From NCBI RefSeq assembly GCF_900105145.1, contig NZ_LT629752.1, positions 2,628,001 through 2,692,000 of the forward strand: a DNA stretch of 64,000 nucleotides, written 5' to 3'. A model generated the notes under the pieces. It worked only from the letters and a program-made list of their open reading frames with translations, ran no database searches and was not told the DNA's origin. This stretch comes from Polaribacter sp. KT25b (GTDB taxonomy: Bacteria > Bacteroidota > Bacteroidia > Flavobacteriales > Flavobacteriaceae). Shown piece by piece: positions 1-64,000 of the stretch. A program made the position numbers and the translations under genes. Positions within the stretch are counted from its first letter, which is position 1, and each line of letters begins with the position of its first letter.

Positions 1-352
1 TTCTGGCGGATTTTTACATATTTCTGATAATTATGGTTTAGATAAATATATAAGACCTGAACTTAAAAAAATATTTCCAGCATTAGAATTACAAGAAATC
101 CCAAGCAATCATCCTATTTATAATCAGACTTTTAAATTTCCAGAAGGAATACCCAAAATTCACGAACATGATAAAAAACCAGCACAAGGTTTTGGTTTAT
201 TTTATGAAGGTAGATTACTTATTTTTTATGATTATGAAACAGATTTAAGTGATGGTTGGGAAGATGAAATTATTCATAATAACCCTAAAGAAGTGCGAGA
301 AAAAGCCTTAAAAATGGGCTCAAATATTATTGAATATGCTTTTAAAAATTAA
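1..352 (+). CDS. DUF4159 family protein, C-terminal part (5' end outside window)
   Basis: An open frame enters from the left edge and ends at the TAA at 350-352, giving about 116 residues without a start. The visible part (SGGFLHISDNYGLDKYIRPEL, then IPSNHPIYN and GFGLFYEGRLLIFYDYETDL) matches what I know of the DUF4159 domain, found in Bacteroidota beside gliding and transport genes. The function of that family is not established. The charged end shows no membrane segment. The call rests on recognising the conserved core; the N-terminus cannot be judged. An interspersed palindrome follows the stop codon before the next gene. Confidence 0.7.
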   Translation, partial: SGGFLHISDNYGLDKYIRPELKKIFPALELQEIPSNHPIYNQTFKFPEGIPKIHEHDKKPAQGFGLFYEGRLLIFYDYETDLSDGWEDEIIHNNPKEVREKALKMGSNIIEYAFKN

Positions 353-394
353 ATTCTGATGAATTCACGTAATTAAATTAATATCTAAATGTCT

Positions 395-414
395 GGTCGA
401 GCGCAGTCGAGACC
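395..414. repeat. Short interspersed palindromic repeat
   Basis: The sequence GGTCGAGCGCAGTCGAGACC is GC-rich in an otherwise very AT-rich gap. It can pair with itself around GTCGA/TCGAC. Similar GTCGAGxGCAGTCGAG elements are scattered between genes in many flavobacterial genomes. It probably forms an RNA hairpin between the DUF4159 gene and the BASS transporter gene. Confidence 0.55.
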
Positions 415-465
415 TAAATAATTAACCTCTCGTCTGTGCTTGAGATATTTGTAAACTAAAACAAC

Positions 466-1374
466 ATGCAAAACGAAATTGATATAGATTCCATAAAAAT
501 AAATTTTGATAGTAGCGGTTTATGGGTTTTAAATATTGCCATTGCAATTATAATGTTTGGTGTTGCTTTAGGTATTACTATTGATGATTTTAAACGATTA
601 TTAAAAAATCCTAAAATATTAATGGTTGGCGTTTTATCGCAATTTATTCTGTTGCCAGCTTTTACTTTTTTGGCAATTTTAATTATTAAACCTCACCCAA
701 GTTTTGCTTTAGGAATGATGATGATTGCAGCTTGTCCTGGAGGAAATGTGTCTAACTTTTTTAGTAAAATGGCTGGAGGAAATGCAGCACTTTCTGTAAG
801 TCTAACTGCTTTTGCAACGTTAATCTGTATTTTTATGACGCCTTTTAATTTACAGTTTTGGGGAAGTCTTTATGAACCAACAAACGAAATTTTAAAAACA
901 GTTTCTTTAAATCCTTTTGATTTATTTAAACTGGTTTCTTTAATATTAGGAATTCCGTTAATTTTAGGAATGCTCATTAAACATTATCATGCTGAGATGG
1001 CAGATAAAATAGAAAAAGTTTTAAAACCATTATCAATGCTGGTTTTTATCATCTTAATTTTTGTTGCATTTTCACAAAATTTAGATGTTTTTATGAATCA
1101 TATTCACCATGTTTTATTTTTAGTTATTTTTCATAATATTTTTGCATTTATTCTTGGTTATTTCACCGCTAAAAGCTTTGGACTAAATAAACAAGATTGC
1201 AAAACAATTTCTATGGAAACAGGAATACAAAATGGCGGTTTAGGTTTACTTTTAATCTTTGGTTTTTTTGGTGGTTTAGGCGGAATGGCTTTATTAGCTG
1301 CCTTTTGGGGAATTTGGGATGTGTTTTCTGGAATGATTTTGGCAACGTATTGGGGAAGAAAAGCGAAATTATAA
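466..1374 (+). CDS. Bile acid:sodium symporter (BASS) family transporter
   Basis: This 302-residue integral membrane protein has about nine or ten hydrophobic segments and belongs to the BASS family of sodium-coupled organic anion transporters. The family-typical stretch AACPGGNVSNFFSKMAGGN is at about residues 90-108, and the second-half motif METGIQNGGLGL is at about 247-258. These match the sodium-binding crossover regions of the family. The substrate cannot be read from sequence; bacterial members carry bile acids, pantoate or other carboxylates. The stop is followed four bases later by the acyltransferase start, so the two are probably co-transcribed. Confidence 0.85.
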   Translation: MQNEIDIDSIKINFDSSGLWVLNIAIAIIMFGVALGITIDDFKRLLKNPKILMVGVLSQFILLPAFTFLAILIIKPHPSFALGMMMIAACPGGNVSNFFSKMAGGNAALSVSLTAFATLICIFMTPFNLQFWGSLYEPTNEILKTVSLNPFDLFKLVSLILGIPLILGMLIKHYHAEMADKIEKVLKPLSMLVFIILIFVAFSQNLDVFMNHIHHVLFLVIFHNIFAFILGYFTAKSFGLNKQDCKTISMETGIQNGGLGLLLIFGFFGGLGGMALLAAFWGIWDVFSGMILATYWGRKAKL

Positions 1375-1378
1375 AGGT

Positions 1379-2470
1379 ATGTTGCAAAAAATTTGGTATC
1401 ACTTTTTTAGACTTTTAGTAAAAACAGGAGTATTTTTTTACAGCAAAAAAATACGAGTTTCTGGTGCTAAAAATATTCCTAAAAAAGGTGCCGTTTTGTT
1501 TTGTGCAAATCACCCAGATGGTTTACTTGACCCTTTAATGATTACCACAAATTGCCCAAGAGTAAGTCATTATTTAGTAAGAGCTGCTGCTTTTAACAAT
1601 CCTCTTATCAAAAAGTTTTTAGAAAGTTTAAACCTAATGCCAATTTACAGAATTAGAGACGGCATTAGTGAAGTTGGAAAAAATAAAGAAATTTTTGAAA
1701 ACTGTTTTGAGCTTTTTAAAAAAGGCGAAACTTTATTAATTTATCCTGAAGCTAGCCACAATAGAAAACGAACAATTAGACCTTTAAGCAAAGGATTTAC
1801 AAGAATTGTTTTTGGCGCTTTAGATAAATATCCTGATTTAAAAATTACAATTATTCCTGTAGGATTAACGTATCAAAATGCTTCTTTTTATCCTTCGAAA
1901 GTGGCTATAAATTATGGAAAACCAATTGCTGTTGATGAATTCTATACTATAAATGAGCTCAATGTATCTATCAATAGTTTAAAAAATGAAGTTAGTAATC
2001 AGTTAAAAAAACTGAGTGTTCATATTACTGATGATGAAAATTACGATTCAACATTAACTCAACTTAACAATCTAAATGTAGATTTTACGAATGTTGATTT
2101 CGTAAACAAAATGATTGCTAAAAATAGTTTTACTGATAAAAATAAAAGACGAACAAACTTCCTAAAACCGCTATATTACATTATTCTTTTAAACAGTATT
2201 TTTCCTGTCTTGATTTGGAAAAAAATTGTTAAAAAAATTGATGAAGCTGAATTTATAGATACTTTTAGATTTGCTATAAACTTAGTTCTTTTCCCTGTTT
2301 TTTATGGTTTACAAACTTGGATTATTTGGTTGTTTTTCAATTGGAAAATTGCAATTTCTTATTTACTAATTTCTCTTTTATTAATTTTAGTGTATTCTAA
2401 GTTTTCGCCAACAAATACTGAAAATGAGGAGTATTTAACAAAGCTGGCAAAAAGACTTAGCCCAGATTGA
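1379..2470 (+). CDS. 1-acyl-sn-glycerol-3-phosphate acyltransferase-like membrane protein (PlsC family)
   Basis: This 363-residue protein carries the acyltransferase block I motif HPDGLLD (HX4D) near residue 45. A block III-like YPEASHNRKRTIRPL lies near residue 121, and an IIPVGL block follows. Two or three hydrophobic segments near residues 265-340 anchor it to the inner membrane. The family moves an acyl chain from acyl-ACP or acyl-CoA to a lysophospholipid or similar acceptor; the exact acceptor is unknown. The gene follows the BASS transporter by four bases. Its stop codon lies inside the first copy of a long repeat (2465-2516). Confidence 0.82.
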   Translation: MLQKIWYHFFRLLVKTGVFFYSKKIRVSGAKNIPKKGAVLFCANHPDGLLDPLMITTNCPRVSHYLVRAAAFNNPLIKKFLESLNLMPIYRIRDGISEVGKNKEIFENCFELFKKGETLLIYPEASHNRKRTIRPLSKGFTRIVFGALDKYPDLKITIIPVGLTYQNASFYPSKVAINYGKPIAVDEFYTINELNVSINSLKNEVSNQLKKLSVHITDDENYDSTLTQLNNLNVDFTNVDFVNKMIAKNSFTDKNKRRTNFLKPLYYIILLNSIFPVLIWKKIVKKIDEAEFIDTFRFAINLVLFPVFYGLQTWIIWLFFNWKIAISYLLISLLLILVYSKFSPTNTENEEYLTKLAKRLSPD

Positions 2471-2516
2471 AACGGCATCCTTTTTTGAGGTACGAAAAAA
2501 AGATATAGTGGAAAGC
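2465..2516 (+). repeat. Left copy of a 52-bp inverted repeat flanking the GH3 gene
   Basis: This stretch and 5484-5536 are reverse complements with about three mismatches over 52 bases. The copy starts on the last bases of the acyltransferase gene (GATTGA includes its stop) and runs through a conserved centre of GGCATCC, a T run, GAGGTACG and an A run. A small hairpin (AAGCT-GGAAAT-AGCTT) follows at about 2513-2528. The element may serve as a 3' end or terminator, and it may be part of a wider interspersed family. Confidence 0.75.
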
Positions 2517-2528
2517 TGGAAATAGCTT

Positions 2529-5447
2529 CTAATCTAAAATTGCATCTTGAATTGTTTGCTGAATTTTTGTACGAATATTACTTCTTATCAAACCTCTATT
2601 ATTTGCGTGTGGATACACTCTATTTGACAGAAAAACATAGACAATTCCGCTTTTTGGATCTGCCCAAGTATACGTACCAGTAAAACCAGAATGCCCAAAA
2701 CTTTCATCGGAAACACAACCACAAGTTGCTTTTACTTTTGGATCTAATTCTGGTTTATCAAAACCTAAACCTCTACGTACTTTTTCATCAGAATAATAAC
2801 GATGATTAAACTTATCAACCGTTTCTTCTTTTAAATAACGTCTGCCGCCATAAAAGCCTTTTTGTAAATACATTTGCATAATTTTTGCAACATCATTTGC
2901 ATTTGCAAACAAACCTGCATGACCGCCAACTCCACCCATCATTGCAGCTCCCATATCGTGCACATAACCATGTACTAATTGATTTCTGTAATAATCGTCT
3001 ATTTCTGTTGGTATAATTTCTGATTTATTAAATTTTTCAAGAGGTAAATACGTCATTCTATCTGCGCCTAAAGATTTGTAAAACCCTTCATCAACCAATT
3101 TATTTAAAGGTTTATGATACGCAGTTTCTAATGCTTCTTTAAAAATATAATACCCAAGATCGCTATATTTATATCCTTTTTTAGTTCTTTGATCTGCATC
3201 TTTAATATACTTGTAAATACTATCTTTATAAAACTTATTTATAAATAAATGATCTGCAACTTTTACGTCGTAATTTGTAGATTTTACATTTCTATAAAAT
3301 ATTGGTAAATTTTTATGTGTTGAGCTGTCTTGCGTTTCTTTATAAAAAGGAATCCAAGCTTTTAAATTACCATAATGTGAAAGAATTTCCATTACAGAAA
3401 CTGCCGATTTATTAGAGTTTTTAAAACTTGGTAAAATATCTTTTACGCTAGCTGATAGAGGAATTACGTCCTCTTCTTCTGCTTTCATAATTAAAGGTAA
3501 AGAAGCTAAAATTTTGGTTAATGAAGCTAAATCATACACATCAGAATTTTTGACTTTTAATGATTTTTCATCAGTATGATGTCCGTAGCTTTTTTGAAAA
3601 ACTACTTTACCATTTCTGGCTACCAAAACTTGAAATCCTGGCGCCATTTTATCTTTTAAAATAGTATCTGCAAATTTGTCTATCAAAGCTAATTTTTTTG
3701 ATGATAAATTTGCCTCTTCAGGAATCGTATATTCAAACCTTCCCAAACTATACGTTTGTAAACCAGCACCTAATTTAAATTCATCACCAATTGAAACTGG
3801 TAATTTTCCTTTTGCTTCAAATGCTCCAAAAATTAGTTGTGCAGACAATTCTTGTGCTATTTTACTATTCTGATAAGAAACGATTACACTTCTTATATTT
3901 TTAAAAGTTTTAATTTGTAATAAACTATACGGACTTGTAAAAACATCTAAAATAACATTCTTTTCTCTAGCAATTTCTTGTAACCAAACCAACTCTTTTT
4001 GAGTAAACTTATAACTTTTCCAAGGATGTAAATTAGATTTATGAAAACCTACAATTACATGGCTATAAGGTTTTAATTTTAGCATTAAAGCATCTAAGTT
4101 TTTATCAGAAATTTCATCAATTTTTGTGTAATTTTTAAGCATTTCTAAAAAATATTCTCCAGAATCATCTCCTAAATTTACATACGCTATTTTCTTATCT
4201 TCTAAATTTGAAAAAGGAATATTCTGTTTAGAATCTTTTAAAATAGTCAATGAATTTTTTACCAATTTTCTGTGTAACAATTCATCTTCAACTGTATTTA
4301 AATCTTCTTGTAAATTTTCTAAAACTACAGGTTTATACTTATTTAAACCCATCCAATATTTAGCTTTTAAAATTTTACGAACAGAAAAATCTAATCGCTC
4401 TAAACTCAATGTTTTTAATGCAATCGCTTTTTTAATCAAGTCTGTTGTTGCTGGCACATTTTGCGGAATTAACAATAAGTCATTTCCTGCTTGAATTGCT
4501 GCTAAATCTATCTCTGCAGAAGTTGCATAATTGGCAGCACCTTTCATATTTAAGCCATCCGTAATAATTAAACCATTAAAACCTAATTCTTGTTTTAATA
4601 AATTTGTAACCACATTTTTAGATAATGAAGTTGGCAAAGCGGCGTTCGGTTCTAAACTTGGTATACTTAAATGCGCCGTCATTACACTCCCAATTCCTGC
4701 ATCAAAAATCTTTCTATAAGGATATAATTCAATAGAATCTAAACGTGCTTTATCAAAATTTAAAACTGGCAATGTATGATGAGAATCCGTAGCTGTATCG
4801 CCATGACCTGGAAAATGTTTTGCATTTGCCATCACGCCGTATTTTTGCATTCCTTGTGTAAAAGCAATTGCTTTTTGCGTTACATTTTCTTTACTTTCGC
4901 CAAAAGAACGATTACCAATAATAGGATTATCAGGATTTGTATTAATATCTACAACAGGAGCAAAATTAATATGAATTCCCAATCGTTTACAATGTTTTCC
5001 TAAATGTTCTCCAAATTCTTTAATTAAAGAATCGTCTTGAATTGCCCCTAAAGTCATATTCCAAGGAAAACGATATGTATTTTGCAAACGCATATCCAAA
5101 CCCCATTCGCCATCAAAACCAATCATTAAAGGAAGCTTAGAAACTGCTTGATATTTGTTATTTAATGCTGCTTGTTTTTCTGGAGTTCCTTGCATAAAAA
5201 TTAAATTACCAACATGATATTTTGTAATCATTTCAGTAATAAAATCTTCATGTTTTTTATCTAAATTAGAATACGCTTGCACCATAAATAACTGACCAAT
5301 TTTTTCGTCAATCGTCATATTATTTATAATAGAATCTACCCAAATTTCTTGGGCTTCAAAATCTTTGGTTCTTAAAGGATCTACCGTTTGAGCAGATAAA
5401 TTAAACACAAGACTTACTAAAAAGATAAGTATGAACTCTTTTTTCAT
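2529..5447 (-). CDS. Secreted GH3 beta-N-acetylglucosaminidase fused to a class C beta-lactamase-like serine hydrolase
   Basis: This 972-residue protein starts with a Sec signal peptide ending near LSAQT. The N-terminal half is a glycoside hydrolase family 3 domain with the NagZ-type loop KHFPGHGDTATDSHH near residue 209, which carries the catalytic Asp/His dyad of that subfamily, and the nucleophile region ITDGLNMKGA near 295. The C-terminal third is a beta-lactamase/DD-peptidase fold with an SxxK motif (SLTK, about residue 643) and a Tyr motif in YKYSDLGYY. Bacteroidota often carry this fusion. A role in removing GlcNAc or peptide parts during cell-wall recycling is inferred. It stands alone between inverted repeats. 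Confidence 0.88.
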   Translation of the reverse strand: MKKEFILIFLVSLVFNLSAQTVDPLRTKDFEAQEIWVDSIINNMTIDEKIGQLFMVQAYSNLDKKHEDFITEMITKYHVGNLIFMQGTPEKQAALNNKYQAVSKLPLMIGFDGEWGLDMRLQNTYRFPWNMTLGAIQDDSLIKEFGEHLGKHCKRLGIHINFAPVVDINTNPDNPIIGNRSFGESKENVTQKAIAFTQGMQKYGVMANAKHFPGHGDTATDSHHTLPVLNFDKARLDSIELYPYRKIFDAGIGSVMTAHLSIPSLEPNAALPTSLSKNVVTNLLKQELGFNGLIITDGLNMKGAANYATSAEIDLAAIQAGNDLLLIPQNVPATTDLIKKAIALKTLSLERLDFSVRKILKAKYWMGLNKYKPVVLENLQEDLNTVEDELLHRKLVKNSLTILKDSKQNIPFSNLEDKKIAYVNLGDDSGEYFLEMLKNYTKIDEISDKNLDALMLKLKPYSHVIVGFHKSNLHPWKSYKFTQKELVWLQEIAREKNVILDVFTSPYSLLQIKTFKNIRSVIVSYQNSKIAQELSAQLIFGAFEAKGKLPVSIGDEFKLGAGLQTYSLGRFEYTIPEEANLSSKKLALIDKFADTILKDKMAPGFQVLVARNGKVVFQKSYGHHTDEKSLKVKNSDVYDLASLTKILASLPLIMKAEEEDVIPLSASVKDILPSFKNSNKSAVSVMEILSHYGNLKAWIPFYKETQDSSTHKNLPIFYRNVKSTNYDVKVADHLFINKFYKDSIYKYIKDADQRTKKGYKYSDLGYYIFKEALETAYHKPLNKLVDEGFYKSLGADRMTYLPLEKFNKSEIIPTEIDDYYRNQLVHGYVHDMGAAMMGGVGGHAGLFANANDVAKIMQMYLQKGFYGGRRYLKEETVDKFNHRYYSDEKVRRGLGFDKPELDPKVKATCGCVSDESFGHSGFTGTYTWADPKSGIVYVFLSNRVYPHANNRGLIRSNIRTKIQQTIQDAILD

Positions 5448-5483
5448 TTTTTATTATAACTATTTTTTTGGGCGTTTTAACAG

Positions 5484-5536
5484 GCTTTCCATTGTATCTT
5501 TTTTTCGTACCTCAAAAAAGGATGCCATTTCAATCC
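5484..5536 (-). repeat. Right copy of the inverted repeat flanking the GH3 gene
   Basis: This is the reverse-complement partner of 2465-2516, with about 49 of 52 positions matching. It lies in the gap upstream of the GH3 fusion and downstream of the next minus-strand gene. The pair brackets exactly one gene, so inversion or excision of that gene by recombination is conceivable. No transposase or recombinase lies between the copies. Confidence 0.75.
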
Positions 5537-5584
5537 TTAACGCAGCTTATTTGTTAACTTATTTTTGTAATCTAAAAACAATTT

Positions 5585-6070
5585 TTATACCAAAAATCGT
5601 TTGTGCCAACTTTGATTTGCAGGAATTTCCCAATTGTTTTCAAAGTCTTCTTTAGTATTTACCATGTTATTAAAAACAATGGTTTCTGAAGTTATTTTTT
5701 GCTCTTTTGCAAACTTTTGAAAATCGGTTAATTTTAATAAATTTATATTGTCGCCATCTTTATAAGTAACGTTCATTTTATTCATTAAATCTAACTGAAA
5801 TTCGTTTTCTAATTGCTGTACAAAACGCACAGAACTATCAATAGAACAGCCAGAAACATTGTTAAAACTTTCATCAACAGCCAACACTAAAAACTGATTG
5901 TATTTAATAGTAAATGAGCCTTTTAAATCATCTCCATGTCTAGTCCAAGAATTGATAAATTCTTCTGCTTTTGCTGATATAATTTCAATTTCTTTTTGAT
6001 TAAATTCTCTTTCAGATTGGTAAATCCAAACACGAGAATTGTTTGGTAAATTTTTATATTCTGTAAACAT
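5585..6070 (-). CDS. Conserved flavobacterial protein of unknown function
   Basis: This 161-residue soluble protein has no signal peptide or membrane segment. It begins with YKNLPNNSRVWIYQSEREF and contains a central SWTRHGDDLKGSFTIKYNQFLVLAVDE and a cysteine in the SGCSIDSS stretch. I know this protein only as a conserved Bacteroidota family, often mislabelled 'ABC transporter ATPase'; it has no Walker motifs. It lies upstream of the GH3 fusion and downstream of the exonuclease gene on the same strand. Function is unknown. Confidence 0.7.
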   Translation of the reverse strand: MFTEYKNLPNNSRVWIYQSEREFNQKEIEIISAKAEEFINSWTRHGDDLKGSFTIKYNQFLVLAVDESFNNVSGCSIDSSVRFVQQLENEFQLDLMNKMNVTYKDGDNINLLKLTDFQKFAKEQKITSETIVFNNMVNTKEDFENNWEIPANQSWHKRFLV

Positions 6071-6083
6071 TTTTTTACACTTT

Positions 6084-6158
6084 TAGATTGATAGATTGAT
6101 AGATTCTTAGATTTCTTGCCTTGTTAACTTTTGACAATAGACTTTAGACTTTAGACTT
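6084..6158. repeat. Short tandem repeats in the gap
   Basis: The gap between the exonuclease gene and the unknown gene holds two simple repeats: about 2.7 units of TAGATTGA at 6084-6105 and three units of TAGACTT at 6138-6158. Both start with TAGA and may be slippage products. No other signal is evident. Confidence 0.7.
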
Positions 6159-6166
6159 CAAAAAAC

Positions 6167-6994
6167 CTATCGTAAATTAAACTTCTGCTGTAAAGCTTGT
6201 AATTTTTCAGCATCAGACATGGTGTCTTTTGGCGCAGACATTCTTACTTTTATTTCTCTTAATACCTTTTTTGTGTATAACGGAAAATCGGCATTCTGAA
6301 TCCAATTATTATAACCTGGGTTTTCTTTAAACACTTCTTCTACTGTTCTTCCTTTGTATTTTCCGAAAGAAAAAATTTCTTGTTTGTCATCATTCATCAG
6401 AATAAAACCAGCAAAATCTGCTCTTTCCCCGTGAGTTGAATATTCACTTAACGTATCAACAGAATTCCCAATATCTCCATATTTATCAACTTGTGCTAAC
6501 AAAATTTCATAGGTTGCATTCGTGTCTGCTTCTGCTCCATGAGCGCCTTCTAATTCTTTTCCGCAATAAAATTGATATCCTGCACTTAACGTTCTTTGCT
6601 CTTTTTTATGAAAAATAACTTGTACATCAATTGCTTTTCTGTTTTTCATATCAAAGTCAATTCCTGCGCGCATTAATTCTTCTGCCAATAAAGGAATATC
6701 AAAACGATTTGAATTAAAACCTGCTAAATCAGCATCGCCAATCAGTTCATTTACTTTGTTGGCTAACTCTTTAAAAGTAGGTTCTGAAGCTACTTTTTCG
6801 TTTGTAATTCCGTGAATTTCAGATGATTCTTTCGGAATTTCCATTTCTGGATTTACCAACCAAGTTTTACTTTCTTTATTTCCGTTCGGAAACACTTTTA
6901 AAATTGATATTTCTACAATTTTATCAGTTGCAATATTTATACCCGTTGTTTCTAAATCGAAAAATACTATTGGTTTTGTTAAGTTTAAGTTCAT
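6167..6994 (-). CDS. DEDDh 3'-5' exonuclease (DnaQ-like) with C-terminal DUF3820-type domain
   Basis: This 275-residue protein has the exonuclease motif I FFDLETTG near residue 12. Exo II is FNSNRFDIPLL near 93, and an Exo III-type stretch GAHGAEADTNATYEI near 150 carries the general-base His and the last Asp. The C-terminal region (FSFGKYKGRTVEEVFKENPG, then a Trp-Ile stretch) matches the DUF3820 domain often attached to such nucleases. It is expected to degrade DNA or RNA from the 3' end in the cytoplasm. Flavobacteria carry several such proteins beside the polymerase III epsilon subunit, and its precise job is not deducible. Confidence 0.85.
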   Translation of the reverse strand: MNLNLTKPIVFFDLETTGINIATDKIVEISILKVFPNGNKESKTWLVNPEMEIPKESSEIHGITNEKVASEPTFKELANKVNELIGDADLAGFNSNRFDIPLLAEELMRAGIDFDMKNRKAIDVQVIFHKKEQRTLSAGYQFYCGKELEGAHGAEADTNATYEILLAQVDKYGDIGNSVDTLSEYSTHGERADFAGFILMNDDKQEIFSFGKYKGRTVEEVFKENPGYNNWIQNADFPLYTKKVLREIKVRMSAPKDTMSDAEKLQALQQKFNLR

Positions 6995-7095
6995 TATGCT
7001 AGTTCTTAATGTTTTTAAAGTTTTAATATTTTTAAAGTTACAATTCTGTTTCCAAAACTTTATAACTTTTAAACTTTCTACTTTAAAACTATTAT

Positions 7096-7956
7096 TTATT
7101 CTTTATTCAATTGTGCTTTAAAATCGTCTAATTGTGCTACTAATTTATCAGACAAAGTTGGTTCTTTAAAATTATATTTCTCTAATTCTTTTACTAAAAT
7201 TTTAGCTAAAATAATTCTTGCAGAATCTTTATCATCCGCAGGAATTACAAACCAAGGAGCATTTTCTTTGGATGTTCTATTCAATAAATCTTCATAACAA
7301 AATTGATATTTATCCCACAATTTTCGTTCTTTCAAGTCATCCGCAGAAAATTTCCAATTTTTATCAGGAAGTTCTAATCTTCTTAACAATCTATTTTTTT
7401 GCTCTTCTTTTGATAAATTTAAAAAGAATTTTAAAATGATCGTTCCGTTTTTAGCCAAATGATTTTCAAAATCATTAATTCTATCCATTCTATTATGATA
7501 AAATTCATCATTTAAATCGTCTAAACTATTTACAGTTGGTATATTTTCTCCAAAAACATATGCTGGATGCACTCTTGTAACCAACACGTTTTCATAATGT
7601 GTTCTGTTAAAAACGCCCATTTTTCCTTTTGCCGGCAACGCAATATAATGTCTCCACAAAAAATCGTGTTTTAGCTCTAATTCCGTTGGTACTTTAAAAC
7701 TATGAACTACAACTCCACGTGCATTTACATCTTTAAAAACCTCTCTAATTAAGCTATCTTTACCAGAAGTATCCATGCCTTGCAAACAAATTAGCGCACT
7801 ATATTTACCTTCTGCATACATTGCATCTTGTAATTTGCTTAACTTTTTTCTACTTTTTTTAAGGTCTTTTTTTGCGTCTTTCACAACTACTTTTGTAGAA
7901 GAATCTTTAAGTGAAATAGCTTCAATAACTTTATATTTGTCTAAACTCATCATCAA
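7096..7956 (-). CDS. ppk2: Polyphosphate kinase 2 family protein
   Basis: This 286-residue protein has a Walker A-like motif GMDTSGKDS near residue 60, a lid and Asp/Arg region FNRTHYENVLVTRVHP near 117-132, and conserved KFFLNLSKEEQKNRL near 175. It is a typical single-domain PPK2, which moves phosphate between polyphosphate and nucleotides (NDP or NMP) in the cytoplasm. Class I, II or III cannot be settled by eye. ATG at 7956 gives MMMSLDK; the next Met codons are equally plausible starts and change little. It stands alone. Confidence 0.9.
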   Translation of the reverse strand: MMMSLDKYKVIEAISLKDSSTKVVVKDAKKDLKKSRKKLSKLQDAMYAEGKYSALICLQGMDTSGKDSLIREVFKDVNARGVVVHSFKVPTELELKHDFLWRHYIALPAKGKMGVFNRTHYENVLVTRVHPAYVFGENIPTVNSLDDLNDEFYHNRMDRINDFENHLAKNGTIILKFFLNLSKEEQKNRLLRRLELPDKNWKFSADDLKERKLWDKYQFCYEDLLNRTSKENAPWFVIPADDKDSARIILAKILVKELEKYNFKEPTLSDKLVAQLDDFKAQLNKE

Positions 7957-8088
7957 TCTAATTAAAGTTTAAAGGTAAAAAAAATAGTCTGGTTTCTATG
8001 GGTTTTAGCCAAGCATTTATAAGTTAAAGTAATAAATTTATCATAATTTTTAAAATTCTGTAAATCCATTTTTAGCAATAAAATTTCT

Positions 8089-8096
8089 TAATTTTG
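8089..8096 (+). promoter_or_regulatory. Candidate -7 promoter element for the small basic protein and SGNH hydrolase genes
   Basis: TAATTTTG fits the Bacteroidota TAnnTTTG element and lies 18 bases before the ATG at 8115, so the leader would be short. Confidence 0.45.
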
Positions 8097-8114
8097 CTAT
8101 ATAATAATTAAATA

Positions 8115-8288
8115 ATGCCAAAAAAAGGAAAAGCAAAAAACACTTTAAACAAAGCGAAGCACACAAAGTTAATGAATCAAAAAATTAACAAAGTAAAGCT
8201 AGAAAAACAACGAACTAAAGACCGTTTAAAAGCGCTTATAAAAAAAGTAAACGAGCAAAAGAACGAACAAAAAAGTGATGAACTTTAA
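8115..8288 (+). CDS. Small lysine-rich basic protein
   Basis: A 57-residue open frame begins with MPKKGKAKNTLNKAKHTKLM and ends KNEQKSDEL. More than a quarter of its residues are lysine, and it is predicted to be helical, with no signal peptide. Support comes from the upstream TAATTTTG element and from a short overlap (8278-8288) with the SGNH hydrolase gene, which suggests translational coupling. I do not recognise a family; a nucleic-acid- or ribosome-binding role would be a guess from charge alone. Confidence 0.6.
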   Translation: MPKKGKAKNTLNKAKHTKLMNQKINKVKLEKQRTKDRLKALIKKVNEQKNEQKSDEL

Positions 8289-9054
8289 ATATTATTTAGG
8301 TGTAATTATTTCCATTCCGCTTTTACCTTTCATGTATTTTCAAGGTAAAAATATCAGAAAAAAAGTACCAAAACTTCCTGAAGCTAAAGAACCAAAAGGT
8401 TTTGTAAATGGTGGTTTTAATAAAACCATAAATATTCTTTCTATTGGTGAAAGTACTATTGCTGGAGTTGGTATTGATTTTCATAAAACCGGATTTACAG
8501 GAACTTTAGCAAATACACTTTCTACTGAATTAAAAAGCAATATAAATTGGCGCGTTTATGCAAGAAGTGGTTACACAGTAAAACAAGTTTGTGAAAAAAT
8601 TATTCCTAAAATTAAAGAAACTTCTACAGACATTATAGTTGTTGGAATGGGTGGAAATGATGCATTTACATTAAACTCTCCAAAAAAATGGATTTCTGAT
8701 ATCAATAATTTAATTGATTTATTGCAGCATAAATATCCGAATACGCCTATATTTTTCACAAACATGCCACCAATAAAAGAGTTTCCTGCTTTTACAAAAA
8801 CTATAAAATTTGTGATTGGAAATCTCGTAGAAATATTAGGCAAAGAGTTGAAGAATAGCATCCAACATAAAGAAAATGTATTTTATTATGATGAAATTAT
8901 TACCCTAAAAGATTGGAGTAAAAAACATTCTTTATCTAACAGTGATTCTACAATTTATTTTAGTGATGGTGTTCATCCATCAAAATTAACATATCAAATT
9001 TGGGGAAAAGAAATAGGCGAATTTATATTGAAAAAATATCCGAAGTCTTTTTAA
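8278..9054 (+). CDS. SGNH/GDSL-type hydrolase
   Basis: This 258-residue protein begins with one hydrophobic segment, probably a membrane anchor or uncleaved signal (YYLGVIISIPLLPFMYF). Block I is LSIGESTIAG near residue 60 with the catalytic Ser, block III is GMGGNDAF near 125 with the oxyanion Asn, and block V is DGVHPS near 232 with the catalytic Asp and His. The family holds esterases and lipases; the substrate is unknown. I start at the ATG at 8278; a GTG three bases upstream is also in frame. It overlaps the small basic gene by 11 bases. Confidence 0.85.
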   Translation: MNFKYYLGVIISIPLLPFMYFQGKNIRKKVPKLPEAKEPKGFVNGGFNKTINILSIGESTIAGVGIDFHKTGFTGTLANTLSTELKSNINWRVYARSGYTVKQVCEKIIPKIKETSTDIIVVGMGGNDAFTLNSPKKWISDINNLIDLLQHKYPNTPIFFTNMPPIKEFPAFTKTIKFVIGNLVEILGKELKNSIQHKENVFYYDEIITLKDWSKKHSLSNSDSTIYFSDGVHPSKLTYQIWGKEIGEFILKKYPKSF

Positions 9055-9060
9055 AAAACA

Positions 9061-9088
9061 AAAATCCCGAGCATAAACTCAGGATTTT
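9061..9088. terminator. Bidirectional rho-independent terminator
   Basis: An 11-bp stem with one mismatch (AAAATCCCGAG / CTCAGGATTTT) and a 6-base loop, with A and T runs on its sides, sits between the convergent SGNH hydrolase gene and the DUF6952 gene. Confidence 0.75.
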
Positions 9089-9108
9089 TATTTTAATATT
9101 ATAGAAAA

Positions 9109-9366
9109 TTATTTATCTATAGAACCTAAAACACGTTTCATAAAAGCATTTAAAGCTTCTTTTTTAGGTGTACCTTCTTTAATCATCTTATCAACTTCTA
9201 AAGCGCCATACATATTAGAAATTAACTCGCCAATAACATCTAATTCTTCATCTTTTAAAGACGGAACTTCTGTTAATGCTTCTAGAGTTTCAATGGTTTC
9301 TAAAAGATAATCTTGATCATTTTCTTCAATAAAAGAAGTTAAATGTTTTATTACAGGTAGTTTCAT
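9109..9366 (-). CDS. DUF6952 family small protein
   Basis: This 85-residue acidic helical protein (MKLPVIKHLTSFIEENDQ; later TLEALTEVPSLKDEE) lacks a signal peptide. In flavobacteria this family is usually found right after thioredoxin and peroxiredoxin, exactly as here: its start is two bases from the thioredoxin stop. A role in peroxide defence is inferred from this context only; the biochemical function is unknown. Confidence 0.7.
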   Translation of the reverse strand: MKLPVIKHLTSFIEENDQDYLLETIETLEALTEVPSLKDEELDVIGELISNMYGALEVDKMIKEGTPKKEALNAFMKRVLGSIDK

Positions 9367-9368
9367 AA

Positions 9369-9677
9369 TTAAATAACTTCTTTTACTAAATCTAATAAAA
9401 CATCAAACTTATTCGTTTGAGTTTGATTTACTAATTTACCATCAACAAATGTTGCAAATGTTGGTAAATTACTAACATCAGCTAATTTTCTACTTTCAGG
9501 AAATTTCTCTGCATCTGCAATAACAAAAGAAACCTCTTCATTTTCTGAAGCCAATTTTTTAAATTTTGGTTTCATAATTCTACAGTTTCCACACCAAGTT
9601 GCAGAATACTGAACTACAACTTTATTGTTATCAGAAATTATTTCTGATAAATTATCTTGACTTAATTCTTGTAACAT
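9369..9677 (-). CDS. Thioredoxin family protein with CGNC active site
   Basis: This 102-residue single thioredoxin domain has the active site WCGNCR near residue 30, where the usual CGPC Pro is replaced by Asn, and the cis-Pro stretch SNLPTFATF near 70. An in-frame extension to 9716 is possible, but its bases belong to an interspersed repeat, so I start at ATG 9677 (MLQELSQD). It is encoded between peroxiredoxin and the DUF6952 gene and probably reduces that peroxiredoxin in the cytoplasm. The CGNC change may alter redox potential or partner choice. Confidence 0.87.
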   Translation of the reverse strand: MLQELSQDNLSEIISDNNKVVVQYSATWCGNCRIMKPKFKKLASENEEVSFVIADAEKFPESRKLADVSNLPTFATFVDGKLVNQTQTNKFDVLLDLVKEVI

Positions 9678-9692
9678 AATACTGTAATTTAT

Positions 9693-9762
9693 GTCATTGC
9701 GAATGAAATGAAGCAATCTCTAATTTTATTAAAAAGATTACTTCACTATCGCTCTTAATGAC
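9693..9762. repeat. Degenerate interspersed inverted repeat (GTCATTGCGA type)
   Basis: The left arm GTCATTGCGAATGAAATGAAG (first 20 or so bases from 9693) and the right arm ending CTTAATGAC near 9762 are imperfect reverse complements separated by an AT-rich centre. This resembles a mobile-like repeat common in Bacteroidota, with GTCATTGCGA at one end and a CAATGAC-type end at the other. It sits between peroxiredoxin and thioredoxin and may form a hairpin in their shared transcript. Confidence 0.6.
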
Positions 9763-9771
9763 TATTTCTAA

Positions 9772-10413
9772 TTAGTGAGAAGCTAAATAAGCTGCTGTTC
9801 CTTTTGCATCTGGAGACATTGCATCTTTACCTTCTTCCCAGTTTGCAGGACAAACTTCTCCATGAGATTGTACGTGCGCATACGCATCAATTAAACGTAA
9901 AAATTCATTTACATTTCTACCAACTGGCATATGATTAATTCCTTCATGAAAAACAGTTCCTTCTTCATCAATTAAATAGGTAGCTCTATAAGTTACATTA
10001 TCTCCTTCTACTTGAATTGTTTGTGAAGCTTCATCAAAAGTTTCATCAGTAATATCTAAAATACCTAAAATTGAAGATAAATTTCTATTACTATCTGCTA
10101 AAATCGGGTAAGTAACACCTTCAATTCCACCATTATCTTTAGAAGTACTTAACCATGCAAAATGCACTTCTGCAGTATCACAAGACGCACCAATTACAAC
10201 TGTATTTCTTTTTTCAAATTCTCCTAATGCCGCTTGAAAAGCATGTAATTCTGTTGGACAAACAAATGTAAAATCTTTAGGATACCAAAACAATAACACT
10301 TTCTTTTTGTTATTTACTGCTTCTTCTAATACATTTAATTTAAATGTATCTCCCATTTCATTCATTGCATTTACATTTAAATCTGGAAATTTTTTACCTA
10401 CTGCTGTTGCCAT
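9772..10413 (-). CDS. 2-Cys peroxiredoxin (AhpC/Prx1 type)
   Basis: This 213-residue cytoplasmic peroxidase has the peroxidatic Cys in FWYPKDFTFVCPTE near residue 52 and the resolving Cys in GEVCPANWEEGKDAM near 189. These are the hallmarks of the typical 2-Cys AhpC/Prx1 class. It reduces hydrogen peroxide and organic peroxides and is recycled by thioredoxin, encoded next in the operon. katG is divergent and on the other side of a shared 296-base control region, which makes this a peroxide-defence cluster. Confidence 0.93.
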   Translation of the reverse strand: MATAVGKKFPDLNVNAMNEMGDTFKLNVLEEAVNNKKKVLLFWYPKDFTFVCPTELHAFQAALGEFEKRNTVVIGASCDTAEVHFAWLSTSKDNGGIEGVTYPILADSNRNLSSILGILDITDETFDEASQTIQVEGDNVTYRATYLIDEEGTVFHEGINHMPVGRNVNEFLRLIDAYAHVQSHGEVCPANWEEGKDAMSPDAKGTAAYLASH

Positions 10414-12884
<2,471 letters not shown>

Positions 12885-12898
12885 ATGATACTAAACTA

Positions 12899-12935
12899 AA
12901 AAGGATAAGCTTTTATTACGAAAGCTTATCCTTTT
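12899..12935 (+). terminator. Hairpin terminator after katG
   Basis: A perfect 14-bp stem (AAAAGGATAAGCTT / AAGCTTATCCTTTT) with a 9-base loop lies between katG and the ankyrin gene. Some read-through would still let the ankyrin gene be transcribed with katG. Confidence 0.8.
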
Positions 12936-12948
12936 AAAAATAAATTTT

Positions 12949-13449
12949 ATGAATATTTTAAATACTTTTTTCGGTGCAATCCAAAATGTAAATATCAATT
13001 TAATAGAAACACTATTAAAAAAATTCCCAAGTTTAGCTAATTCAAAAGATCAAAGAGGGTTTAGCCCTTTAGTTTTTGCTACTTATTTTGATAAAAAAGA
13101 AATAGCAGAAACATTAATTAAACACAATGCTAATGTAAACCATAGAGATTCTAAAGGAAATACAGCTTTATTAGGTGTTGCCTTTAAAGGTAATGTAGAA
13201 ATTGCAGAACTTTTATTAAATAATAACGCAGAAATAAACGCTCAAAATAAATTAGGTTATTCTGCGCTAATTTTTGCAACATTGTATAATCAACCTAAAA
13301 TGGTAGAATTTTTAATAAAACAAAATGCAGATTTATCTCTAAAAGATATAGAAAATAAAACTGCATTAGATTATGCAAAAGCCAAAGATTTTAAAGAAAT
13401 TATCACTTTATTAGAAACACAAGAAACTACTTACTTGCAAACAACTTAA
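12949..13449 (+). CDS. Ankyrin repeat protein downstream of katG
   Basis: This 166-residue protein has four or five ankyrin repeats (for example RGFSPLVFATYFDKKEIAETLIKH and GNTALLGVAFKGNVEIAELLL) and no signal peptide or membrane segment. Ankyrin genes next to catalase genes are a known arrangement; in Pseudomonas aeruginosa AnkB supports catalase activity. A similar partner role for KatG is an inference from order and spacing (64 bases, with a hairpin between). Its last 23 bases overlap the convergent response regulator gene. Confidence 0.85.
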   Translation: MNILNTFFGAIQNVNINLIETLLKKFPSLANSKDQRGFSPLVFATYFDKKEIAETLIKHNANVNHRDSKGNTALLGVAFKGNVEIAELLLNNNAEINAQNKLGYSALIFATLYNQPKMVEFLIKQNADLSLKDIENKTALDYAKAKDFKEIITLLETQETTYLQTT

Positions 13450-14590
13450 TATCATTTGCTGATACTTCTTTTTCTCCAAGAATTATCAAACGCTCTACAA
13501 CATTTCTTAATTCACGAATATTTCCTGTCCAATCGTATTTTTGTAAAAGATTAATTGCTTCTGATGAAAATGCTTTTTTAGGAGTACCTTGTTCTTGTGA
13601 TATTTTTGCCGTAAAAAAATCTACCAATAAAGGAATATCTTCTCGTCTATCATTTAACGCAGGAACATTTATTAAAATAACCGCTAATCTGTGATATAAA
13701 TCCTCTCTAAAACGACCTTCTGCAATTTCTGTTTTTAAATCTTTATTAGTTGCAGCAACTACTCTAACATTTACTTTTATATCTTTATCAGAACCAACCC
13801 TAGAAATTCTACTTTCTTGCAAAGCACGTAATACTTTTGCTTGCGCAGATAAACTCATGTCACCAATTTCATCTAAGAAAATAGTTCCAGAATTTGCAGC
13901 TTCAAACTTACCAGCTCTGTCTTTATTTGCGCCCGTAAAAGAACCTTTAACGTGTCCAAAAAGTTCACTTTCTATTAATTCTGATGGAATGGCAGCACAA
14001 TTAACTTCAATCATTGGGGCTTTAGAGCGATCTGATTTTTCATGCAACCAATGTGCTACTAATTCTTTTCCTGTTCCGTTTGGTCCAGTAATTAAAACTC
14101 TTGCATCAGTAGCTGCTACTTTTTCAATAATGTCTTTAATATGAGAAATGGCAGCACTTTCACCAATCATTTCGTAGTTTTTACTAACTTTTTTCTTTAA
14201 ACGCTTATTTTCTACAACTAAAACTTTGTTTTCTAAAGCGTTTCTAACAGTATTTAAAAGTCTATTTAAATCTGGCGGTTTTGAGATGTAATCGAAAGCT
14301 CCTAAACGCATTGTATTTACAGCAGTGTCTAAATCTCCATGACCAGAAATCATAACAATTGGAATTTCTGATTTTATTTTTTTAGCTTTTTCTAACACTT
14401 CAACACCATCCATTTTTGGCATTTTAATATCACATAAAACTAAATCATAGTCGTTATTTTTTATCATTTCTAAACCCATTAATCCATCTTCTGCTTCTTC
14501 TACATTATAGGCTTCATTTTCTTCAGAAATTATTTTTTTAAGCACTCTTCTTATCGATGCTTCATCTTCTATTACTAATATCTTACTCAT
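13427..14590 (-). CDS. NtrC-type response regulator: receiver plus sigma-54 AAA+ domain, lacking the DNA-binding domain
   Basis: This 387-residue protein has a receiver domain (phospho-acceptor Asp in LVLCDIKMPKMDG near residue 53) followed by an AAA+ sigma-54 activator domain. Walker A is TGPNGTGKE near 168, the sigma-54 loop reads GSFTGA rather than GAFTGA, and Walker B is GTIFLDEIGDM near 239. It ends just after the AAA+ lid (NIRELRNVVERLI), with no Fis-type helix-turn-helix, so it may act from solution or through another protein. No histidine kinase is adjacent. This short form is, to my knowledge, common in flavobacteria. Confidence 0.9.
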   Translation of the reverse strand: MSKILVIEDEASIRRVLKKIISEENEAYNVEEAEDGLMGLEMIKNNDYDLVLCDIKMPKMDGVEVLEKAKKIKSEIPIVMISGHGDLDTAVNTMRLGAFDYISKPPDLNRLLNTVRNALENKVLVVENKRLKKKVSKNYEMIGESAAISHIKDIIEKVAATDARVLITGPNGTGKELVAHWLHEKSDRSKAPMIEVNCAAIPSELIESELFGHVKGSFTGANKDRAGKFEAANSGTIFLDEIGDMSLSAQAKVLRALQESRISRVGSDKDIKVNVRVVAATNKDLKTEIAEGRFREDLYHRLAVILINVPALNDRREDIPLLVDFFTAKISQEQGTPKKAFSSEAINLLQKYDWTGNIRELRNVVERLIILGEKEVSANDIKLFASK

Positions 14591-14700
14591 TCTCTTATTT
14601 TTCTAAGTTTTAATATTTTAAAGAAAAAAGTTGAAAAAAATCAACAATAAACTCTTATTATTTAAACCCAATTATTATCTTTTTCTTAAAAAAAATCTTA

Positions 14701-15564
14701 TCATTTATTCTGATAAACGTGCACGTCTCTTTGTGGAAACGGAATAGATATATTATTTTTTTTGAATGCTTTATCAATTTCAAAACGAATATTACTTTGT
14801 GTAAATCTCACATCAAAACTATCTTTTAAAGTAAATGCTATTCTAAAACTTAAAGAACTATCAGCAAAATCTCTAAACAAAACCATTGGCGCTGGATTTT
14901 TTAAAACTGTAGGTTGCGATTTGGCGATATTTAGTAAAATTGTTTTTACCAATTCTACATCAGAACCATAAGCAACACCAACATCTACAGACTCTCTAGT
15001 TTCTGTTCCGTTTTCGGTCCAATTAAACAAAATATTTGTTAGATAAAGATGATTGGGAATTACCAAAACCTTATTATCTACAGTAACAGCTCTTGTTGTT
15101 CTTAAACGTATATCTAAAACCCTGCCAACTTTACCTTCGAGCTCAATTATATCGCCAACATGTACAGATTGATCTACCAATATAAAGATTCCAGAAATTA
15201 TATCTTGAAAAAGTGTTTGCAATGCTAAACCAACACCTATTAAAAGAGCTGCAGATGCTGCAAAAACGGCAGTTACATTTACACCAGAAGTGTGCATAGC
15301 AATTAAAAAAATAATTAAATACAAAAACCATTTTAAATAACCAAAAACACTTACAAATTTAAGTTGGTCGTTTTTAGGCATTCTTTTAGTTACAAGACTT
15401 CTAATTAGTTTTAATAAAAAATTAGCAACGATTAAAGCAAAAACAACAAATATTAGACCTTTTACAGAAATACTTATTTCTTTACTAAAAGTAAAGGAAT
15501 AATCTAAAATTGATGTTGCTTGATCTACAATATCATTTGCTACTTTTTCTATATTATCTTGCAT
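14701..15564 (-). CDS. Small-conductance mechanosensitive channel (MscS family)
   Basis: This 287-residue inner-membrane protein has three hydrophobic segments near residues 25-130. The third resembles the pore helix of MscS (AAALLIGVGLALQTLFQDIISG), followed by the beta domain (GDIIELEGKVGRVLDI, then VIPNHLYLTNIL). It is expected to open on membrane tension during osmotic downshock. Its ATG directly abuts the stop of the upstream ABC permease gene, so the two are translationally linked, although a functional tie is not obvious. Confidence 0.9.
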   Translation of the reverse strand: MQDNIEKVANDIVDQATSILDYSFTFSKEISISVKGLIFVVFALIVANFLLKLIRSLVTKRMPKNDQLKFVSVFGYLKWFLYLIIFLIAMHTSGVNVTAVFAASAALLIGVGLALQTLFQDIISGIFILVDQSVHVGDIIELEGKVGRVLDIRLRTTRAVTVDNKVLVIPNHLYLTNILFNWTENGTETRESVDVGVAYGSDVELVKTILLNIAKSQPTVLKNPAPMVLFRDFADSSLSFRIAFTLKDSFDVRFTQSNIRFEIDKAFKKNNISIPFPQRDVHVYQNK

Positions 15565-16890
15565 TTAGCCTTTATATTTTAACCACTTATACAAATCTTT
15601 ATAAGTTGGTTTTTTACCATACATTAAAATTCCTACTCTATAAATTTTAGCCGCTAACCAAACCATAAATATAAATGTTGCTAATAACAAAATCATAGAA
15701 ATTGCTAGTTCATACCAAGATACGCCAAAAGGGACTCGCATTAACATTACAATAGGGCTTGTAAACGGAATATATGAAAATAATACAGCAATAGAGCCAT
15801 GAGGATCATTAATAACCGTTGCAAAACCTACATAAACTCCTAAAATTAAAGGCAACATAATTGGTAACATAAATTGTTGCGTGTCTGTTTCATTATCAAC
15901 TGCTGCACCAATTGCTGCAAAAAGTGAGCTATACAACATATATCCGCCTAAAAAATAAAAGATAAATAAGCAGAACATTTTTAAAAGTGGTAATCTTAAT
16001 ATTTCTTGAACTACCATTTGCATTTTATCAGATCCAGCAGCTTGTTTTGCTGCTTCTAATTGTTCTGCTGGTAATTTTGCAGTTTGCATCTCTACCATAT
16101 CTACTCCAAAAATAGAAGATGCCACAGTTGCTATGATAAATAATAAAATCCCCCAAATAAAGAACTGTAATAAACCCGCAGAAGCATTTCCTAGAATTTT
16201 ACCCAACATTAATTGAAAGGGTTTTACTGATGAAACAATTACTTCTATAATTCTACTTGTTTTTTCTTCAATAACACTTCTCATAACAGATGTACCGTAA
16301 ATCATTACAAACATCATAAGCATATAACCAGCAAGTGCTCCTACTCCAATTTTTAAACCGTTTATTAATTTGGATGATTCTTCGCCAGAAAAATTATACA
16401 TTTTAATATCAGATTGAATTTTGGAAGCATTAATTTGGTTGATATCAATTCCGAAATTATTTAATTTTTCATTTCTGATTTTCGTTTCAACTTTAGATTC
16501 TAAAGCATCCATAATAGACATTCCTGGTGAATCTTTAGAATAAAATTCGATGGACTTTGCTAAAACCTCTAAACTATCTTGTTTAGGAATAATAAGTGCT
16601 CCGTAATAATCGCCTTCTTCTACTTTTTTCTTTGTTTGATCAATTCCGAAAGATGTATAATCTTGATAATGGATTGTTTCTGAATCAGAAAAATCGTCTT
16701 TTGAAAACAATCCTGAATTATCTACATAAACAATTTCTTTAACTTTTTCGTCATTTTTTTTCATCAGGAAAAACACCAAAGCGCCCATACCAACCATTAA
16801 TAACGGACTTAAAAATGTCATCATTATAAATGATTTATTACGCACTTTAGCAATAAACTCTCTATGAATTATTAGTGTTAACTTGCTCAT
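15565..16890 (-). CDS. ABC-2 type transporter permease (NatB/YhaP-like)
   Basis: This 441-residue protein has one N-terminal membrane segment, a large extracytoplasmic loop (about residues 40-175), and five or six C-terminal membrane segments. The stretch SVIEEKTSRIIEVIVSSVKPFQLMLGKILG is typical of NatB-type permeases that pair with a separate ATPase. It probably forms an exporter (sodium, drug or lipid-like substrate unknown) with the ATPase whose gene ends four bases upstream. Confidence 0.9.
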   Translation of the reverse strand: MSKLTLIIHREFIAKVRNKSFIMMTFLSPLLMVGMGALVFFLMKKNDEKVKEIVYVDNSGLFSKDDFSDSETIHYQDYTSFGIDQTKKKVEEGDYYGALIIPKQDSLEVLAKSIEFYSKDSPGMSIMDALESKVETKIRNEKLNNFGIDINQINASKIQSDIKMYNFSGEESSKLINGLKIGVGALAGYMLMMFVMIYGTSVMRSVIEEKTSRIIEVIVSSVKPFQLMLGKILGNASAGLLQFFIWGILLFIIATVASSIFGVDMVEMQTAKLPAEQLEAAKQAAGSDKMQMVVQEILRLPLLKMFCLFIFYFLGGYMLYSSLFAAIGAAVDNETDTQQFMLPIMLPLILGVYVGFATVINDPHGSIAVLFSYIPFTSPIVMLMRVPFGVSWYELAISMILLLATFIFMVWLAAKIYRVGILMYGKKPTYKDLYKWLKYKG

Positions 16891-16894
16891 TTTT

Positions 16895-17824
16895 CTAATT
16901 GTTCTTATTTACTGCTTGAATAAAAATATCGTTTGCACTTGGTATTAATTCAACAAAATGTTGCACTTGACCGCTATTTGTTAAAAATGATAATAACTCA
17001 TTTGCAGAATTATTTTGCCCCAATTTTACATTTAAAGTTAATTCATTTCCTAACAATTTAAAATCCGCAGGAAAAACCTCAAAATTTTCTTTCAATTTTG
17101 CTTCAACTTCTTTTGGATTATCAGTATGTAAACCAACCTGAAAAGTGTTTGTTCTATATTGACGCTTAATATCTGATAATTTTCCGTCTAAAATTTTATT
17201 AGATTTATGGATCAATGCAATTTCATCACACATTTCTTCTACGGATTCCATTCTGTGTGTAGAAAAAATAATAGTTGCGCCTTCATCACGCAATTGTAAA
17301 ATTTCTTTGGCAATTAATTGTGCGTTTATTGGATCAAATCCAGAAAAAGGTTCATCAAAAATTAATAATTTTGGATTATGCATTACAGTAACAATAAACT
17401 GCACTTTTTGCGCCATTCCTTTAGAAAGTTCCTCAATTTTTTTTCCCCACCAAGCAGAAATATCAAACTTATCAAACCAATATTTTAAACGTTTTTTTGC
17501 TTCCGATTTACTTAACCCTTTTAATTGTGCCAAATACAAAGCTTGCTCACCAACTTTCATAGATTTATACAAACCACGTTCTTCTGGTAAATAACCAATA
17601 ACAGCTGTATGTTTTGGTGATAAAGGTTCGCCATCTAACAAAATAGAACCAGCATCTGGCATTGTAATTTGATTTATAATTCTAATTAAAGACGTTTTTC
17701 CCGCTCCATTAGGGCCTAATAATCCATAAACACTTCCTTTAGGAATATGAATAGAAACATCATTTAATGCTCTAAAATCTCCGTAATTTTTAGTAACATT
17801 ATTTATTTCTAGCAAGTTTTTCAT
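16895..17824 (-). CDS. ABC transporter ATP-binding protein (NatA-like)
   Basis: This 309-residue ATPase has Walker A GPNGAGKTS near residue 39, signature LSKGMAQKVQ near 133, Walker B KLLIFDEPFSGFDP near 153 and the switch His in FSTHRMESVEEM. The C-terminal 80 residues are the accessory domain typical of NatA-type subunits. It powers the exporter formed with the downstream permease. The operon is transcribed away from the MarR gene. Confidence 0.92.
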   Translation of the reverse strand: MKNLLEINNVTKNYGDFRALNDVSIHIPKGSVYGLLGPNGAGKTSLIRIINQITMPDAGSILLDGEPLSPKHTAVIGYLPEERGLYKSMKVGEQALYLAQLKGLSKSEAKKRLKYWFDKFDISAWWGKKIEELSKGMAQKVQFIVTVMHNPKLLIFDEPFSGFDPINAQLIAKEILQLRDEGATIIFSTHRMESVEEMCDEIALIHKSNKILDGKLSDIKRQYRTNTFQVGLHTDNPKEVEAKLKENFEVFPADFKLLGNELTLNVKLGQNNSANELLSFLTNSGQVQHFVELIPSANDIFIQAVNKNN

Positions 17825-18015
17825 TGATTAAAGTCGATTTTATTTATGTTGATGAATTACAAATTTAGGTATTTTATAGATATTAGTTTAAAAAGTGTGG
17901 TTTTTGTTACACTCATATTCACTTTGTTTTATTTAAAAAAAATAATGGATTTAAAATTTAAACATCTTACTTCTAACTTCCTTAAAGATAAAAAGTCAAA
18001 TTTTTTGTTAAAATT

Positions 18016-18078
18016 TACTATGCACGCATAACTTTTTTTAAATTTATTATGCATGCATAATAAATTTTTCTATCTTTG
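18016..18078 (+). promoter_or_regulatory. MarR-gene promoter with a 28-bp perfect palindrome and a second half-like site
   Basis: Bases 18040-18067 form a perfect palindrome centred on GCATGC and flanked by TTTATTAT/ATAATAAA. A related imperfect copy, TATGCACGCATAA, lies at 18019-18032. TATCTTTG at 18071-18078 fits the -7 element, so the palindrome covers the -10 to -40 region and would block RNA polymerase if bound. The ATG at 18084 lies only five bases past the -7 element, so the message may be leaderless. Confidence 0.75.
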
Positions 18079-18083
18079 GAGGA

Positions 18084-18545
18084 ATGGATAAAAATAAATC
18101 GATAGATCATCAACTCAGGGCAACTTGGCAAGCTGTTGCAAAAATGTATAACGAACAAGCGGCTAATTATGGTAGTACAATGGCCATTGCTTTTGTTTTA
18201 TTAACTATTGATAAAGTAAACGGCACACCTTCTACAGCTTTAGGACCTTTAATGGGAATGGAACCTACAAGTCTTTCTAGAATTTTAAAATCTATGGAAG
18301 AAAAAGGAGCAATTTCTAGAGAAAAAAATCCTGATGATGGTAGAAGTGTAATTATCAAATTAACAGAGTATGGTTTCGAAATGCGTAAATTTTCTAAAAA
18401 TCATGTGTACCAGTTTAATAATGTTGTAAGAGAATATGTTACAGAAAAAGAGCTAGACAGTTTTTTTAAAGTGACTTCTACCATAAATAAGTTAATTGCA
18501 GACAAAAAAATTTACGAATCTATTAACCAAGAAAATAAGAAGTAG
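18084..18545 (+). CDS. MarR family transcriptional regulator of the fad operon
   Basis: This 153-residue winged-helix protein shows the recognition region EPTSLSRILKSMEEKGAISREKNPDDGRSVIIKLTEYG (first half near residues 60-75, wing near 90). It lies 19 bases upstream of fadN and behind a long palindrome, so it most likely represses itself and the beta-oxidation genes and is released by fatty acid or acyl-CoA. The ligand is inferred from the neighbours. Alternative starts are not close by. Confidence 0.88.
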   Translation: MDKNKSIDHQLRATWQAVAKMYNEQAANYGSTMAIAFVLLTIDKVNGTPSTALGPLMGMEPTSLSRILKSMEEKGAISREKNPDDGRSVIIKLTEYGFEMRKFSKNHVYQFNNVVREYVTEKELDSFFKVTSTINKLIADKKIYESINQENKK

Positions 18546-18564
18546 AATAACAAACAATAAACAA

Positions 18565-20970
18565 ATGACAAGAAGAATTAAAAAAGTAGCAATTATAGGA
18601 TCTGGTATTATGGGTTCTGGTATTGCATGTCATTTTGCTAATATTGGTGTTGAAGTTCTTTTATTGGACATCGTTCCAAGAGAATTAAACGACAAAGAAA
18701 AAGCAAAAGGACTTACGTTAAAAGACAAAGTAGTTCGTAATCGTTTAGTAAATGATGCTTTAACGACTTCTTTAAAATCGAAACCCTCTCCTATTTATAG
18801 TCAAAAATTTGCAGAAAGAATTACAACTGGTAATTTAGAAGATGATATTGCAAAAGTTGCTGATGTAGATTGGATTATGGAAGTTGTTGTTGAACGATTA
18901 GACATTAAAAAAATCGTTTTTGAAAAACTAGAAAAATATAGAACTCCAGGAACTTTAATTACTTCTAATACTTCTGGAATTCCTATTAAGTTTATGAACG
19001 AAGGAAGAAGTGAAGACTTTCAAAAGCATTTTGCGGTAACTCACTTTTTTAATCCGCCAAGATATTTAAAACTTTTTGAAGTTGTTCCTGGACCAAATTG
19101 CAAACAAGAAGTTACAGACTTTTTAATGATGTATGGTGATAAATTTTTAGGTAAAACTTCTGTTTTAGCTAAAGATACTCCAGCATTTATTGGTAATAGA
19201 ATCGGAATTTTTGGTATCATGAGTTTATTTCATGTTGTAAAAGAAATGGGCTTAACTATCGAAGAAGTAGATAAATTAACAGGACCAGTTATTGGTCGTC
19301 CAAAATCTGCAACTTTTAGAACTATTGATGTTGTTGGTTTAGATACACTTGTACACACTGCAAACGGTGTAAAAGACAATTGCCCAAATGATGAAGCTAA
19401 AGATCAATTTGTAATTCCTGATTTTGTAAACCACATGATGGAAAACAAAATGTTAGGTAGCAAAACTGGTCAAGGTTTTTATAAAATGACCAAAGATGCT
19501 AAAGGAAATAAAAACATTTTATCATTAGATTTAAATACTTTAGAATATAGAGAGAAAAAATCTGCAAAATTTGCAACTTTAGAACTTACGAAATCGATTG
19601 ATAATGTTGTTGATAGATTTAAAGTTTTAGTTTCTGGAAAAGACAAAGCTGGTGAGTTTTATAGAAAAAGTTTCGCAGCAATGTTTGCGTATGTTCAAAA
19701 CAGAATTCCAGAAATTTCTGATGAATTATACAGAATTGATGATGGTTTAAGAGCTGGTTTTGGCTGGGAACATGGACCTTTTCAAATTTGGGACGCAATT
19801 GGTGTTGAAAAAGGTGTAGAAATGATGAAAGCAGAAGGTCATGAAATTGCACCTTGGATTACTGAAATGTTAGCAAATGGACAAACTTCATTCTATAGTA
19901 TAAAAGAAGGCGCAACATATTATTATGATATTCCTGCAAAAGCACAAGCTAAAAAACCAGGTCAAGATTCATTTATTATTTTAGATAATATTAGAAAATC
20001 AAACGAAGTTTGGAAAAACTCTGGAGCTGTAATTGAAGATTTAGGAGACGGAATTTTAAATCTAGAATTCCAATCTAAAATGAACACCATTGGTGGTGAT
20101 GTTTTAGCAGCAGTTAATAAAGCAATTGATTTAGCAGAAAAAAACTATCAAGGTTTGGTTGTTGGTAATCAAGCAGCAAACTTTTCTGTTGGAGCAAATA
20201 TTGGAATGATTTTTATGATGGCTGCAGAGCAAGAATATGATGAGTTAAATATGGCTATCAAATATTTTCAAGACACAATGATGCGTATGCGTTATTCTGC
20301 AATTCCAACTATTTCTGCTCCTCACGGAATGGCTTTAGGTGGTGGATGTGAAATATCATTACATGCAGATAAAGTAGTTGCGGCAGCAGAAACTTATATG
20401 GGATTAGTAGAATTTGGAGTTGGTGTAATTCCTGGTGGTGGTGGTTCTAAAGAAATGGCTTTAAGAGCATCAGACTTATTTCATAAAGGCGATGTTCAAT
20501 TAAATGTGTTGCAAGAAAATTTCTTAACTATCGGAATGGCAAAAGTAGCAACTTCTGCTTATGAAGCTTTCGATTTAGGCTTACTTCAAAAAGGAAAAGA
20601 TGTAGTTGTTGTTAATAAAGATCGTCAAATTGCACAAGCTAAAAAACATGCAGTTTTAATGGCAGAAGCTGGTTATACACAACCTGTTAAACGCGATGAT
20701 GTTTTAGTTCTTGGTAAACAGGCTTTAGGTATGTTTTTAGTAGGAACAGATTCTATGGAAGACAGCAAATATATTTCTGCACACGATCAGAAAATTGCAA
20801 ATAAACTAGCTTATGTAATGGCTGGAGGAGATTTATCAGAACCAACTAAAGTTACTGAACAGTATTTATTAGATCTAGAGCGTGAAGCTTTCTTAAGTTT
20901 ATGTACAGAGCGTAAAACTTTAGAACGTATTCAACACATGTTAAAAACTGGGAAACCATTAAGAAACTAA
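18565..20970 (+). CDS. fadN: 3-hydroxyacyl-CoA dehydrogenase / enoyl-CoA hydratase (FadN type)
   Basis: This 801-residue cytoplasmic enzyme has the dehydrogenase first (NAD-binding AIIGSGIMGSGIA near residue 9) and the hydratase last (ANFSVGANIG, then GMALGGGCEISLHADK and FGVGVIPGGGGSKEM). That order is opposite to FadB/FadJ and the same as Bacillus FadN. It does the second and third steps of beta-oxidation. I start at the ATG at 18565 (MTRRIKKVAIIG), because an upstream in-frame extension lies inside the MarR gene. It forms an operon with fadA and fadE, the order of Bacillus fadNAE. Confidence 0.93.
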   Translation: MTRRIKKVAIIGSGIMGSGIACHFANIGVEVLLLDIVPRELNDKEKAKGLTLKDKVVRNRLVNDALTTSLKSKPSPIYSQKFAERITTGNLEDDIAKVADVDWIMEVVVERLDIKKIVFEKLEKYRTPGTLITSNTSGIPIKFMNEGRSEDFQKHFAVTHFFNPPRYLKLFEVVPGPNCKQEVTDFLMMYGDKFLGKTSVLAKDTPAFIGNRIGIFGIMSLFHVVKEMGLTIEEVDKLTGPVIGRPKSATFRTIDVVGLDTLVHTANGVKDNCPNDEAKDQFVIPDFVNHMMENKMLGSKTGQGFYKMTKDAKGNKNILSLDLNTLEYREKKSAKFATLELTKSIDNVVDRFKVLVSGKDKAGEFYRKSFAAMFAYVQNRIPEISDELYRIDDGLRAGFGWEHGPFQIWDAIGVEKGVEMMKAEGHEIAPWITEMLANGQTSFYSIKEGATYYYDIPAKAQAKKPGQDSFIILDNIRKSNEVWKNSGAVIEDLGDGILNLEFQSKMNTIGGDVLAAVNKAIDLAEKNYQGLVVGNQAANFSVGANIGMIFMMAAEQEYDELNMAIKYFQDTMMRMRYSAIPTISAPHGMALGGGCEISLHADKVVAAAETYMGLVEFGVGVIPGGGGSKEMALRASDLFHKGDVQLNVLQENFLTIGMAKVATSAYEAFDLGLLQKGKDVVVVNKDRQIAQAKKHAVLMAEAGYTQPVKRDDVLVLGKQALGMFLVGTDSMEDSKYISAHDQKIANKLAYVMAGGDLSEPTKVTEQYLLDLEREAFLSLCTERKTLERIQHMLKTGKPLRN

Positions 20971-20974
20971 AAAA

Positions 20975-22165
20975 ATGAAAACAGCATATATAGTAAAAGG
21001 ATATAGAACAGCAGTTGCAAAAGCACCTAAAGGATTGTTCAGATTTAAACGAGCTGATGAATTGGCGGCAGAAACCATCCAATACATGATGAAGGAATTG
21101 CCAGAATTCGACAAAAAAAGAATTGATGATGTAATTGTAGGAAATGCAATGCCAGAAGGTGCTCAAGGATTAAACATGGCAAGATTAATTTCGTTAATGG
21201 GATTAGATATTGTTGATGTTCCTGGAGTAACCGTAAATCGTTTTTGTTCATCAGGATTAGAAACAATTGCTATGGCAGTTGCTAAAATTCAATCTGGAAT
21301 GGCAGAATGTATTATTGCTGGTGGAGCAGAAAGTATGAGTTCTGTGCCAATGACAGGTTTTAAACCAGAATTAAATTACGATCTAATTTCAGCTGGTCAT
21401 GAGGATTATTATTGGGGAATGGGAAATACAGCCGAAGCTGTTGCAAATGAATTTAAAGTTTCTAGAAAAGACCAAGATGAATTTGCTTTAAACTCTCATT
21501 TAAAAGCATTAAAAGCACAAGCAGAAGATCGTTTTCAATCTCAAATTGTTCCTATTAAAGTAGAGCAAACTTTTGTTGATGCAAATGGGAAAAAAGCAAC
21601 AAAATCTTATACAGTAAATAAAGATGAAGGTCCACGTTTAGGTTCTAATATTGAAGGCTTAGCAAGATTACGTCCTGTTTTTGCAGCGAATGGAAGTGTA
21701 ACGGCTGGTAATTCATCACAAATGAGTGATGGTGCAGCTTTTGTAATGGTAATGAGCGAAGATATGGTGAAAGAATTAAATCTTGAACCAATTGCAAGAA
21801 TGGCAAGTTACGCTGCTGCAGGTGTACCACCAAGAATTATGGGAATTGGCCCAGTTGCTGCAATTCCGAAAGCATTAAAACAAGCAGGATTGCTACAAAA
21901 TAATGTTGGTTTAATTGAGTTAAATGAAGCTTTTGCTTCTCAATCTTTGGCAGTAATTAGAGAATTAGGTTTAGATCCAAACATCATAAATGTAAATGGT
22001 GGTGCAATTGCATTAGGTCATCCATTAGGTTGTACAGGAGCAAAATTATCTGTTCAATTGTTTGATGAAATGCGCAAACGTGACATGAAAAATAAATACG
22101 GAATGGTAACAATGTGTGTTGGAACAGGTCAAGGTGCTGCTGGTATTTTCGAATTTTTAAATTAA
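20975..22165 (+). CDS. fadA: Acetyl-CoA C-acyltransferase (thiolase)
   Basis: This 396-residue thiolase has the acylated Cys in VNRFCSSGLETIA near residue 91, the catalytic His in NVNGGAIALGHPLGCTGA near 350, and the second Cys in CVGTGQGAA near 384. It cleaves 3-ketoacyl-CoA to acetyl-CoA and a shortened acyl-CoA, the last step of beta-oxidation. It begins four bases after fadN and precedes fadE. Confidence 0.95.
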   Translation: MKTAYIVKGYRTAVAKAPKGLFRFKRADELAAETIQYMMKELPEFDKKRIDDVIVGNAMPEGAQGLNMARLISLMGLDIVDVPGVTVNRFCSSGLETIAMAVAKIQSGMAECIIAGGAESMSSVPMTGFKPELNYDLISAGHEDYYWGMGNTAEAVANEFKVSRKDQDEFALNSHLKALKAQAEDRFQSQIVPIKVEQTFVDANGKKATKSYTVNKDEGPRLGSNIEGLARLRPVFAANGSVTAGNSSQMSDGAAFVMVMSEDMVKELNLEPIARMASYAAAGVPPRIMGIGPVAAIPKALKQAGLLQNNVGLIELNEAFASQSLAVIRELGLDPNIINVNGGAIALGHPLGCTGAKLSVQLFDEMRKRDMKNKYGMVTMCVGTGQGAAGIFEFLN

Positions 22166-22185
22166 CAAAATTAAAAACATATAGA

Positions 22186-23994
22186 ATGGAAACAACAAAT
22201 AAAGAAATCTTAAGAGGAGGACAATTCCTTGTAGTTGAAACAAAATGTGAAGATATATTTACTCCAGAAGATTTTTCTGAAGAGCAAATAATGATGAAAG
22301 AAGCAGTAAAAGAATTTACTGAACGAGAAATTATTGCAAATAGAGATCGTTTTGAAGCTAAAGATTACAAGCTTACAGAAGAGGTAATGAAAAAAGCTGG
22401 TGAACTTGGTTTTTTAGGCGTTGCTGTTCCTGAAGAATATGGAGGAATGGGAATGGGTTTCGTATCTACAATGATTACTTGCGAATATATTTCTAGTGGA
22501 AATGGGTCTTTAAGTACTGCTTTTGGTGCACATACAGGAATTGGAACAATGCCAATTACTTTATATGGTACAGAAGAGCAAAAACAAAAATACGTTTCTA
22601 AATTGGCTACTGGAGAATGGATGGGTGCTTATTGTTTAACAGAACCTGGTGCAGGATCTGATGCAAACTCAGGTAAAACTACTGCAGAATTAACTGCGGA
22701 TGGAAAATCCTATAAAATTAACGGTCAAAAAATGTGGATTTCAAATGCAGGCTTCTGTAATTTGATGATCGTTTTTGCTCGTATAGAAAATGATAAAAAT
22801 ATTACTGGTTTTATTGTAGAATATGATGCTGCAAATCCAAACGGAATAACATTAGGTGAAGAAGAACACAAATTAGGAATTCGTGCAAGTTCTACACGTC
22901 AAGTATTTTACAATGATACAATTGTACCAGTAGAAAATATGTTATCTATTAGAGGTGGCGGATTTAAAATTGCTGTAAACGCTTTAAATATTGGACGTAT
23001 TAAATTAGCTGCTGCTTGTTTAGACTCACAAAGAAGAGTTTTAGATACAGCTTTACAATATGCAACAGAACGTAAACAATTTAAAACTCCTATTGCAGAT
23101 TTTGGTGCAATTAAATCTAAATTAGCAGAAATGGCAGCCAATACTTATGCTGGTGAATCTGCAAGTTATAGAGCTGCAAAAAATATTGAAGATAGAATTG
23201 CAATGAGAATTGCTGATGGAAACACGCATCAAGAAGCAGAATTAAAAGGTGTAGAAGAATATGCTATTGAATGTTCTATTTTAAAAGTTACAGTTTCTGA
23301 AGATGTACAAGCTTGTGCTGATGAAGGAATCCAAATTTTTGGAGGAATGGGCTTTTCTGAAGAAACACCTATGGAAGCTGCTTGGAGAGATGCTCGTATT
23401 GCTCGTATTTATGAAGGTACCAACGAAATTAACAGAATGCTTACTGTTGGTATGCTAGTTAAAAAAGCCATGAAAGGTCATGTTGATTTATTAGGTCCAG
23501 CAACGGCTGTAGCCGATGAGTTAATGGGAATTCCTTCTTTTGACACTCCAGATTATTCAGAATTATTTGCAGAAGAAAAAGAAATGATTGCCAAATTGAA
23601 AAAAGTTTTCTTAATGGTTGCTGGTTCTGCAATACAAAAATATGGACCAGATTTAGAAGCTCATCAACAATTATTAATGAATGCTGCAAATATTTTAAAT
23701 GAAGTTTATATGGCAGAATCGGCAATTTTACGTGCAGAAAAAAATGCAAAACGTTTTGGAGAAACTTCTCAAGAAGGTCAAATTGCAATGGCAAGATTAT
23801 ATTTGTACAATGCAGTAGAAATTATTGCTAAAAACGGAAAAGAAGGAATTATTTCTTTTGCTGAAGGAGATGAACAAAGAATGTTACTAATGGGATTAAA
23901 ACGTTTTACTAAATATACAAATTATCCTAATGTAATTGAATTAAGAAATTTTATTGCAGAAAAACTAAAAGCAGAAAATAAATACTGTTTTTAA
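22186..23994 (+). CDS. fadE: Acyl-CoA dehydrogenase (FadE-like, very-long-chain type length)
   Basis: This 602-residue flavoenzyme has the acyl-CoA dehydrogenase signatures CLTEPGAGSDAN near residue 151 and QIFGGMGFSEETPMEAAWRDARIARIYEGTNEI near 384, with the catalytic Glu in YEGTNE. An extra C-terminal helical region of about 170 residues resembles that of VLCAD-type enzymes. It does the first step of beta-oxidation and passes electrons to ETF. I start at ATG 22186 (METTNKEIL); the longer open frame overlaps fadA. It is the last gene of the operon, followed by a hairpin. Confidence 0.93.
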   Translation: METTNKEILRGGQFLVVETKCEDIFTPEDFSEEQIMMKEAVKEFTEREIIANRDRFEAKDYKLTEEVMKKAGELGFLGVAVPEEYGGMGMGFVSTMITCEYISSGNGSLSTAFGAHTGIGTMPITLYGTEEQKQKYVSKLATGEWMGAYCLTEPGAGSDANSGKTTAELTADGKSYKINGQKMWISNAGFCNLMIVFARIENDKNITGFIVEYDAANPNGITLGEEEHKLGIRASSTRQVFYNDTIVPVENMLSIRGGGFKIAVNALNIGRIKLAAACLDSQRRVLDTALQYATERKQFKTPIADFGAIKSKLAEMAANTYAGESASYRAAKNIEDRIAMRIADGNTHQEAELKGVEEYAIECSILKVTVSEDVQACADEGIQIFGGMGFSEETPMEAAWRDARIARIYEGTNEINRMLTVGMLVKKAMKGHVDLLGPATAVADELMGIPSFDTPDYSELFAEEKEMIAKLKKVFLMVAGSAIQKYGPDLEAHQQLLMNAANILNEVYMAESAILRAEKNAKRFGETSQEGQIAMARLYLYNAVEIIAKNGKEGIISFAEGDEQRMLLMGLKRFTKYTNYPNVIELRNFIAEKLKAENKYCF

Positions 23995-24053
23995 CGATAC
24001 AATATTTAAAGTTTATTTTAAAGCCTAAAAGTTTTAGAATTAGTTGTTTGTTT

Positions 24054-24087
24054 AAAAAAAGATCATTTAATAAATGGTCTTTTTTTT
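24054..24087 (+). terminator. Terminator after fadE
   Basis: An A run and GATCATTT pair with AAATGGTC (one G-T pair) and a T run around a small AATA loop. It lies 60 bases after the fadE stop and just before the next promoter. Confidence 0.75.
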
Positions 24088-24088
24088 A

Positions 24089-24096
24089 TATATTTG
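24089..24096 (+). promoter_or_regulatory. -7 promoter element of the M28 peptidase gene
   Basis: TATATTTG, an exact TAnnTTTG match, lies 39 bases before the start at 24136 and directly after the fadE terminator. Confidence 0.55.
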
Positions 24097-24135
24097 CTTT
24101 TAATTCCCTAATTTTCATCTTAAAAAGAAAAAAAA

Positions 24136-25095
24136 ATGAAAATTAACTATAATTTTATTGCAGCTTTATTGCTAATAATATGTAGTTGTAGCAGACCTAA
24201 AGAAATAGATATTGACAACAACAAATTATTAGAAAACATAAAAATACTTTCTAATGATACATTAGAAGGCAGGTACTTTTCTACTCCCGGCAACTATAAA
24301 GCTCAAAAATTTATTATTCGCAAATTTAAAGAAATTGGCTTAAAAACTTTTTCTCAAAATAATTATCTTCAAACATTTTCTTATACTTTTAAAGGTCAAA
24401 AAAGACAAGATGTTTTTCCTGTAAAAAAAGATTTAACTAATGTACCTGATACTACTGCAATTGGTGGTAATATTTTAGGAATGTTAAAAGGGCAAACAAA
24501 TAAATCGATTGTAATTACTGCACATTTTGATCATTTAGGCATTAAAGACGGAAAAATTTTTAATGGTGCTGATGATAATGCTTCTGGTACAGCTGCATTA
24601 TTTACAATTGCAGAATATTTTAAAAACAAACCTATTTATCATAATTTAATTTTTGCAGCAGTAGATGCAGAAGAAATTGGCTCTTTAGGTGCTGAATATT
24701 TCTTAAAAAACTTTAACGACAAGAAAAACATTGCATTAAATATTAATCTTGATATGATTGCTCATAGTGATTATGACCCTGAGTTATTTGCCTGTGGATT
24801 ATACCATTATCCTGATTTAAGAAAACCTTTAAAGAGAATAAAATCTGATAAAGTAATATTATTATTTGGTCATGATGCACCTGAAGATAAAGACCAATCA
24901 GACTGGACTTTTTCTTCGGATCATAGAGTTTTTCACCGAGAAAAAATACCTTTCATTTATTTTGGTGTACCAGATCATAAAGATTATCACAGAAGTACAG
25001 ATACATTTGCAACAATAAATACCGATTTTTATATAGAATCTGTAAAAATAATTATTCAGGCAATTGAAAATTTTGATGAATATTTAAAAGATTAA
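24136..25095 (+). CDS. M28 family zinc peptidase, lipoprotein
   Basis: This 319-residue protein has a lipoprotein signal peptide (LLLIICSCS; lipid Cys near residue 16 or 18). Zinc-site motifs are TAHFDHLG near residue 130, GADDNASGTAA near 149, DAEEIGSLGA near 178, LDMIAHSD near 205 and a late His in DHKDYHRSTD near 292. It is expected to be an aminopeptidase-type enzyme tethered to the membrane, facing the periplasm or cell surface. It is a single-gene unit with its own promoter and terminator. Confidence 0.92.
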   Translation: MKINYNFIAALLLIICSCSRPKEIDIDNNKLLENIKILSNDTLEGRYFSTPGNYKAQKFIIRKFKEIGLKTFSQNNYLQTFSYTFKGQKRQDVFPVKKDLTNVPDTTAIGGNILGMLKGQTNKSIVITAHFDHLGIKDGKIFNGADDNASGTAALFTIAEYFKNKPIYHNLIFAAVDAEEIGSLGAEYFLKNFNDKKNIALNINLDMIAHSDYDPELFACGLYHYPDLRKPLKRIKSDKVILLFGHDAPEDKDQSDWTFSSDHRVFHREKIPFIYFGVPDHKDYHRSTDTFATINTDFYIESVKIIIQAIENFDEYLKD

Positions 25096-25132
25096 TAAGT
25101 TAATAGTTAACAATTTTTTAAAATTCAGAATT

Positions 25133-25164
25133 AAAAGACTATCTTTTTTGATAGTCTTTTTTTT
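25133..25164 (+). terminator. Terminator after the M28 peptidase gene
   Basis: A perfect 11-bp stem (AAAAGACTATC / GATAGTCTTTT) with a six-T loop, followed by a run of T, lies 37 bases after the stop. Confidence 0.85.
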
Positions 25165-25253
25165 GGCAGAAAAATAAAATAGAATGATTAATGTCATAAC
25201 ACAATTCTAAATAAAATAGTATTATTGCAAGTGCTTTTAACAAAACATTACTT

Positions 25254-25496
25254 ATGAAAAATCTTCAAACTATTTTAACTCAAATTACACAACTTACCAC
25301 TAATATTGAGACTAATTTCCCTGAGTTATATAGGTCTTTAGATGAAAACCCAATGACGATTCCTTCAATAAATCATCCTCATATAGACGCAAAAGTAATG
25401 CAAGAATATCTAGAGAATTTAATTCAACTTTTAATTCATCATATAGAAACTCATAAGGCAACAAAAGAGATCAATCAAGAATCAGCAGGATTATAG
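25254..25496 (+). CDS. Small protein of unknown function
   Basis: This 80-residue protein is predicted helical and polar with two amphipathic segments (MKNLQTILTQITQLTTNIET and AKVMQEYLENLIQLLIHHIE), and has no signal peptide. It is flanked by the M28 peptidase terminator and a very long hairpin. I do not recognise the family. The codon use looks coding and no overlapping gene competes. Confidence 0.6.
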   Translation: MKNLQTILTQITQLTTNIETNFPELYRSLDENPMTIPSINHPHIDAKVMQEYLENLIQLLIHHIETHKATKEINQESAGL

Positions 25497-25535
25497 ATTA
25501 AAATAGCAACATCAGAAAAAATTACGTTGCTAATA

Positions 25536-25602
25536 ATTATAAATTTTAGAATTATCAAACTTTAACGTTAACAAAAAGTTTGATAATTCTAAAATTTATA
25601 AT
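25536..25602. repeat. Perfect 28-bp inverted repeat with an 11-base loop
   Basis: The arms 25536-25563 and 25575-25602 are exact reverse complements; both are AT-rich and include AGAATTATCAAAC or its complement. The loop is AACGTTAACAA, itself containing GTTAAC. It lies 39 bases after the 80-residue gene and 75 bases before the phosphatase start. It could be a strong terminator or processing stem for the upstream gene, but no T run follows. Confidence 0.85.
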
Positions 25603-25677
25603 ACAATCTGTAGATTTGCATGTTGATAAATGGTTCTAATTTAACCTTCTTCTAATATTCTTAAAATATAAAACTTA

Positions 25678-26493
25678 ATGAAAAAAATTTCTTTTATAAC
25701 GCTATGTGTTTTTACATTATTAATTGGATGTAAATCTCAAATAACTAAAATTAAACAAGAAAACATAAAAACCATTCCTAATAAGGAACATACAATTCAA
25801 GCACTTTTATGGCAACAAAATGCCGCAGAATATAAAGCTTTAACTTATCAAGCATACAATTTAGCACAGTTTCAATTAGATAAAATTCTTGCTGAAAATG
25901 ATTTTTTAAAACCTCTTGCAATTGTCACAGATATTGATGAAACTGTTTTAGATAACAGCCCTTACAGTGGCAAACAAGTTGAGTTAGATGAAAACTATTC
26001 TTCTTCAAGATGGGCAGAATGGGTAAAAAAGATTAAAGCAAAAGAAATACCAGGAGCTTTATCATTTTTTAATTATGCAAAAAGTAAAGGTGTAGAAGTG
26101 TTTTATATTTCAAATAGATCTGCAACTCAAACAAAAGAAACAATTGAAAACCTAAAATTATATGATTTCCCTTTTGCTGATGAAACTCATGTTATGCTAA
26201 AAACTAGCAGTAGCGAAAAAGAAACTAGAAGAAATAATGTAAGAAAAACGCATGAAATTGTGTTGTTTCTTGGTGATAATTTATCTGATTTTTCATCAGT
26301 ATTTGAAAACCATTCTACAGCACAAAGAAATAAAAGTGTAGATAGTTTAAAAGCTTTTTTCGGAAAAAAATATATCGTTTTTCCGAATCCAATTTATGGA
26401 GATTGGGAAACAAAAGGTATTTTAGAAGGTAAATATAATTGGACAAATTCTCAAAAAGATTCTATTCGTCGTAAAAAAATTACTTCTTATTAA
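25678..26493 (+). CDS. HAD superfamily acid phosphatase lipoprotein (e(P4)/class B-C type)
   Basis: This 271-residue protein has a lipoprotein signal (LLIGCKS, Cys near residue 18). The HAD motif I DIDETVLDNSPYSG near residue 82 carries the nucleophile and acid/base Asp pair, motif II lies in FYISNRSA near 143, and motif III/IV is LFLGDNLSDFSS near 201. It matches the 5'-nucleotidase/acid phosphatase e(P4) family, which removes phosphate from nucleotides or other esters outside the cytoplasm. It appears to be a single-gene unit. Confidence 0.9.
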   Translation: MKKISFITLCVFTLLIGCKSQITKIKQENIKTIPNKEHTIQALLWQQNAAEYKALTYQAYNLAQFQLDKILAENDFLKPLAIVTDIDETVLDNSPYSGKQVELDENYSSSRWAEWVKKIKAKEIPGALSFFNYAKSKGVEVFYISNRSATQTKETIENLKLYDFPFADETHVMLKTSSSEKETRRNNVRKTHEIVLFLGDNLSDFSSVFENHSTAQRNKSVDSLKAFFGKKYIVFPNPIYGDWETKGILEGKYNWTNSQKDSIRRKKITSY

Positions 26494-26634
26494 AATCTTT
26501 ATTTTATTCAATTTAATAAAAGGTAATTTAAGTTTTCTTTATTTTGATCAAAAAAATTAATCTTTGATTTTCAACTAAATAAATATAAATTTAACAAAAA
26601 AGACTTAAATTACTTTTTATAAAAAAATCTACTT

Positions 26635-27402
26635 CTAATTAGAATATCTATTAAATAAACTTACTTGAAGTACTTTTTTTGCATCATTTAAAAGTTTTTC
26701 AACTTCAGAAATTGTTTTCTTTTGTATTTCTGCTATTTCTTCTACTTTTAATTTTTGATTAGTAAATAAATAGAAAACGATACGCATATCAACAGGCATA
26801 TTGTGTAATACTAACTCAATATGTTCATTTATTTTATCATCTGTTAATTCTTTATCTAATTTTTCTGCCATTTTTTTTTCGTTGTTTTCTATAAAAACAT
26901 GATTTAAAGTGTAATCATTATGATTATAAGACATATCGTCTAACTCTTCAATTAGTAGCAAATCTCCTCCTCCATCAGTACTAAATTCTTCTTGCATTTC
27001 ATCCCATTCTAGTTTAGAATAATCTTCGATATTTTTAAAAAACAACTCATTAAATTCTTCTTCAACAACTATGTCTTCTAACAATTCGTCCGTTTTTTTA
27101 AATAACCATACATAGAAGTCATTTTCATTTTCTACCTCTTCTATGTTATCATATACTGTAATAAAAAGTTGATCTATAAAATCATCTGCTTTGTATTTCA
27201 TTTTAGAAAAATGCCCTTTCTCAATTGCAATATTTAATCTTTCGTTTATATAGCTTCTTATTTCTGGTAATATTTTTAAAACTAATTTATTAAAAGATGT
27301 TTTATTCTCTTCTTTTTTAAGGTTTATTAAATTAGAAAATGACTTAGTTACAAATAATCGAAACTCATTTTTGTTTTGGTAATAAGAAATGTTCGTTTTC
27401 AT
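26635..27402 (-). CDS. Diverged sigma-70-like protein
   Basis: This 255-residue protein starts at MKTNISYY (ATG 27402; a longer in-frame start at 27480 would add an unlikely hydrophobic stretch). The last 60 residues (LHNMPVDMRIVFYLFTNQ, then EEIAEIQKKTISEVEKLLNDAKKVLQ) look like sigma region 4 with its helix-turn-helix. Residues 40-120 (ILPEIRSYINERLNIA, then DDFIDQLFITVYDNI) resemble region 2. A long acidic linker joins them. It may be an ECF-like sigma factor or a related regulator; the match is by eye and distant. It is oriented away from the J-domain gene. Confidence 0.55.
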   Translation of the reverse strand: MKTNISYYQNKNEFRLFVTKSFSNLINLKKEENKTSFNKLVLKILPEIRSYINERLNIAIEKGHFSKMKYKADDFIDQLFITVYDNIEEVENENDFYVWLFKKTDELLEDIVVEEEFNELFFKNIEDYSKLEWDEMQEEFSTDGGGDLLLIEELDDMSYNHNDYTLNHVFIENNEKKMAEKLDKELTDDKINEHIELVLHNMPVDMRIVFYLFTNQKLKVEEIAEIQKKTISEVEKLLNDAKKVLQVSLFNRYSN

Positions 27403-27607
27403 AATAAAATATTTAATGTGTATATAAAGGTGCAAATTAAAAAGAAGAAAAAAAATGATAATAGTCAGTAAAAAAAACATGTGTAAAATTGAAAAATCAA
27501 ATTATATTTAATGAAAAAAAATATTAATTGAATACATTGATTTCTAGAGAGAAATTACATTTTATAATTTAACAATTATTTTTGCATCACAATCCATTTA
27601 ATATCAG

Positions 27608-27615
27608 TAGTTTTG
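27608..27615 (+). promoter_or_regulatory. -7 promoter element of the J-domain/KTSC gene
   Basis: TAGTTTTG matches TAnnTTTG and lies 22 bases before the ATG at 27638. Confidence 0.5.
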
Positions 27616-27637
27616 CACGCAATTTGAAAACATAGAA

Positions 27638-28084
27638 ATGAAGCGTATAAAAGAATACAAAAAATTATTTAAAATAGAAGGTACTATTGATTTAAAGGAA
27701 TTAAAAAAATCCTACAGAAATTTAGTAAAAGAATGGCATCCAGATAAATTTCAAGAAAAAGCAGAAAAAGAAGAGGCAGATATTGTTAGTACTCAAATTA
27801 TAGATGGTTATCATTTTTTGGTAAGTATTGCTCCTGAAACGAAAGAAGCAAATTTAGAAGAATATAAAAAAACAATTACAGAATTTCAAGTTGCAGATTG
27901 GCATCATAAAAGTATGTTGTTAGAAGTTACTTTTACTGATGGTAACAAATACGAATATTTTGGTGTTAGTAAAATACTTTTCGGAAAATTTGTAAATGCA
28001 AAATCAATGAATAATTTTGGTAAAAGAAATATTTTTAATTCTTTTACTTACAGAAAATCTATGAAAGCTTCTGTAGCAGTATAA
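27638..28084 (+). CDS. J-domain protein with C-terminal KTSC domain
   Basis: This 148-residue protein has an N-terminal J domain with the HPD signature in VKEWHPDKF near residue 37, which would stimulate a DnaK-type ATPase. It is followed by a KTSC-like domain (EFQVADWHHKSMLLEVTFTDGN and YEYFGVSKILFGKFVNAKS). KTSC is a small domain found alone or next to nucleic-acid-binding domains, of unclear role. There is no signal peptide. The fusion suggests a chaperone adaptor, which is inference. Confidence 0.82.
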   Translation: MKRIKEYKKLFKIEGTIDLKELKKSYRNLVKEWHPDKFQEKAEKEEADIVSTQIIDGYHFLVSIAPETKEANLEEYKKTITEFQVADWHHKSMLLEVTFTDGNKYEYFGVSKILFGKFVNAKSMNNFGKRNIFNSFTYRKSMKASVAV

Positions 28085-28155
28085 ACTTTTGCGTATTCAT
28101 AGAAAACTAGAATCAAATATAAAAGATTACTTTATTCTTCGAAGTAAGATAATAA

Positions 28156-28186
28156 AAAAAGAGATTACTAAACGTAATCTCTTTTT
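28156..28186. terminator. Bidirectional terminator
   Basis: A perfect 13-bp stem (AAAAAGAGATTAC / GTAATCTCTTTTT) with a 5-base loop lies between the convergent J-domain and trxB genes. Confidence 0.85.
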
Positions 28187-28211
28187 AATTTTTATAAAAA
28201 AAATGTAATTT

Positions 28212-29159
28212 TTATTCTAAAGCACCTAGATAACGTTCTGCATCTAAAGCCGCCATACAACCAGTTCCAGCTGCTGTTACAGCTTGTCTATAATCTTTAT
28301 CTTGAATATCTCCAGCAGCAAAAACACCTGGCAAATTTGTTTTCGTAGTTTTTCCTTGAGTTAATAAATACCCTGTTTTATCCATATCTAAAACACCTTT
28401 AAATAAATCTGAATTTGGTTTATGACCAATTGCTATAAAAACTCCTGTTACAGAAATTTCTGTAGTTTCTTTAGTTTTATTATTAATAGCTCTTACACCT
28501 TCTACAACATTAGAACCCAAAACCTCATCTATTTCTGTATTATATAAAACTTCAATATTTTTAGTTTTATTAACCCTATGCTGCATTGCTTTAGACGCTC
28601 TCATATAATCTTTACGTACCAAAAGAGTTACTTTATTACAAATATTTGCTAAATACGTAGCTTCTTCTGCTGCAGTATCTCCTGCTCCTACCACCACAAC
28701 GTCTTGTCCTTTATAGAAAAAACCATCACAAGTAGCACAAGCAGAAACTCCTCCACCAATTAATCTTTGTTCACTTTCTAATCCTAAATATTTGGCAGTT
28801 GCACCTGTACAGATAATTATAGTTTCTGCTTCGATATGTTTAGTTTCATCAACAATTATTTTATGAATTCCTCCAATTTTATCACTTAAATCTACTTTTG
28901 TTACCAGACCAAAACGGACTTCTGTACCAAAACGCTCTGCTTGCTTTTGTAAATCTCCCATCATTGCAGTACCATCTGTACCCGCTGGATATCCTGGAAA
29001 ATTATCAACTTCTGTTGTTGTCGTTAATTGACCTCCCATTTGCATACCTGTATACATCACTGGTTTCATATCTGCTCTTGCTGCATAAATAGCTGCTGTA
29101 TAACCTGCAGGTCCAGATCCTATAATTAAACATTTAATTTTTTCTACTATATCTGACAT
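28212..29159 (-). CDS. trxB: Thioredoxin reductase
   Basis: This 315-residue flavoenzyme has the FAD-binding GSGPAGYTAAIYAARA near residue 14, the redox CATC in SACATCDGFF near 140, the NADPH-binding GAGDTAAEEA near 158 and the late FAD motif VFAAGDIQDKDYRQ near 282. It uses NADPH to reduce thioredoxin in the cytoplasm, which feeds the peroxiredoxin encoded earlier in this window. It is transcribed alone, away from tRNA-Pro. Confidence 0.96.
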   Translation of the reverse strand: MSDIVEKIKCLIIGSGPAGYTAAIYAARADMKPVMYTGMQMGGQLTTTTEVDNFPGYPAGTDGTAMMGDLQKQAERFGTEVRFGLVTKVDLSDKIGGIHKIIVDETKHIEAETIIICTGATAKYLGLESEQRLIGGGVSACATCDGFFYKGQDVVVVGAGDTAAEEATYLANICNKVTLLVRKDYMRASKAMQHRVNKTKNIEVLYNTEIDEVLGSNVVEGVRAINNKTKETTEISVTGVFIAIGHKPNSDLFKGVLDMDKTGYLLTQGKTTKTNLPGVFAAGDIQDKDYRQAVTAAGTGCMAALDAERYLGALE

Positions 29160-29294
29160 AATTATTGTGTATCAATTTTATATGTGTAAAAATAAAGTTT
29201 TTTAATGCTTATTAAAACGAATGTTTATAAGTTTTTATAATGAAAAGATAAGAAGATAATATTAATATTTTTTTATAATTTTTAAAAAATTATA

Positions 29295-29324
29295 TTGATT
29301 TTATTTAAAAAGAATGTATATTTG
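29295..29324 (+). promoter_or_regulatory. Promoter of tRNA-Pro
   Basis: A TTG at 29295-29297 and TATATTTG at 29317-29324, 19 bases apart, match the -33/-7 layout of Bacteroidota sigma-A promoters. The tRNA begins 26 bases after the -7 element. Confidence 0.7.
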
Positions 29325-29349
29325 CATTCCTTAAATGAGAAATCATTTT

Positions 29350-29424
29350 CGGGGTGTAGCGTAGCCCGGTCATCGCGCCTCGTTTGGGACGAGGAGGTCG
29401 CAGGTTCGAATCCTGCCACCCCGA
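29350..29424 (+). tRNA. tRNA-Pro (anticodon TGG)
   Basis: The acceptor stem CGGGGTG/CACCCCG, anticodon stem CCTCG/CGAGG with loop TTTGGGA (anticodon TGG), and T arm GCAGGTTCGAATCCTGC are all present, with discriminator base A. No CCA is encoded. It reads CCN proline codons. It lies at the border of the polysaccharide island, and a decayed integrase piece follows. Confidence 0.95.
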
Positions 29425-29448
29425 CTGAAATGAATACCAATAGAAACT

Positions 29449-29482
29449 AAAACCTTGTAAATCGTATGATTTACAAGGTTTT
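29449..29482 (+). terminator. Hairpin terminator after tRNA-Pro
   Basis: A perfect 15-bp stem (AAAACCTTGTAAATC and its complement) with a GTAT loop lies 24 bases after the tRNA. Confidence 0.8.
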
Positions 29483-29528
29483 GTGGTTTTTGGGTTATCA
29501 TAAGAATTGAATTAATATAGTTTATTTT

Positions 29529-29553
29529 GGTTCACAATTCGGTTCACAGTTTC
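29529..29553. repeat. Direct repeat GGTTCACA, possible integrase-arm or attachment remnant
   Basis: Two copies of GGTTCACA stand 13 bases apart between the tRNA and the dead integrase fragment. Short direct repeats like this can be arm-binding sites of tyrosine recombinases. No copy of the tRNA 3' end was seen elsewhere in the window, so a true att pair is not shown. Confidence 0.35.
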
Positions 29554-29655
29554 AAAACACAAAAAGTGTCAACCAATTAAAACCTTAATAGCCTGTTATT
29601 AAAATAGTTGATTAAACTTTCGTCTAGAAGAATGTTTAATTAAAAGACGACAACT

Positions 29656-29796
29656 ATGCAATCGCAAATTAATTTTACCTTATCTTTTTGAGTAAACACA
29701 CCACGTATTAAAAACAACCAAGTATCTGTATATGGCAGAATAACTGTAAATGGCAAAAGAGCCAATATTAGCTTGTAACGAAAAGTTTTTCTATAA
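29656..29796 (+). pseudogene. Decayed N-terminus of a Bacteroidota tyrosine integrase
   Basis: One reading frame gives MQSQINFTLSF, a TGA, then VNTPRIKNNQVSVYGRITVN and GKRANISL, a TAA, and RKVFL before a final stop. The stretch YGRITVNGKRANIS is typical of the arm-DNA-binding N-terminal domain of phage and conjugative-transposon integrases in this phylum. Two in-frame stops and no catalytic domain show that it is dead. Its place 230 bases after tRNA-Pro fits a former tRNA-targeted integration. Confidence 0.75.
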
Positions 29797-29904
29797 CCAA
29801 TGAGTCTTTAAAACACAAATTTTAGAGTTTAGTAAATATTTACATGATTTTATTAAAGCATAATTAAAAATATGCATATTTTTAGTGCAAATTAAAAAAG
29901 TAGC

Positions 29905-32900
29905 ATGCATAGAGTTTTATTCTTTATTGGCCTTGTAATTACACTATTTACACAGCAAATTAATTCTCAAAATTTTGAAAGAATTTCTAATAATGAAGGC
30001 TTTAATCAAAATACTGTAAATGCCATTGAACAAGATAAATATGGCTTTTTATGGTATGCAACACCTAATGGATTAATACGTTATGATGGGTATGAGTTTA
30101 AAACTTTTACCACACAATCTAAAGGAAAAGGTGCAATTTCTAGTAATAATATTACCTATTTGTTTAATGATAAAGATGGTATTCTTTGGATAGGGACTAA
30201 TGTTGGTATAAACATATATGTACCTTGGTTAGAGCGTTTTTTTACTGTTCCGCTTAAATATAAAATTGATGTAAATAAAATTGATTCTGAAAATGATGGT
30301 TTTGTTTGGATTTCATCATCTAAAGAACTAATAAAATGTAAGTTAACAGATATTAACGAAGGTAAGTTCTCTGTTTCTGATAATATTCTTGATAAAAAAA
30401 CAGAAAATATAAAAATTAGCACTTTCTCTTTTGGTCTGAATTCTTCTATAATTTTAGGTACAAATAAAGGATTAAAAAAAGTTAGTTATCAATCAGGATT
30501 TTCAATAGTAAATAAAGACTCTTTTAATTTAGATGAATTTCCTTTTTTTAATGATAAAGAAATTACTGAAATTATTAAAGCTGATAATATATTCTGGATT
30601 GGCACAAAAAAAGGTTTATATAGTTCTAATTTAGACTCGAATTCAAAATATTTAGTAAAAAAAATAAAAATTCTAAATGAAGATTCAGAATTCTTCGTTA
30701 ACAGTCTTTTTAAAGATAGTCAAAACACCATTTGGATTGGTACAACAGGAGATGGACTTTATAAATACAATCCTATTTTAAATTCTTTTGGTCATTTTAA
30801 ATATGATTTAAACGATAAAAATAGCATTAGTAGTAGTCAAATTAATGCAGTTTACCAAGATAGTTTTAATGTTATTTGGGTTGGTACTGCGCAAGGTGGA
30901 ATTAATAAATTAGACCTTTTTCAAAAGCCATTTTACTCCTATACAAATAATCCTTCTAATAAACTTTCTATTGGCGACAATCTAATCACCTCGATATTAG
31001 AAGACAACAATGGTAAAATTTGGGTTTCTAGTTATAATAAAAAGTTATTTAGAAGTATTGATATAGTCAATGAAAATACTATTGACAACATTAAATTTGA
31101 AGATTTACAAGCTCAATTACCTATTAATAAAAATGATGTGATAAGGTCTATTTATCAAGATCAAAGAAATTATATATGGTTTGGTACTGACAAAAAAGTA
31201 TTTGTTTACAATCCGATAAAAAAAGATTTTAAAGAAGTTCAGTTTTTATCAGAAAATGATAAATCACCATTGGTTTTGGTAAGAGAAATTGCTCAAATAA
31301 ATGAAACAGATATTGTTTTATCTGGTAACAAAATTGTAGTTATTGAAAATCCTTGGAAAGAAATAAAGGAAAAAAGGAATCCGAAAATTCACGTAAAATC
31401 TACTTTAAAAATAGCTGCAAATAGAGTACAATGTTTCTTACAAGACAGTAACAATCAACTATGGTTTGGTACAGATTATGGCTTATTACAATGTAAATAT
31501 GAAGAAGGAGAAGTTAAAGTAATAAGACAATATCAAGAAAATAAAACGGGGAGTAGTAAAATTAGTTACAATAGTGTTTTTTCTTTGCTAGAAGATGATC
31601 AAAAGAATATTTGGATTGGTACTTTTGGTGGTGGGTTAAATAAATTGACCTTAGACAATGATCATAATCCAATTAAAATAGATTATTTTAGAAAAAACGA
31701 TGTCTTACCAGATGATGCTATTTATGGAATTTTACCTCAAGAAAACAGCAATAAATTATGGATAAGTACAGATATGGGCTTAGTTCGTTTTGACAAAGAA
31801 ACAAACCAAGCAAATGTTTTTAATGTAAACGATGGTTTAATTCAAAATAATTTTAGACAATCTGCGTATGCCCAAGGTAAATCTGGTTTTATGTATTTTG
31901 GTGGGTTAAATGGTCTAACTATTTTTAATCCAAATAAAATATTTTTAAACAAACAACCTCCAAAAGTTTTAGTAACTTCTTTATCCATTAATAATAAACC
32001 TATAGAAATAGGTGAAAAATTAAATGATATCATCATTCTTAAAAACGCAATTTCAGAAACTGAAACGGTTACTGTTTGTAAAAGTCAGCGAATTATATCT
32101 TTTAATTTAGTTGCCGAACATACATCTGCACCAACTAAAAATAAATTAGCCTATAAATTAGATGGGTTTAATAAAGATTGGGTAGAAATAAATAAAGGAA
32201 AATCTACAATAACGTATACTAACCTAGCTGCAGGTACTTATCACTTAAAAGTAAAATCGGCTAATGGAGATGGTATCTGGAGCGCTTCAACAAAAACATT
32301 AACACTTGTTATTTTGCCACTTTGGTACCAAACTTGGTGGAGTTATACAATAATGATTATTTTGTTTTTAGCTGTTGGTGTTTGGATTGTTTTTTACTTT
32401 GTAAGTAATGAAAAACTAAAACAAAAATTGATTTATGAGCAATTAGACAAAGATAAAATGGAAGTTATAAACCAAGGTAAGTTTAAATATTTTACAAATT
32501 TATCTCACGAGTTTAGAACTCCATTAACATTAATTTCTGGTCCTTTAGACAGAGTTATCGAAAACAATATCAACCCAGAAAATACCCGTTTTTTAACGAT
32601 TATTAAGAGGAATACACACAGACTTTTAAGTTTAATAGACCAATTAATAACATTTAGACAGGCAGAACAAGGTTTTTTAAATTTAAACTATACAAAATCC
32701 ACTTTAGGTGATTTTTTATATCCAACAACAGAGGCTTTTGAAAATTATGCCTTAGAAAAAAATATTAATTTTTACTATAAAATTAGTTCGCCTAATGAAG
32801 AAATTGTTATAGATGTAGAAAAAGTTGAAAGAATACTTTTTAACCTACTCTCAAATTCATTTAAAAACACACCAGCACAAGGAACTATAAGCATTGATGC

Positions 32901-34035
32901 GTCAATTGTATTTGAAGAAAATAATAAAAGCATTAAAATTGATGTGGTAGATACAGGAAAAGGGATTCCCAAAGAAAACTTAGACAATATTTTTGAAAGG
33001 TTTTATCAATTAGGAAATCAAGAAGGTAATGTAAGTGGTGGTGGTGTTGGTTTGTCCTTTTGTAAATCTTTAATAGATTTATTTGAGGGCAGTATTTCAG
33101 TAAAAAGTATCCCAAAAAAGGAAACTCGTTTTACAGTTGTGATTCCATCTTCTAAAACAGAAGAGGTTCAGATAGAAGAAAGTAGTGTAAAAAAATCATT
33201 TATAAAAAATTGGGTGCCTTTACAATCTGAAAACTTAGAAGAAAATACTAGTAAAAAACAAAGTAAAAAGAAGCATAGTGTTTTAGTGGTAGAAAATGAA
33301 CTAGACATTCAAAATTTCCTAGAAAGTGCACTTTCAAACACCTATAACATAACAATAGCAAACAATGGTGTTGAGGCATTAGAAGAAATCAAAAAAACAG
33401 AATTTAGCACCGTTATAAGTGATGTTATGATGCCAGAGATGGATGGTTTTGAACTGTGTAAAAGAATAAAAGAAAACACAAAAACTTGCCAATTACCTGT
33501 GCTTCTATTAACAGCTTTAGGTGATAATGCAGATTTAATTAAAGGGTTAGAGTTTGGTGCAGATGAATATATTAGCAAACCATTTTCTTTAAAACACTTA
33601 GAACTTCGTTTAAAAAAGTTAATTGAAAATAATCTTAAGATTAAAGATTATTTTTCAAAAAATAGTTTACCTCCAAAGGATAAAAAAGAATTAAATCTAT
33701 CTAAAAGAGATTTAGAATTTTTAGAGAAAATTGCAGAAGTAATAGAGAAAAACTTATCTAATTCAACTTTTGGTGTAGAAGAGCTTTCTAAAGAAGCTGG
33801 TTTAAGTTCTGCACATTTCTATAGAAAACTAAAACAACTTACTGGGCAAGTACCCAATGTATATTTGCGTAACTTTAGATTACAAAGAGCTGCAGAATTA
33901 TTAGCTAGTAATAGTGGTTTTAATGTTGCAGAAGTAATGTATCAAATTGGTATAGAGTCTAATTCTTATTTTTCTACATCTTTCAAAAAACTGCACGGTG
34001 TATCGCCTTCTGAATATTCAAAAAGAGCAAAATGA
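29905..34035 (+). CDS. Hybrid two-component system regulator (HTCS) of the polysaccharide locus
   Basis: This 1376-residue protein has a signal peptide (ends near INSQN), then about a dozen periplasmic propeller repeats of the W-[IFVY]-G-T-x-x-G-[LI] kind. A Y_Y_Y domain follows near 740-800, then a membrane helix near 808-830. The HisKA phospho-His is in LSHEFRTPL near 868, with HATPase motifs NLLSNSFKN near 980 and DTGKGIP near 1015. A receiver has its Asp in VISDVMMPEMDG near 1172, and an AraC-type DNA-binding domain spans about 1280-1376 (YFSTSFKKLHGVSPSEYSKR). It senses oligosaccharides in the periplasm and turns on the nearby genes. The operator I propose for it is described at the promoters below. 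Confidence 0.95.
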   Translation: MHRVLFFIGLVITLFTQQINSQNFERISNNEGFNQNTVNAIEQDKYGFLWYATPNGLIRYDGYEFKTFTTQSKGKGAISSNNITYLFNDKDGILWIGTNVGINIYVPWLERFFTVPLKYKIDVNKIDSENDGFVWISSSKELIKCKLTDINEGKFSVSDNILDKKTENIKISTFSFGLNSSIILGTNKGLKKVSYQSGFSIVNKDSFNLDEFPFFNDKEITEIIKADNIFWIGTKKGLYSSNLDSNSKYLVKKIKILNEDSEFFVNSLFKDSQNTIWIGTTGDGLYKYNPILNSFGHFKYDLNDKNSISSSQINAVYQDSFNVIWVGTAQGGINKLDLFQKPFYSYTNNPSNKLSIGDNLITSILEDNNGKIWVSSYNKKLFRSIDIVNENTIDNIKFEDLQAQLPINKNDVIRSIYQDQRNYIWFGTDKKVFVYNPIKKDFKEVQFLSENDKSPLVLVREIAQINETDIVLSGNKIVVIENPWKEIKEKRNPKIHVKSTLKIAANRVQCFLQDSNNQLWFGTDYGLLQCKYEEGEVKVIRQYQENKTGSSKISYNSVFSLLEDDQKNIWIGTFGGGLNKLTLDNDHNPIKIDYFRKNDVLPDDAIYGILPQENSNKLWISTDMGLVRFDKETNQANVFNVNDGLIQNNFRQSAYAQGKSGFMYFGGLNGLTIFNPNKIFLNKQPPKVLVTSLSINNKPIEIGEKLNDIIILKNAISETETVTVCKSQRIISFNLVAEHTSAPTKNKLAYKLDGFNKDWVEINKGKSTITYTNLAAGTYHLKVKSANGDGIWSASTKTLTLVILPLWYQTWWSYTIMIILFLAVGVWIVFYFVSNEKLKQKLIYEQLDKDKMEVINQGKFKYFTNLSHEFRTPLTLISGPLDRVIENNINPENTRFLTIIKRNTHRLLSLIDQLITFRQAEQGFLNLNYTKSTLGDFLYPTTEAFENYALEKNINFYYKISSPNEEIVIDVEKVERILFNLLSNSFKNTPAQGTISIDASIVFEENNKSIKIDVVDTGKGIPKENLDNIFERFYQLGNQEGNVSGGGVGLSFCKSLIDLFEGSISVKSIPKKETRFTVVIPSSKTEEVQIEESSVKKSFIKNWVPLQSENLEENTSKKQSKKKHSVLVVENELDIQNFLESALSNTYNITIANNGVEALEEIKKTEFSTVISDVMMPEMDGFELCKRIKENTKTCQLPVLLLTALGDNADLIKGLEFGADEYISKPFSLKHLELRLKKLIENNLKIKDYFSKNSLPPKDKKELNLSKRDLEFLEKIAEVIEKNLSNSTFGVEELSKEAGLSSAHFYRKLKQLTGQVPNVYLRNFRLQRAAELLASNSGFNVAEVMYQIGIESNSYFSTSFKKLHGVSPSEYSKRAK

Positions 34036-34071
34036 TGGTTTTTAGCAAAATATAAAATTAAAGCTTACCTT

Positions 34072-34232
34072 AAAACTTATCAGGTATCATTTCTGTTTTT
34101 CAAAGCTTTAGAAGGCTGATATGGTTTAATTAAAGTTTTTGAGTTTGGTATAGATGTATATATGAGCCCCATTCTTTTTAAATCATTTAGAAATTTGATT
34201 TAATAATCTTTTAGAAGTTACCTGAAGATAAA
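34072..34232 (+). pseudogene. Remnant of a second HTCS gene (receiver domain end)
   Basis: One frame reads KTYQVSFLFFKALEG, a stop, then YGLIKVFEFGIDVYMSPILF and KSFRNLI, a stop. This aligns with the intact HTCS region KTCQLPVLLLTALGDNADLI then KGLEFGADEYISKPF, and DNA similarity runs on through the following linker to about 34232. It is a decayed duplicate of the receiver end of an HTCS gene. Confidence 0.75.
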
Positions 34233-34571
34233 GTATCCTTTTGTAAAAAAAAAGCCTTCAGAAGATAAAATAGATTTCAACATTTTGATTAAATTGTATA
34301 GTTTATTGAGTAAAATTTACCTAACTAATTTTTTATAAGATCTTGTTTTTTTATGATACTTATTTTGAATTTATCTCGTATACATATAAAATTAAAAGAC
34401 CTTTACAGCAAACAAACAACGATATTCACATCGTTTTTGATTGTAAAAAACTTCTGAATTAAGTGCATGTAATACTGTTTTTACGTTGCTTAGATTTTGG
34501 GGCAATAGGTAAAATGCTTAATTCTTGTTTTCCTTTTTTTATTAGAAAACCTTTAATTCAACTGATTTTTA
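34233..34571. other. AT-rich gap without recognisable gene
   Basis: This lies between two decayed HTCS pieces, so it probably held the AraC part of the same lost gene. I see no open frame, RNA or hairpin that I can name, and no clear protein similarity in any frame. Confidence 0.4.
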
Positions 34572-34608
34572 GATATTTAAAAAGCAAAATGATGGTTTTA
34601 AGCAAAAC
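34572..34608 (+). repeat. Direct repeat of the HTCS gene's 3' end
   Basis: Bases 34572-34608 repeat 34012-34052 with few differences; both contain GCAAAATGATGG followed by TTTTxAGCAAAA. In the first copy this spans the HTCS stop codon. It is probably the tail of the decayed second HTCS. Part of the proposed operator of the next gene lies in this copy. Confidence 0.7.
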
Positions 34609-34655
34609 AATGATGAATATCAGAAAGTAGATAAAGTAGTTAAAATCTAAATTTG
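34595..34655 (+). promoter_or_regulatory. Proposed HTCS operator and promoter of the 986-residue secreted protein gene
   Basis: Half-sites GTTTTAAGCAA (34595-34605) and AATATCAGAAA (34616-34626) are 21 bp apart, start to start. TAAATTTG at 34648-34655 follows after exactly 21 bases and matches TAnnTTTG. The ATG is at 34684. The same layout recurs at six other promoters in the locus. Confidence 0.6.
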
Positions 34656-34683
34656 TGACCACTAATTATTTAAACTAAAATTA

Positions 34684-37644
34684 ATGATCATGAAAAAACA
34701 CTTACTTAAAATTTTTAAAAAGAAAAAAACAGCATTTTTGCTACTGGCTTTTATAGGCTTGTGTAGTTTTCAAGCAAATGCGCAAAAAACTACTAATTAT
34801 TTAGATACAACTTCAGATGGGTTATGGGCTACAGTAGGTAACTGGAGTAATGGCTTGCCAATTGCTGGTGATGGAGATGTAGCAAATCTTACAGAAAGTG
34901 TAGATTTAGGAGGCGTTAACCGTGAAATAGGGCAACTTCTTGGTGCAAACAATACTAATACTAAGACATATTCTAATGGTACATTAACTCTTAATGGTAC
35001 TACAGTGTCAAATACTGATCAGATTATAAGAATTCGATCTAATAAAACGATTACTGTTACTTGTGACGTAGTTGTGGGTGTTGATGGCAAAGATATTAAT
35101 ATTAGAAATAATGCGACTTCACAGCTTGTTTTTGATGGTGGATTTGCAATAGGTACTAATACAGTACATGTAGATAATAATAGTACTGCTACTACTGCTC
35201 CTATTCCGGTACAATTTAACGGAGCTGTAACTGGTTCTGGAACTATTAATATAGAGGATCAAAATATATCTACAGGTGCCGCTGCTGATTTTACAGGTTT
35301 TACTGGTAGTATAACTTTTGATGGTACTAATGCTTTACTAACTGTAAATGGTGCAAATACAATTGAAGGTTCAATTGGAGTATTAGCAGGAGCAGATGGT
35401 AATTCTAAGATAGAATTTATGGCTAGCCAAAGTGGTTTGGATAACCTTACAGTAGACACCCAAAATTTAGCAATAGATTTTGATGCTGCTGCAACATCTG
35501 TTGTGTTTTCAGGATATACTACATCAACAACAGAAGGTGTTGTTGATTTACAGAATTATGTATCTGGTTCTTTAAAAATAGGAACTACTGCTACTAGTGT
35601 TCCAGCAGCAGTATTAAGTACATGGACTCTTGATGGTGCAGCTGCAACTTTAACTCAAGATGCAACAGGTGCTATCGTTTTTGCTGGTTGTTCAACTCCA
35701 GATGTTATTACAACTTTAGCAGCAACTGCTGGTGCAGAGTATGTAACTTTAAGTTGGGATGCCCCTACTTGTTTTGATGAAGTTTTAGTAGTAGCTAAAG
35801 AAGGTTCTGCTGTTACAGTTGCACCAACAGGAGATGGTTCAGCATATACAGCAGATGCAGATTTTGGTTCTGGAACAGATTTAGGAACTAGTGAATATGC
35901 AGTTTTTAAAGGAACATCTAATGCAGCAGATATTACTGGATTAACTAAAGGAGGTACAACTTATCATTTTGAAGTATTTACACGTAAAGGGACAACTTGG
36001 AGCGCAGGAGTTACTACAAGTGCAACTACGAATAATATGTATACTTCAACTTCTGGTGGCAATAGTACTGGTCTTAATTGGGAAGATGCCTCTTCTTGGA
36101 TAGCTGGAGTTATACCTAGTTCAACTTCAGACGATGTAACTATTAATACAGGAATAATTATTAATTCAGATGTAGATATAAATAATATTATTATTAATAA
36201 TAGAGTTACTATTAATGCTGGATTTTCTTTAAATGTTAATGACTTACAGCAAAACAGTCAATTTATTTTACAGTCTACATCTGAAGCTTTTGCTAGTGTA
36301 ATAGCAACTACATTAAGTGGTACAGGAACCCTTATTTATAATAGATGGCTAAATGATTCACCTAATAACGATTTAATTTCTTCTCCTGTAAGTGGAGTAC
36401 CATTTAGTTCTGTAGCTGCAGCTTCTAATAATGAAGATAAATTTTTTATTAATCCTTCAGTAGCTGGTAACTACTTTTTTGGACCTTTCAATAATACTAC
36501 TGGTTTGTATGAAACTTACACTACTCCTGATGATGATGCAGTTGTAATTGGTACTGGTAAAGGCTATAGAGCAGCAACTATAGCAGGTGAAGCAAGTACT
36601 GTAAGATTTGTAGGAGATATTGAAATAGGAGATTTAAATATTGATATTACAGATGGTGGTGCTGGAGGTGGTACCCTTGCTGAATGGAATTTAATTGGGA
36701 ATCCTTACCCTTCATATTTAGATTTTGGTGCTTTTTTTACAGCAAATTCAGGTGAATTTCATTTAGATAATGTTGCAGTTTATGGTTGGAATGGTACTGA
36801 TTATACAGTGTGGAATGGAACAAATTCTTCTGATAAATTAACACCAGGCCAAGGTTTCTTTGTAAGAACTAAAGATGCTACAACTGGTAATGTAGATTTT
36901 ACAACAGCAATGAGAACAATTGGTAATTCTGATGATTTTGTTGCAGGTAAATCAGCTAACAGTAATAGAGCTTTAGCAAAAATTAATTTAAGTAGATCAA
37001 CTAAAACATATGCTACAAACGTTTATTTTATAGAAAACAAAACTAAAGGTTTAGATTTTGGATTTGATGCTGGTGCTTATTCTGGCAGTGCAACAGGTAT
37101 TTATACAAACTTAGTAGAAGATAATAAAGGTTTAGCATTAGCAATACAATCTTTACCTTATGAAGATTATAATAATATTGTTGTACCAGTTACTATTAAT
37201 AGTGATGCAGGTGAGCAATTAACAATTAGTATTGATAAAAAATCATCTACGTTACCTGAAAACACCTATGTATTCCTTAAAGATAATGTGTTAAATACTA
37301 CTACTTTGTTAAACGACTCTGATTATCTGTTTACACCAGATACTGCATTAAGTGGATCAGGACGTTTCTTTTTAGAATTCTCTGCTAGCTCAGTATTGTC
37401 TACAGATGAGTTTGCTGTAAATGAAATGTTAATTTATACAAACCAAGCAACTAAATCAATTATTATTAAAGGATTATTAAAAACGGATGCAAGTGCAAAA
37501 GTATTTGATATACAAGGTAGAATGGTATTAGAACAAAAAATAGAAAGTACTAATATTACAAATGTAATTAATGCTAATTCATTAAATACAGGAATTTACT
37601 TGATACAGTTAGAGGGAAGAACTCAAAAAGTTATCATTAATTAA
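34684..37644 (+). CDS. Large T9SS-exported protein with FN3-like domain, function unknown
   Basis: This 986-residue protein starts MIMKKHLLK with a signal peptide ending near QANAQ. Residues 35-310 are rich in N, T and G with repeating beta-strand patterns. A fibronectin III-like domain lies near 338-455 (TTLAATAGAEYVTLSWDAPT). A beta-rich region and a module of about 430 residues near 540-910 resemble the C-terminal part of the 1101-residue protein. A T9SS type A sorting domain ends it (VFDIQGRMVLEQ to GIYLIQLEG). No catalytic motif is visible. It is the first gene after the HTCS and is probably a surface or released glycan-binding protein. Confidence 0.75.
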   Translation: MIMKKHLLKIFKKKKTAFLLLAFIGLCSFQANAQKTTNYLDTTSDGLWATVGNWSNGLPIAGDGDVANLTESVDLGGVNREIGQLLGANNTNTKTYSNGTLTLNGTTVSNTDQIIRIRSNKTITVTCDVVVGVDGKDINIRNNATSQLVFDGGFAIGTNTVHVDNNSTATTAPIPVQFNGAVTGSGTINIEDQNISTGAAADFTGFTGSITFDGTNALLTVNGANTIEGSIGVLAGADGNSKIEFMASQSGLDNLTVDTQNLAIDFDAAATSVVFSGYTTSTTEGVVDLQNYVSGSLKIGTTATSVPAAVLSTWTLDGAAATLTQDATGAIVFAGCSTPDVITTLAATAGAEYVTLSWDAPTCFDEVLVVAKEGSAVTVAPTGDGSAYTADADFGSGTDLGTSEYAVFKGTSNAADITGLTKGGTTYHFEVFTRKGTTWSAGVTTSATTNNMYTSTSGGNSTGLNWEDASSWIAGVIPSSTSDDVTINTGIIINSDVDINNIIINNRVTINAGFSLNVNDLQQNSQFILQSTSEAFASVIATTLSGTGTLIYNRWLNDSPNNDLISSPVSGVPFSSVAAASNNEDKFFINPSVAGNYFFGPFNNTTGLYETYTTPDDDAVVIGTGKGYRAATIAGEASTVRFVGDIEIGDLNIDITDGGAGGGTLAEWNLIGNPYPSYLDFGAFFTANSGEFHLDNVAVYGWNGTDYTVWNGTNSSDKLTPGQGFFVRTKDATTGNVDFTTAMRTIGNSDDFVAGKSANSNRALAKINLSRSTKTYATNVYFIENKTKGLDFGFDAGAYSGSATGIYTNLVEDNKGLALAIQSLPYEDYNNIVVPVTINSDAGEQLTISIDKKSSTLPENTYVFLKDNVLNTTTLLNDSDYLFTPDTALSGSGRFFLEFSASSVLSTDEFAVNEMLIYTNQATKSIIIKGLLKTDASAKVFDIQGRMVLEQKIESTNITNVINANSLNTGIYLIQLEGRTQKVIIN

Positions 37645-37704
37645 ATTATAACTGAACACTTTAAATTCTTTAAACCTTTAATAATAATATTTAAAACATA
37701 TAAA

Positions 37705-37856
37705 ATGAATAAAAATCAAGAAAATATCACAAGAAAAGAAGCTGTAAAAAAATGGGAAAATATGCTGCACTTACGGCATTAGGTACCTTTATGATATTAC
37801 ACCCACAAAAGGCACAAGCACAATCTGTTCCACCTGATGCTAGTGGAGGCTTTTAA
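37705..37856 (+). pseudogene. Small exported-protein gene split by a frameshift at an A7 run
   Basis: The first frame reads MNKNQENITRKEAVKK and would run to a TAG (WENMLHLRH). One base back at the A7 run (37746-37752) the frame continues MGKYAALTALGTFMILHP then QKAQAQSVPPDASGGF to TAA at 37854. Joined, this makes a 50-residue protein with an exported hydrophobic stretch, a type I recognise from flavobacteria (KEAxKKxGKYAA...). Either the gene has lost one A, or slippage on A-AAA-AAA restores it, or the second part starts at its own ATG (37752). Confidence 0.55.
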
Positions 37857-37962
37857 ATAAATTTAAAATAATAATCAATTTAAAAACTAGATATTATTTC
37901 ATAATTTTTAAAAAATATGAAATTATGAATTAATATCTTTAACCTTATAAAATACAAACATC

Positions 37963-38304
37963 ATGAAAAAAGTAATATTATTTTTAGTATTTAGTTTAGT
38001 ACTTAGTGGTTCTTTATTTGCTCAAAAAAATATAGAAAAAAAGGTAAATACTTATGTAGAAACTGTTGCAAGTAAAATAACACTATCTAGTAAAGAAAAA
38101 GAAACCTTAAAAACCTTAAAGGTGGCACAGATGCAATCTGCTTTTGAAATTAATAAAAAGTATGAAAAAGGTACTCCAGAATTAAAAGAACAAAGAAAAG
38201 CAAGTAATAAGGATTTTTCTAAAGCCCTTATAAAAGCTTTTGGAAAAGAGAGAGCTCAAGAAATTAAAAAAGCATCTAAAAAAAATAAAAAGAAGAAAGA
38301 ATAA
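37963..38304 (+). CDS. Small secreted lysine-rich helical protein
   Basis: This 113-residue protein has a clear signal peptide (VFSLVLSGSLFAQ, cleaved near residue 21). The mature part is a charged helical chain (TLSSKEKETLKTLKVAQMQS, then EINKKYEKGTPELKE) ending in a lysine tail. The pattern resembles small periplasmic or surface proteins of the Spy/CpxP kind, but I do not claim homology. It lies between the first T9SS gene and the TIM-barrel-like gene and has its own terminator. Confidence 0.65.
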   Translation: MKKVILFLVFSLVLSGSLFAQKNIEKKVNTYVETVASKITLSSKEKETLKTLKVAQMQSAFEINKKYEKGTPELKEQRKASNKDFSKALIKAFGKERAQEIKKASKKNKKKKE

Positions 38305-38357
38305 AACTAGCTTTCAGTATGTAGTAATACTGTAAAGTACTTTTTTAGAATAAAAAT

Positions 38358-38420
38358 AGAACATCCTTTTGTGTTTCTGATATTATAAAAAAATCAGGCA
38401 AAAGGGTGTTCTTTTTTTAT
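38358..38420 (+). terminator. Long hairpin terminator
   Basis: AGAACATCCTTTTG pairs with CAAAAGGGTGTTCT (one G-T pair) around an inner small stem (CTGAT/ATCAG), followed by a run of seven T. It ends the secreted lysine-rich gene. Confidence 0.8.
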
Positions 38421-38627
38421 AAATAACAAATTGTAAACTCGAATTGTTCATTTAATAGTTAGTATGTTAGAAGAGTATAATGCCTTGAAAAACCACATTG
38501 TTAATGCCCTTATAATTTAAAAACATTGTTTAATAATTGTTTTTATGTCTTATAAACTTCTTACTAATAAAGAGAACTGCTATTCAATAAAGTTTAAATA
38601 GATTGCCTCATTTTATTTTTACATTCT
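38421..38627. other. AT-rich gap upstream of the tandem promoters
   Basis: Between the terminator and the first operator pair I see no gene, RNA or repeat that I can support. Confidence 0.4.
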
Positions 38628-38688
38628 ATAAAGAGCAATAAAAAGATGGAATTGAGTAAATCATAAGGAGTAATTAACCTTTAATTTG
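38628..38688 (+). promoter_or_regulatory. Proposed distal HTCS operator and promoter of the 1101-residue gene
   Basis: Half-sites ATAAAGAGCAA (38628-38638) and GAATTGAGTAA (38649-38659) are 21 bp apart, and after exactly 21 bases comes TTAATTTG (38681-38688), one base from TAnnTTTG. It lies about 115 bases upstream of the start, in front of a second site of the same layout. Confidence 0.5.
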
Positions 38689-38723
38689 TTTTCAAAATAT
38701 TGACTATCATCAAATTTTAGACT

Positions 38724-38784
38724 GATTTCAGTAAGAAATTGTTTAATTAGAGAAAGTACAACATTCCTATTTCAATAATATTTG
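38724..38784 (+). promoter_or_regulatory. Proposed proximal HTCS operator and promoter of the 1101-residue gene
   Basis: Half-sites GATTTCAGTAA (38724-38734) and AATTAGAGAAA (38745-38755) are 21 bp apart. AATATTTG (38777-38784) follows after exactly 21 bases, and the ATG is at 38804, 19 bases further on. Confidence 0.65.
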
Positions 38785-38803
38785 CAAAAAAACCATCAAA
38801 AAT

Positions 38804-41800
38804 ATGATTAAAAAGGTATATTTAATAGTTATATTTTCATGCATCTGTATATGCTCTTTACAAGCACAACATCTTTGGTACGAAAATGAAACAGACACAG
38901 AGAATATTATATTTTCGAACTCTGGAAATGGTACTTTTTCTATTAACGAAACCAATCCAGATACCAGTGGTATAAACACAAACGCATTAACTTCTAAGTT
39001 TGTTAGAGAAGCAAATGTTACCAAAGGTTTTTCTTATTTTGAATTATCAAAAAACCTTTTAGAAGATGTAACATATACGATAAGCCTTAAAGCATATGTA
39101 GATATACCAACTGAAAATTTGACAAGTATAAATCGAATACGTTTCTATATAAAAAATACAACTACAGGAGATCTTAAGGCAATTCAATTAAAATTTTCAA
39201 AAGGCCAAGAATGGGAAGAGTTTTCGTTTGTTTTTAACGAAGGTGATTTACCTTCTAAAGGATTTTTAGAGGATGGTTACAATCAAGTATATATAGGTTA
39301 TGGAAATGGACAAGGATCAACATCAGAAGTTACTTATTATATAGATCAAATATATGGTTCAGTTTTACAGGAAATAGTTGTGCCAGATCCACTTGAAGAA
39401 GATCCACTTGTAAATGTACTAAAAGGATCATGGGGTGGACGTTTTTATGTAAGAGGAGGCGAAGACTTAGATGAATATGTTGACAACAGAGGCTATGATT
39501 ATATAGCAGGTGCTCAAGAAATTGCTGATAGTTACCCTACAATGGGGCATGTAATTACCAATGGTACTAATAATGCAAATTCACATTTGTGGACTTTAAG
39601 AACAAATCCTAATGTAGATGCTGTAATGGGAGCTACAGGTTCTGTTGTAGATGAAGAATTTGTACCGAGTTTAGCTAATGAACAAATTATTATTGATGTT
39701 ATTGATATCTTTAAAAAATCAGGTAAAAAAGTAATCTTATATATAAACTCTTTAAGCCCAGGAGATAGAGCATCAGATGAAGGGGCAGCATCCTGGAATA
39801 ACTATGTAGATACATATTTTGATGGTAATAATCATGAAGCATGGATGAATTATTGTGAAGGTTATATTAAACGTTTTACAGAATTAGGAGTTGATGGTTA
39901 CTGGTTTGATACATTTGGACAATATGCTAGAAATAATAGTCTTGGAAGTGCTGGTGTTGATACGACTGATGAAGAAAAAAATGAGTTTGTAGAAATGATT
40001 CGTAATACAGCTCCTAATGCTATTATAGCAAATAATAAAGATAAACATCAGTTTCTAGATGAAGACGGCGAGCTAATACTTGTTGATACTGATGGAGTTA
40101 ATGAAACGGTAGGTATTGATTATAATGATCTAGCTGAAGGTGAAGATGATGATGATATACCTTTTGAGGAAGATGAAAGAGATTATGCTATAATAAAAAT
40201 GCAAGCAACAAACCCCTGGTCAGACTTTACAGCAGGACATATTACTCCTTTAGGACAAGGAGCTCCTCCTAATTCTTGGGCGTATGAAGAATTCACAGTA
40301 CCAGATATTGAAGAAAATCATATAACTATTTATGAAGAAAATTCTAAACAAACATTAAAACATTTATTTTTACCTATAAGAGCTACTTGGTCTAGCGAAA
40401 GGTCTAACTTAATGTTTGATAAAGAACAAGCGTATCGTTTTGCTAAAAGAATTACAGATGCAGGAGGATCCGTTACCTTTTCAAATACAACATCTACAGA
40501 TGGTACTACCTCAGATGACGAGGTAGAAATATTAACATATATAGATCAACAATTTGCCATCAATGCAGATGCAACCGTTTATCAACGTCCTGCAGGTGCC
40601 TTTCTTGTTGGAGAAGATCATACATTAAATACTTGGAGTGGATTTTCAGATTCAAATTGGCTTACTGCTTCAAATTGGAGTAAAGCTACAGTACCAGTGC
40701 TTACAGACAATATTAGAATACCTGTAGATGCGCCAAATTACCCTACAATAACTACTACAGTTTCCGTAAACAGCGTTTCTATAGAAAATAGTGCTTCTTT
40801 ATTGTACAATGGTGGTTCTTTAACAGCAACAGAAGGTGTAAATTACAGTATTTCAGTAACAGATACAAACTGGCATTTAGTAACTTCACCTGTTTCAGGA
40901 GAAAATTATAATGATGATTGGGTTACTGATAATTCAATTGCTTCAGGTACAACTAATTCTGAAAATAGAGGAATTGCAACCTACCAAAACGGAACAGCAA
41001 CAGGAAACTGGCTTTATATGCAAGGTGGTACTAGCGCAACTTTTGGTGATGGTGTTGGTTATTCATTATTATGTAGTACTGGAACAGGAAATTTTACTTT
41101 TACGGGTACAGCAAATTCTTCAAGTATGGCGCCAGCCATTAGTCAAAATGGTACTAATTTTTGGAATTTAATAGGAAACTCATATACTTCTTATTTAGAT
41201 GTTGCTGCTTTTATTACAGCAAATTCTACTAATTTTGGAGGTGCTTATCAAGCAATTTATGTTTGGGATGGCAGTTCTTATCTAGCAAAAACTACTGGTT
41301 ATGTATATCCAGGTCAAGCTTTTTTTATAAGTGCAAGTACTACAGGTACAAATGCTTCTTTTACTACAGCAATGCAAAGTCATCAAAATGATATTACTTT
41401 TCTTAAAAGTTCTAATACAGAAACTTCTATTGAGATAAGTATAACTGATGGCACAAATAATAAAGCTACAACAATTAATTATTTAGATGAAAAAACACTA
41501 GGGTTAGATCCAGGTTTTGATATTGGAATGTTTGACGGTGTTTCTTCAGAATTAAGTTTGTATACTCAATTAGTAGAAAACAATGAAGGAACTGCATTTG
41601 CAAGACAAACAGTACCTAATTCAGAGATAGAAACTACTGTAATTCCTTTAGGAATAAAAGCAACAGTAAGTAAAGAAATTACGTTTACTGCAGAAGCCTT
41701 AAACTTACCTTCTGGTATAAATGTTTATTTAGAAGACAGACAAGAAAAAACATATACACGTTTAGATGAAGCAAATGCTAAATATAAAGTAACCTTATCT

Positions 41801-42109
41801 GAAAGTTTAAATGGTTCTGGTAGATTCTATATTCATACTTCTACAAATAGTGTATTAAGTATTGATAGTGCTATTTTAGAAAGTATAGGTATTTATAAAA
41901 CGAATAATTCTAAGTTGAAAATAACAGGTTTATCTCAAGGAAAATCTACAGTTAAATTATTTAATATTCTTGGTAAACAAATGATGGAGACTTCATTTGA
42001 GTCAAGTGGAAGTGATACTATTCCTTTACCAGATTTAGCTACAGGAATCTATATTATTCAATTAAAAACGACCTCAGGAGTACTGAACAAGAAAATAATT
42101 TTAGAATAA
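38804..42109 (+). CDS. Secreted multidomain protein: binding module, putative TIM-barrel glycosidase, long C-terminal module, T9SS sorting domain
   Basis: This 1101-residue protein has a signal peptide (ends CSLQAQ). Residues 22-190 form a beta-sandwich-like module (WYENETDTENIIF, RIRFYIKN, WEEFSFVF, YYIDQIYGS). Residues 205-610 look like a TIM barrel: KKVILYINS, then DGYWFDT (Asp near 367, reminiscent of fucosidase nucleophile strands), PNAIIANN and GAPPNSWAYEEFT. The next 430 residues resemble the end of the 986-residue protein, and a T9SS sorting domain closes it (VKLFNILGKQ to GIYIIQLK). It is a paralogue of the 663-residue protein. I suspect an endo- or exo-acting glycosidase on sulfated fucan, possibly near GH29 or GH168, but cannot assign a family. 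Confidence 0.75.
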   Translation: MIKKVYLIVIFSCICICSLQAQHLWYENETDTENIIFSNSGNGTFSINETNPDTSGINTNALTSKFVREANVTKGFSYFELSKNLLEDVTYTISLKAYVDIPTENLTSINRIRFYIKNTTTGDLKAIQLKFSKGQEWEEFSFVFNEGDLPSKGFLEDGYNQVYIGYGNGQGSTSEVTYYIDQIYGSVLQEIVVPDPLEEDPLVNVLKGSWGGRFYVRGGEDLDEYVDNRGYDYIAGAQEIADSYPTMGHVITNGTNNANSHLWTLRTNPNVDAVMGATGSVVDEEFVPSLANEQIIIDVIDIFKKSGKKVILYINSLSPGDRASDEGAASWNNYVDTYFDGNNHEAWMNYCEGYIKRFTELGVDGYWFDTFGQYARNNSLGSAGVDTTDEEKNEFVEMIRNTAPNAIIANNKDKHQFLDEDGELILVDTDGVNETVGIDYNDLAEGEDDDDIPFEEDERDYAIIKMQATNPWSDFTAGHITPLGQGAPPNSWAYEEFTVPDIEENHITIYEENSKQTLKHLFLPIRATWSSERSNLMFDKEQAYRFAKRITDAGGSVTFSNTTSTDGTTSDDEVEILTYIDQQFAINADATVYQRPAGAFLVGEDHTLNTWSGFSDSNWLTASNWSKATVPVLTDNIRIPVDAPNYPTITTTVSVNSVSIENSASLLYNGGSLTATEGVNYSISVTDTNWHLVTSPVSGENYNDDWVTDNSIASGTTNSENRGIATYQNGTATGNWLYMQGGTSATFGDGVGYSLLCSTGTGNFTFTGTANSSSMAPAISQNGTNFWNLIGNSYTSYLDVAAFITANSTNFGGAYQAIYVWDGSSYLAKTTGYVYPGQAFFISASTTGTNASFTTAMQSHQNDITFLKSSNTETSIEISITDGTNNKATTINYLDEKTLGLDPGFDIGMFDGVSSELSLYTQLVENNEGTAFARQTVPNSEIETTVIPLGIKATVSKEITFTAEALNLPSGINVYLEDRQEKTYTRLDEANAKYKVTLSESLNGSGRFYIHTSTNSVLSIDSAILESIGIYKTNNSKLKITGLSQGKSTVKLFNILGKQMMETSFESSGSDTIPLPDLATGIYIIQLKTTSGVLNKKIILE

Positions 42110-42136
42110 TTTGATATAGTCAGTAAACTCAAAAAA

Positions 42137-42948
42137 ATGAGCGCTTATAAGCACTTTTCTATTATTTTAATGCTTTTGGTTTCTAGTATTTCCTATTCAC
42201 TATCTTCATATTTATGGATGGTTCTTATTTAGAACGATGGGATATAACAAGTAGCGAACAAGCTAACGCAGATGCAATTGCTGTATCCATTCAATGAATG
42301 AGAGAAGCTTTGCAAAAAGGTAAAAAATGATTAATTTACAAACAAACCCAAGTTACAATACAGCTAAAGAAGAGCCTACAGATAATGATGAGTTAATCGC
42401 GTATGCAAAAGAAAATATATACTTTCCTTTGGCTGTTTTTTTTTAATAATTACAGAAGAGAACGTCTATTTTAGTTATACAACAAGTGTATATGCTTTAA
42501 GCTCTAGTTCAGATGTATGAGACACTAGTTTTATAGCTAAGTTTCATTATTTTTTAGGAGAACCTTTAGGTGCTCCTATAAAAAATGGGTATATTTATGA
42601 GCGATCTTTTGAAAATTTAGATCTTAGGGCAAATATTGAAACCAAAGAGACTGTTTTTAATTGGAAAGATAAAACAGTTTTATCTACAGATATACAAAGC
42701 TTTAAGGATACATTAGATCTATATCCTAACCCTGTAAATAATACCTTTCGTTTATCAAAAAAATTACATCTGCAATTGTTTATAATATGTTAGGACAAGA
42801 AATGATGAAGTTTTCTAACAACAGAAATCAATATGATATTTCCAGTCTTAAAAGCGGTTTTTTTATTATGAAAGTCATTTTAGAAAATAGTGAATCAAAG
42901 ATTATTCGTTTTGTTAAAAAAGTAAATAAAATTATTAACGACACCTAA
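42137..42948 (+). pseudogene. Decayed T9SS-sorted glycosidase-like gene (GHL15-like)
   Basis: A signal peptide (MSAYKHFSIILMLLVSS) is joined, probably by deletion, to broken frames: WDITSSEQANADAIAVSIQ, stop, MREALQKGKK; NLQTNPSYNTAKEE; SSSSDV, stop, DTSFIAKFHYFLGEPLGAPI then KNGYIYERSFENLDLRANIE. A T9SS tail follows (LDLYPNPVNNTFRLSK, a one-base shift, IVYNMLGQEMM, ISSLKSGFFIMKVIL). The middle resembles the putative glycosyl hydrolase-like family 15. There are at least two frameshifts and several stops, two of them TGA where Trp is expected. It lies 28 bases after the 1101-residue gene. Confidence 0.75.
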
Positions 42949-43003
42949 TCAAAAAAAAATACAAACCACTACTAATCAAAAACTTATAATTTATTTAAAA
43001 TAT

Positions 43004-43064
43004 AAAGAGAGCAAGGCAATGATTGATTTAAGCAAAGCTAAACACTTAATTTCAACTATTTTTA
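43004..43064 (+). promoter_or_regulatory. Proposed HTCS operator and promoter of the 476-residue gene
   Basis: Half-sites AAAGAGAGCAA (43004-43014) and GATTTAAGCAA (43025-43035) are 21 bp apart. TATTTTTA (43057-43064) follows after exactly 21 bases, and the ATG is at 43097. Confidence 0.6.
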
Positions 43065-43096
43065 CAATAAATTATTAATCGAATAAATTTAAAATT

Positions 43097-44527
43097 ATGA
43101 AAAAACAATTACTTACTAGCCTTTTATTTTTATTAGCATCAATAACTACGGTTGCACAAACTTGGTATGACGTTGATAATGGAGTTACGGATTTAACATT
43201 TACATCTACTTGTGATGGATGTTCTGTTTCAACAGTTGCAAATCCTGACGCCACCGATACAGAAGCTACAAATGTACTATTATGGAAAATTGCAGCAGAC
43301 ACAACATTAGATACAGCAGGATTAACTGATGATGAAATAGCAGCATTAAAAATAGGAAACAAAGATCTTAGTTTTAGTTTTCCTAACGGTTATGTACTTA
43401 CGCCAGCTGATTTCGCTAGTTTGAGTGTAAACGTACGTTTATATATGCCAGATATAACTAATTACTCTAACTTTGATTCATTAACTCGTATTAGGTTTTA
43501 TTTAGGGACTCAACAAGTACAAGTAAAACTTTCAGATTTAGAAGGTACAGATGTAAATGGTTGGTACACTTTAACCTTTGATTTTAGTGGAAAAACGTAT
43601 ACAGAAAACGTAACTTCGGGTTATATTAGAATCCTTGGTCAATCTAACAGATTTACAAATTTAAATAACGATATTGACTTTCACTTTGATACGTTTACAA
43701 GTTCAGTAGCATTATCATTAGACCAAGGAGCAGTTTTAGATGCAGAAGCAGTTTTAGATGCTGGAAATGCGTGGTACCATAACTATAGCCCAGATACATT
43801 TGGCGTAACAGTTAATGAAGTACAAGGTGGTGTGTTTTTAGAACAAGGAGATGCAGTAACTACACCAACTACTACAGGAAACAGCAGTCCATTAGTTGCT
43901 AAGTTTACAAAAGGAGAAGATCCACACTCACAAATAAAGTTTCAATTACCAGGTGTAATTGATACAGACTATCAATCTGGTGCTATTTTTAAAATTAGAG
44001 CCTATGTACCGTCAACAAATGTAGATGGAACTTCTGGTAGAAGGTTAAGAATGTATTTGCGAAATGGAACTGATAATGCAGGGCAAAAAAACATAACAAT
44101 TGATGTTACTGTTTTTGATGCATGGCAAGAATATACTTTTGATTTTACAGAAGTAAACCTTACCGAAGGAGTGTCTTATAGTACTGCAAATTTATTAATT
44201 GATCAACCAGATGCTGATCTTCTTGCTACAGGAAATGTATATTATTTTGATGCTTTTCAAGGACCAGCTGCAGCTATATTATCTGTAGATAACTTTGAAC
44301 TAAGTAACGCTTCTATTGTTGCGTATCCTAATCCTGCAACAAACAGTTTTCAAATAGATTCTAGTTTAGATATTGAAAATGTAAAATTATATAATATTAA
44401 TGGACGTTTAGTAAAAACGTTTAAAGCGAACACTAATTATGATGTTAGTAACTTAGCAAAAGGAATTTACATTGTAGATATTAAGACTCTTAAAGGTTTA
44501 AAAACTTTAAAAATTGTAAAAGAGTAA
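43097..44527 (+). CDS. T9SS-exported protein with two tandem putative carbohydrate-binding modules
   Basis: This 476-residue protein has a signal peptide (ends TTVAQ), two beta-sandwich-like modules of about 170 residues (22-205 and 220-395), and a C-terminal sorting domain (AYPNPATNSFQIDSS to GIYIVDIKTLKG). Both modules begin near a WY pair (TWYDVD, AWYHNY) and share RxRFY/RLRMY, a WYTLTFDF/WQEYTFDF strand and a late DxF, as do the N-termini of the two TIM-barrel-like proteins. No catalytic domain is present, so I infer a surface glycan-binding protein. A truncated copy of its gene lies at 46942. Confidence 0.75.
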   Translation: MKKQLLTSLLFLLASITTVAQTWYDVDNGVTDLTFTSTCDGCSVSTVANPDATDTEATNVLLWKIAADTTLDTAGLTDDEIAALKIGNKDLSFSFPNGYVLTPADFASLSVNVRLYMPDITNYSNFDSLTRIRFYLGTQQVQVKLSDLEGTDVNGWYTLTFDFSGKTYTENVTSGYIRILGQSNRFTNLNNDIDFHFDTFTSSVALSLDQGAVLDAEAVLDAGNAWYHNYSPDTFGVTVNEVQGGVFLEQGDAVTTPTTTGNSSPLVAKFTKGEDPHSQIKFQLPGVIDTDYQSGAIFKIRAYVPSTNVDGTSGRRLRMYLRNGTDNAGQKNITIDVTVFDAWQEYTFDFTEVNLTEGVSYSTANLLIDQPDADLLATGNVYYFDAFQGPAAAILSVDNFELSNASIVAYPNPATNSFQIDSSLDIENVKLYNINGRLVKTFKANTNYDVSNLAKGIYIVDIKTLKGLKTLKIVKE

Positions 44528-44611
44528 ATATGTATTTTAAAATAACTCAATAGTATTAAAACCCTCTTGAGATAAGATTTATTTTTTAAATCAAAATTCT
44601 ATAAAATTTAT

Positions 44612-44647
44612 AAAAAAAAGGTAGTAATTTATATTACTGCCTTTTTC
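44612..44647 (+). terminator. Terminator after the 476-residue gene
   Basis: An A run plus GGTAGTAA pairs with TTACTGCC (one G-T pair) plus a T run around a TTTATA loop. Confidence 0.8.
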
Positions 44648-44674
44648 TGTTAAGACAAATAACTTTTTTACTTT

Positions 44675-44710
44675 ATTATAAGTATGATCATCATTATAAG
44701 TATGATCATC
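44675..44710 (+). repeat. Perfect 18-bp tandem repeat upstream of a sulfatase gene
   Basis: ATTATAAGTATGATCATC is present twice in a row and ends 22 bases before the sulfatase start. Each unit holds the palindrome TGATCA. It could be a regulator site, but it does not match the operator pair seen at the other promoters, and no clear TAnnTTTG element is near. Confidence 0.8.
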
Positions 44711-44732
44711 AATAAATAAAATTATTTATATA

Positions 44733-46646
44733 ATGAAAACACAGTACAAAAATTTCCTCCCTTTAGTTTTAACAAGTGTATTACTATATAGTTGTAATAC
44801 ACAAAAAGCACCCAACAACAAAACACAGAGTAATGATAGGCCAGAGCCTAATGTGGTGCTCTTACTTACTGATGATTTAGGTTGGCAAGATTTAAAAGTG
44901 TATGACATAGATAATCCATCTCCATACGAAACACCAAATATTGATGCTTTCGCAAAAGAAGGGGTTCAGTTTTGGCAAGCCTATTCTCCCGCTCCTACTT
45001 GTGCACCTAGTAGATGTGCAATAATGAGTGGAACTCATCCTGCTAGAGCACAAAAAACACATGTTGTGGGTGGTGCGCCCCCTACAGTTTACGCTAGTAA
45101 AGAAACACAACGTATTATGGATCCTTGGTATAGTGGACGTATGCCAGAAAACGAAACGACATTAGCTAGAGTCTTACAACAAAAGGGTTACACAACAGGG
45201 CATGCAGGTAAATGGCATATGGCTATAAACCATCTAGCTTACCCGCAACCAGAGGACCAAGGTTTTGATGTTACTACGCATGATCGTGGAGCTACAATTC
45301 CTCAAAAACCACATAGACTTACAGATTTTGCAACTAATAAAGCATCAGATCCTTATCGATTAGATGAAAAAGGGTTTCCTTTTCATCAAAATAACGAAAA
45401 TGCGTTAAAGTTCTTAAAAGAAAACAAACAAGATCCATTTTTCTTGTATTACGCCACTTTTTTAGTGCATGCACCAATACATACCAGAAGTAAAGCGCTA
45501 TTAGAAAAATACTGTAAAAAATTAGGTTTAGATTATCCAACTGATCCACATGGTTGGGACGTAAAAGGACAAAACAATCCGTATTATGCTGCAATGGTAG
45601 AAATGTTAGATTATTATGTAGGCCAAGTTTTTGATTATTTACAAACTACAGATGATCCTCGTTGGCCTGGTCATAAATTAAGTGAAAATACGTATATTAT
45701 TTTTACTTCTGATAATGGAGGAATGGAAGGGCATCCTGGTGAAGTTTTTACGGATAATTATCCTTTAGATAAAGGAAAAATAAACGCTAAAGAAGGTGGT
45801 ACAAGAGTTCCTTTAATTATTGCAGGACCTGGAATAAAAAAAGGAATACAATCGGATGTTGTTGTAAACGGACTTGATTTTTACCCTACAATTCTATCAT
45901 TATTAAATGTTGAAAAACCAAAAAACAAACATTTAGACGGTGATGATTTATCTACTTTATTATTAAAAGATCCTACAGATTCTAAATTAGTTTTAGACAA
46001 AGAAGGAAATGAGAGAAATACGATGATGTGGCACTTTCCACATTCCTCATATCAAAGTACATTACGTGTAGGTGATTATAAAATTATTAGGAATTATGAT
46101 TACAAAAACAATCCTAAAATTCCAGAATTTGAACTTTACAGATTGTATGACACCTCTAACGGAACTGCTGAACGTGTTGATATAGAAGAAGCAAATAACT
46201 TAGCAAAAGTAGAGGTTAAAAGAACAAAAGAGATGAATGATAAGCTTACATCAATCTTAACAGAAATGAATGCGAGTTACCCATCTTACAATCCTTTTTA
46301 CTTAAAAAAGATGGAGCATAAAGAAACTGTTCCAACAGTAATTTCTGAATCTATAAAGAAAGGTAAGGTTACTTTTAAGTACAAAAAAAATGGAGCAAAA
46401 GTTGTAAAAGCCAATCTAATTTATACTACAAATGGTGGGAATGAATATGAAGAGTGGTTTAAAGCAGAAGCAAATATAGAAGGAGTTTCTACTATAACAG
46501 CCGTTTTACCAAAAGGAACAACGCATTATCTTATTAACCTAATTGATGAGTACAATTTTTTAGTAAGCTACCCAGAAATGCCTACTATAAAATCTCTTAA
46601 GACAGAGAAAAAACAATATTCTAACTATGCATTATCTAGTAAATAA
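44733..46646 (+). CDS. S1-type sulfatase, predicted lipoprotein
   Basis: This 637-residue protein has a lipoprotein signal (LLYSCNTQ, Cys near residue 16). Metal-binding Asp residues are in LLTDDLGWQD near 37. The formylglycine site is CAPSR near 90 (C-x-P-S-R, needing a maturase), GKWHM is near 152, and TSDNGG near 330. It is closely related to the 612-residue enzyme and more distantly to the 995-residue one; all three share a small beta domain after the sulfatase fold (NGAKVVKA..LIYT..). It should remove sulfate from glycan oligosaccharides in the periplasm or at the surface. Sulfatase subfamily and position of attack are not deducible by eye. Confidence 0.92.
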   Translation: MKTQYKNFLPLVLTSVLLYSCNTQKAPNNKTQSNDRPEPNVVLLLTDDLGWQDLKVYDIDNPSPYETPNIDAFAKEGVQFWQAYSPAPTCAPSRCAIMSGTHPARAQKTHVVGGAPPTVYASKETQRIMDPWYSGRMPENETTLARVLQQKGYTTGHAGKWHMAINHLAYPQPEDQGFDVTTHDRGATIPQKPHRLTDFATNKASDPYRLDEKGFPFHQNNENALKFLKENKQDPFFLYYATFLVHAPIHTRSKALLEKYCKKLGLDYPTDPHGWDVKGQNNPYYAAMVEMLDYYVGQVFDYLQTTDDPRWPGHKLSENTYIIFTSDNGGMEGHPGEVFTDNYPLDKGKINAKEGGTRVPLIIAGPGIKKGIQSDVVVNGLDFYPTILSLLNVEKPKNKHLDGDDLSTLLLKDPTDSKLVLDKEGNERNTMMWHFPHSSYQSTLRVGDYKIIRNYDYKNNPKIPEFELYRLYDTSNGTAERVDIEEANNLAKVEVKRTKEMNDKLTSILTEMNASYPSYNPFYLKKMEHKETVPTVISESIKKGKVTFKYKKNGAKVVKANLIYTTNGGNEYEEWFKAEANIEGVSTITAVLPKGTTHYLINLIDEYNFLVSYPEMPTIKSLKTEKKQYSNYALSSK

Positions 46647-46671
46647 GTAGTACTTAATTTAATTTGGGTTT

Positions 46672-46707
46672 AAAACAAAAAGACGGGTAATCCTGTCTTT
46701 TTGTTTT
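46672..46707 (+). terminator. Strong terminator after the sulfatase gene
   Basis: A 16-bp stem (AAAACAAAAAGACGGG with CCTGTCTTTTTGTTTT, one G-T pair) and a TAAT loop. Confidence 0.85.
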
Positions 46708-46848
46708 AAAAATGAATTGTACTCATTTGAAGGTCTTTACCATTCATTTAATTTTTCCTCCTACTTATTCTAGAATTGGTTAACTGCTAATTTTTTAAAA
46801 GTAAAGTGTATTTACTATAGTTTTCATAAGGTTTGAGGAGGGTTTTGA

Positions 46849-46909
46849 TAGATAAGTATGATTTAGATTGGACAGCGTAAACAAGCCCAAGCCTCTTAGT
46901 CTAAACATG
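46849..46909 (+). promoter_or_regulatory. Decayed copy of the operator/promoter layout
   Basis: TAGATAAGTAT (46849-46859) and GGACAGCGTAA (46870-46880) are 21 bp apart. After 21 bases comes TAAACATG (46902-46909), a damaged TAnnTTTG. The sequence that follows (AATAAATTATTAA) matches the leader of the 476-residue gene, so this seems to be a duplicated promoter that has lost function. Confidence 0.45.
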
Positions 46910-46941
46910 AATAAATTATTAAGTAAAAATATATTCATATC

Positions 46942-47087
46942 ATAAAAAACAATTACTTACAATTATTTTAGCTTTAACAGCATCCATAACAGTTATTGCA
47001 CAAACTTGGTATCACATTTACAATTCAGTAATAGATTTAACATTTACATGTACGTGTGATGGACGTTCTATTTCAATATCCCATTAG
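46942..47087 (+). pseudogene. Truncated duplicate of the 476-residue binding-protein gene
   Basis: The frame reads KKQLLTIILALTASITVIAQ then TWYHIYNSVIDLTFTCTCDGRSISISH and a TAG. This parallels the start of the intact gene (KKQLLTSLLFLLASITTVAQ, TWYDVDNGVTDLTFTSTCDGCSVST). The start codon is lost and only the signal peptide and first strand remain. Confidence 0.8.
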
Positions 47088-47197
47088 ATTATAAAAAGGT
47101 TTCTTAGAATATATTTCTAAGGTACTTAGAGATAAATTCTACTTAGACAAACTTACCTTTCGTCTAAATATCATTAAATTATAGTTATTATTTTCCA

Positions 47198-47240
47198 ATA
47201 TAAAAAGAACCCCCACTAATTTATAGAGGAGGTTCTTTAA
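47198..47240. terminator. Terminator of the minus-strand sulfatase gene
   Basis: AAAGAACCCCC pairs with GGAGGTTCTTT (one mismatch) around an AT-rich loop, directly after the stop of the 995-residue sulfatase gene on the minus strand. Confidence 0.65.
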
Positions 47241-47256
47241 TTGGGTTATAATAAAC

Positions 47257-50244
47257 TTATTCTTTTAATAATTTTATATGTTTTCTGTTGCCATCCTTAC
47301 ATATAACTTTTAGCAGATATATACCTGATTTTAAATTAGATATATCAATATCTTTATTTGCATTTTCGAATTTGTACGCTATTGCTCCATACACATTGTA
47401 CAAAATACCTGATGCTACTTCCTTTGTAAGGCTAAAAGTATTTTTTACTGGATTAGGATATAGGCTTAACCTTTCATTACTTTCCTTATTAACATCATCA
47501 ATTCCTAAAGTAAACTCAGAAACATGAAGTATTACATCTTGAAGTCTTAATCGTCCTACAACATCCTCTCCTGAATTAGAAAGACCTGTTGTTACAAATT
47601 TTATTTCTGTAGCCTCATCGTCTGCTAACGTAAGTGGAGTATTAAATACAAACTCGAAATTATTACCTTCATTATTCCCACCACTAGTATAAGTAGCTTG
47701 CTGTTGCGTCTCTCCATTAATGGTAATTGCAACGTCTACAATATCATTTTTTTGTGATTTCACGGCAAACGTTACTTTATTTAATATACTTTGATAACCT
47801 TCTGTAGATTTCACAAGAAATTTAGCTCCGTCTCCTTCAAGATTATCTGCAGGGTCAATTTCTGTTCTCATTTGTAAATAAATATCACTCCCAGCAGCTG
47901 TACCTCCAATCAATTCTGAATAATTATCTACAGCTGTAAAAGTTTGTTCCAAATCTGAACTATTCAGAGTTATCTCATGAAGTGGTTCTGTAGCCCCTAA
48001 AACATTAAAGAAAAGATTTACAAATCTTACTCTCGGAGCTAAACCTTCTGAATTAGAAAGAGAGGTTGTTATCACCTGAACCTCTTTAGATGACTGTGTA
48101 AATGTAACTGGAGTATCAAATTCGAATAATTCTGGAGTATTATTGTTTGTACTTGTATAGGTAAAATTTTGTGTTTCTCCATCAATAATGATATCAACAT
48201 TTACAGTATCTCCTGCTTGAGATATAATTCCTAATGTAATTTTATCACAAGTTATAGATGCAACATCAGCAGGAGCTTTTACATAAAATTTAGCTCCATC
48301 TCCTCCTTCTACAGTCCTTGCTTGTAAATAAGCTGTACCACCTACAGTTGTATTCCCAATTAACTCAGCATATTCATCTACTACTTTAAAAGGTTGTTCT
48401 CCAATAGAAGTAGCAAGTGTTATCTTATGAGGGTTAAATATTGATATCTCTTCCGATTTTACTAAAAAATTATTTTCATCTTCTAACGTAAATATAACCC
48501 CTGTAGCTTCTTCTGGCACTTCAGCAGTAATCACATTGCCATTTACAGTTGCTGAAATTTCAAACCACTCTATTTCTTTTGAATCTGCTTCTAGTACCCT
48601 ATATAGTAAATAAGCCGTTTCAATAATAGCATCTCCAGCATTAGTAGTTAGTGTTGCTGTGGCTACACCTGTATCCTGATCAAAAACTGTTGAAACAACA
48701 GACGGAACAATATCTTGATGTTCTAATGGATCACCATTATAATCTGGATTAAATAGCGGTACTCTTGCATTGTTCTCTGCTAAAAGAGTCTCTAATTTTA
48801 GAATCATTTCATTTTTAAGCGATGCATCCATCGTATCTATCACATCAAACATTTCTTCTATATCATTATCAGATCCATCGTCATTATATAGTTTAAAAGC
48901 TTGATAATAATCTCCTTTATCATAAATCTTATACAATTTATAATTTCCACTTCTAATAGCTGACGTTGCTTTTTCATCTTGTCCATGTGGAAAGTGCCAG
49001 AAAAGATCAGTTCTTACTTCGTCATCATTATTTTTTATTTCTGTTTCAGCTCCTCTTAAAAAAGGAAACAAACTAACACCATCTAAATTATTTAACACAC
49101 TTTCATCAAGAATGGCATCAGCTCCTGTCATTTCCATGATTGTAGGATAGAAATCTAAATGAGAAACCATGTTATCATATAATTTATTTTCTACAATACC
49201 AGGTCCCGTAATCACAAGTGGAGTACGCAAACCACCTTCTTTGGTATTTGTTTTCCCTAAATCTAAAGGATAGTTATCTGTAATAATTTCTTTCCCATGA
49301 ATTTCTGCACCTCCATTATCTGACGCGAATATAATATAGGTAGTTTCAAATAATTTTTTTCCTGGATTTCTTGGGTCATCAGTCTCTTTTAAATAATCCA
49401 CAACTCTCCCTAAACTCCAATCTAAACTAGCAATCATTGCTCCATAATATGGATTTGTTTGCCCTGGCGTTGTAATATCTGCATCCGTTGTTGGCAGAGG
49501 AATTCCTAATTTATCACAATAATATTGTAGTAATGCTAAATCTCTTGTTTGTATTGGTGAATGCACCAACCAATGCGCCATATATAGAAAAAAAGGTTCT
49601 TCTTTATTATCTTCCATAAAATCTAATGCAAGCTCTGTTACGGCATCATAAGGTCTTCCATCTTCATCTAATCGATAAGGATCATCTTCTGCATCAGTAG
49701 CAAAGTCAACAGACCTGTCACCCATAGATCTGGTAATTCCTCTATCAGTATCTTGGTAATCAAACCCTTGATCTACAGCTTCTGGATAAATATTGTGATT
49801 AGCTGCCATATGCCATTTACCAATATGACCAGATACATATCCTGAAGGTTTCAAGGCTTCAGCTATGGTAACTTCATCTACTTGTAATCTACCAGGGAAA
49901 TACGATATTATAGTTTTATTTGTAGCTTTCCCTTCAGGTATCTGACCTCCAGCTACATGAGTCATTTTATTTTTAAGAGGCATTCTACCACTCATGGTAC
50001 CTCCTCTTGATGGCGAACAACTAGGTGCTGAAGCATAGGCTTGTGAAAAATTAGCGCCACTTTCTGCCAATGCTAACATATTTGGTGTTTCCCAAGGAAC
50101 AACAGTACCAACATCATTTAACTGAGTATCTTGCCAACCTAAGTCGTCTGCGTAAATAAAAACAATATTGGGCTTCACTAATTCTTGCCCATTAAGAGAA
50201 AAAATTGAGATCAACAAAAAGAAATATAAAATTGAGTTTTTCAT
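47257..50244 (-). CDS. S1-type sulfatase with two tandem C-terminal modules and a T9SS sorting domain
   Basis: This 995-residue protein has a signal peptide (IFSLNGQ). The sulfatase domain spans about 20-530: YADDLGWQDTQ, formylglycine site CSPSR near 75, GKWHMAANH near 140 and ASDNGG near 310. A small beta domain follows, as in the sister enzymes. Then come two similar modules of about 140 residues, about 635-770 and 780-915 (each with YLQxRT, GDGAKFxVK, and VDxxIxGETQ). A T9SS sorting domain ends it (LYPNPVKNTFSLTK to GIYLLKVICKDG). The modules may bind glycan. It has its own operator-type promoter and is probably a surface-exposed endo-acting or first-step sulfatase. Confidence 0.92.
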   Translation of the reverse strand: MKNSILYFFLLISIFSLNGQELVKPNIVFIYADDLGWQDTQLNDVGTVVPWETPNMLALAESGANFSQAYASAPSCSPSRGGTMSGRMPLKNKMTHVAGGQIPEGKATNKTIISYFPGRLQVDEVTIAEALKPSGYVSGHIGKWHMAANHNIYPEAVDQGFDYQDTDRGITRSMGDRSVDFATDAEDDPYRLDEDGRPYDAVTELALDFMEDNKEEPFFLYMAHWLVHSPIQTRDLALLQYYCDKLGIPLPTTDADITTPGQTNPYYGAMIASLDWSLGRVVDYLKETDDPRNPGKKLFETTYIIFASDNGGAEIHGKEIITDNYPLDLGKTNTKEGGLRTPLVITGPGIVENKLYDNMVSHLDFYPTIMEMTGADAILDESVLNNLDGVSLFPFLRGAETEIKNNDDEVRTDLFWHFPHGQDEKATSAIRSGNYKLYKIYDKGDYYQAFKLYNDDGSDNDIEEMFDVIDTMDASLKNEMILKLETLLAENNARVPLFNPDYNGDPLEHQDIVPSVVSTVFDQDTGVATATLTTNAGDAIIETAYLLYRVLEADSKEIEWFEISATVNGNVITAEVPEEATGVIFTLEDENNFLVKSEEISIFNPHKITLATSIGEQPFKVVDEYAELIGNTTVGGTAYLQARTVEGGDGAKFYVKAPADVASITCDKITLGIISQAGDTVNVDIIIDGETQNFTYTSTNNNTPELFEFDTPVTFTQSSKEVQVITTSLSNSEGLAPRVRFVNLFFNVLGATEPLHEITLNSSDLEQTFTAVDNYSELIGGTAAGSDIYLQMRTEIDPADNLEGDGAKFLVKSTEGYQSILNKVTFAVKSQKNDIVDVAITINGETQQQATYTSGGNNEGNNFEFVFNTPLTLADDEATEIKFVTTGLSNSGEDVVGRLRLQDVILHVSEFTLGIDDVNKESNERLSLYPNPVKNTFSLTKEVASGILYNVYGAIAYKFENANKDIDISNLKSGIYLLKVICKDGNRKHIKLLKE

Positions 50245-50269
50245 TATTTATGTTTTATTATGGTTGACA

Positions 50270-50330
50270 CAAAAATAAAAGGATCTTCGATAATCAATTT
50301 GCTCTAAACAATCAATTATTTACGCTATGA
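50270..50330 (-). promoter_or_regulatory. Proposed HTCS operator and promoter of the 995-residue sulfatase gene
   Basis: On the minus strand, half-sites TCATAGCGTAA (50320-50330) and GTTTAGAGCAA (50299-50309) are 21 bp apart, and TATTTTTG (50270-50277) follows after exactly 21 bases. The ATG is 25 bases further on. Confidence 0.65.
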
Positions 50331-50382
50331 TTACAATTACCTTTTAATGTGTAAAATAATTATTCGATACTGTTTGATTAAT

Positions 50383-52374
50383 TTATTTTGTTATTATTAT
50401 TTTTCGTGTTAAACTTTGATTATTACTGTTAGTAAGTTTAACAAAATACATTCCTGATTTTAATGTAGACAAATCTAATTGTGTTATTAAAGCTCCATCA
50501 TCCCATAACTTTTCTAATACTTTTGTTCCTGTAACAGACACAACAATTATGTTTGAGATACCAGTTGCAGTCTTTGTAATGGTTAACGCATCAACCACCG
50601 GATTGGGATACAAGTTAATTTGAGGTAAATTGGATTTGGAATTAATATAATCATCAGTTGATGAAAGAGTTTTGTCGATTTCTCCAACAAGATAAGCCCC
50701 TTCAGGTCTTACATAAGGCTCATAATCCGGCACAGGATTAGATAAAAGTCTGTCATTAATTGTTTTCATAATTACCATTTCGTCATCCTTAATATGTCCA
50801 GCATCAACACCATTATTATTATTATTAGATATCGTATTGGCAAAAGTAACACCAGCTTTAGCATCGATAAGAATTTTAGAAAACCTGTATGCATCTTCTA
50901 TCCCGAATATTAAATTTGCACTAGAAACATGCCATTTGTCTCTAATAGGAAACCATGCATGTTTTAGTACTTGTTTTTTTTCATACACTGACCAAGGATT
51001 ACCAACCATAGCAGGGATTGTAAACTCTTCGTATCCCCATGAATTTGGAGGAGCACCACCACCTAGTGCAGATACATGTCCTCTTGTAAAATCTGAATAA
51101 GAGTTATTTCCTCTAAAGTTTGAGACATTATAGTCTCTATCGTCTTCATCATCAACTCCATCAGAATCAACCACAACTGGTTCTCCTTCTATATAATGTA
51201 AATGTCCAAATTCAGAAACTGACATAGCAGCTCCAGGATCGGCATCTTTAAACATTTGAACAAAATCTTCTAAATACCCATCGTCGCGAAGCGAAGTTGT
51301 AGTATCGAACCAATATCCATCGGCATATTCTGCTACTGCAGGAATAAACCCTTGGACTAAATTTTTGTAAGCTAAATATTCATTTCCATCAAACTTTGTT
51401 GTGTAATAATTTACCCAAGCAGCTTGTGTTTCATCACTTGCTCTGTCTAAATAATTTGTAGAAATGTACAAAATAATCTTCTTTCCAGAATTTTTTAGTG
51501 TTTGTAGAACTTCAAACATTATTTCTTGATTCTCAGCACTAGGTATTAAACTTTCATGTATTTCAGTAGCTACATCTACATTTGTATTATCTCTGATAGT
51601 AAAATAGTGTGAATGTGCAAAATAAGAAAGATTTGTAATCACATGTCCTAAAGCAGGAAGTTCTGTTACTAGCTCATTTACACCTCCTATTGGGTCATGT
51701 CCTGTTGCTATTTCTTCATCTAATCTTTCTCCACCAAAAACAGGAAATGTGCCTCCCCATGAACCTGCTAACCATGCCGCTGGATGATTTACTGTTGTTG
51801 CAGTTTGATCTGTTGATCCATATATTTCATCAAAATAATAACTCATAGCTGGTTCTTCTATACTACCGTTAGCTAAACCAATTATCATAAGGTCATACCC
51901 TCCAACATCTAGTACATTTTGTGGAATAGCAACATCTTGAAAATGAAAGGTAAAAGTTTCCCATTCTTGCCCAACTGTGAATTTCAATTGCTCATAAACA
52001 CGTCCTCCTGCATCAGAACTTTGAAAAAACACTCTAAGTTTTGAGTTGTTTGTAGTAAGCTCATCAGTAGGTATGTCAATATATGCTTTTAGTGTAACTG
52101 TATAATCGGTTAAATCTGTTACATAATTGAACAAGTTAAAAGATAAAAAATCATTGGTCCCTTCAGGTCTATTGTACTTAGAGACAATAGTATGTGTGTT
52201 AATTCCTGAAGTATGAGGGTTTGGAAAGTTTCCTGTTAAATTTGTGGGTACATCTTCTTCGGCTGTAAACTCAATTTTACGCGTATTTGTTTCATCTTCC
52301 AACCACAAAAATTGTGCGTTAGAAATTTGTACAGAAAAAAGGAATACTATTAAAAACGTAATTTTTTTGATCAT
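50383..52374 (-). CDS. Secreted protein with binding module, putative TIM-barrel glycosidase and T9SS sorting domain
   Basis: This 663-residue protein is a paralogue of the 1101-residue protein. Its signal peptide ends SNAQ. Residues 22-190 form the shared module (FLWLEDETNTRKIEF, WETFTFHF, YYFDEIYGS). Residues 200-585 form the shared barrel-like domain (GHVITNLSYFAHSHYF, KKIILYIS, DGYWFDT near 355, GGAPPNSWGYEEFTIP, ITDxxAGVTFANT-type end). It goes straight to a T9SS sorting domain (NLYPNPVVDALTITK to GMYFVKLTN), without the long extra module of its sister. The conserved WFD Asp in both supports an active enzyme. The family is not identified; fucan activity is inferred from context. Confidence 0.75.
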   Translation of the reverse strand: MIKKITFLIVFLFSVQISNAQFLWLEDETNTRKIEFTAEEDVPTNLTGNFPNPHTSGINTHTIVSKYNRPEGTNDFLSFNLFNYVTDLTDYTVTLKAYIDIPTDELTTNNSKLRVFFQSSDAGGRVYEQLKFTVGQEWETFTFHFQDVAIPQNVLDVGGYDLMIIGLANGSIEEPAMSYYFDEIYGSTDQTATTVNHPAAWLAGSWGGTFPVFGGERLDEEIATGHDPIGGVNELVTELPALGHVITNLSYFAHSHYFTIRDNTNVDVATEIHESLIPSAENQEIMFEVLQTLKNSGKKIILYISTNYLDRASDETQAAWVNYYTTKFDGNEYLAYKNLVQGFIPAVAEYADGYWFDTTTSLRDDGYLEDFVQMFKDADPGAAMSVSEFGHLHYIEGEPVVVDSDGVDDEDDRDYNVSNFRGNNSYSDFTRGHVSALGGGAPPNSWGYEEFTIPAMVGNPWSVYEKKQVLKHAWFPIRDKWHVSSANLIFGIEDAYRFSKILIDAKAGVTFANTISNNNNNGVDAGHIKDDEMVIMKTINDRLLSNPVPDYEPYVRPEGAYLVGEIDKTLSSTDDYINSKSNLPQINLYPNPVVDALTITKTATGISNIIVVSVTGTKVLEKLWDDGALITQLDLSTLKSGMYFVKLTNSNNQSLTRKIIITK

Positions 52375-52471
52375 AATGTTAGTGATTAGGTTGGTTCATT
52401 ACTTAAATTAGAAACGTAATTTTCAATATTTATGACATAGTAAAAATTCCTTTTTCTTTGATTGAAATTTA

Positions 52472-54310
52472 TTATTTAACTTGTATTGCTTTCGTTGCAA
52501 ATATTTTTGTGGTTTTTTGGTAACCGGCATCTGGATAACTAATCAAATAATTATTCTCATCCACTAAATTAAATACATAATGGGTTGTTCCTTTTGGTAA
52601 GGTTACAGAAACTTTATTATTGGTAAGATTCATAGTAACAGGAAACCAAATTTCACCTTTTACACCTCCATTTTTAGTATATATTAACTCTGCTTTTACA
52701 ACTTTAGCACCATTGTTTTTGTATTCTAACCAAACTTCTTTTCCATCCACACCATTTTTAACAACAGTAGGTATTTTAGCTTTGTTAGGTAATTGTGCTT
52801 TACTTGTAGGGTTTAAATAAGGATATCTAGCATTTAGTTTTTCTAATCGTTCTTCTAAAAGACGATTCATTTCTTTGGCTTTCTCTGGCATTTTTTTTGC
52901 AAGATTTTTAGCCTCTTCAATATCTACACGTTCAGATTCATTTTTATACAATTCATACAAAGCTAACTCCGTTTTTTCTTCAGTAGCAACATATTCTCGT
53001 ACCAATTTATAACCATCAATACGCAACGTAGATTGCATAGAACTGTTTGGAAAATGCCACATCATCGTATTTCTCGCTTTACCAGTTTCTGGATCTAAAA
53101 CTAATTTTGAATCCGTTGGATCTTTATCTAACAATGTAGACAAATCGGCACCATCTAATATTTGATTGTCTTCTTTTTGGGTTCCTGTCCAACTCAATAT
53201 TGTAGGATAAAGGTCAAGACCATTTACCATTACGTTAGATTCTATATTTGAAGAAATTGTTGGACCTTTTACAATAAAAGGAACTCTGGTACCTCCTTCT
53301 TTAGCATTGATTTTCCCTTTATCTAATGGATAGTTGTCTGTAATAATTTCACCAGTATGTTGCTCCATACCTCCATTATCAGAAGTAAAAACCACATACG
53401 TATTTTCAATTAACATATGTCCAGGCCATCTTGGGTCTTCAGTTTGTTCAAGGTACTTAATCAATAAACCTGTATAATGGTCAATCGTTTCTACCATGGC
53501 AGCATAATAGGCATTTCTTTGTCCTTTTTCTTCCCAAAGATCCTTTTCTTTAGGATAATCTATTCCTAATTTCTGGTAGTATTTTTTTAATAAAGCTTCA
53601 CTTCTTGTATGAATTGGTGTATGCACTAAACGAGAAGCATAAAAAAGAAAAAATGGATCTTTTTTGTTTCCATCCATAAAATCAATACCATCTTGAGTAA
53701 TGTCATCAAAAGGGAAACCTGCTTCATCTAAATAAAATGGATCAGATTTGTCGGCAGTTGAGAACCCTTTTGTGCGGTCTTTCATTCTTTTATGAGATCC
53801 AAAACCATGCTTTGAGAAATCAAAACCTTGATCTTTCGGTTCTGGATAGTCTGTTACTGCAATACCTACATGCCATTTACCAGAATGACCTGTTTTGTAA
53901 CCATTGGTTTTAAGAGACTCTGCAATGGTAACTTCTGATGTGTCTAAAGCACCTCTCATCCAAGGACTTATTAATAAAGATCCATAATTAAAAGGCAATG
54001 GTGGATGACCTCCTCTAACGCTAGTTCTTTCTAGACGAACAGGATGTTTACCTGATAAAATAGCTCCTCTAGAAGGAGAACAAACAGTTGCAGCAGAATA
54101 AGCTTGCCAAAAAAGAACGCCTTCTGTAGCTAATTTATCAATATTTGGTGTTTCGAATGGAGAAGGTTCGTCAATATCGTAACACTTTACATCTTGCCAA
54201 CCTAAATCATCAGTTAATATTACTAATACATTTGGCTTTTTTGGTCTTTCTTGTGCAAAACTGCTTGATGTAACTAAACAAGCCATTACTAATAGAAATA
54301 CTTTTTTCAT
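52472..54310 (-). CDS. S1-type sulfatase (periplasmic)
   Basis: This 612-residue protein has a signal peptide (TSSSFAQ). Key motifs are LTDDLGWQDVK near 32, formylglycine site CSPSR near 76, GKWHVG near 143 and TSDNGGMEQ near 310. It is the closest relative of the 637-residue lipoprotein sulfatase on the other strand, sharing DPRWPGH, DNYPLDKGKINAKEGGTRVP and the C-terminal beta domain. The two may attack the same linkage in different places, or differ in specificity after duplication. It is probably in the operon running from the GH95-like gene, 24 bases after the 511-residue sulfatase gene. Confidence 0.92.
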   Translation of the reverse strand: MKKVFLLVMACLVTSSSFAQERPKKPNVLVILTDDLGWQDVKCYDIDEPSPFETPNIDKLATEGVLFWQAYSAATVCSPSRGAILSGKHPVRLERTSVRGGHPPLPFNYGSLLISPWMRGALDTSEVTIAESLKTNGYKTGHSGKWHVGIAVTDYPEPKDQGFDFSKHGFGSHKRMKDRTKGFSTADKSDPFYLDEAGFPFDDITQDGIDFMDGNKKDPFFLFYASRLVHTPIHTRSEALLKKYYQKLGIDYPKEKDLWEEKGQRNAYYAAMVETIDHYTGLLIKYLEQTEDPRWPGHMLIENTYVVFTSDNGGMEQHTGEIITDNYPLDKGKINAKEGGTRVPFIVKGPTISSNIESNVMVNGLDLYPTILSWTGTQKEDNQILDGADLSTLLDKDPTDSKLVLDPETGKARNTMMWHFPNSSMQSTLRIDGYKLVREYVATEEKTELALYELYKNESERVDIEEAKNLAKKMPEKAKEMNRLLEERLEKLNARYPYLNPTSKAQLPNKAKIPTVVKNGVDGKEVWLEYKNNGAKVVKAELIYTKNGGVKGEIWFPVTMNLTNNKVSVTLPKGTTHYVFNLVDENNYLISYPDAGYQKTTKIFATKAIQVK

Positions 54311-54334
54311 GATGATAATTCCTTAATTATAAAA

Positions 54335-55870
54335 CTAGTTTAGCTCAGACACAAGGGTTTTACATCGTTCTCTATATTCGTTTAAAACTTTGATGTAGTC
54401 TTTATTACCTACTAAATTATTTTGTTCTTTTGGGTCTTTTATAATATCGAATAATTCCTCGTAAATAGGTTGTTCGTTATTATTTGAAGATTGATTTGGA
54501 ACATATTTATTTCGGTCATTTAATTTACTAAAAGAACGAATGTATTTGTATTGTTTACTTCGTACGCCTTCTTGACGCGGATATCCTTGGTCTGTAAATA
54601 AGTTTTCTAAAAAGATGTCATCTCTCCATTTTACATTCTTCTTTTCTATCAAAGGAAGCACACTTGCTCCTTGATAAGATGTAGGGATATTTACACCACA
54701 CATTTCTAAAAGTGTAGCAGGAATATCTTGACCAACCACCAAATCATCTATTACTTTTCCTTGTGTTTTATCAGTAAAAAAAGGAGAATACACAATCATA
54801 GGAACGTGTACAGATTCATCGTACAAAATAGTTTTACCACCTAATCCGTGTTCACCTAAAAACAAACCATTGTCTGAACAAAATACAATAACGGTATTAT
54901 CCGCTTCGCCAATTTCCTTTAAAAATGAACGTAAATTTCCTATCATGATATCTATAGCATGAATTGCTCTGGTCATTTTTAGTTTCTCATTTAGTAATTT
55001 ACCCTTTTTAGATGTAATGTAGTATTTCATTAAATCTTTGGTGGCATAAACATCTTCAGGCAAACTAATGTTTTGAGGATATCCTTCTGGTAATTCAATT
55101 TTATCTTTTACATCATCATATCCTGTTTTGTAATATTCTGGGTCTGTTTCATGTGAACCCATTCCGCCAATACTAGAAGCATGAGGTAGATTTAAGTTAA
55201 TCCATGCAGAAAAAGGTTCGTTAGGGTCTCTTTTCTTAATTTGATTTTTAATAGAGGCATCAGCATTTTTATAAAAATAATCATAAGCATCTCCTTGTGT
55301 TAAAAAAGCCTTAGTTGCCTCTAACATTCCTTCAACTTGTGTTTCGTTTTTAAGGTTTGCAAACTGTTTATGTTTTTTTGCTGGATAAAACCCTAAATGA
55401 CCATTTCCATAGTAACAAAAATCTACATCTTTTCTTAAAGGCGTATCATTTCTATCTCCTATTTTTGTGTGATGTTTTCCTATAAAAGCGGTTGAGTATC
55501 CTGCTTTTTTTAATTGCGCCAGCCAGCTATTTTTATAGGTAGTTTCAGAAATAAGATTTTTAGAAACATTCGTAAATCCAATTTTATTTCTTCGTTCCCA
55601 TTGTCCTGTAAATATATTTGCTCTACTTGGGCCACAAATAGGGCTAGTAATATAAGCATTGTTAAAAAAGACTCCTTCTTTAGCTAATTCATCAATATTT
55701 GGAGTTTGAATAATAGGATCTCCAGTCATACTCAAAGAATTGAATCTTTGATCATCAGAAAAGATAAAAATAACATTAGGTTTCTTCTCTTGCGCTTGCA
55801 CAATTTGTGTTACTCCAGTACATGACAAAATAGAAGAAATAATAAATAGATGATATAAAATTGTTTTCAT
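54335..55870 (-). CDS. S1-type sulfatase
   Basis: This 511-residue protein has a signal peptide with a cysteine in IISSILSCTGV, so it may be a lipoprotein; otherwise cleavage is after QAQ near residue 27. Motifs are FSDDQRFNSL near 38, formylglycine site CGPSR near 79, GKHHTK near 127 and FCSDNGLFLGEHG near 325. The CGPSR site and EHGLGGKTILYDESVHVPM stretch resemble iduronate- or choline-type S1 groups more than its neighbours. It lies eight bases after the GH95-like gene, so they share a transcript and probably a substrate. Confidence 0.9.
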   Translation of the reverse strand: MKTILYHLFIISSILSCTGVTQIVQAQEKKPNVIFIFSDDQRFNSLSMTGDPIIQTPNIDELAKEGVFFNNAYITSPICGPSRANIFTGQWERRNKIGFTNVSKNLISETTYKNSWLAQLKKAGYSTAFIGKHHTKIGDRNDTPLRKDVDFCYYGNGHLGFYPAKKHKQFANLKNETQVEGMLEATKAFLTQGDAYDYFYKNADASIKNQIKKRDPNEPFSAWINLNLPHASSIGGMGSHETDPEYYKTGYDDVKDKIELPEGYPQNISLPEDVYATKDLMKYYITSKKGKLLNEKLKMTRAIHAIDIMIGNLRSFLKEIGEADNTVIVFCSDNGLFLGEHGLGGKTILYDESVHVPMIVYSPFFTDKTQGKVIDDLVVGQDIPATLLEMCGVNIPTSYQGASVLPLIEKKNVKWRDDIFLENLFTDQGYPRQEGVRSKQYKYIRSFSKLNDRNKYVPNQSSNNNEQPIYEELFDIIKDPKEQNNLVGNKDYIKVLNEYRERCKTLVSELN

Positions 55871-55878
55871 AATTAATT

Positions 55879-58254
55879 TTAATAAGAACTGTAATATGTA
55901 TGACCAGGTAATCTTTTTGTTTTGCTACCATACCCAAAAAGATTCTGCTCTTCTTTAGATTTTGGTAACTCTTTTATGCTTAAATCTGTTTTGTTTATTT
56001 CTTTGGAAGTAATAATAACCGATTCATTTTTCTTTAGATCAACTTTATAAGAACCATCTTCGGATTTATTAATAGTAACAGATTTTCCGTCGATATAAAA
56101 CTGCGGATTTTCAAAATCTACTTGAACGTTACATGCGTTTCCTTTTAAACTTTTTATGGATACAAATTCGGTAGTTCCTTCAATTTTTTTAGCACTCACC
56201 AAAAATGCGCCTTGTGCTCTTAAGTTGTGAAACGCCACATCTTTCCATTTTTTCGGACTAGCAGGAAATACGCGTATTTTTCCGCCCCAACTTTGAAGCA
56301 TCACATCGTGTACACTAGTTGCAAAAGATAACGGACTTTCAATAACCGGATTAATTTTTCCTTCGGAATACATGGTTGTAGATGAAATGTTTTTATGTTT
56401 GATTAAAAAATCAAGATAATAATACGCTTTCTCAGCATCACCTAAATTTGCATACATAGAAGAGGCTCCTGTTGCTGTATAACCTGTAACTGGCATGGCC
56501 TTAATCTTTTTGCCACTATTAAACGTAACATCCAACCAATGATCTAAAGATGTACGTAGCAATTTTTTATCAGCTTCTTTTTCTGGTGTAATTACCATTA
56601 AAGGATAAAATGCTAATAAATGGGAATAATGTCTGTGCGGATTTGCAAAAGGTCTGTCTTTTCCAACCATCAATCCATTTTCATCAACTTGAAAATCAAC
56701 CAAATTAGTTAGTAAATGCTCCCATTCTTTTTTAAGAGGGTCGTTTATTTGATGCTTTTCATCAATATCGATTAATGTTTGACAGCTCCAACGAATTAAA
56801 GCCAACGTAAAATTAATATCTTGACCACGACCTGGTTTATATTCTGGCGACCAACTATATTTAATATGAATTTTGCCGTCTTTGGCATCAACAGGATTGT
56901 CTTTTATATAATTTAAATAACTATTTACCGTTTTTTTCAAGATAGGAAATAGTTTATCTCGCATACGAATATCATCACCAGCAAATTGGCAATGCAACCA
57001 ATAATCGTTTAAGATCCATGCTAACATATCTGGTACTTTTGCTCCGTTAAAAGCAATAAGATCTTGCGGCATTAAAGCAGCAACGGCAGCACTGTTTTTC
57101 CAACTTGCAGGTACATTATTTTCTAGGTTTTTTACATATTTATCAATGTTATTGGGTAAAGATTCTCCAATAGACATTCTATTGGCTGTTAAATGCGTCC
57201 AATAGATGAGTTGCACATTTAAATCTCCCCAAACCATTGGCCAAAAAGTTCTATTATACCAAGGTCCCATTAAATCTAAAATAGGTCCATTTCCTCTAGA
57301 GGCAGATCCTAGTTTATACATTTGTATCCAATAGAAAGATTCTTTTTCTGCATCATTAATGGTTAAAAAACTCAATGGATAATAGTCATGCCACCATTTT
57401 TTATGTGATGAAATAAAGCTATTTTCTTTAATAAGCTTCTCTCCTACTTCTAAATTTTCAGTAACGATCTCTAGCGAATTTCGTTCTGGATAACTATGAT
57501 GAACGCTCGTTATTAATTGTTGTTTTCCAGAAGAATTCCCTGTAATTTTATAACCTGTAGTGGTTTCTCCTCTATGATTAAATAAAGGTTGATAACAAAA
57601 AGAGTAGCCGTTTTTCTCGCTAAATGTTGGTTTTGGAGCCATCTCTAAAGTTACTGCTCTCATTTTATCCCAAGTGCCACCTTTTGGACCTCCGCCACTT
57701 TTTAAGACTTCATAAACAGGAGGAATAGGTTCTTCTGCGTGCCATGTTATTTCTACGTTTTCATCAGTTGTATCTGTTTCAAAATAGATATTATCATTTG
57801 TACTATGCGTAAAACCTTTAATTGAATAAGTTCCTTTAGAGGTTTTAATAGTACCTGTTAATTCTGCATTCCACAAATCTAAACGCATGTCAACTCCTGT
57901 AATTTTTCCTTTAGATGTTAATTGAAAATGACCAAGAGGCAATCTGCTTCTTTTGATCCAAAGCATTTCATCAGCCTTTGTTTTTGCCTCTCTATGATCG
58001 TAATAATCATGACGTCCAATATGAAGAGATATTACATTTTTTTCTGATTCTTGTGCTTGATAAAATAAAAAACCAATATTTCCATTACCTGAATAAGGAG
58101 CGGTTTGCCATTTGTCTGGTACAATATCCCAAAGCATGTCATGCTTAGATAAAAATGATTCGAAATCAACTTTAAAATCAACTTGTTTTTCTTGAGAAGA
58201 AAACGGAATTGAAAATAAAATAAAAATACAAAGAAATAAAACTTTTAACTTCAT
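55879..58254 (-). CDS. GH95-like alpha-L-fucosidase or alpha-L-galactosidase
   Basis: This roughly 791-residue protein starts best at ATG 58254 (MKLKVLFLC, a clear signal peptide); ATG 58263 would add three residues. The GH95 hallmarks are an N-terminal beta-rich region (SGNGNIGFLFY), the barrel motif GDLNVQLIYW, NPHRHYSHLLAFYPL near 545 and the C-terminal LQSWGGKIRVFPASPKKWKDV then AFHNLRAQGAFLVSA. GH95 enzymes invert and remove alpha-1,2-fucose or L-galactose ends. It heads the minus-strand operon with two sulfatases and the TIM-barrel-like paralogue, which supports a sulfated fucose-rich substrate. Confidence 0.88.
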   Translation of the reverse strand: MKLKVLFLCIFILFSIPFSSQEKQVDFKVDFESFLSKHDMLWDIVPDKWQTAPYSGNGNIGFLFYQAQESEKNVISLHIGRHDYYDHREAKTKADEMLWIKRSRLPLGHFQLTSKGKITGVDMRLDLWNAELTGTIKTSKGTYSIKGFTHSTNDNIYFETDTTDENVEITWHAEEPIPPVYEVLKSGGGPKGGTWDKMRAVTLEMAPKPTFSEKNGYSFCYQPLFNHRGETTTGYKITGNSSGKQQLITSVHHSYPERNSLEIVTENLEVGEKLIKENSFISSHKKWWHDYYPLSFLTINDAEKESFYWIQMYKLGSASRGNGPILDLMGPWYNRTFWPMVWGDLNVQLIYWTHLTANRMSIGESLPNNIDKYVKNLENNVPASWKNSAAVAALMPQDLIAFNGAKVPDMLAWILNDYWLHCQFAGDDIRMRDKLFPILKKTVNSYLNYIKDNPVDAKDGKIHIKYSWSPEYKPGRGQDINFTLALIRWSCQTLIDIDEKHQINDPLKKEWEHLLTNLVDFQVDENGLMVGKDRPFANPHRHYSHLLAFYPLMVITPEKEADKKLLRTSLDHWLDVTFNSGKKIKAMPVTGYTATGASSMYANLGDAEKAYYYLDFLIKHKNISSTTMYSEGKINPVIESPLSFATSVHDVMLQSWGGKIRVFPASPKKWKDVAFHNLRAQGAFLVSAKKIEGTTEFVSIKSLKGNACNVQVDFENPQFYIDGKSVTINKSEDGSYKVDLKKNESVIITSKEINKTDLSIKELPKSKEEQNLFGYGSKTKRLPGHTYYSSY

Positions 58255-58318
58255 AGGAAACATTGTAAATTAAGGTTTTTAATCAGTCTTAAATTTATTA
58301 GCTTGATTAAATGTAGTA

Positions 58319-58380
58319 CAAATATATCCTATACACTAAAGAAACCTTTACTCTAATCATTCAAATACTTTTCTTTAATG
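58319..58380 (-). promoter_or_regulatory. Proposed HTCS operator and promoter of the GH95-sulfatase operon
   Basis: On the minus strand, half-site GATTAGAGTAA (58348-58358) lies exactly 21 bases before TATATTTG (58319-58326). A second half-site CATTAAAGAAA (58370-58380) lies 22 bp upstream of it, one base more than the other promoters. Confidence 0.7.
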
Positions 58381-58494
58381 CAACATTTCGCTAACATTTA
58401 GTTGATAAACCTAAAAGTTAAACAACTTACTATAAAGCAATAAGCATATATGATAAGAATTCTTATCATCAAGTATGGATATTTATCTCTATTC

Positions 58495-58555
58495 AAAAAG
58501 AGCAACAAAAAGAAGGATTAGAGTAAGCCTGTATTAATGATAAATAATAATTTTA
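58495..58555 (+). promoter_or_regulatory. Proposed HTCS operator and promoter of the divergent sulfatase-GH141 operon
   Basis: Half-sites AAAAAGAGCAA (58495-58505) and GATTAGAGTAA (58516-58526) are 21 bp apart, and TAATTTTA (58548-58555) follows after exactly 21 bases. The GATTAGAGTAA box is identical to the one on the other side of this divergent region. Confidence 0.7.
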
Positions 58556-58580
58556 CCTAAATAATATAATCTTATTAAAA

Positions 58581-60104
58581 ATGTACAAATCTATAATTGC
58601 AGTTGTTTTTTTAATTTTGAGTCAAAATATACTAACACAAAAAAAGGCTGACACAAGTCGTCCTAATATCATTTTTATTTATGCCGATGATATGGGAATA
58701 GGTGATGTTTCTCATACAACAGGGAAAGCTGCAACACCAAACATAGATCGTTTGGCAGCAGAAGGCATTCGTTTTACAGATGCACATACGTCATCTTCTG
58801 TTTGTACACCATCTCGTTATTCACTTTTAACAGGACGTTACAATTGGCGAACAACTTTATCTAAAGGGGTTATCCATAAACCGACTGCGAAACCATTGCT
58901 TAAAAAAGGAGAAACAACGGTTGCTAATTTGTTAAAACAAGCAGATTATCATACAGCTATGGTTGGTAAATGGCACTTAGGTATTGGTTGGGAATTGTTA
59001 CCTAATTATAAAAAAGAGAAATGGCAAATTGGTGGCGGATGGGATATCGATTATACAAAACCAGCCATAACGCCAACAAGTAATGGTTTTGATTACTTCT
59101 ATGGAATTGCAGCTTCTTTAGATATGCCTCCGTATGTATATATTGAAAATGAAAAGGTGACAGAACTTCCTTCGGTTATGAATGATCCAAAGATACGTTC
59201 TAGAAAAGGGCCTTCTGCTCCAAGTTTTAAATCAGGTGAATGTTTACAAGTTTTTGCAGAAAAATCTGTTGATTATATAAACGAGAGAGCTGGAGAAAAT
59301 GAACCTTTCTTTTTATACTTGCCATTAACGTCTCCTCATACTCCTATTGTTCCTAGTGAAAAATGGAGAGGAAAATCGGAATTAGGACCTTATGGAGATT
59401 TTTTAATGGAAACAGATTGGGTTGTAGGAGAAGTTTTAAAAGCACTTGACAAACATCATTTAACCGAAAACACCATTGTTTTATTTTCTACGGATAATGG
59501 ATGTTCTCCTGCTGCAAAAATTCCTGCTTTAAAAAAGAAAGGACACTCACCTAGCGGAAATTTAAGAGGAAATAAAGCAGATATTTATGAAGGAGGACAC
59601 CGCGTTCCTTTTATCATTCGTTGGCCAGAAGTTATAGAAGCAGGAACGCAAACAGATAGATTAACATGTATGACTGACTTTATTGCTACTTGTTCTGATA
59701 TTACAGGGATAGAATTAGATGAAACATCAGGTGTAGACGCCATTTCCTTTTTATCAACATTAAAAAAGCCAACTATAACAAATAGAGAAGACATTATTAG
59801 TCATAGTATTAATGGTTCTTTTTCTATCAGAAAAGGAAATTGGAAATTAGCGCTTTGTCCTGGATCTGGTGGTTGGAGTGCGCCAAGAGCTGGTAAAACC
59901 CCAGAAGGATCTCCTAGTTTACAATTATTTGATTTGTCTAATGATATTGCAGAGACTACCAATCTATATGATAAATACCCTGAAAAAGTAGAAGAATTAA
60001 CAAAATTACTTCAATCTTATGTAGATAAAGGAAGAAGTACTCCTGGAAAACTTCAACAAAATGATAGAGAAGTAAATATATATGCAGAAGATGTAGCAAA
60101 ATAA
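58581..60104 (+). CDS. S1-type sulfatase (arylsulfatase A / GALNS-like)
   Basis: This 507-residue protein has a signal peptide (LSQNILTQ). Motifs are YADDMGIGDV near 33, formylglycine site CTPSRYSLLTGRYNWR near 75, GKWHLG near 133 and STDNGCSP near 303. The RYNWRTTLSKGV stretch after the active site is typical of the N-acetylgalactosamine-6-sulfatase-like branch, different from the four other sulfatases here. It leads the plus-strand operon with the GH141-like gene 42 bases downstream, so both probably act on the same oligosaccharide. Confidence 0.92.
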   Translation: MYKSIIAVVFLILSQNILTQKKADTSRPNIIFIYADDMGIGDVSHTTGKAATPNIDRLAAEGIRFTDAHTSSSVCTPSRYSLLTGRYNWRTTLSKGVIHKPTAKPLLKKGETTVANLLKQADYHTAMVGKWHLGIGWELLPNYKKEKWQIGGGWDIDYTKPAITPTSNGFDYFYGIAASLDMPPYVYIENEKVTELPSVMNDPKIRSRKGPSAPSFKSGECLQVFAEKSVDYINERAGENEPFFLYLPLTSPHTPIVPSEKWRGKSELGPYGDFLMETDWVVGEVLKALDKHHLTENTIVLFSTDNGCSPAAKIPALKKKGHSPSGNLRGNKADIYEGGHRVPFIIRWPEVIEAGTQTDRLTCMTDFIATCSDITGIELDETSGVDAISFLSTLKKPTITNREDIISHSINGSFSIRKGNWKLALCPGSGGWSAPRAGKTPEGSPSLQLFDLSNDIAETTNLYDKYPEKVEELTKLLQSYVDKGRSTPGKLQQNDREVNIYAEDVAK

Positions 60105-60146
60105 ATTACTGCTTAAAATAAGAATGAAAAATTAATATATAAACTA

Positions 60147-62702
60147 ATGAAAAAAATAATTACCTTATTATTAGTACTGTGCATTGTACCATTATATGCA
60201 CTAGATATTCATGTAGCAACCAATGGATCGGATGCCAATGATGGAACAGCGTCTAAACCTTTGTTAACTATAAAAGCGGCACAAGCTAAATTAAGAGCTA
60301 GTGGACTTTTAGGAAAAGAAGCATGTAACATTGTTATACATGAGGGAGTTTATAGATTAATAACGCCTTTACAAATTACCACTGCAGATAGTGGTAGTGA
60401 ACAATTTCCTGTTGTTTATTCGGCAGCTAAAAATGAAAACGTAGTTATTACAGGAGCACAATTAATTACTTCTAAATGGGAAGAATTTAAAGATGGTATT
60501 TATCGTACCCATGTGGGAGATTTAAATGCAATTGATCAACTTTTTGTAGATCAGAAAAGACAACACATGGCAAGATATCCTAATTTTAATGCTGGTTTTA
60601 TACCTACAGATGGAGATCCTTCTGTACGTGGAAAAAAAGCAGGAACAGTTCCTTTTTCAGGAGCAGCTCCAGATGCTTGGGATGCTAAAAAAGCAGCTGA
60701 ATGGAAAGATCCTACCGGAGCAATTCTAAACGGTATGCACAGAGGTTTATGGGGAAGTCAGCATTATTTTGTAACTGGTAAAAACAATAAAGGCGAATTG
60801 GTTTACGAAGGGGGTTGGCAAAACAACCGATCTGCTCCACCTCACAAAGGGTATCGAATGATAGAAAACGTTTTTGAAGAATTAGATGTTCCAGGAGAAT
60901 GGTATCATAATACTAAGGACGGTTGGTTGTATTATATGCCAGAAGCCAATACAAACCTTAACAATACAAAAATTGAAGCTGTCCTTCAAATTAAACACCT
61001 TATTGAAGTTTACGGAGATCATAAACTACCTGTTGCAGAAATGGTAATTCGCAAAAGTGGTAATGCACAAAAAGAGACCATTGTTAAAAATTACGAAACT
61101 ACTAATCCGGTAAAACATATTCAGATTTCTGGTATTCATTTTACAGGTACTAAAAGAACTTTAAGAGAAACCATTGAGCCTTTACTAAGAAGTGATTGGT
61201 GTGTATACCGTGGTGGAGCCATTCACATGAGAGGAACAGAAAATATTGTCATCGATCATTGTTCTTTTAAAGAATTGGGAGGAAATGCAGTATTTGTGGA
61301 TAGTTATAGTCGTAATGTTCAAATAAAAGAAAATATTTTTCAAAATAATGGTTCTACGGATGTGAACTTTGTTGGTTCCTTTGCTGCAGTTCGTGATCCT
61401 TCATTTAGTTTTCAACATCTTCCACCACCATTAGATGAAATAGATACTACTATTGGTCCAAAAGCTGAAGATTATCCAGCAGATTGTATTGTTGAAAATA
61501 ATTTAATGATGCTTTGTGGTCGTTTTGAAAAACAAGCCTCCGGAATTAATATTTCTATGTCATCAAGAATTACACTTCGTCATAATACCATTAGTCACAC
61601 ACCAAGAGCTGCCATTAATATTTGTGATGGAACTTGGGGAGGTCATATCATAGAATGGAACGATTGTTTTGAAACGGTTTTAGAGACTCACGATCATGGC
61701 GCTTTTAATTCTTGGGGAAGAGATCGTTATTGGTTTAGAGCTGGACCTTCTGGACCTGACTTTAGAGATGAGAATGGAAAAGCAATGATTAGTTATTATA
61801 TAGAAAAGTATCCAAATGCTCCTTTGTGGGATGCTTATCAGACCACTATTATTCGTAACAATAGAATGCAATGTGATCATGGTTGGGATATTGATTTGGA
61901 TGATGGATCTACCAATTATGAGATCTACAATAATATAAGTCTATCTGGAGGTATTAAAACACGTGAAGGATATCATCGTACGGTTACAAATAATGTAATT
62001 TTAGGCAGAGGATACACCTGTAATGTACCCTACCCAAAACCAACAAATGATATTTTTGAAAGAAATATTCTATGGGGCGGAACAGTGTACAAATCTAGTA
62101 ACCCAACGCTTTGGGGAGGAACTAGAAATTTCAATTTCGTTCACAATCCTGATTCTAAAAATGTTGTACCTGCTTATGGTGCACAAGAACAAACACAGGA
62201 CGATGCTGAAAGTTTGTATGGTAATGTTCTTTTTGCAGGAAAACCTCAACATGGCGACTTTACCGTCTCAAATAAATCAGCAGCATTAAGTCTTGGATTT
62301 AAAAACTTTCCGATGTCTGGTTTTGGTGTTACTTCTGATAAATTGAAAAATTTGGCAATGAAACCTAAAATTCTTGCACCTAAAGAAATAGCCTCTAATG
62401 TATTTGTGAAGTCAAAGTTGAAAGGGTTCATGGGAGCTAAATTTAAAACACTAGAAACGGAAGCAGAACTTTCTGCAACAGGAATGTTTGACACTTATGG
62501 AGTGTTACTGGTTTCTGTTCCTAAGAATAGTAAATTGGCTAAAATGGGATTTAAAGTGGATGATGTTGTGATAGAATTAAATTCAGAAAAAATAGCGGAT
62601 GAGAAATCTTTTGTAAGAACGATGAGCCGTCTAAATGCTAAAGAACATAATGTTAAAGTATGGAGACATCAAAAACCAGTTGCTTTTTCTTTTACAAAAT
62701 AA
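60147..62702 (+). CDS. GH141-like right-handed beta-helix protein with C-terminal PDZ domain
   Basis: This 851-residue protein has a signal peptide (VLCIVPLYA). It has a parallel beta-helix core (HVATNGSDANDGTASKPLLT start, then IVIDHCSFKELGGNAVFVDS, MSSRITLRHNTISHTPRAAI and WDIDLDDGSTNYEIYNN), a pattern of GH141 and related families. GH141 members include an alpha-L-fucosidase and a xylanase. The last 60 residues form a PDZ-like domain (GFKVDDVVIELNSEKIADEK), which may bind a peptide tail or another enzyme. It sits in an operon between a sulfatase gene and the beta-propeller gene. The call to GH141 is from overall pattern; catalytic residues were not checked. Confidence 0.82.
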   Translation: MKKIITLLLVLCIVPLYALDIHVATNGSDANDGTASKPLLTIKAAQAKLRASGLLGKEACNIVIHEGVYRLITPLQITTADSGSEQFPVVYSAAKNENVVITGAQLITSKWEEFKDGIYRTHVGDLNAIDQLFVDQKRQHMARYPNFNAGFIPTDGDPSVRGKKAGTVPFSGAAPDAWDAKKAAEWKDPTGAILNGMHRGLWGSQHYFVTGKNNKGELVYEGGWQNNRSAPPHKGYRMIENVFEELDVPGEWYHNTKDGWLYYMPEANTNLNNTKIEAVLQIKHLIEVYGDHKLPVAEMVIRKSGNAQKETIVKNYETTNPVKHIQISGIHFTGTKRTLRETIEPLLRSDWCVYRGGAIHMRGTENIVIDHCSFKELGGNAVFVDSYSRNVQIKENIFQNNGSTDVNFVGSFAAVRDPSFSFQHLPPPLDEIDTTIGPKAEDYPADCIVENNLMMLCGRFEKQASGINISMSSRITLRHNTISHTPRAAINICDGTWGGHIIEWNDCFETVLETHDHGAFNSWGRDRYWFRAGPSGPDFRDENGKAMISYYIEKYPNAPLWDAYQTTIIRNNRMQCDHGWDIDLDDGSTNYEIYNNISLSGGIKTREGYHRTVTNNVILGRGYTCNVPYPKPTNDIFERNILWGGTVYKSSNPTLWGGTRNFNFVHNPDSKNVVPAYGAQEQTQDDAESLYGNVLFAGKPQHGDFTVSNKSAALSLGFKNFPMSGFGVTSDKLKNLAMKPKILAPKEIASNVFVKSKLKGFMGAKFKTLETEAELSATGMFDTYGVLLVSVPKNSKLAKMGFKVDDVVIELNSEKIADEKSFVRTMSRLNAKEHNVKVWRHQKPVAFSFTK

Positions 62703-62747
62703 ATAATACCGTAAAATTCTTTTAATCTAAAAAATAATATAATAAAA

Positions 62748-64000
62748 ATGAAAAACAGAACACAAATAAACAAAGCTTTTTTACTGCTTACATTTGCTTT
62801 ATTTACTGTAAACGGAGCGCTACAAGCACAAAATACTTGGACCCTTGAGTCTCAAGAAGACTGGCAAGCGAATATAGCTACAAAAACAAATTTAGAAATC
62901 AGCAAAGGAAAAGTAATTCCTACTGAAAAGGAAGCCGTTTTCAAAAGCTCCATGAAAAAGTTTGCAAAAAAACGAGCTGCAAAATCCATTACCTTTTCTC
63001 AATCACCAGAATGGTTAAATTGGGAACAAATCCCTACTGCAGCACCAGCAAATTTAGGTGATGCCCCTGTGGCATTGCAGTTAGGAGATGGAAATTACTG
63101 GATGTTTGGTAAATATGATACTAGAAAGAATAATAAACGACCGAATGATTTTAAAAGTAAGGATACCATCTTAAAAGGGTATGATGTGGTGTTAAAAACA
63201 ACACATCTTAAAAATCAATTTGATGCTCCATCAGGATTAAAAAAACCGTTAAAGGGATATCATGCTTGGCATAGTATCGATATGAAAAACTGGGTGCATT
63301 ATGGACCTATATCAGACATGTCTTCTCGTTGGGTAACTTCTGCAGAATATATTGATGGAAAATTTTATTTCTATTACGATTTCCCAAACGATCAAGATCC
63401 GCATTTACTTATTGATGAAAACTTAACTGATGGTATTGTTGGTAAAAAAATGGGCATGGCTTTTAAGGATCCTTCAGATGGTTCAGATTGTGCAGTTATT
63501 AGAGATTTAGAAGGTAATTTTCATATTATAGCTGAAGATTGGTCGCCTATTGATGCTTCTACGCATGCTTGGGATTCGCCCTTAGCAACTCATGCTGTTA
63601 GTAAAGATGGTTTTAATGATTTTAAAATTTTAAATCCTCCTGTAGATGAACGTACCAAACCAACTGGTAAATTTGCTGAATATGCACATCCGCATTGGTT
63701 TAAGGAAGACCCTGATAACTATCCTGGAAAAGCGTCACCTGTTGATATTCCGAGACAAAGAATTAAAAAAGGAGACGTCGTTTCTTTTGGTAAATACGAA
63801 ATCCATGAGCCAGAACAAAATTCTTTTGGAGATTGGGCTTCTATTTCTATTGGTGGTCAATATTATTTATTCGCAGATTATGATCCAGCAGGTAAGACAG
63901 GTGGTAAACATATGAGTGTTGCTTGGTTTACGTCTGATAACATCAATAAAAAATTTGAGTTTTGTGGAAACATTGGTCAAGGACATCCAGATCCAGATAT
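62748..64000 (+). CDS. Secreted beta-propeller glycoside hydrolase-like protein (3' end outside window)
   Basis: The frame opens at ATG 62748 with a signal peptide (LFTVNGALQAQ) and is still open at the right edge (417 residues visible). Repeated strand patterns (NYWMFGKYD, AWHSIDMKNWVHYGP, GKFYFYYDF, GNFHIIAEDW, YYLFADYD and GQGHPDPDI) fit a five-bladed propeller of the GH43/GH117 kind, where Asp and Glu residues in the centre hydrolyse a glycan end. I cannot name the family. It is 45 bases after the GH141-like gene and belongs to that operon. Confidence 0.72.
   Translation, partial: MKNRTQINKAFLLLTFALFTVNGALQAQNTWTLESQEDWQANIATKTNLEISKGKVIPTEKEAVFKSSMKKFAKKRAAKSITFSQSPEWLNWEQIPTAAPANLGDAPVALQLGDGNYWMFGKYDTRKNNKRPNDFKSKDTILKGYDVVLKTTHLKNQFDAPSGLKKPLKGYHAWHSIDMKNWVHYGPISDMSSRWVTSAEYIDGKFYFYYDFPNDQDPHLLIDENLTDGIVGKKMGMAFKDPSDGSDCAVIRDLEGNFHIIAEDWSPIDASTHAWDSPLATHAVSKDGFNDFKILNPPVDERTKPTGKFAEYAHPHWFKEDPDNYPGKASPVDIPRQRIKKGDVVSFGKYEIHEPEQNSFGDWASISIGGQYYLFADYDPAGKTGGKHMSVAWFTSDNINKKFEFCGNIGQGHPDPD

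Follow-up and report, generated by a model that had tools for sequence, protein, structure and literature searches.

The window, a 64,000-nucleotide stretch of the Polaribacter sp. KT25b genome, covers part of a locus of alpha-L-fucosidases, GH95, P5AFcnA-like proteins, sulfatases, and a TonB receptor. This is the combination of fucosidases, endo-fucoidanases, sulfatases, and TonB receptor that characterizes a fucoidan utilisation locus, with fucoidan as the predicted substrate. The HTCS gene of the locus encodes a propeller sensor, a histidine kinase, a receiver, and an AraC-type DNA-binding domain in one chain (Pfam), and the nearest solved structure to its last 150 residues is 12aw, a 'hybrid two-component system protein'. 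As a sequence-only reading of this DNA had stated, the HTCS is the sole AraC-type protein of the window, into which one of the 24 HTH_18 matches of the genome falls. The same reading had assigned to it an operator shared by seven promoters. The features are listed below, with scores from the other-genomes model; minus-strand half-site coordinates are low ends.

29905..34035, plus strand: HTCS gene, with Reg_prop propeller, Y_Y_Y, HisKA, HATPase_c, receiver (Response_reg), and AraC-type HTH_18 (Pfam); proposed binder of the sites
34015..34050, plus strand: apparent operator remnant at the HTCS stop codon (R1 10.3 bits at 34019-34064)
34590..34655, plus strand: predicted operator-promoter 1, half-sites 34595/34616, -7 at 34648-34655 (28.9 bits)
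34684..37644, plus strand: predicted target of 1, 986-aa protein with T9SS sorting domain (Pfam)
38623..38688, plus strand: predicted operator-promoter 2, distal of two in tandem, half-sites 38628/38649, -7 at 38681-38688 (23.5 bits)
38719..38784, plus strand: predicted operator-promoter 3, proximal of the two, half-sites 38724/38745, -7 at 38777-38784 (27.9 bits)
38804..42109, plus strand: predicted target of 3, 1101-aa endo-fucoidanase-like protein with T9SS sorting domain (Pfam; P5AFcnA match 2.8e-80)
42999..43064, plus strand: predicted operator-promoter 4, half-sites 43004/43025, -7 at 43057-43064 (29.2 bits)
43097..46646, plus strand: predicted target of 4, 476-aa T9SS protein, then sulfatase (Pfam); gap of 205 bp between them, one operon assumed
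47257..50244, minus strand: predicted target of 5, 995-aa sulfatase with T9SS tail (Pfam)
50270..50335, minus strand: predicted operator-promoter 5, half-sites 50320/50299, -7 at 50277-50270 (25.6 bits)
50383..58263, minus strand: predicted target of 6, four-gene run GH95 - sulfatase - sulfatase - fucoidanase-like (P5AFcnA match)
58319..58385, minus strand: predicted operator-promoter 6, half-sites 58370/58348 (period 22), -7 at 58326-58319 (22.9 bits)
58490..58555, plus strand: predicted operator-promoter 7, half-sites 58495/58516, -7 at 58548-58555 (26.2 bits)
58581..62702, plus strand: predicted target of 7, sulfatase and beta-helix/PDZ protein (Pfam)

Half-site structure and spacing

The seven promoters carry the paired half-sites where the earlier reading had placed them (14 of 14), with a period of 21 bp in six pairs and 22 bp in one (58370/58348), and exactly 21 bases separate the repeat from the TAnnTTTG-like -7 element at all seven. 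This element matches fully in three sites and with one mismatch in four. The conservation described within the half-site also holds: G at position 8 and A at positions 10 and 11 occur in 14/14, A at position 7 in 13/14, and GATTAGAGTAA is identical on both flanks of the divergent region. The half-site had been described as 11 bp long; the 11-mer stands as part of the unit, whereas its length does not, the true unit being 16 bp with a TGA five bases earlier. This TGA is conserved in both half-sites although its columns lie outside the matrix and were unused in finding the sites. Its G, four bases 5' of the half-site, is present in 11/14 (proximal 7/7, distal 4/7; binomial P 2.5e-7), and this column played no role in site choice; the sequence-only reading had overlooked it.

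In each operator, a bipartite 16-bp half-site (consensus ~TGANNGATTAGAGCAA) with box A, TGA, and box B, AGNAA, is repeated directly, and the repeat ends 21 bp before TAnnTTTG. Both boxes recur in a common register in both half-sites of 37 sites from relatives, while the bipartite pattern is weaker in the window's distal half-sites (4/7). We read the unit as an AraC-type site of two boxes and 16 bp, and its bipartite form agrees with the half-site expected of an AraC-type class II site (~16-17 bp, two HTH motifs).

With leave-one-out matrices, from which the tested promoter is omitted, the seven sites obtain scores between 19.9 and 29.9, which place them 3rd to 7th among 127,852 positions on both strands. 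The two doubted sites hold up: 34595/34616 reaches 23.5 by leave-one-out and 28.9 bits with the other-genomes model, and 38628/38649 reaches 25.3 and 23.5 bits. Apart from the sites and their shifted registers, which reach 18.5, the best match of the full matrix in the window is 14.0. One hundred dinucleotide shuffles of the window yield 12 matches of at least 18 in total, or 0.12 per window against seven real ones (maximum 20.65, mean maximum 14.8).

Occurrence in the genome and in relatives

R1, a profile trained on 34 sites from other genomes only, was scanned over the 3.95-Mb genome, and its top nine matches all lie in the locus (E 2e-6 to 6e-4). They comprise the seven window sites together with 2699101(-) and 2713588(-), which lie 7 and 21.6 kb beyond the window's right end; the predicted regulon extends at least 21.6 kb past it. 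Two further own-genome matches were set aside as lying inside reading frames, namely R1 match 10 at 1657974 (E 0.002; a 710-aa coding frame, which we take to be methylmalonyl-CoA mutase) and a matrix match of 26.9 at L230:5285 (a 429-aa frame). Sites precede most operons of the locus, not every one: the TonB receptor has a weak site only (R1 E 0.13; matrix 14.1), and none was found for a 940-aa GH141-like gene (L160:381-3203). Left of the window, stretch L161 yields a single matrix match, of 19.5. For HTCS autoregulation, the sole candidate site is weak (9.1 at 29825).

Among 397 genomes of the family, 14 carry the HTCS at E<=1e-200. The motif (E<=3e-4) is found in 13 of these 14 versus three of the 383 others, with one match each; the positive side of this co-occurrence is circular, since all 12 motif-positive HTCS-carrying relatives supplied R1 training sites. 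This circularity does not touch the scan of the own genome, the 383 genomes lacking the HTCS, the clusters of unlinked sites, or the held-out genomes. In G170, a fragmentary genome, the HTCS is present and the motif was not found. The single match in G121, in front of a gene whose product has Planctomycete-type cytochrome domains, could be a chance one; for the match in G038, there is no matrix match of 14 in L244.

At a threshold of 20.7, the window matrix has 44 matches in 705 kb flanking 17 related HTCS genes, with at least one at 15 of the 17; the fetched flanks of G207:C1 (60%) and G345:C1 (42%) have none. The same threshold gives no match in 400 kb of control stretches from the relatives' genomes, in 280 kb of own-genome control, or in the 160 kb around four further long AraC-type genes of the own genome, two of them HTCS-length. 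No clear set of lag-21 repeats was found at the own genome's other long AraC-type genes. Even at a score of at least 18, the motif is missing from 680 kb of control stretches. With the spacing unconstrained (8 x 8 grid), 46 of 50 matches of at least 22 near L124-L153, and eight of nine in the own locus, fall at exactly 21/21; the 680 kb of control gives four matches of at least 19.9, at odd periods (24, 25). In the held-out genomes G397, G398, and G401, which had no training use, 23 of 26 matches of at least 19.8 near the HTCS are at period 21 and none at 22. In line with criteria of the Ravcheev kind, the putative operator is a direct repeat of ~21 bp before HTCS-adjacent operons and is conserved with the orthologous regulator across genomes.

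In some relatives, the predicted regulon also takes in operons far from the HTCS gene. Unlinked sites in G207 share a contig with the HTCS at a distance of ~439 kb, and ten more occur on contig C14 of G002, where no HTCS reaches 1e-130. The genes behind these sites encode GHL15, alpha-L-fucosidase, TonB receptor, sulfatase, and GH95; three of the 15 first genes scanned are without a Pfam match. Of 46 relative sites, 37 were scanned for the downstream gene, the other nine lacking an ORF of 150 aa within 320 bp; at 20 of the 37, the first ATG lies within 50 bp of the start of the -7 element (range 22-278). In G345, the HTCS stop codon is itself immediately followed by a strong operator (matrix 26.1), and in W. 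arenosi by a weaker one (10.7).

Assignment to the HTCS and proposed mechanism

These operators behind the HTCS stop codon speak against a different regulator, such as a free-standing AraC protein or the AraC-type protein of 562 aa 6 kb left of the window, binding the sites with the HTCS as a mere neighbour. Candidates for such a role exist, as one of the genome's HTH_18 matches lies 6.2 kb left of the window and an AraC gene of G207 is itself preceded by a site (L242). However, the motif tracks the HTCS subfamily across genera, and the neighbouring AraC protein shares 25 of 117 aligned residues with the DNA-binding end of the HTCS; we consider this reading unlikely. The repeats could instead belong to the promoter, as an upstream element or an unusual -33, given that the proximal box adjoins the -33 position and that control stretches show a weaker lag-21 self-similarity upstream of TAnnTTTG (z 4.7, 180 elements). 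This is very improbable, as the specific sequence is missing from the 680 kb of control DNA at a matrix score of 18 and from 380 of the 383 genomes without the HTCS.

Finally, a recent duplication of promoter segments would make the sites copies that are uninformative on selection, and a ~34-bp near-duplicate, 560 bp apart, does exist at the HTCS end. Outside the boxes, however, the own-genome sites are hardly alike, and aligned high-identity flanks were not seen among eight of the nine strong own-genome sites compared (the period-22 site was left out). Half-sites, proximal box A, and -7 agree at a mean pairwise identity of 0.60-0.71, and the opening five bases of the spacer at 0.56, versus 0.32 for the N21 spacer, 0.34 upstream, 0.37 downstream, and 0.38 for distal box A. 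Duplication as the source of the pattern is extremely unlikely.

We therefore favor the HTCS as the regulator, as first proposed: the own-genome R1 matches, the subfamily co-occurrence, and the class II position relative to -7 support this assignment. Very probably, these sites serve the HTCS (29905-34035) as its operator for a fucoidan regulon, bound by a head-to-tail dimer just upstream of -33 for class II activation. In Flavobacterium psychrophilum, the -7 box is reported at -12 to -5 (PMC9723704), and with the box set at this value, the half-sites would lie at ~-70 to -55 and -49 to -34. With -7 placed by this analogy, the proximal half-site would abut or overlap -33/-35 in fixed register (gap 21 in 7/7), as in class II activation. 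A fucoidan fragment would bind the periplasmic propeller and lead to phosphorylation of the receiver, which would free the AraC-type domain. Two HTCS monomers could then bind head-to-tail on one DNA face, the proximal monomer occupying the spot of a would-be -33 element and contacting the primary sigma factor. This contact would activate the fucoidanase, fucosidase, sulfatase, and TonB-receptor operons, including HTCS-unlinked ones in some relatives.

Known systems and a possible wider grammar

The direct-repeat design of HTCS operators is already known from Bacteroides, where the predicted operators are described as direct repeats of two conserved sites with a non-conserved spacer at an average distance of 21 bp; for mannan HTCSs, the sites are 16 bp long and the spacer 5 bp (Ravcheev et al, 2013; PMC3878776). 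Common to that account and to the reading proposed here are a dimer that binds one face of the DNA at sites two turns apart and a regulon of neighbouring and some distant operons. Here, in contrast, the genome is of Flavobacteriaceae type and the targets are of fucoidan type, the comparison being one of geometry, not of half-site words; the distance to -7 is fixed at 21, whereas no such distance was found in PMC3878776, whose main text nowhere uses the term 'transcription start'. BT4124 and BT4663 of Bacteroides are likewise HTCSs whose receiver keeps the AraC-type domain inactive, and their receiver-DBD proteins bind the promoters of susCD homologues in EMSA, as described in PMC11253607; unlike for the operators here, that description gives no half-site geometry. 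XylS at Pm similarly recognizes two 15-bp direct repeats, each of box A and box B, which are read by two recognition helices of one AraC-type domain; the proximal site is filled first, and there is interaction with RNA polymerase (PMC5481539). It differs in being a free AraC-type protein at a proteobacterial promoter with boxes TGCA and GGTA, according to the same source. Added here are the fixed register to -7, predicted targets that in some relatives are not linked to the HTCS gene, and a hint that the geometry differs in one paralog clade. Relative to the transcription start, the XylS sites at Pm and araI1-I2 occupy positions near-identical to those predicted for the half-sites here.

A motif-free, phylum-wide test compared the sequence upstream of 331 TAnnTTTG elements, drawn from 79 diverse HTCS loci, with itself. 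Similarity is highest at lag 21 (z 8.9), followed by lags 11 (z 5.5), 22 (z 3.6), 31, and 32 (z 2.7 and 2.2). Twenty elements reach at least 10/16 at lag 21 and seven at lag 22, compared with zero to four at the 22 other lags tried, and 19 of the 72 loci with a TAnnTTTG element show the lag-21 repeat at this level. Because lag 21 stands out for the 180 control-stretch elements as well (z 4.7), HTCS genes are not alone in having this signal. Beside HTCS genes of the 42-43% paralog clade (L042/L043 type), six of six matches of at least 19.9 have period 22, versus one of 52 near the main clade, where 50 have period 21 (Fisher 2e-7); among five paralog-clade matches of at least 19.8 in held-out genomes, three have period 22 and two period 21. 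Only five genomes with this clade were found, and because three of the nine period-22 matches are inverted repeats by eye, we keep the spacing code only as a lead. It is conceivable, though doubtful, that Bacteroidota HTCS promoters share one grammar (a period-21 direct repeat, 21 +/- 1 bp before TAnnTTTG, with exchangeable half-site words) and that, within one genome, a changed geometry (period 22, gap 22, or inverted first arm) can insulate paralogous HTCSs whose recognition helices are similar.

If the geometry does differ between the two paralog clades, paralog insulation becomes testable; class II activation by an HTCS is open to direct testing through the fixed register to -7, with transcript starts predicted to the base. 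The targets of one HTCS, including operons distant from its gene in some relatives, can be mapped from sequence alone. Fucoidan is hard to degrade and requires many enzymes, and it is for this reason that their joint switching matters for algal carbon.

Proposed operator structure at the window promoters

The seven paired promoters proposed in the sequence-only reading are real, and their by-eye alignment was accurate. Scored with a position matrix built without the promoter in question, each promoter ranks 3rd to 7th among 127,852 positions, while shuffled windows yield 0.12 matches per window at a score of at least 18, compared with seven sites in the real window. The sites score 27.6–32.8 with the full matrix and 19.9–29.9 in leave-one-out scoring. 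Two of them are arranged in tandem:

38628–38784: two complete operator-promoters, 96 bp apart, serving a fucoidanase-like gene

The 11-mer originally described as the half-site is present, but the unit is larger, as conserved TGA columns, which are not part of the matrix, lie outside it. Among 37 sites of relatives (after removal of identical copies), the 11-mers are preceded by TGA at two places 21 bp apart, columns −26 to −24 and −5 to −3. In the window, G occupies −4 in 11 of 14 half-sites (proximal 7/7, distal 4/7). Such a 16-bp unit, its two boxes spaced by roughly one helical turn, matches what would be expected for recognition by a single AraC-type domain carrying two HTH motifs; XylS/Pm follows the same two-box plan.

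Association with the HTCS subfamily

Genes related to the HTCS (29905–34035, plus strand) were identified at E ≤ 1e-200 in 14 of the 397 family genomes, a count that includes KT25b itself, and also in Winogradskyella arenosi (L044, 75%). In the flanks of 17 related HTCS genes (705 kb), the window matrix detects 44 sites scoring at least 20.7, distributed over 15 of the 17 loci. At this threshold, the matrix finds nothing in 400 kb of control DNA taken from the genomes that carry these loci, in 280 kb of own-genome control, or in 160 kb surrounding four further long AraC-type genes of KT25b. DNA-binding ends have 72–112 of 120–125 residues in common within the subfamily, whereas 35–46 of 111–120 are common with three own AraC-type proteins.

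R1, a sequence-only profile of 34 sites from other genomes and none from KT25b, places its nine top matches over 3.95 Mb within 2662589–2713588. These are the seven window sites and two new ones (2699101 and 2713588, both minus strand). The tenth match (1657974, E 0.002) falls within a coding frame, and matches from E 0.016 onward are scattered across the genome. With stricter filters, R1 matches (E ≤ 3e-4) occur in 13 of 14 HTCS-carrying genomes and in 3 of 383 HTCS-less genomes, one each; because all 12 motif-positive relatives contributed training sites, the positive side of this co-occurrence is circular, and the informative side is therefore the own genome together with the 383. Of the three single matches, that in G212 lies upstream of a sulfatase and is adjoined by a fucosidase site, and an HTCS of lower similarity (36%) is encoded 24 kb away; that in G121 may be due to chance, and the third is in G038.

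When spacing was left free, 23 of 26 matches in three genomes outside every model show period 21, and 680 kb of control gave four odd-period matches. A phylum-wide lag-21 signal is present in control DNA too, and a spacing lead from paralogs comprises few sites and is confounded by inverted repeats. At sites beside a paralogous HTCS clade (L277:19930, L277:365, and L155:69), inversion of the first arm, ACTCAAATCATGC ... GCATGATTTGAGT, gives a near-perfect palindrome in which the usual half-site forms the right arm. In an own-genome control stretch (L174:14867–14957), back-to-back promoters carry repeated GTTTTAAC words, spaced at lag 21, upstream of TATCTTTG/TATATTTG, perhaps another regulator's operator.

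Site distribution in the predicted fucoidan locus

The HTCS has its full domain set and is neighbored by sulfatases, GH95, beta-helix, and T9SS-tailed proteins. Among these neighbors, two match the solved P5AFcnA, a GH107 endo-fucoidanase. Right of the window, the locus extends over genes for three alpha-L-fucosidases, two GHL15 proteins, another nine sulfatases, one GH141-like protein, and a TonB receptor. It has nine strong sites, seven inside the window and two to the right, and a weak tenth precedes the TonB receptor. Gene order, with presumed operon limits, suggests ten transcription units behind the HTCS. Eight of these carry a strong site and one carries a weak site; the remaining unit, the GH141-like 940-aa gene inside the locus (L160:381–3203, genome 2692381–2695203), has no detectable operator. 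A weak site with gap 20 (29825–29884) lies 80 bp upstream of the HTCS start, making autoregulation possible.

At the HTCS stop codon, a strong operator starts in G345 and a weaker one in W. arenosi; the window has an apparent decayed copy there and an intact copy 560 bp further. Positions 34015–34050 and 34574–34607, ~560 bp apart, share a near-identical stretch of ~34 bp that takes in the final codons of the HTCS and a half-site, and G345 has one strong operator at the first position. This arrangement suggests that the operator was displaced by an insertion or a duplication.

Predicted regulon reach and promoter architecture

In G207, the contig that encodes the subfamily's HTCS also has sites ~439 kb away from it. 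G002 has ten sites on a contig (C14) with no HTCS of the subfamily at 1e-130; as this genome is in 80 contigs, C14 may adjoin the HTCS contig. Behind these distant sites are GHL15, fucosidase, TonB receptor, sulfatase, and GH95 genes, as well as three with no Pfam match. The 37 first downstream genes scanned (46 sites) include 12 with a T9SS tail, 8 sulfatases, 5 with TonB plug domains, and 3 alpha-L-fucosidases. In G207, an operator also lies upstream of a gene that encodes an AraC-family protein of 290 aa and is arranged back to back with a sulfatase gene (L242:6245–7249); the HTCS may thus control a second regulator.

The direct-repeat HTCS operator design is already known from Bacteroides, where Ravcheev et al. 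predicted it for 16 HTCSs (PMC3878776). A fixed operator distance to the −7 element is not described in the main-text passages of PMC7366714 and PMC3878776, nor was a report found in the open-licence literature, which is weak evidence of absence; equally weak is the lack there of a reported binding motif for a fucoidan HTCS/AraC regulator in Zobellia. TAnnTTTG is placed at −12 to −5 in F. psychrophilum (PMC9723704). A −33 motif has been deduced for B. fragilis, and attempts to identify one in F. johnsoniae were unsuccessful (PMC7366714). Given the F. psychrophilum placement, the half-sites would lie at about −70/−55 and −49/−34, and an activator just upstream of sigma would replace the −33 motif.
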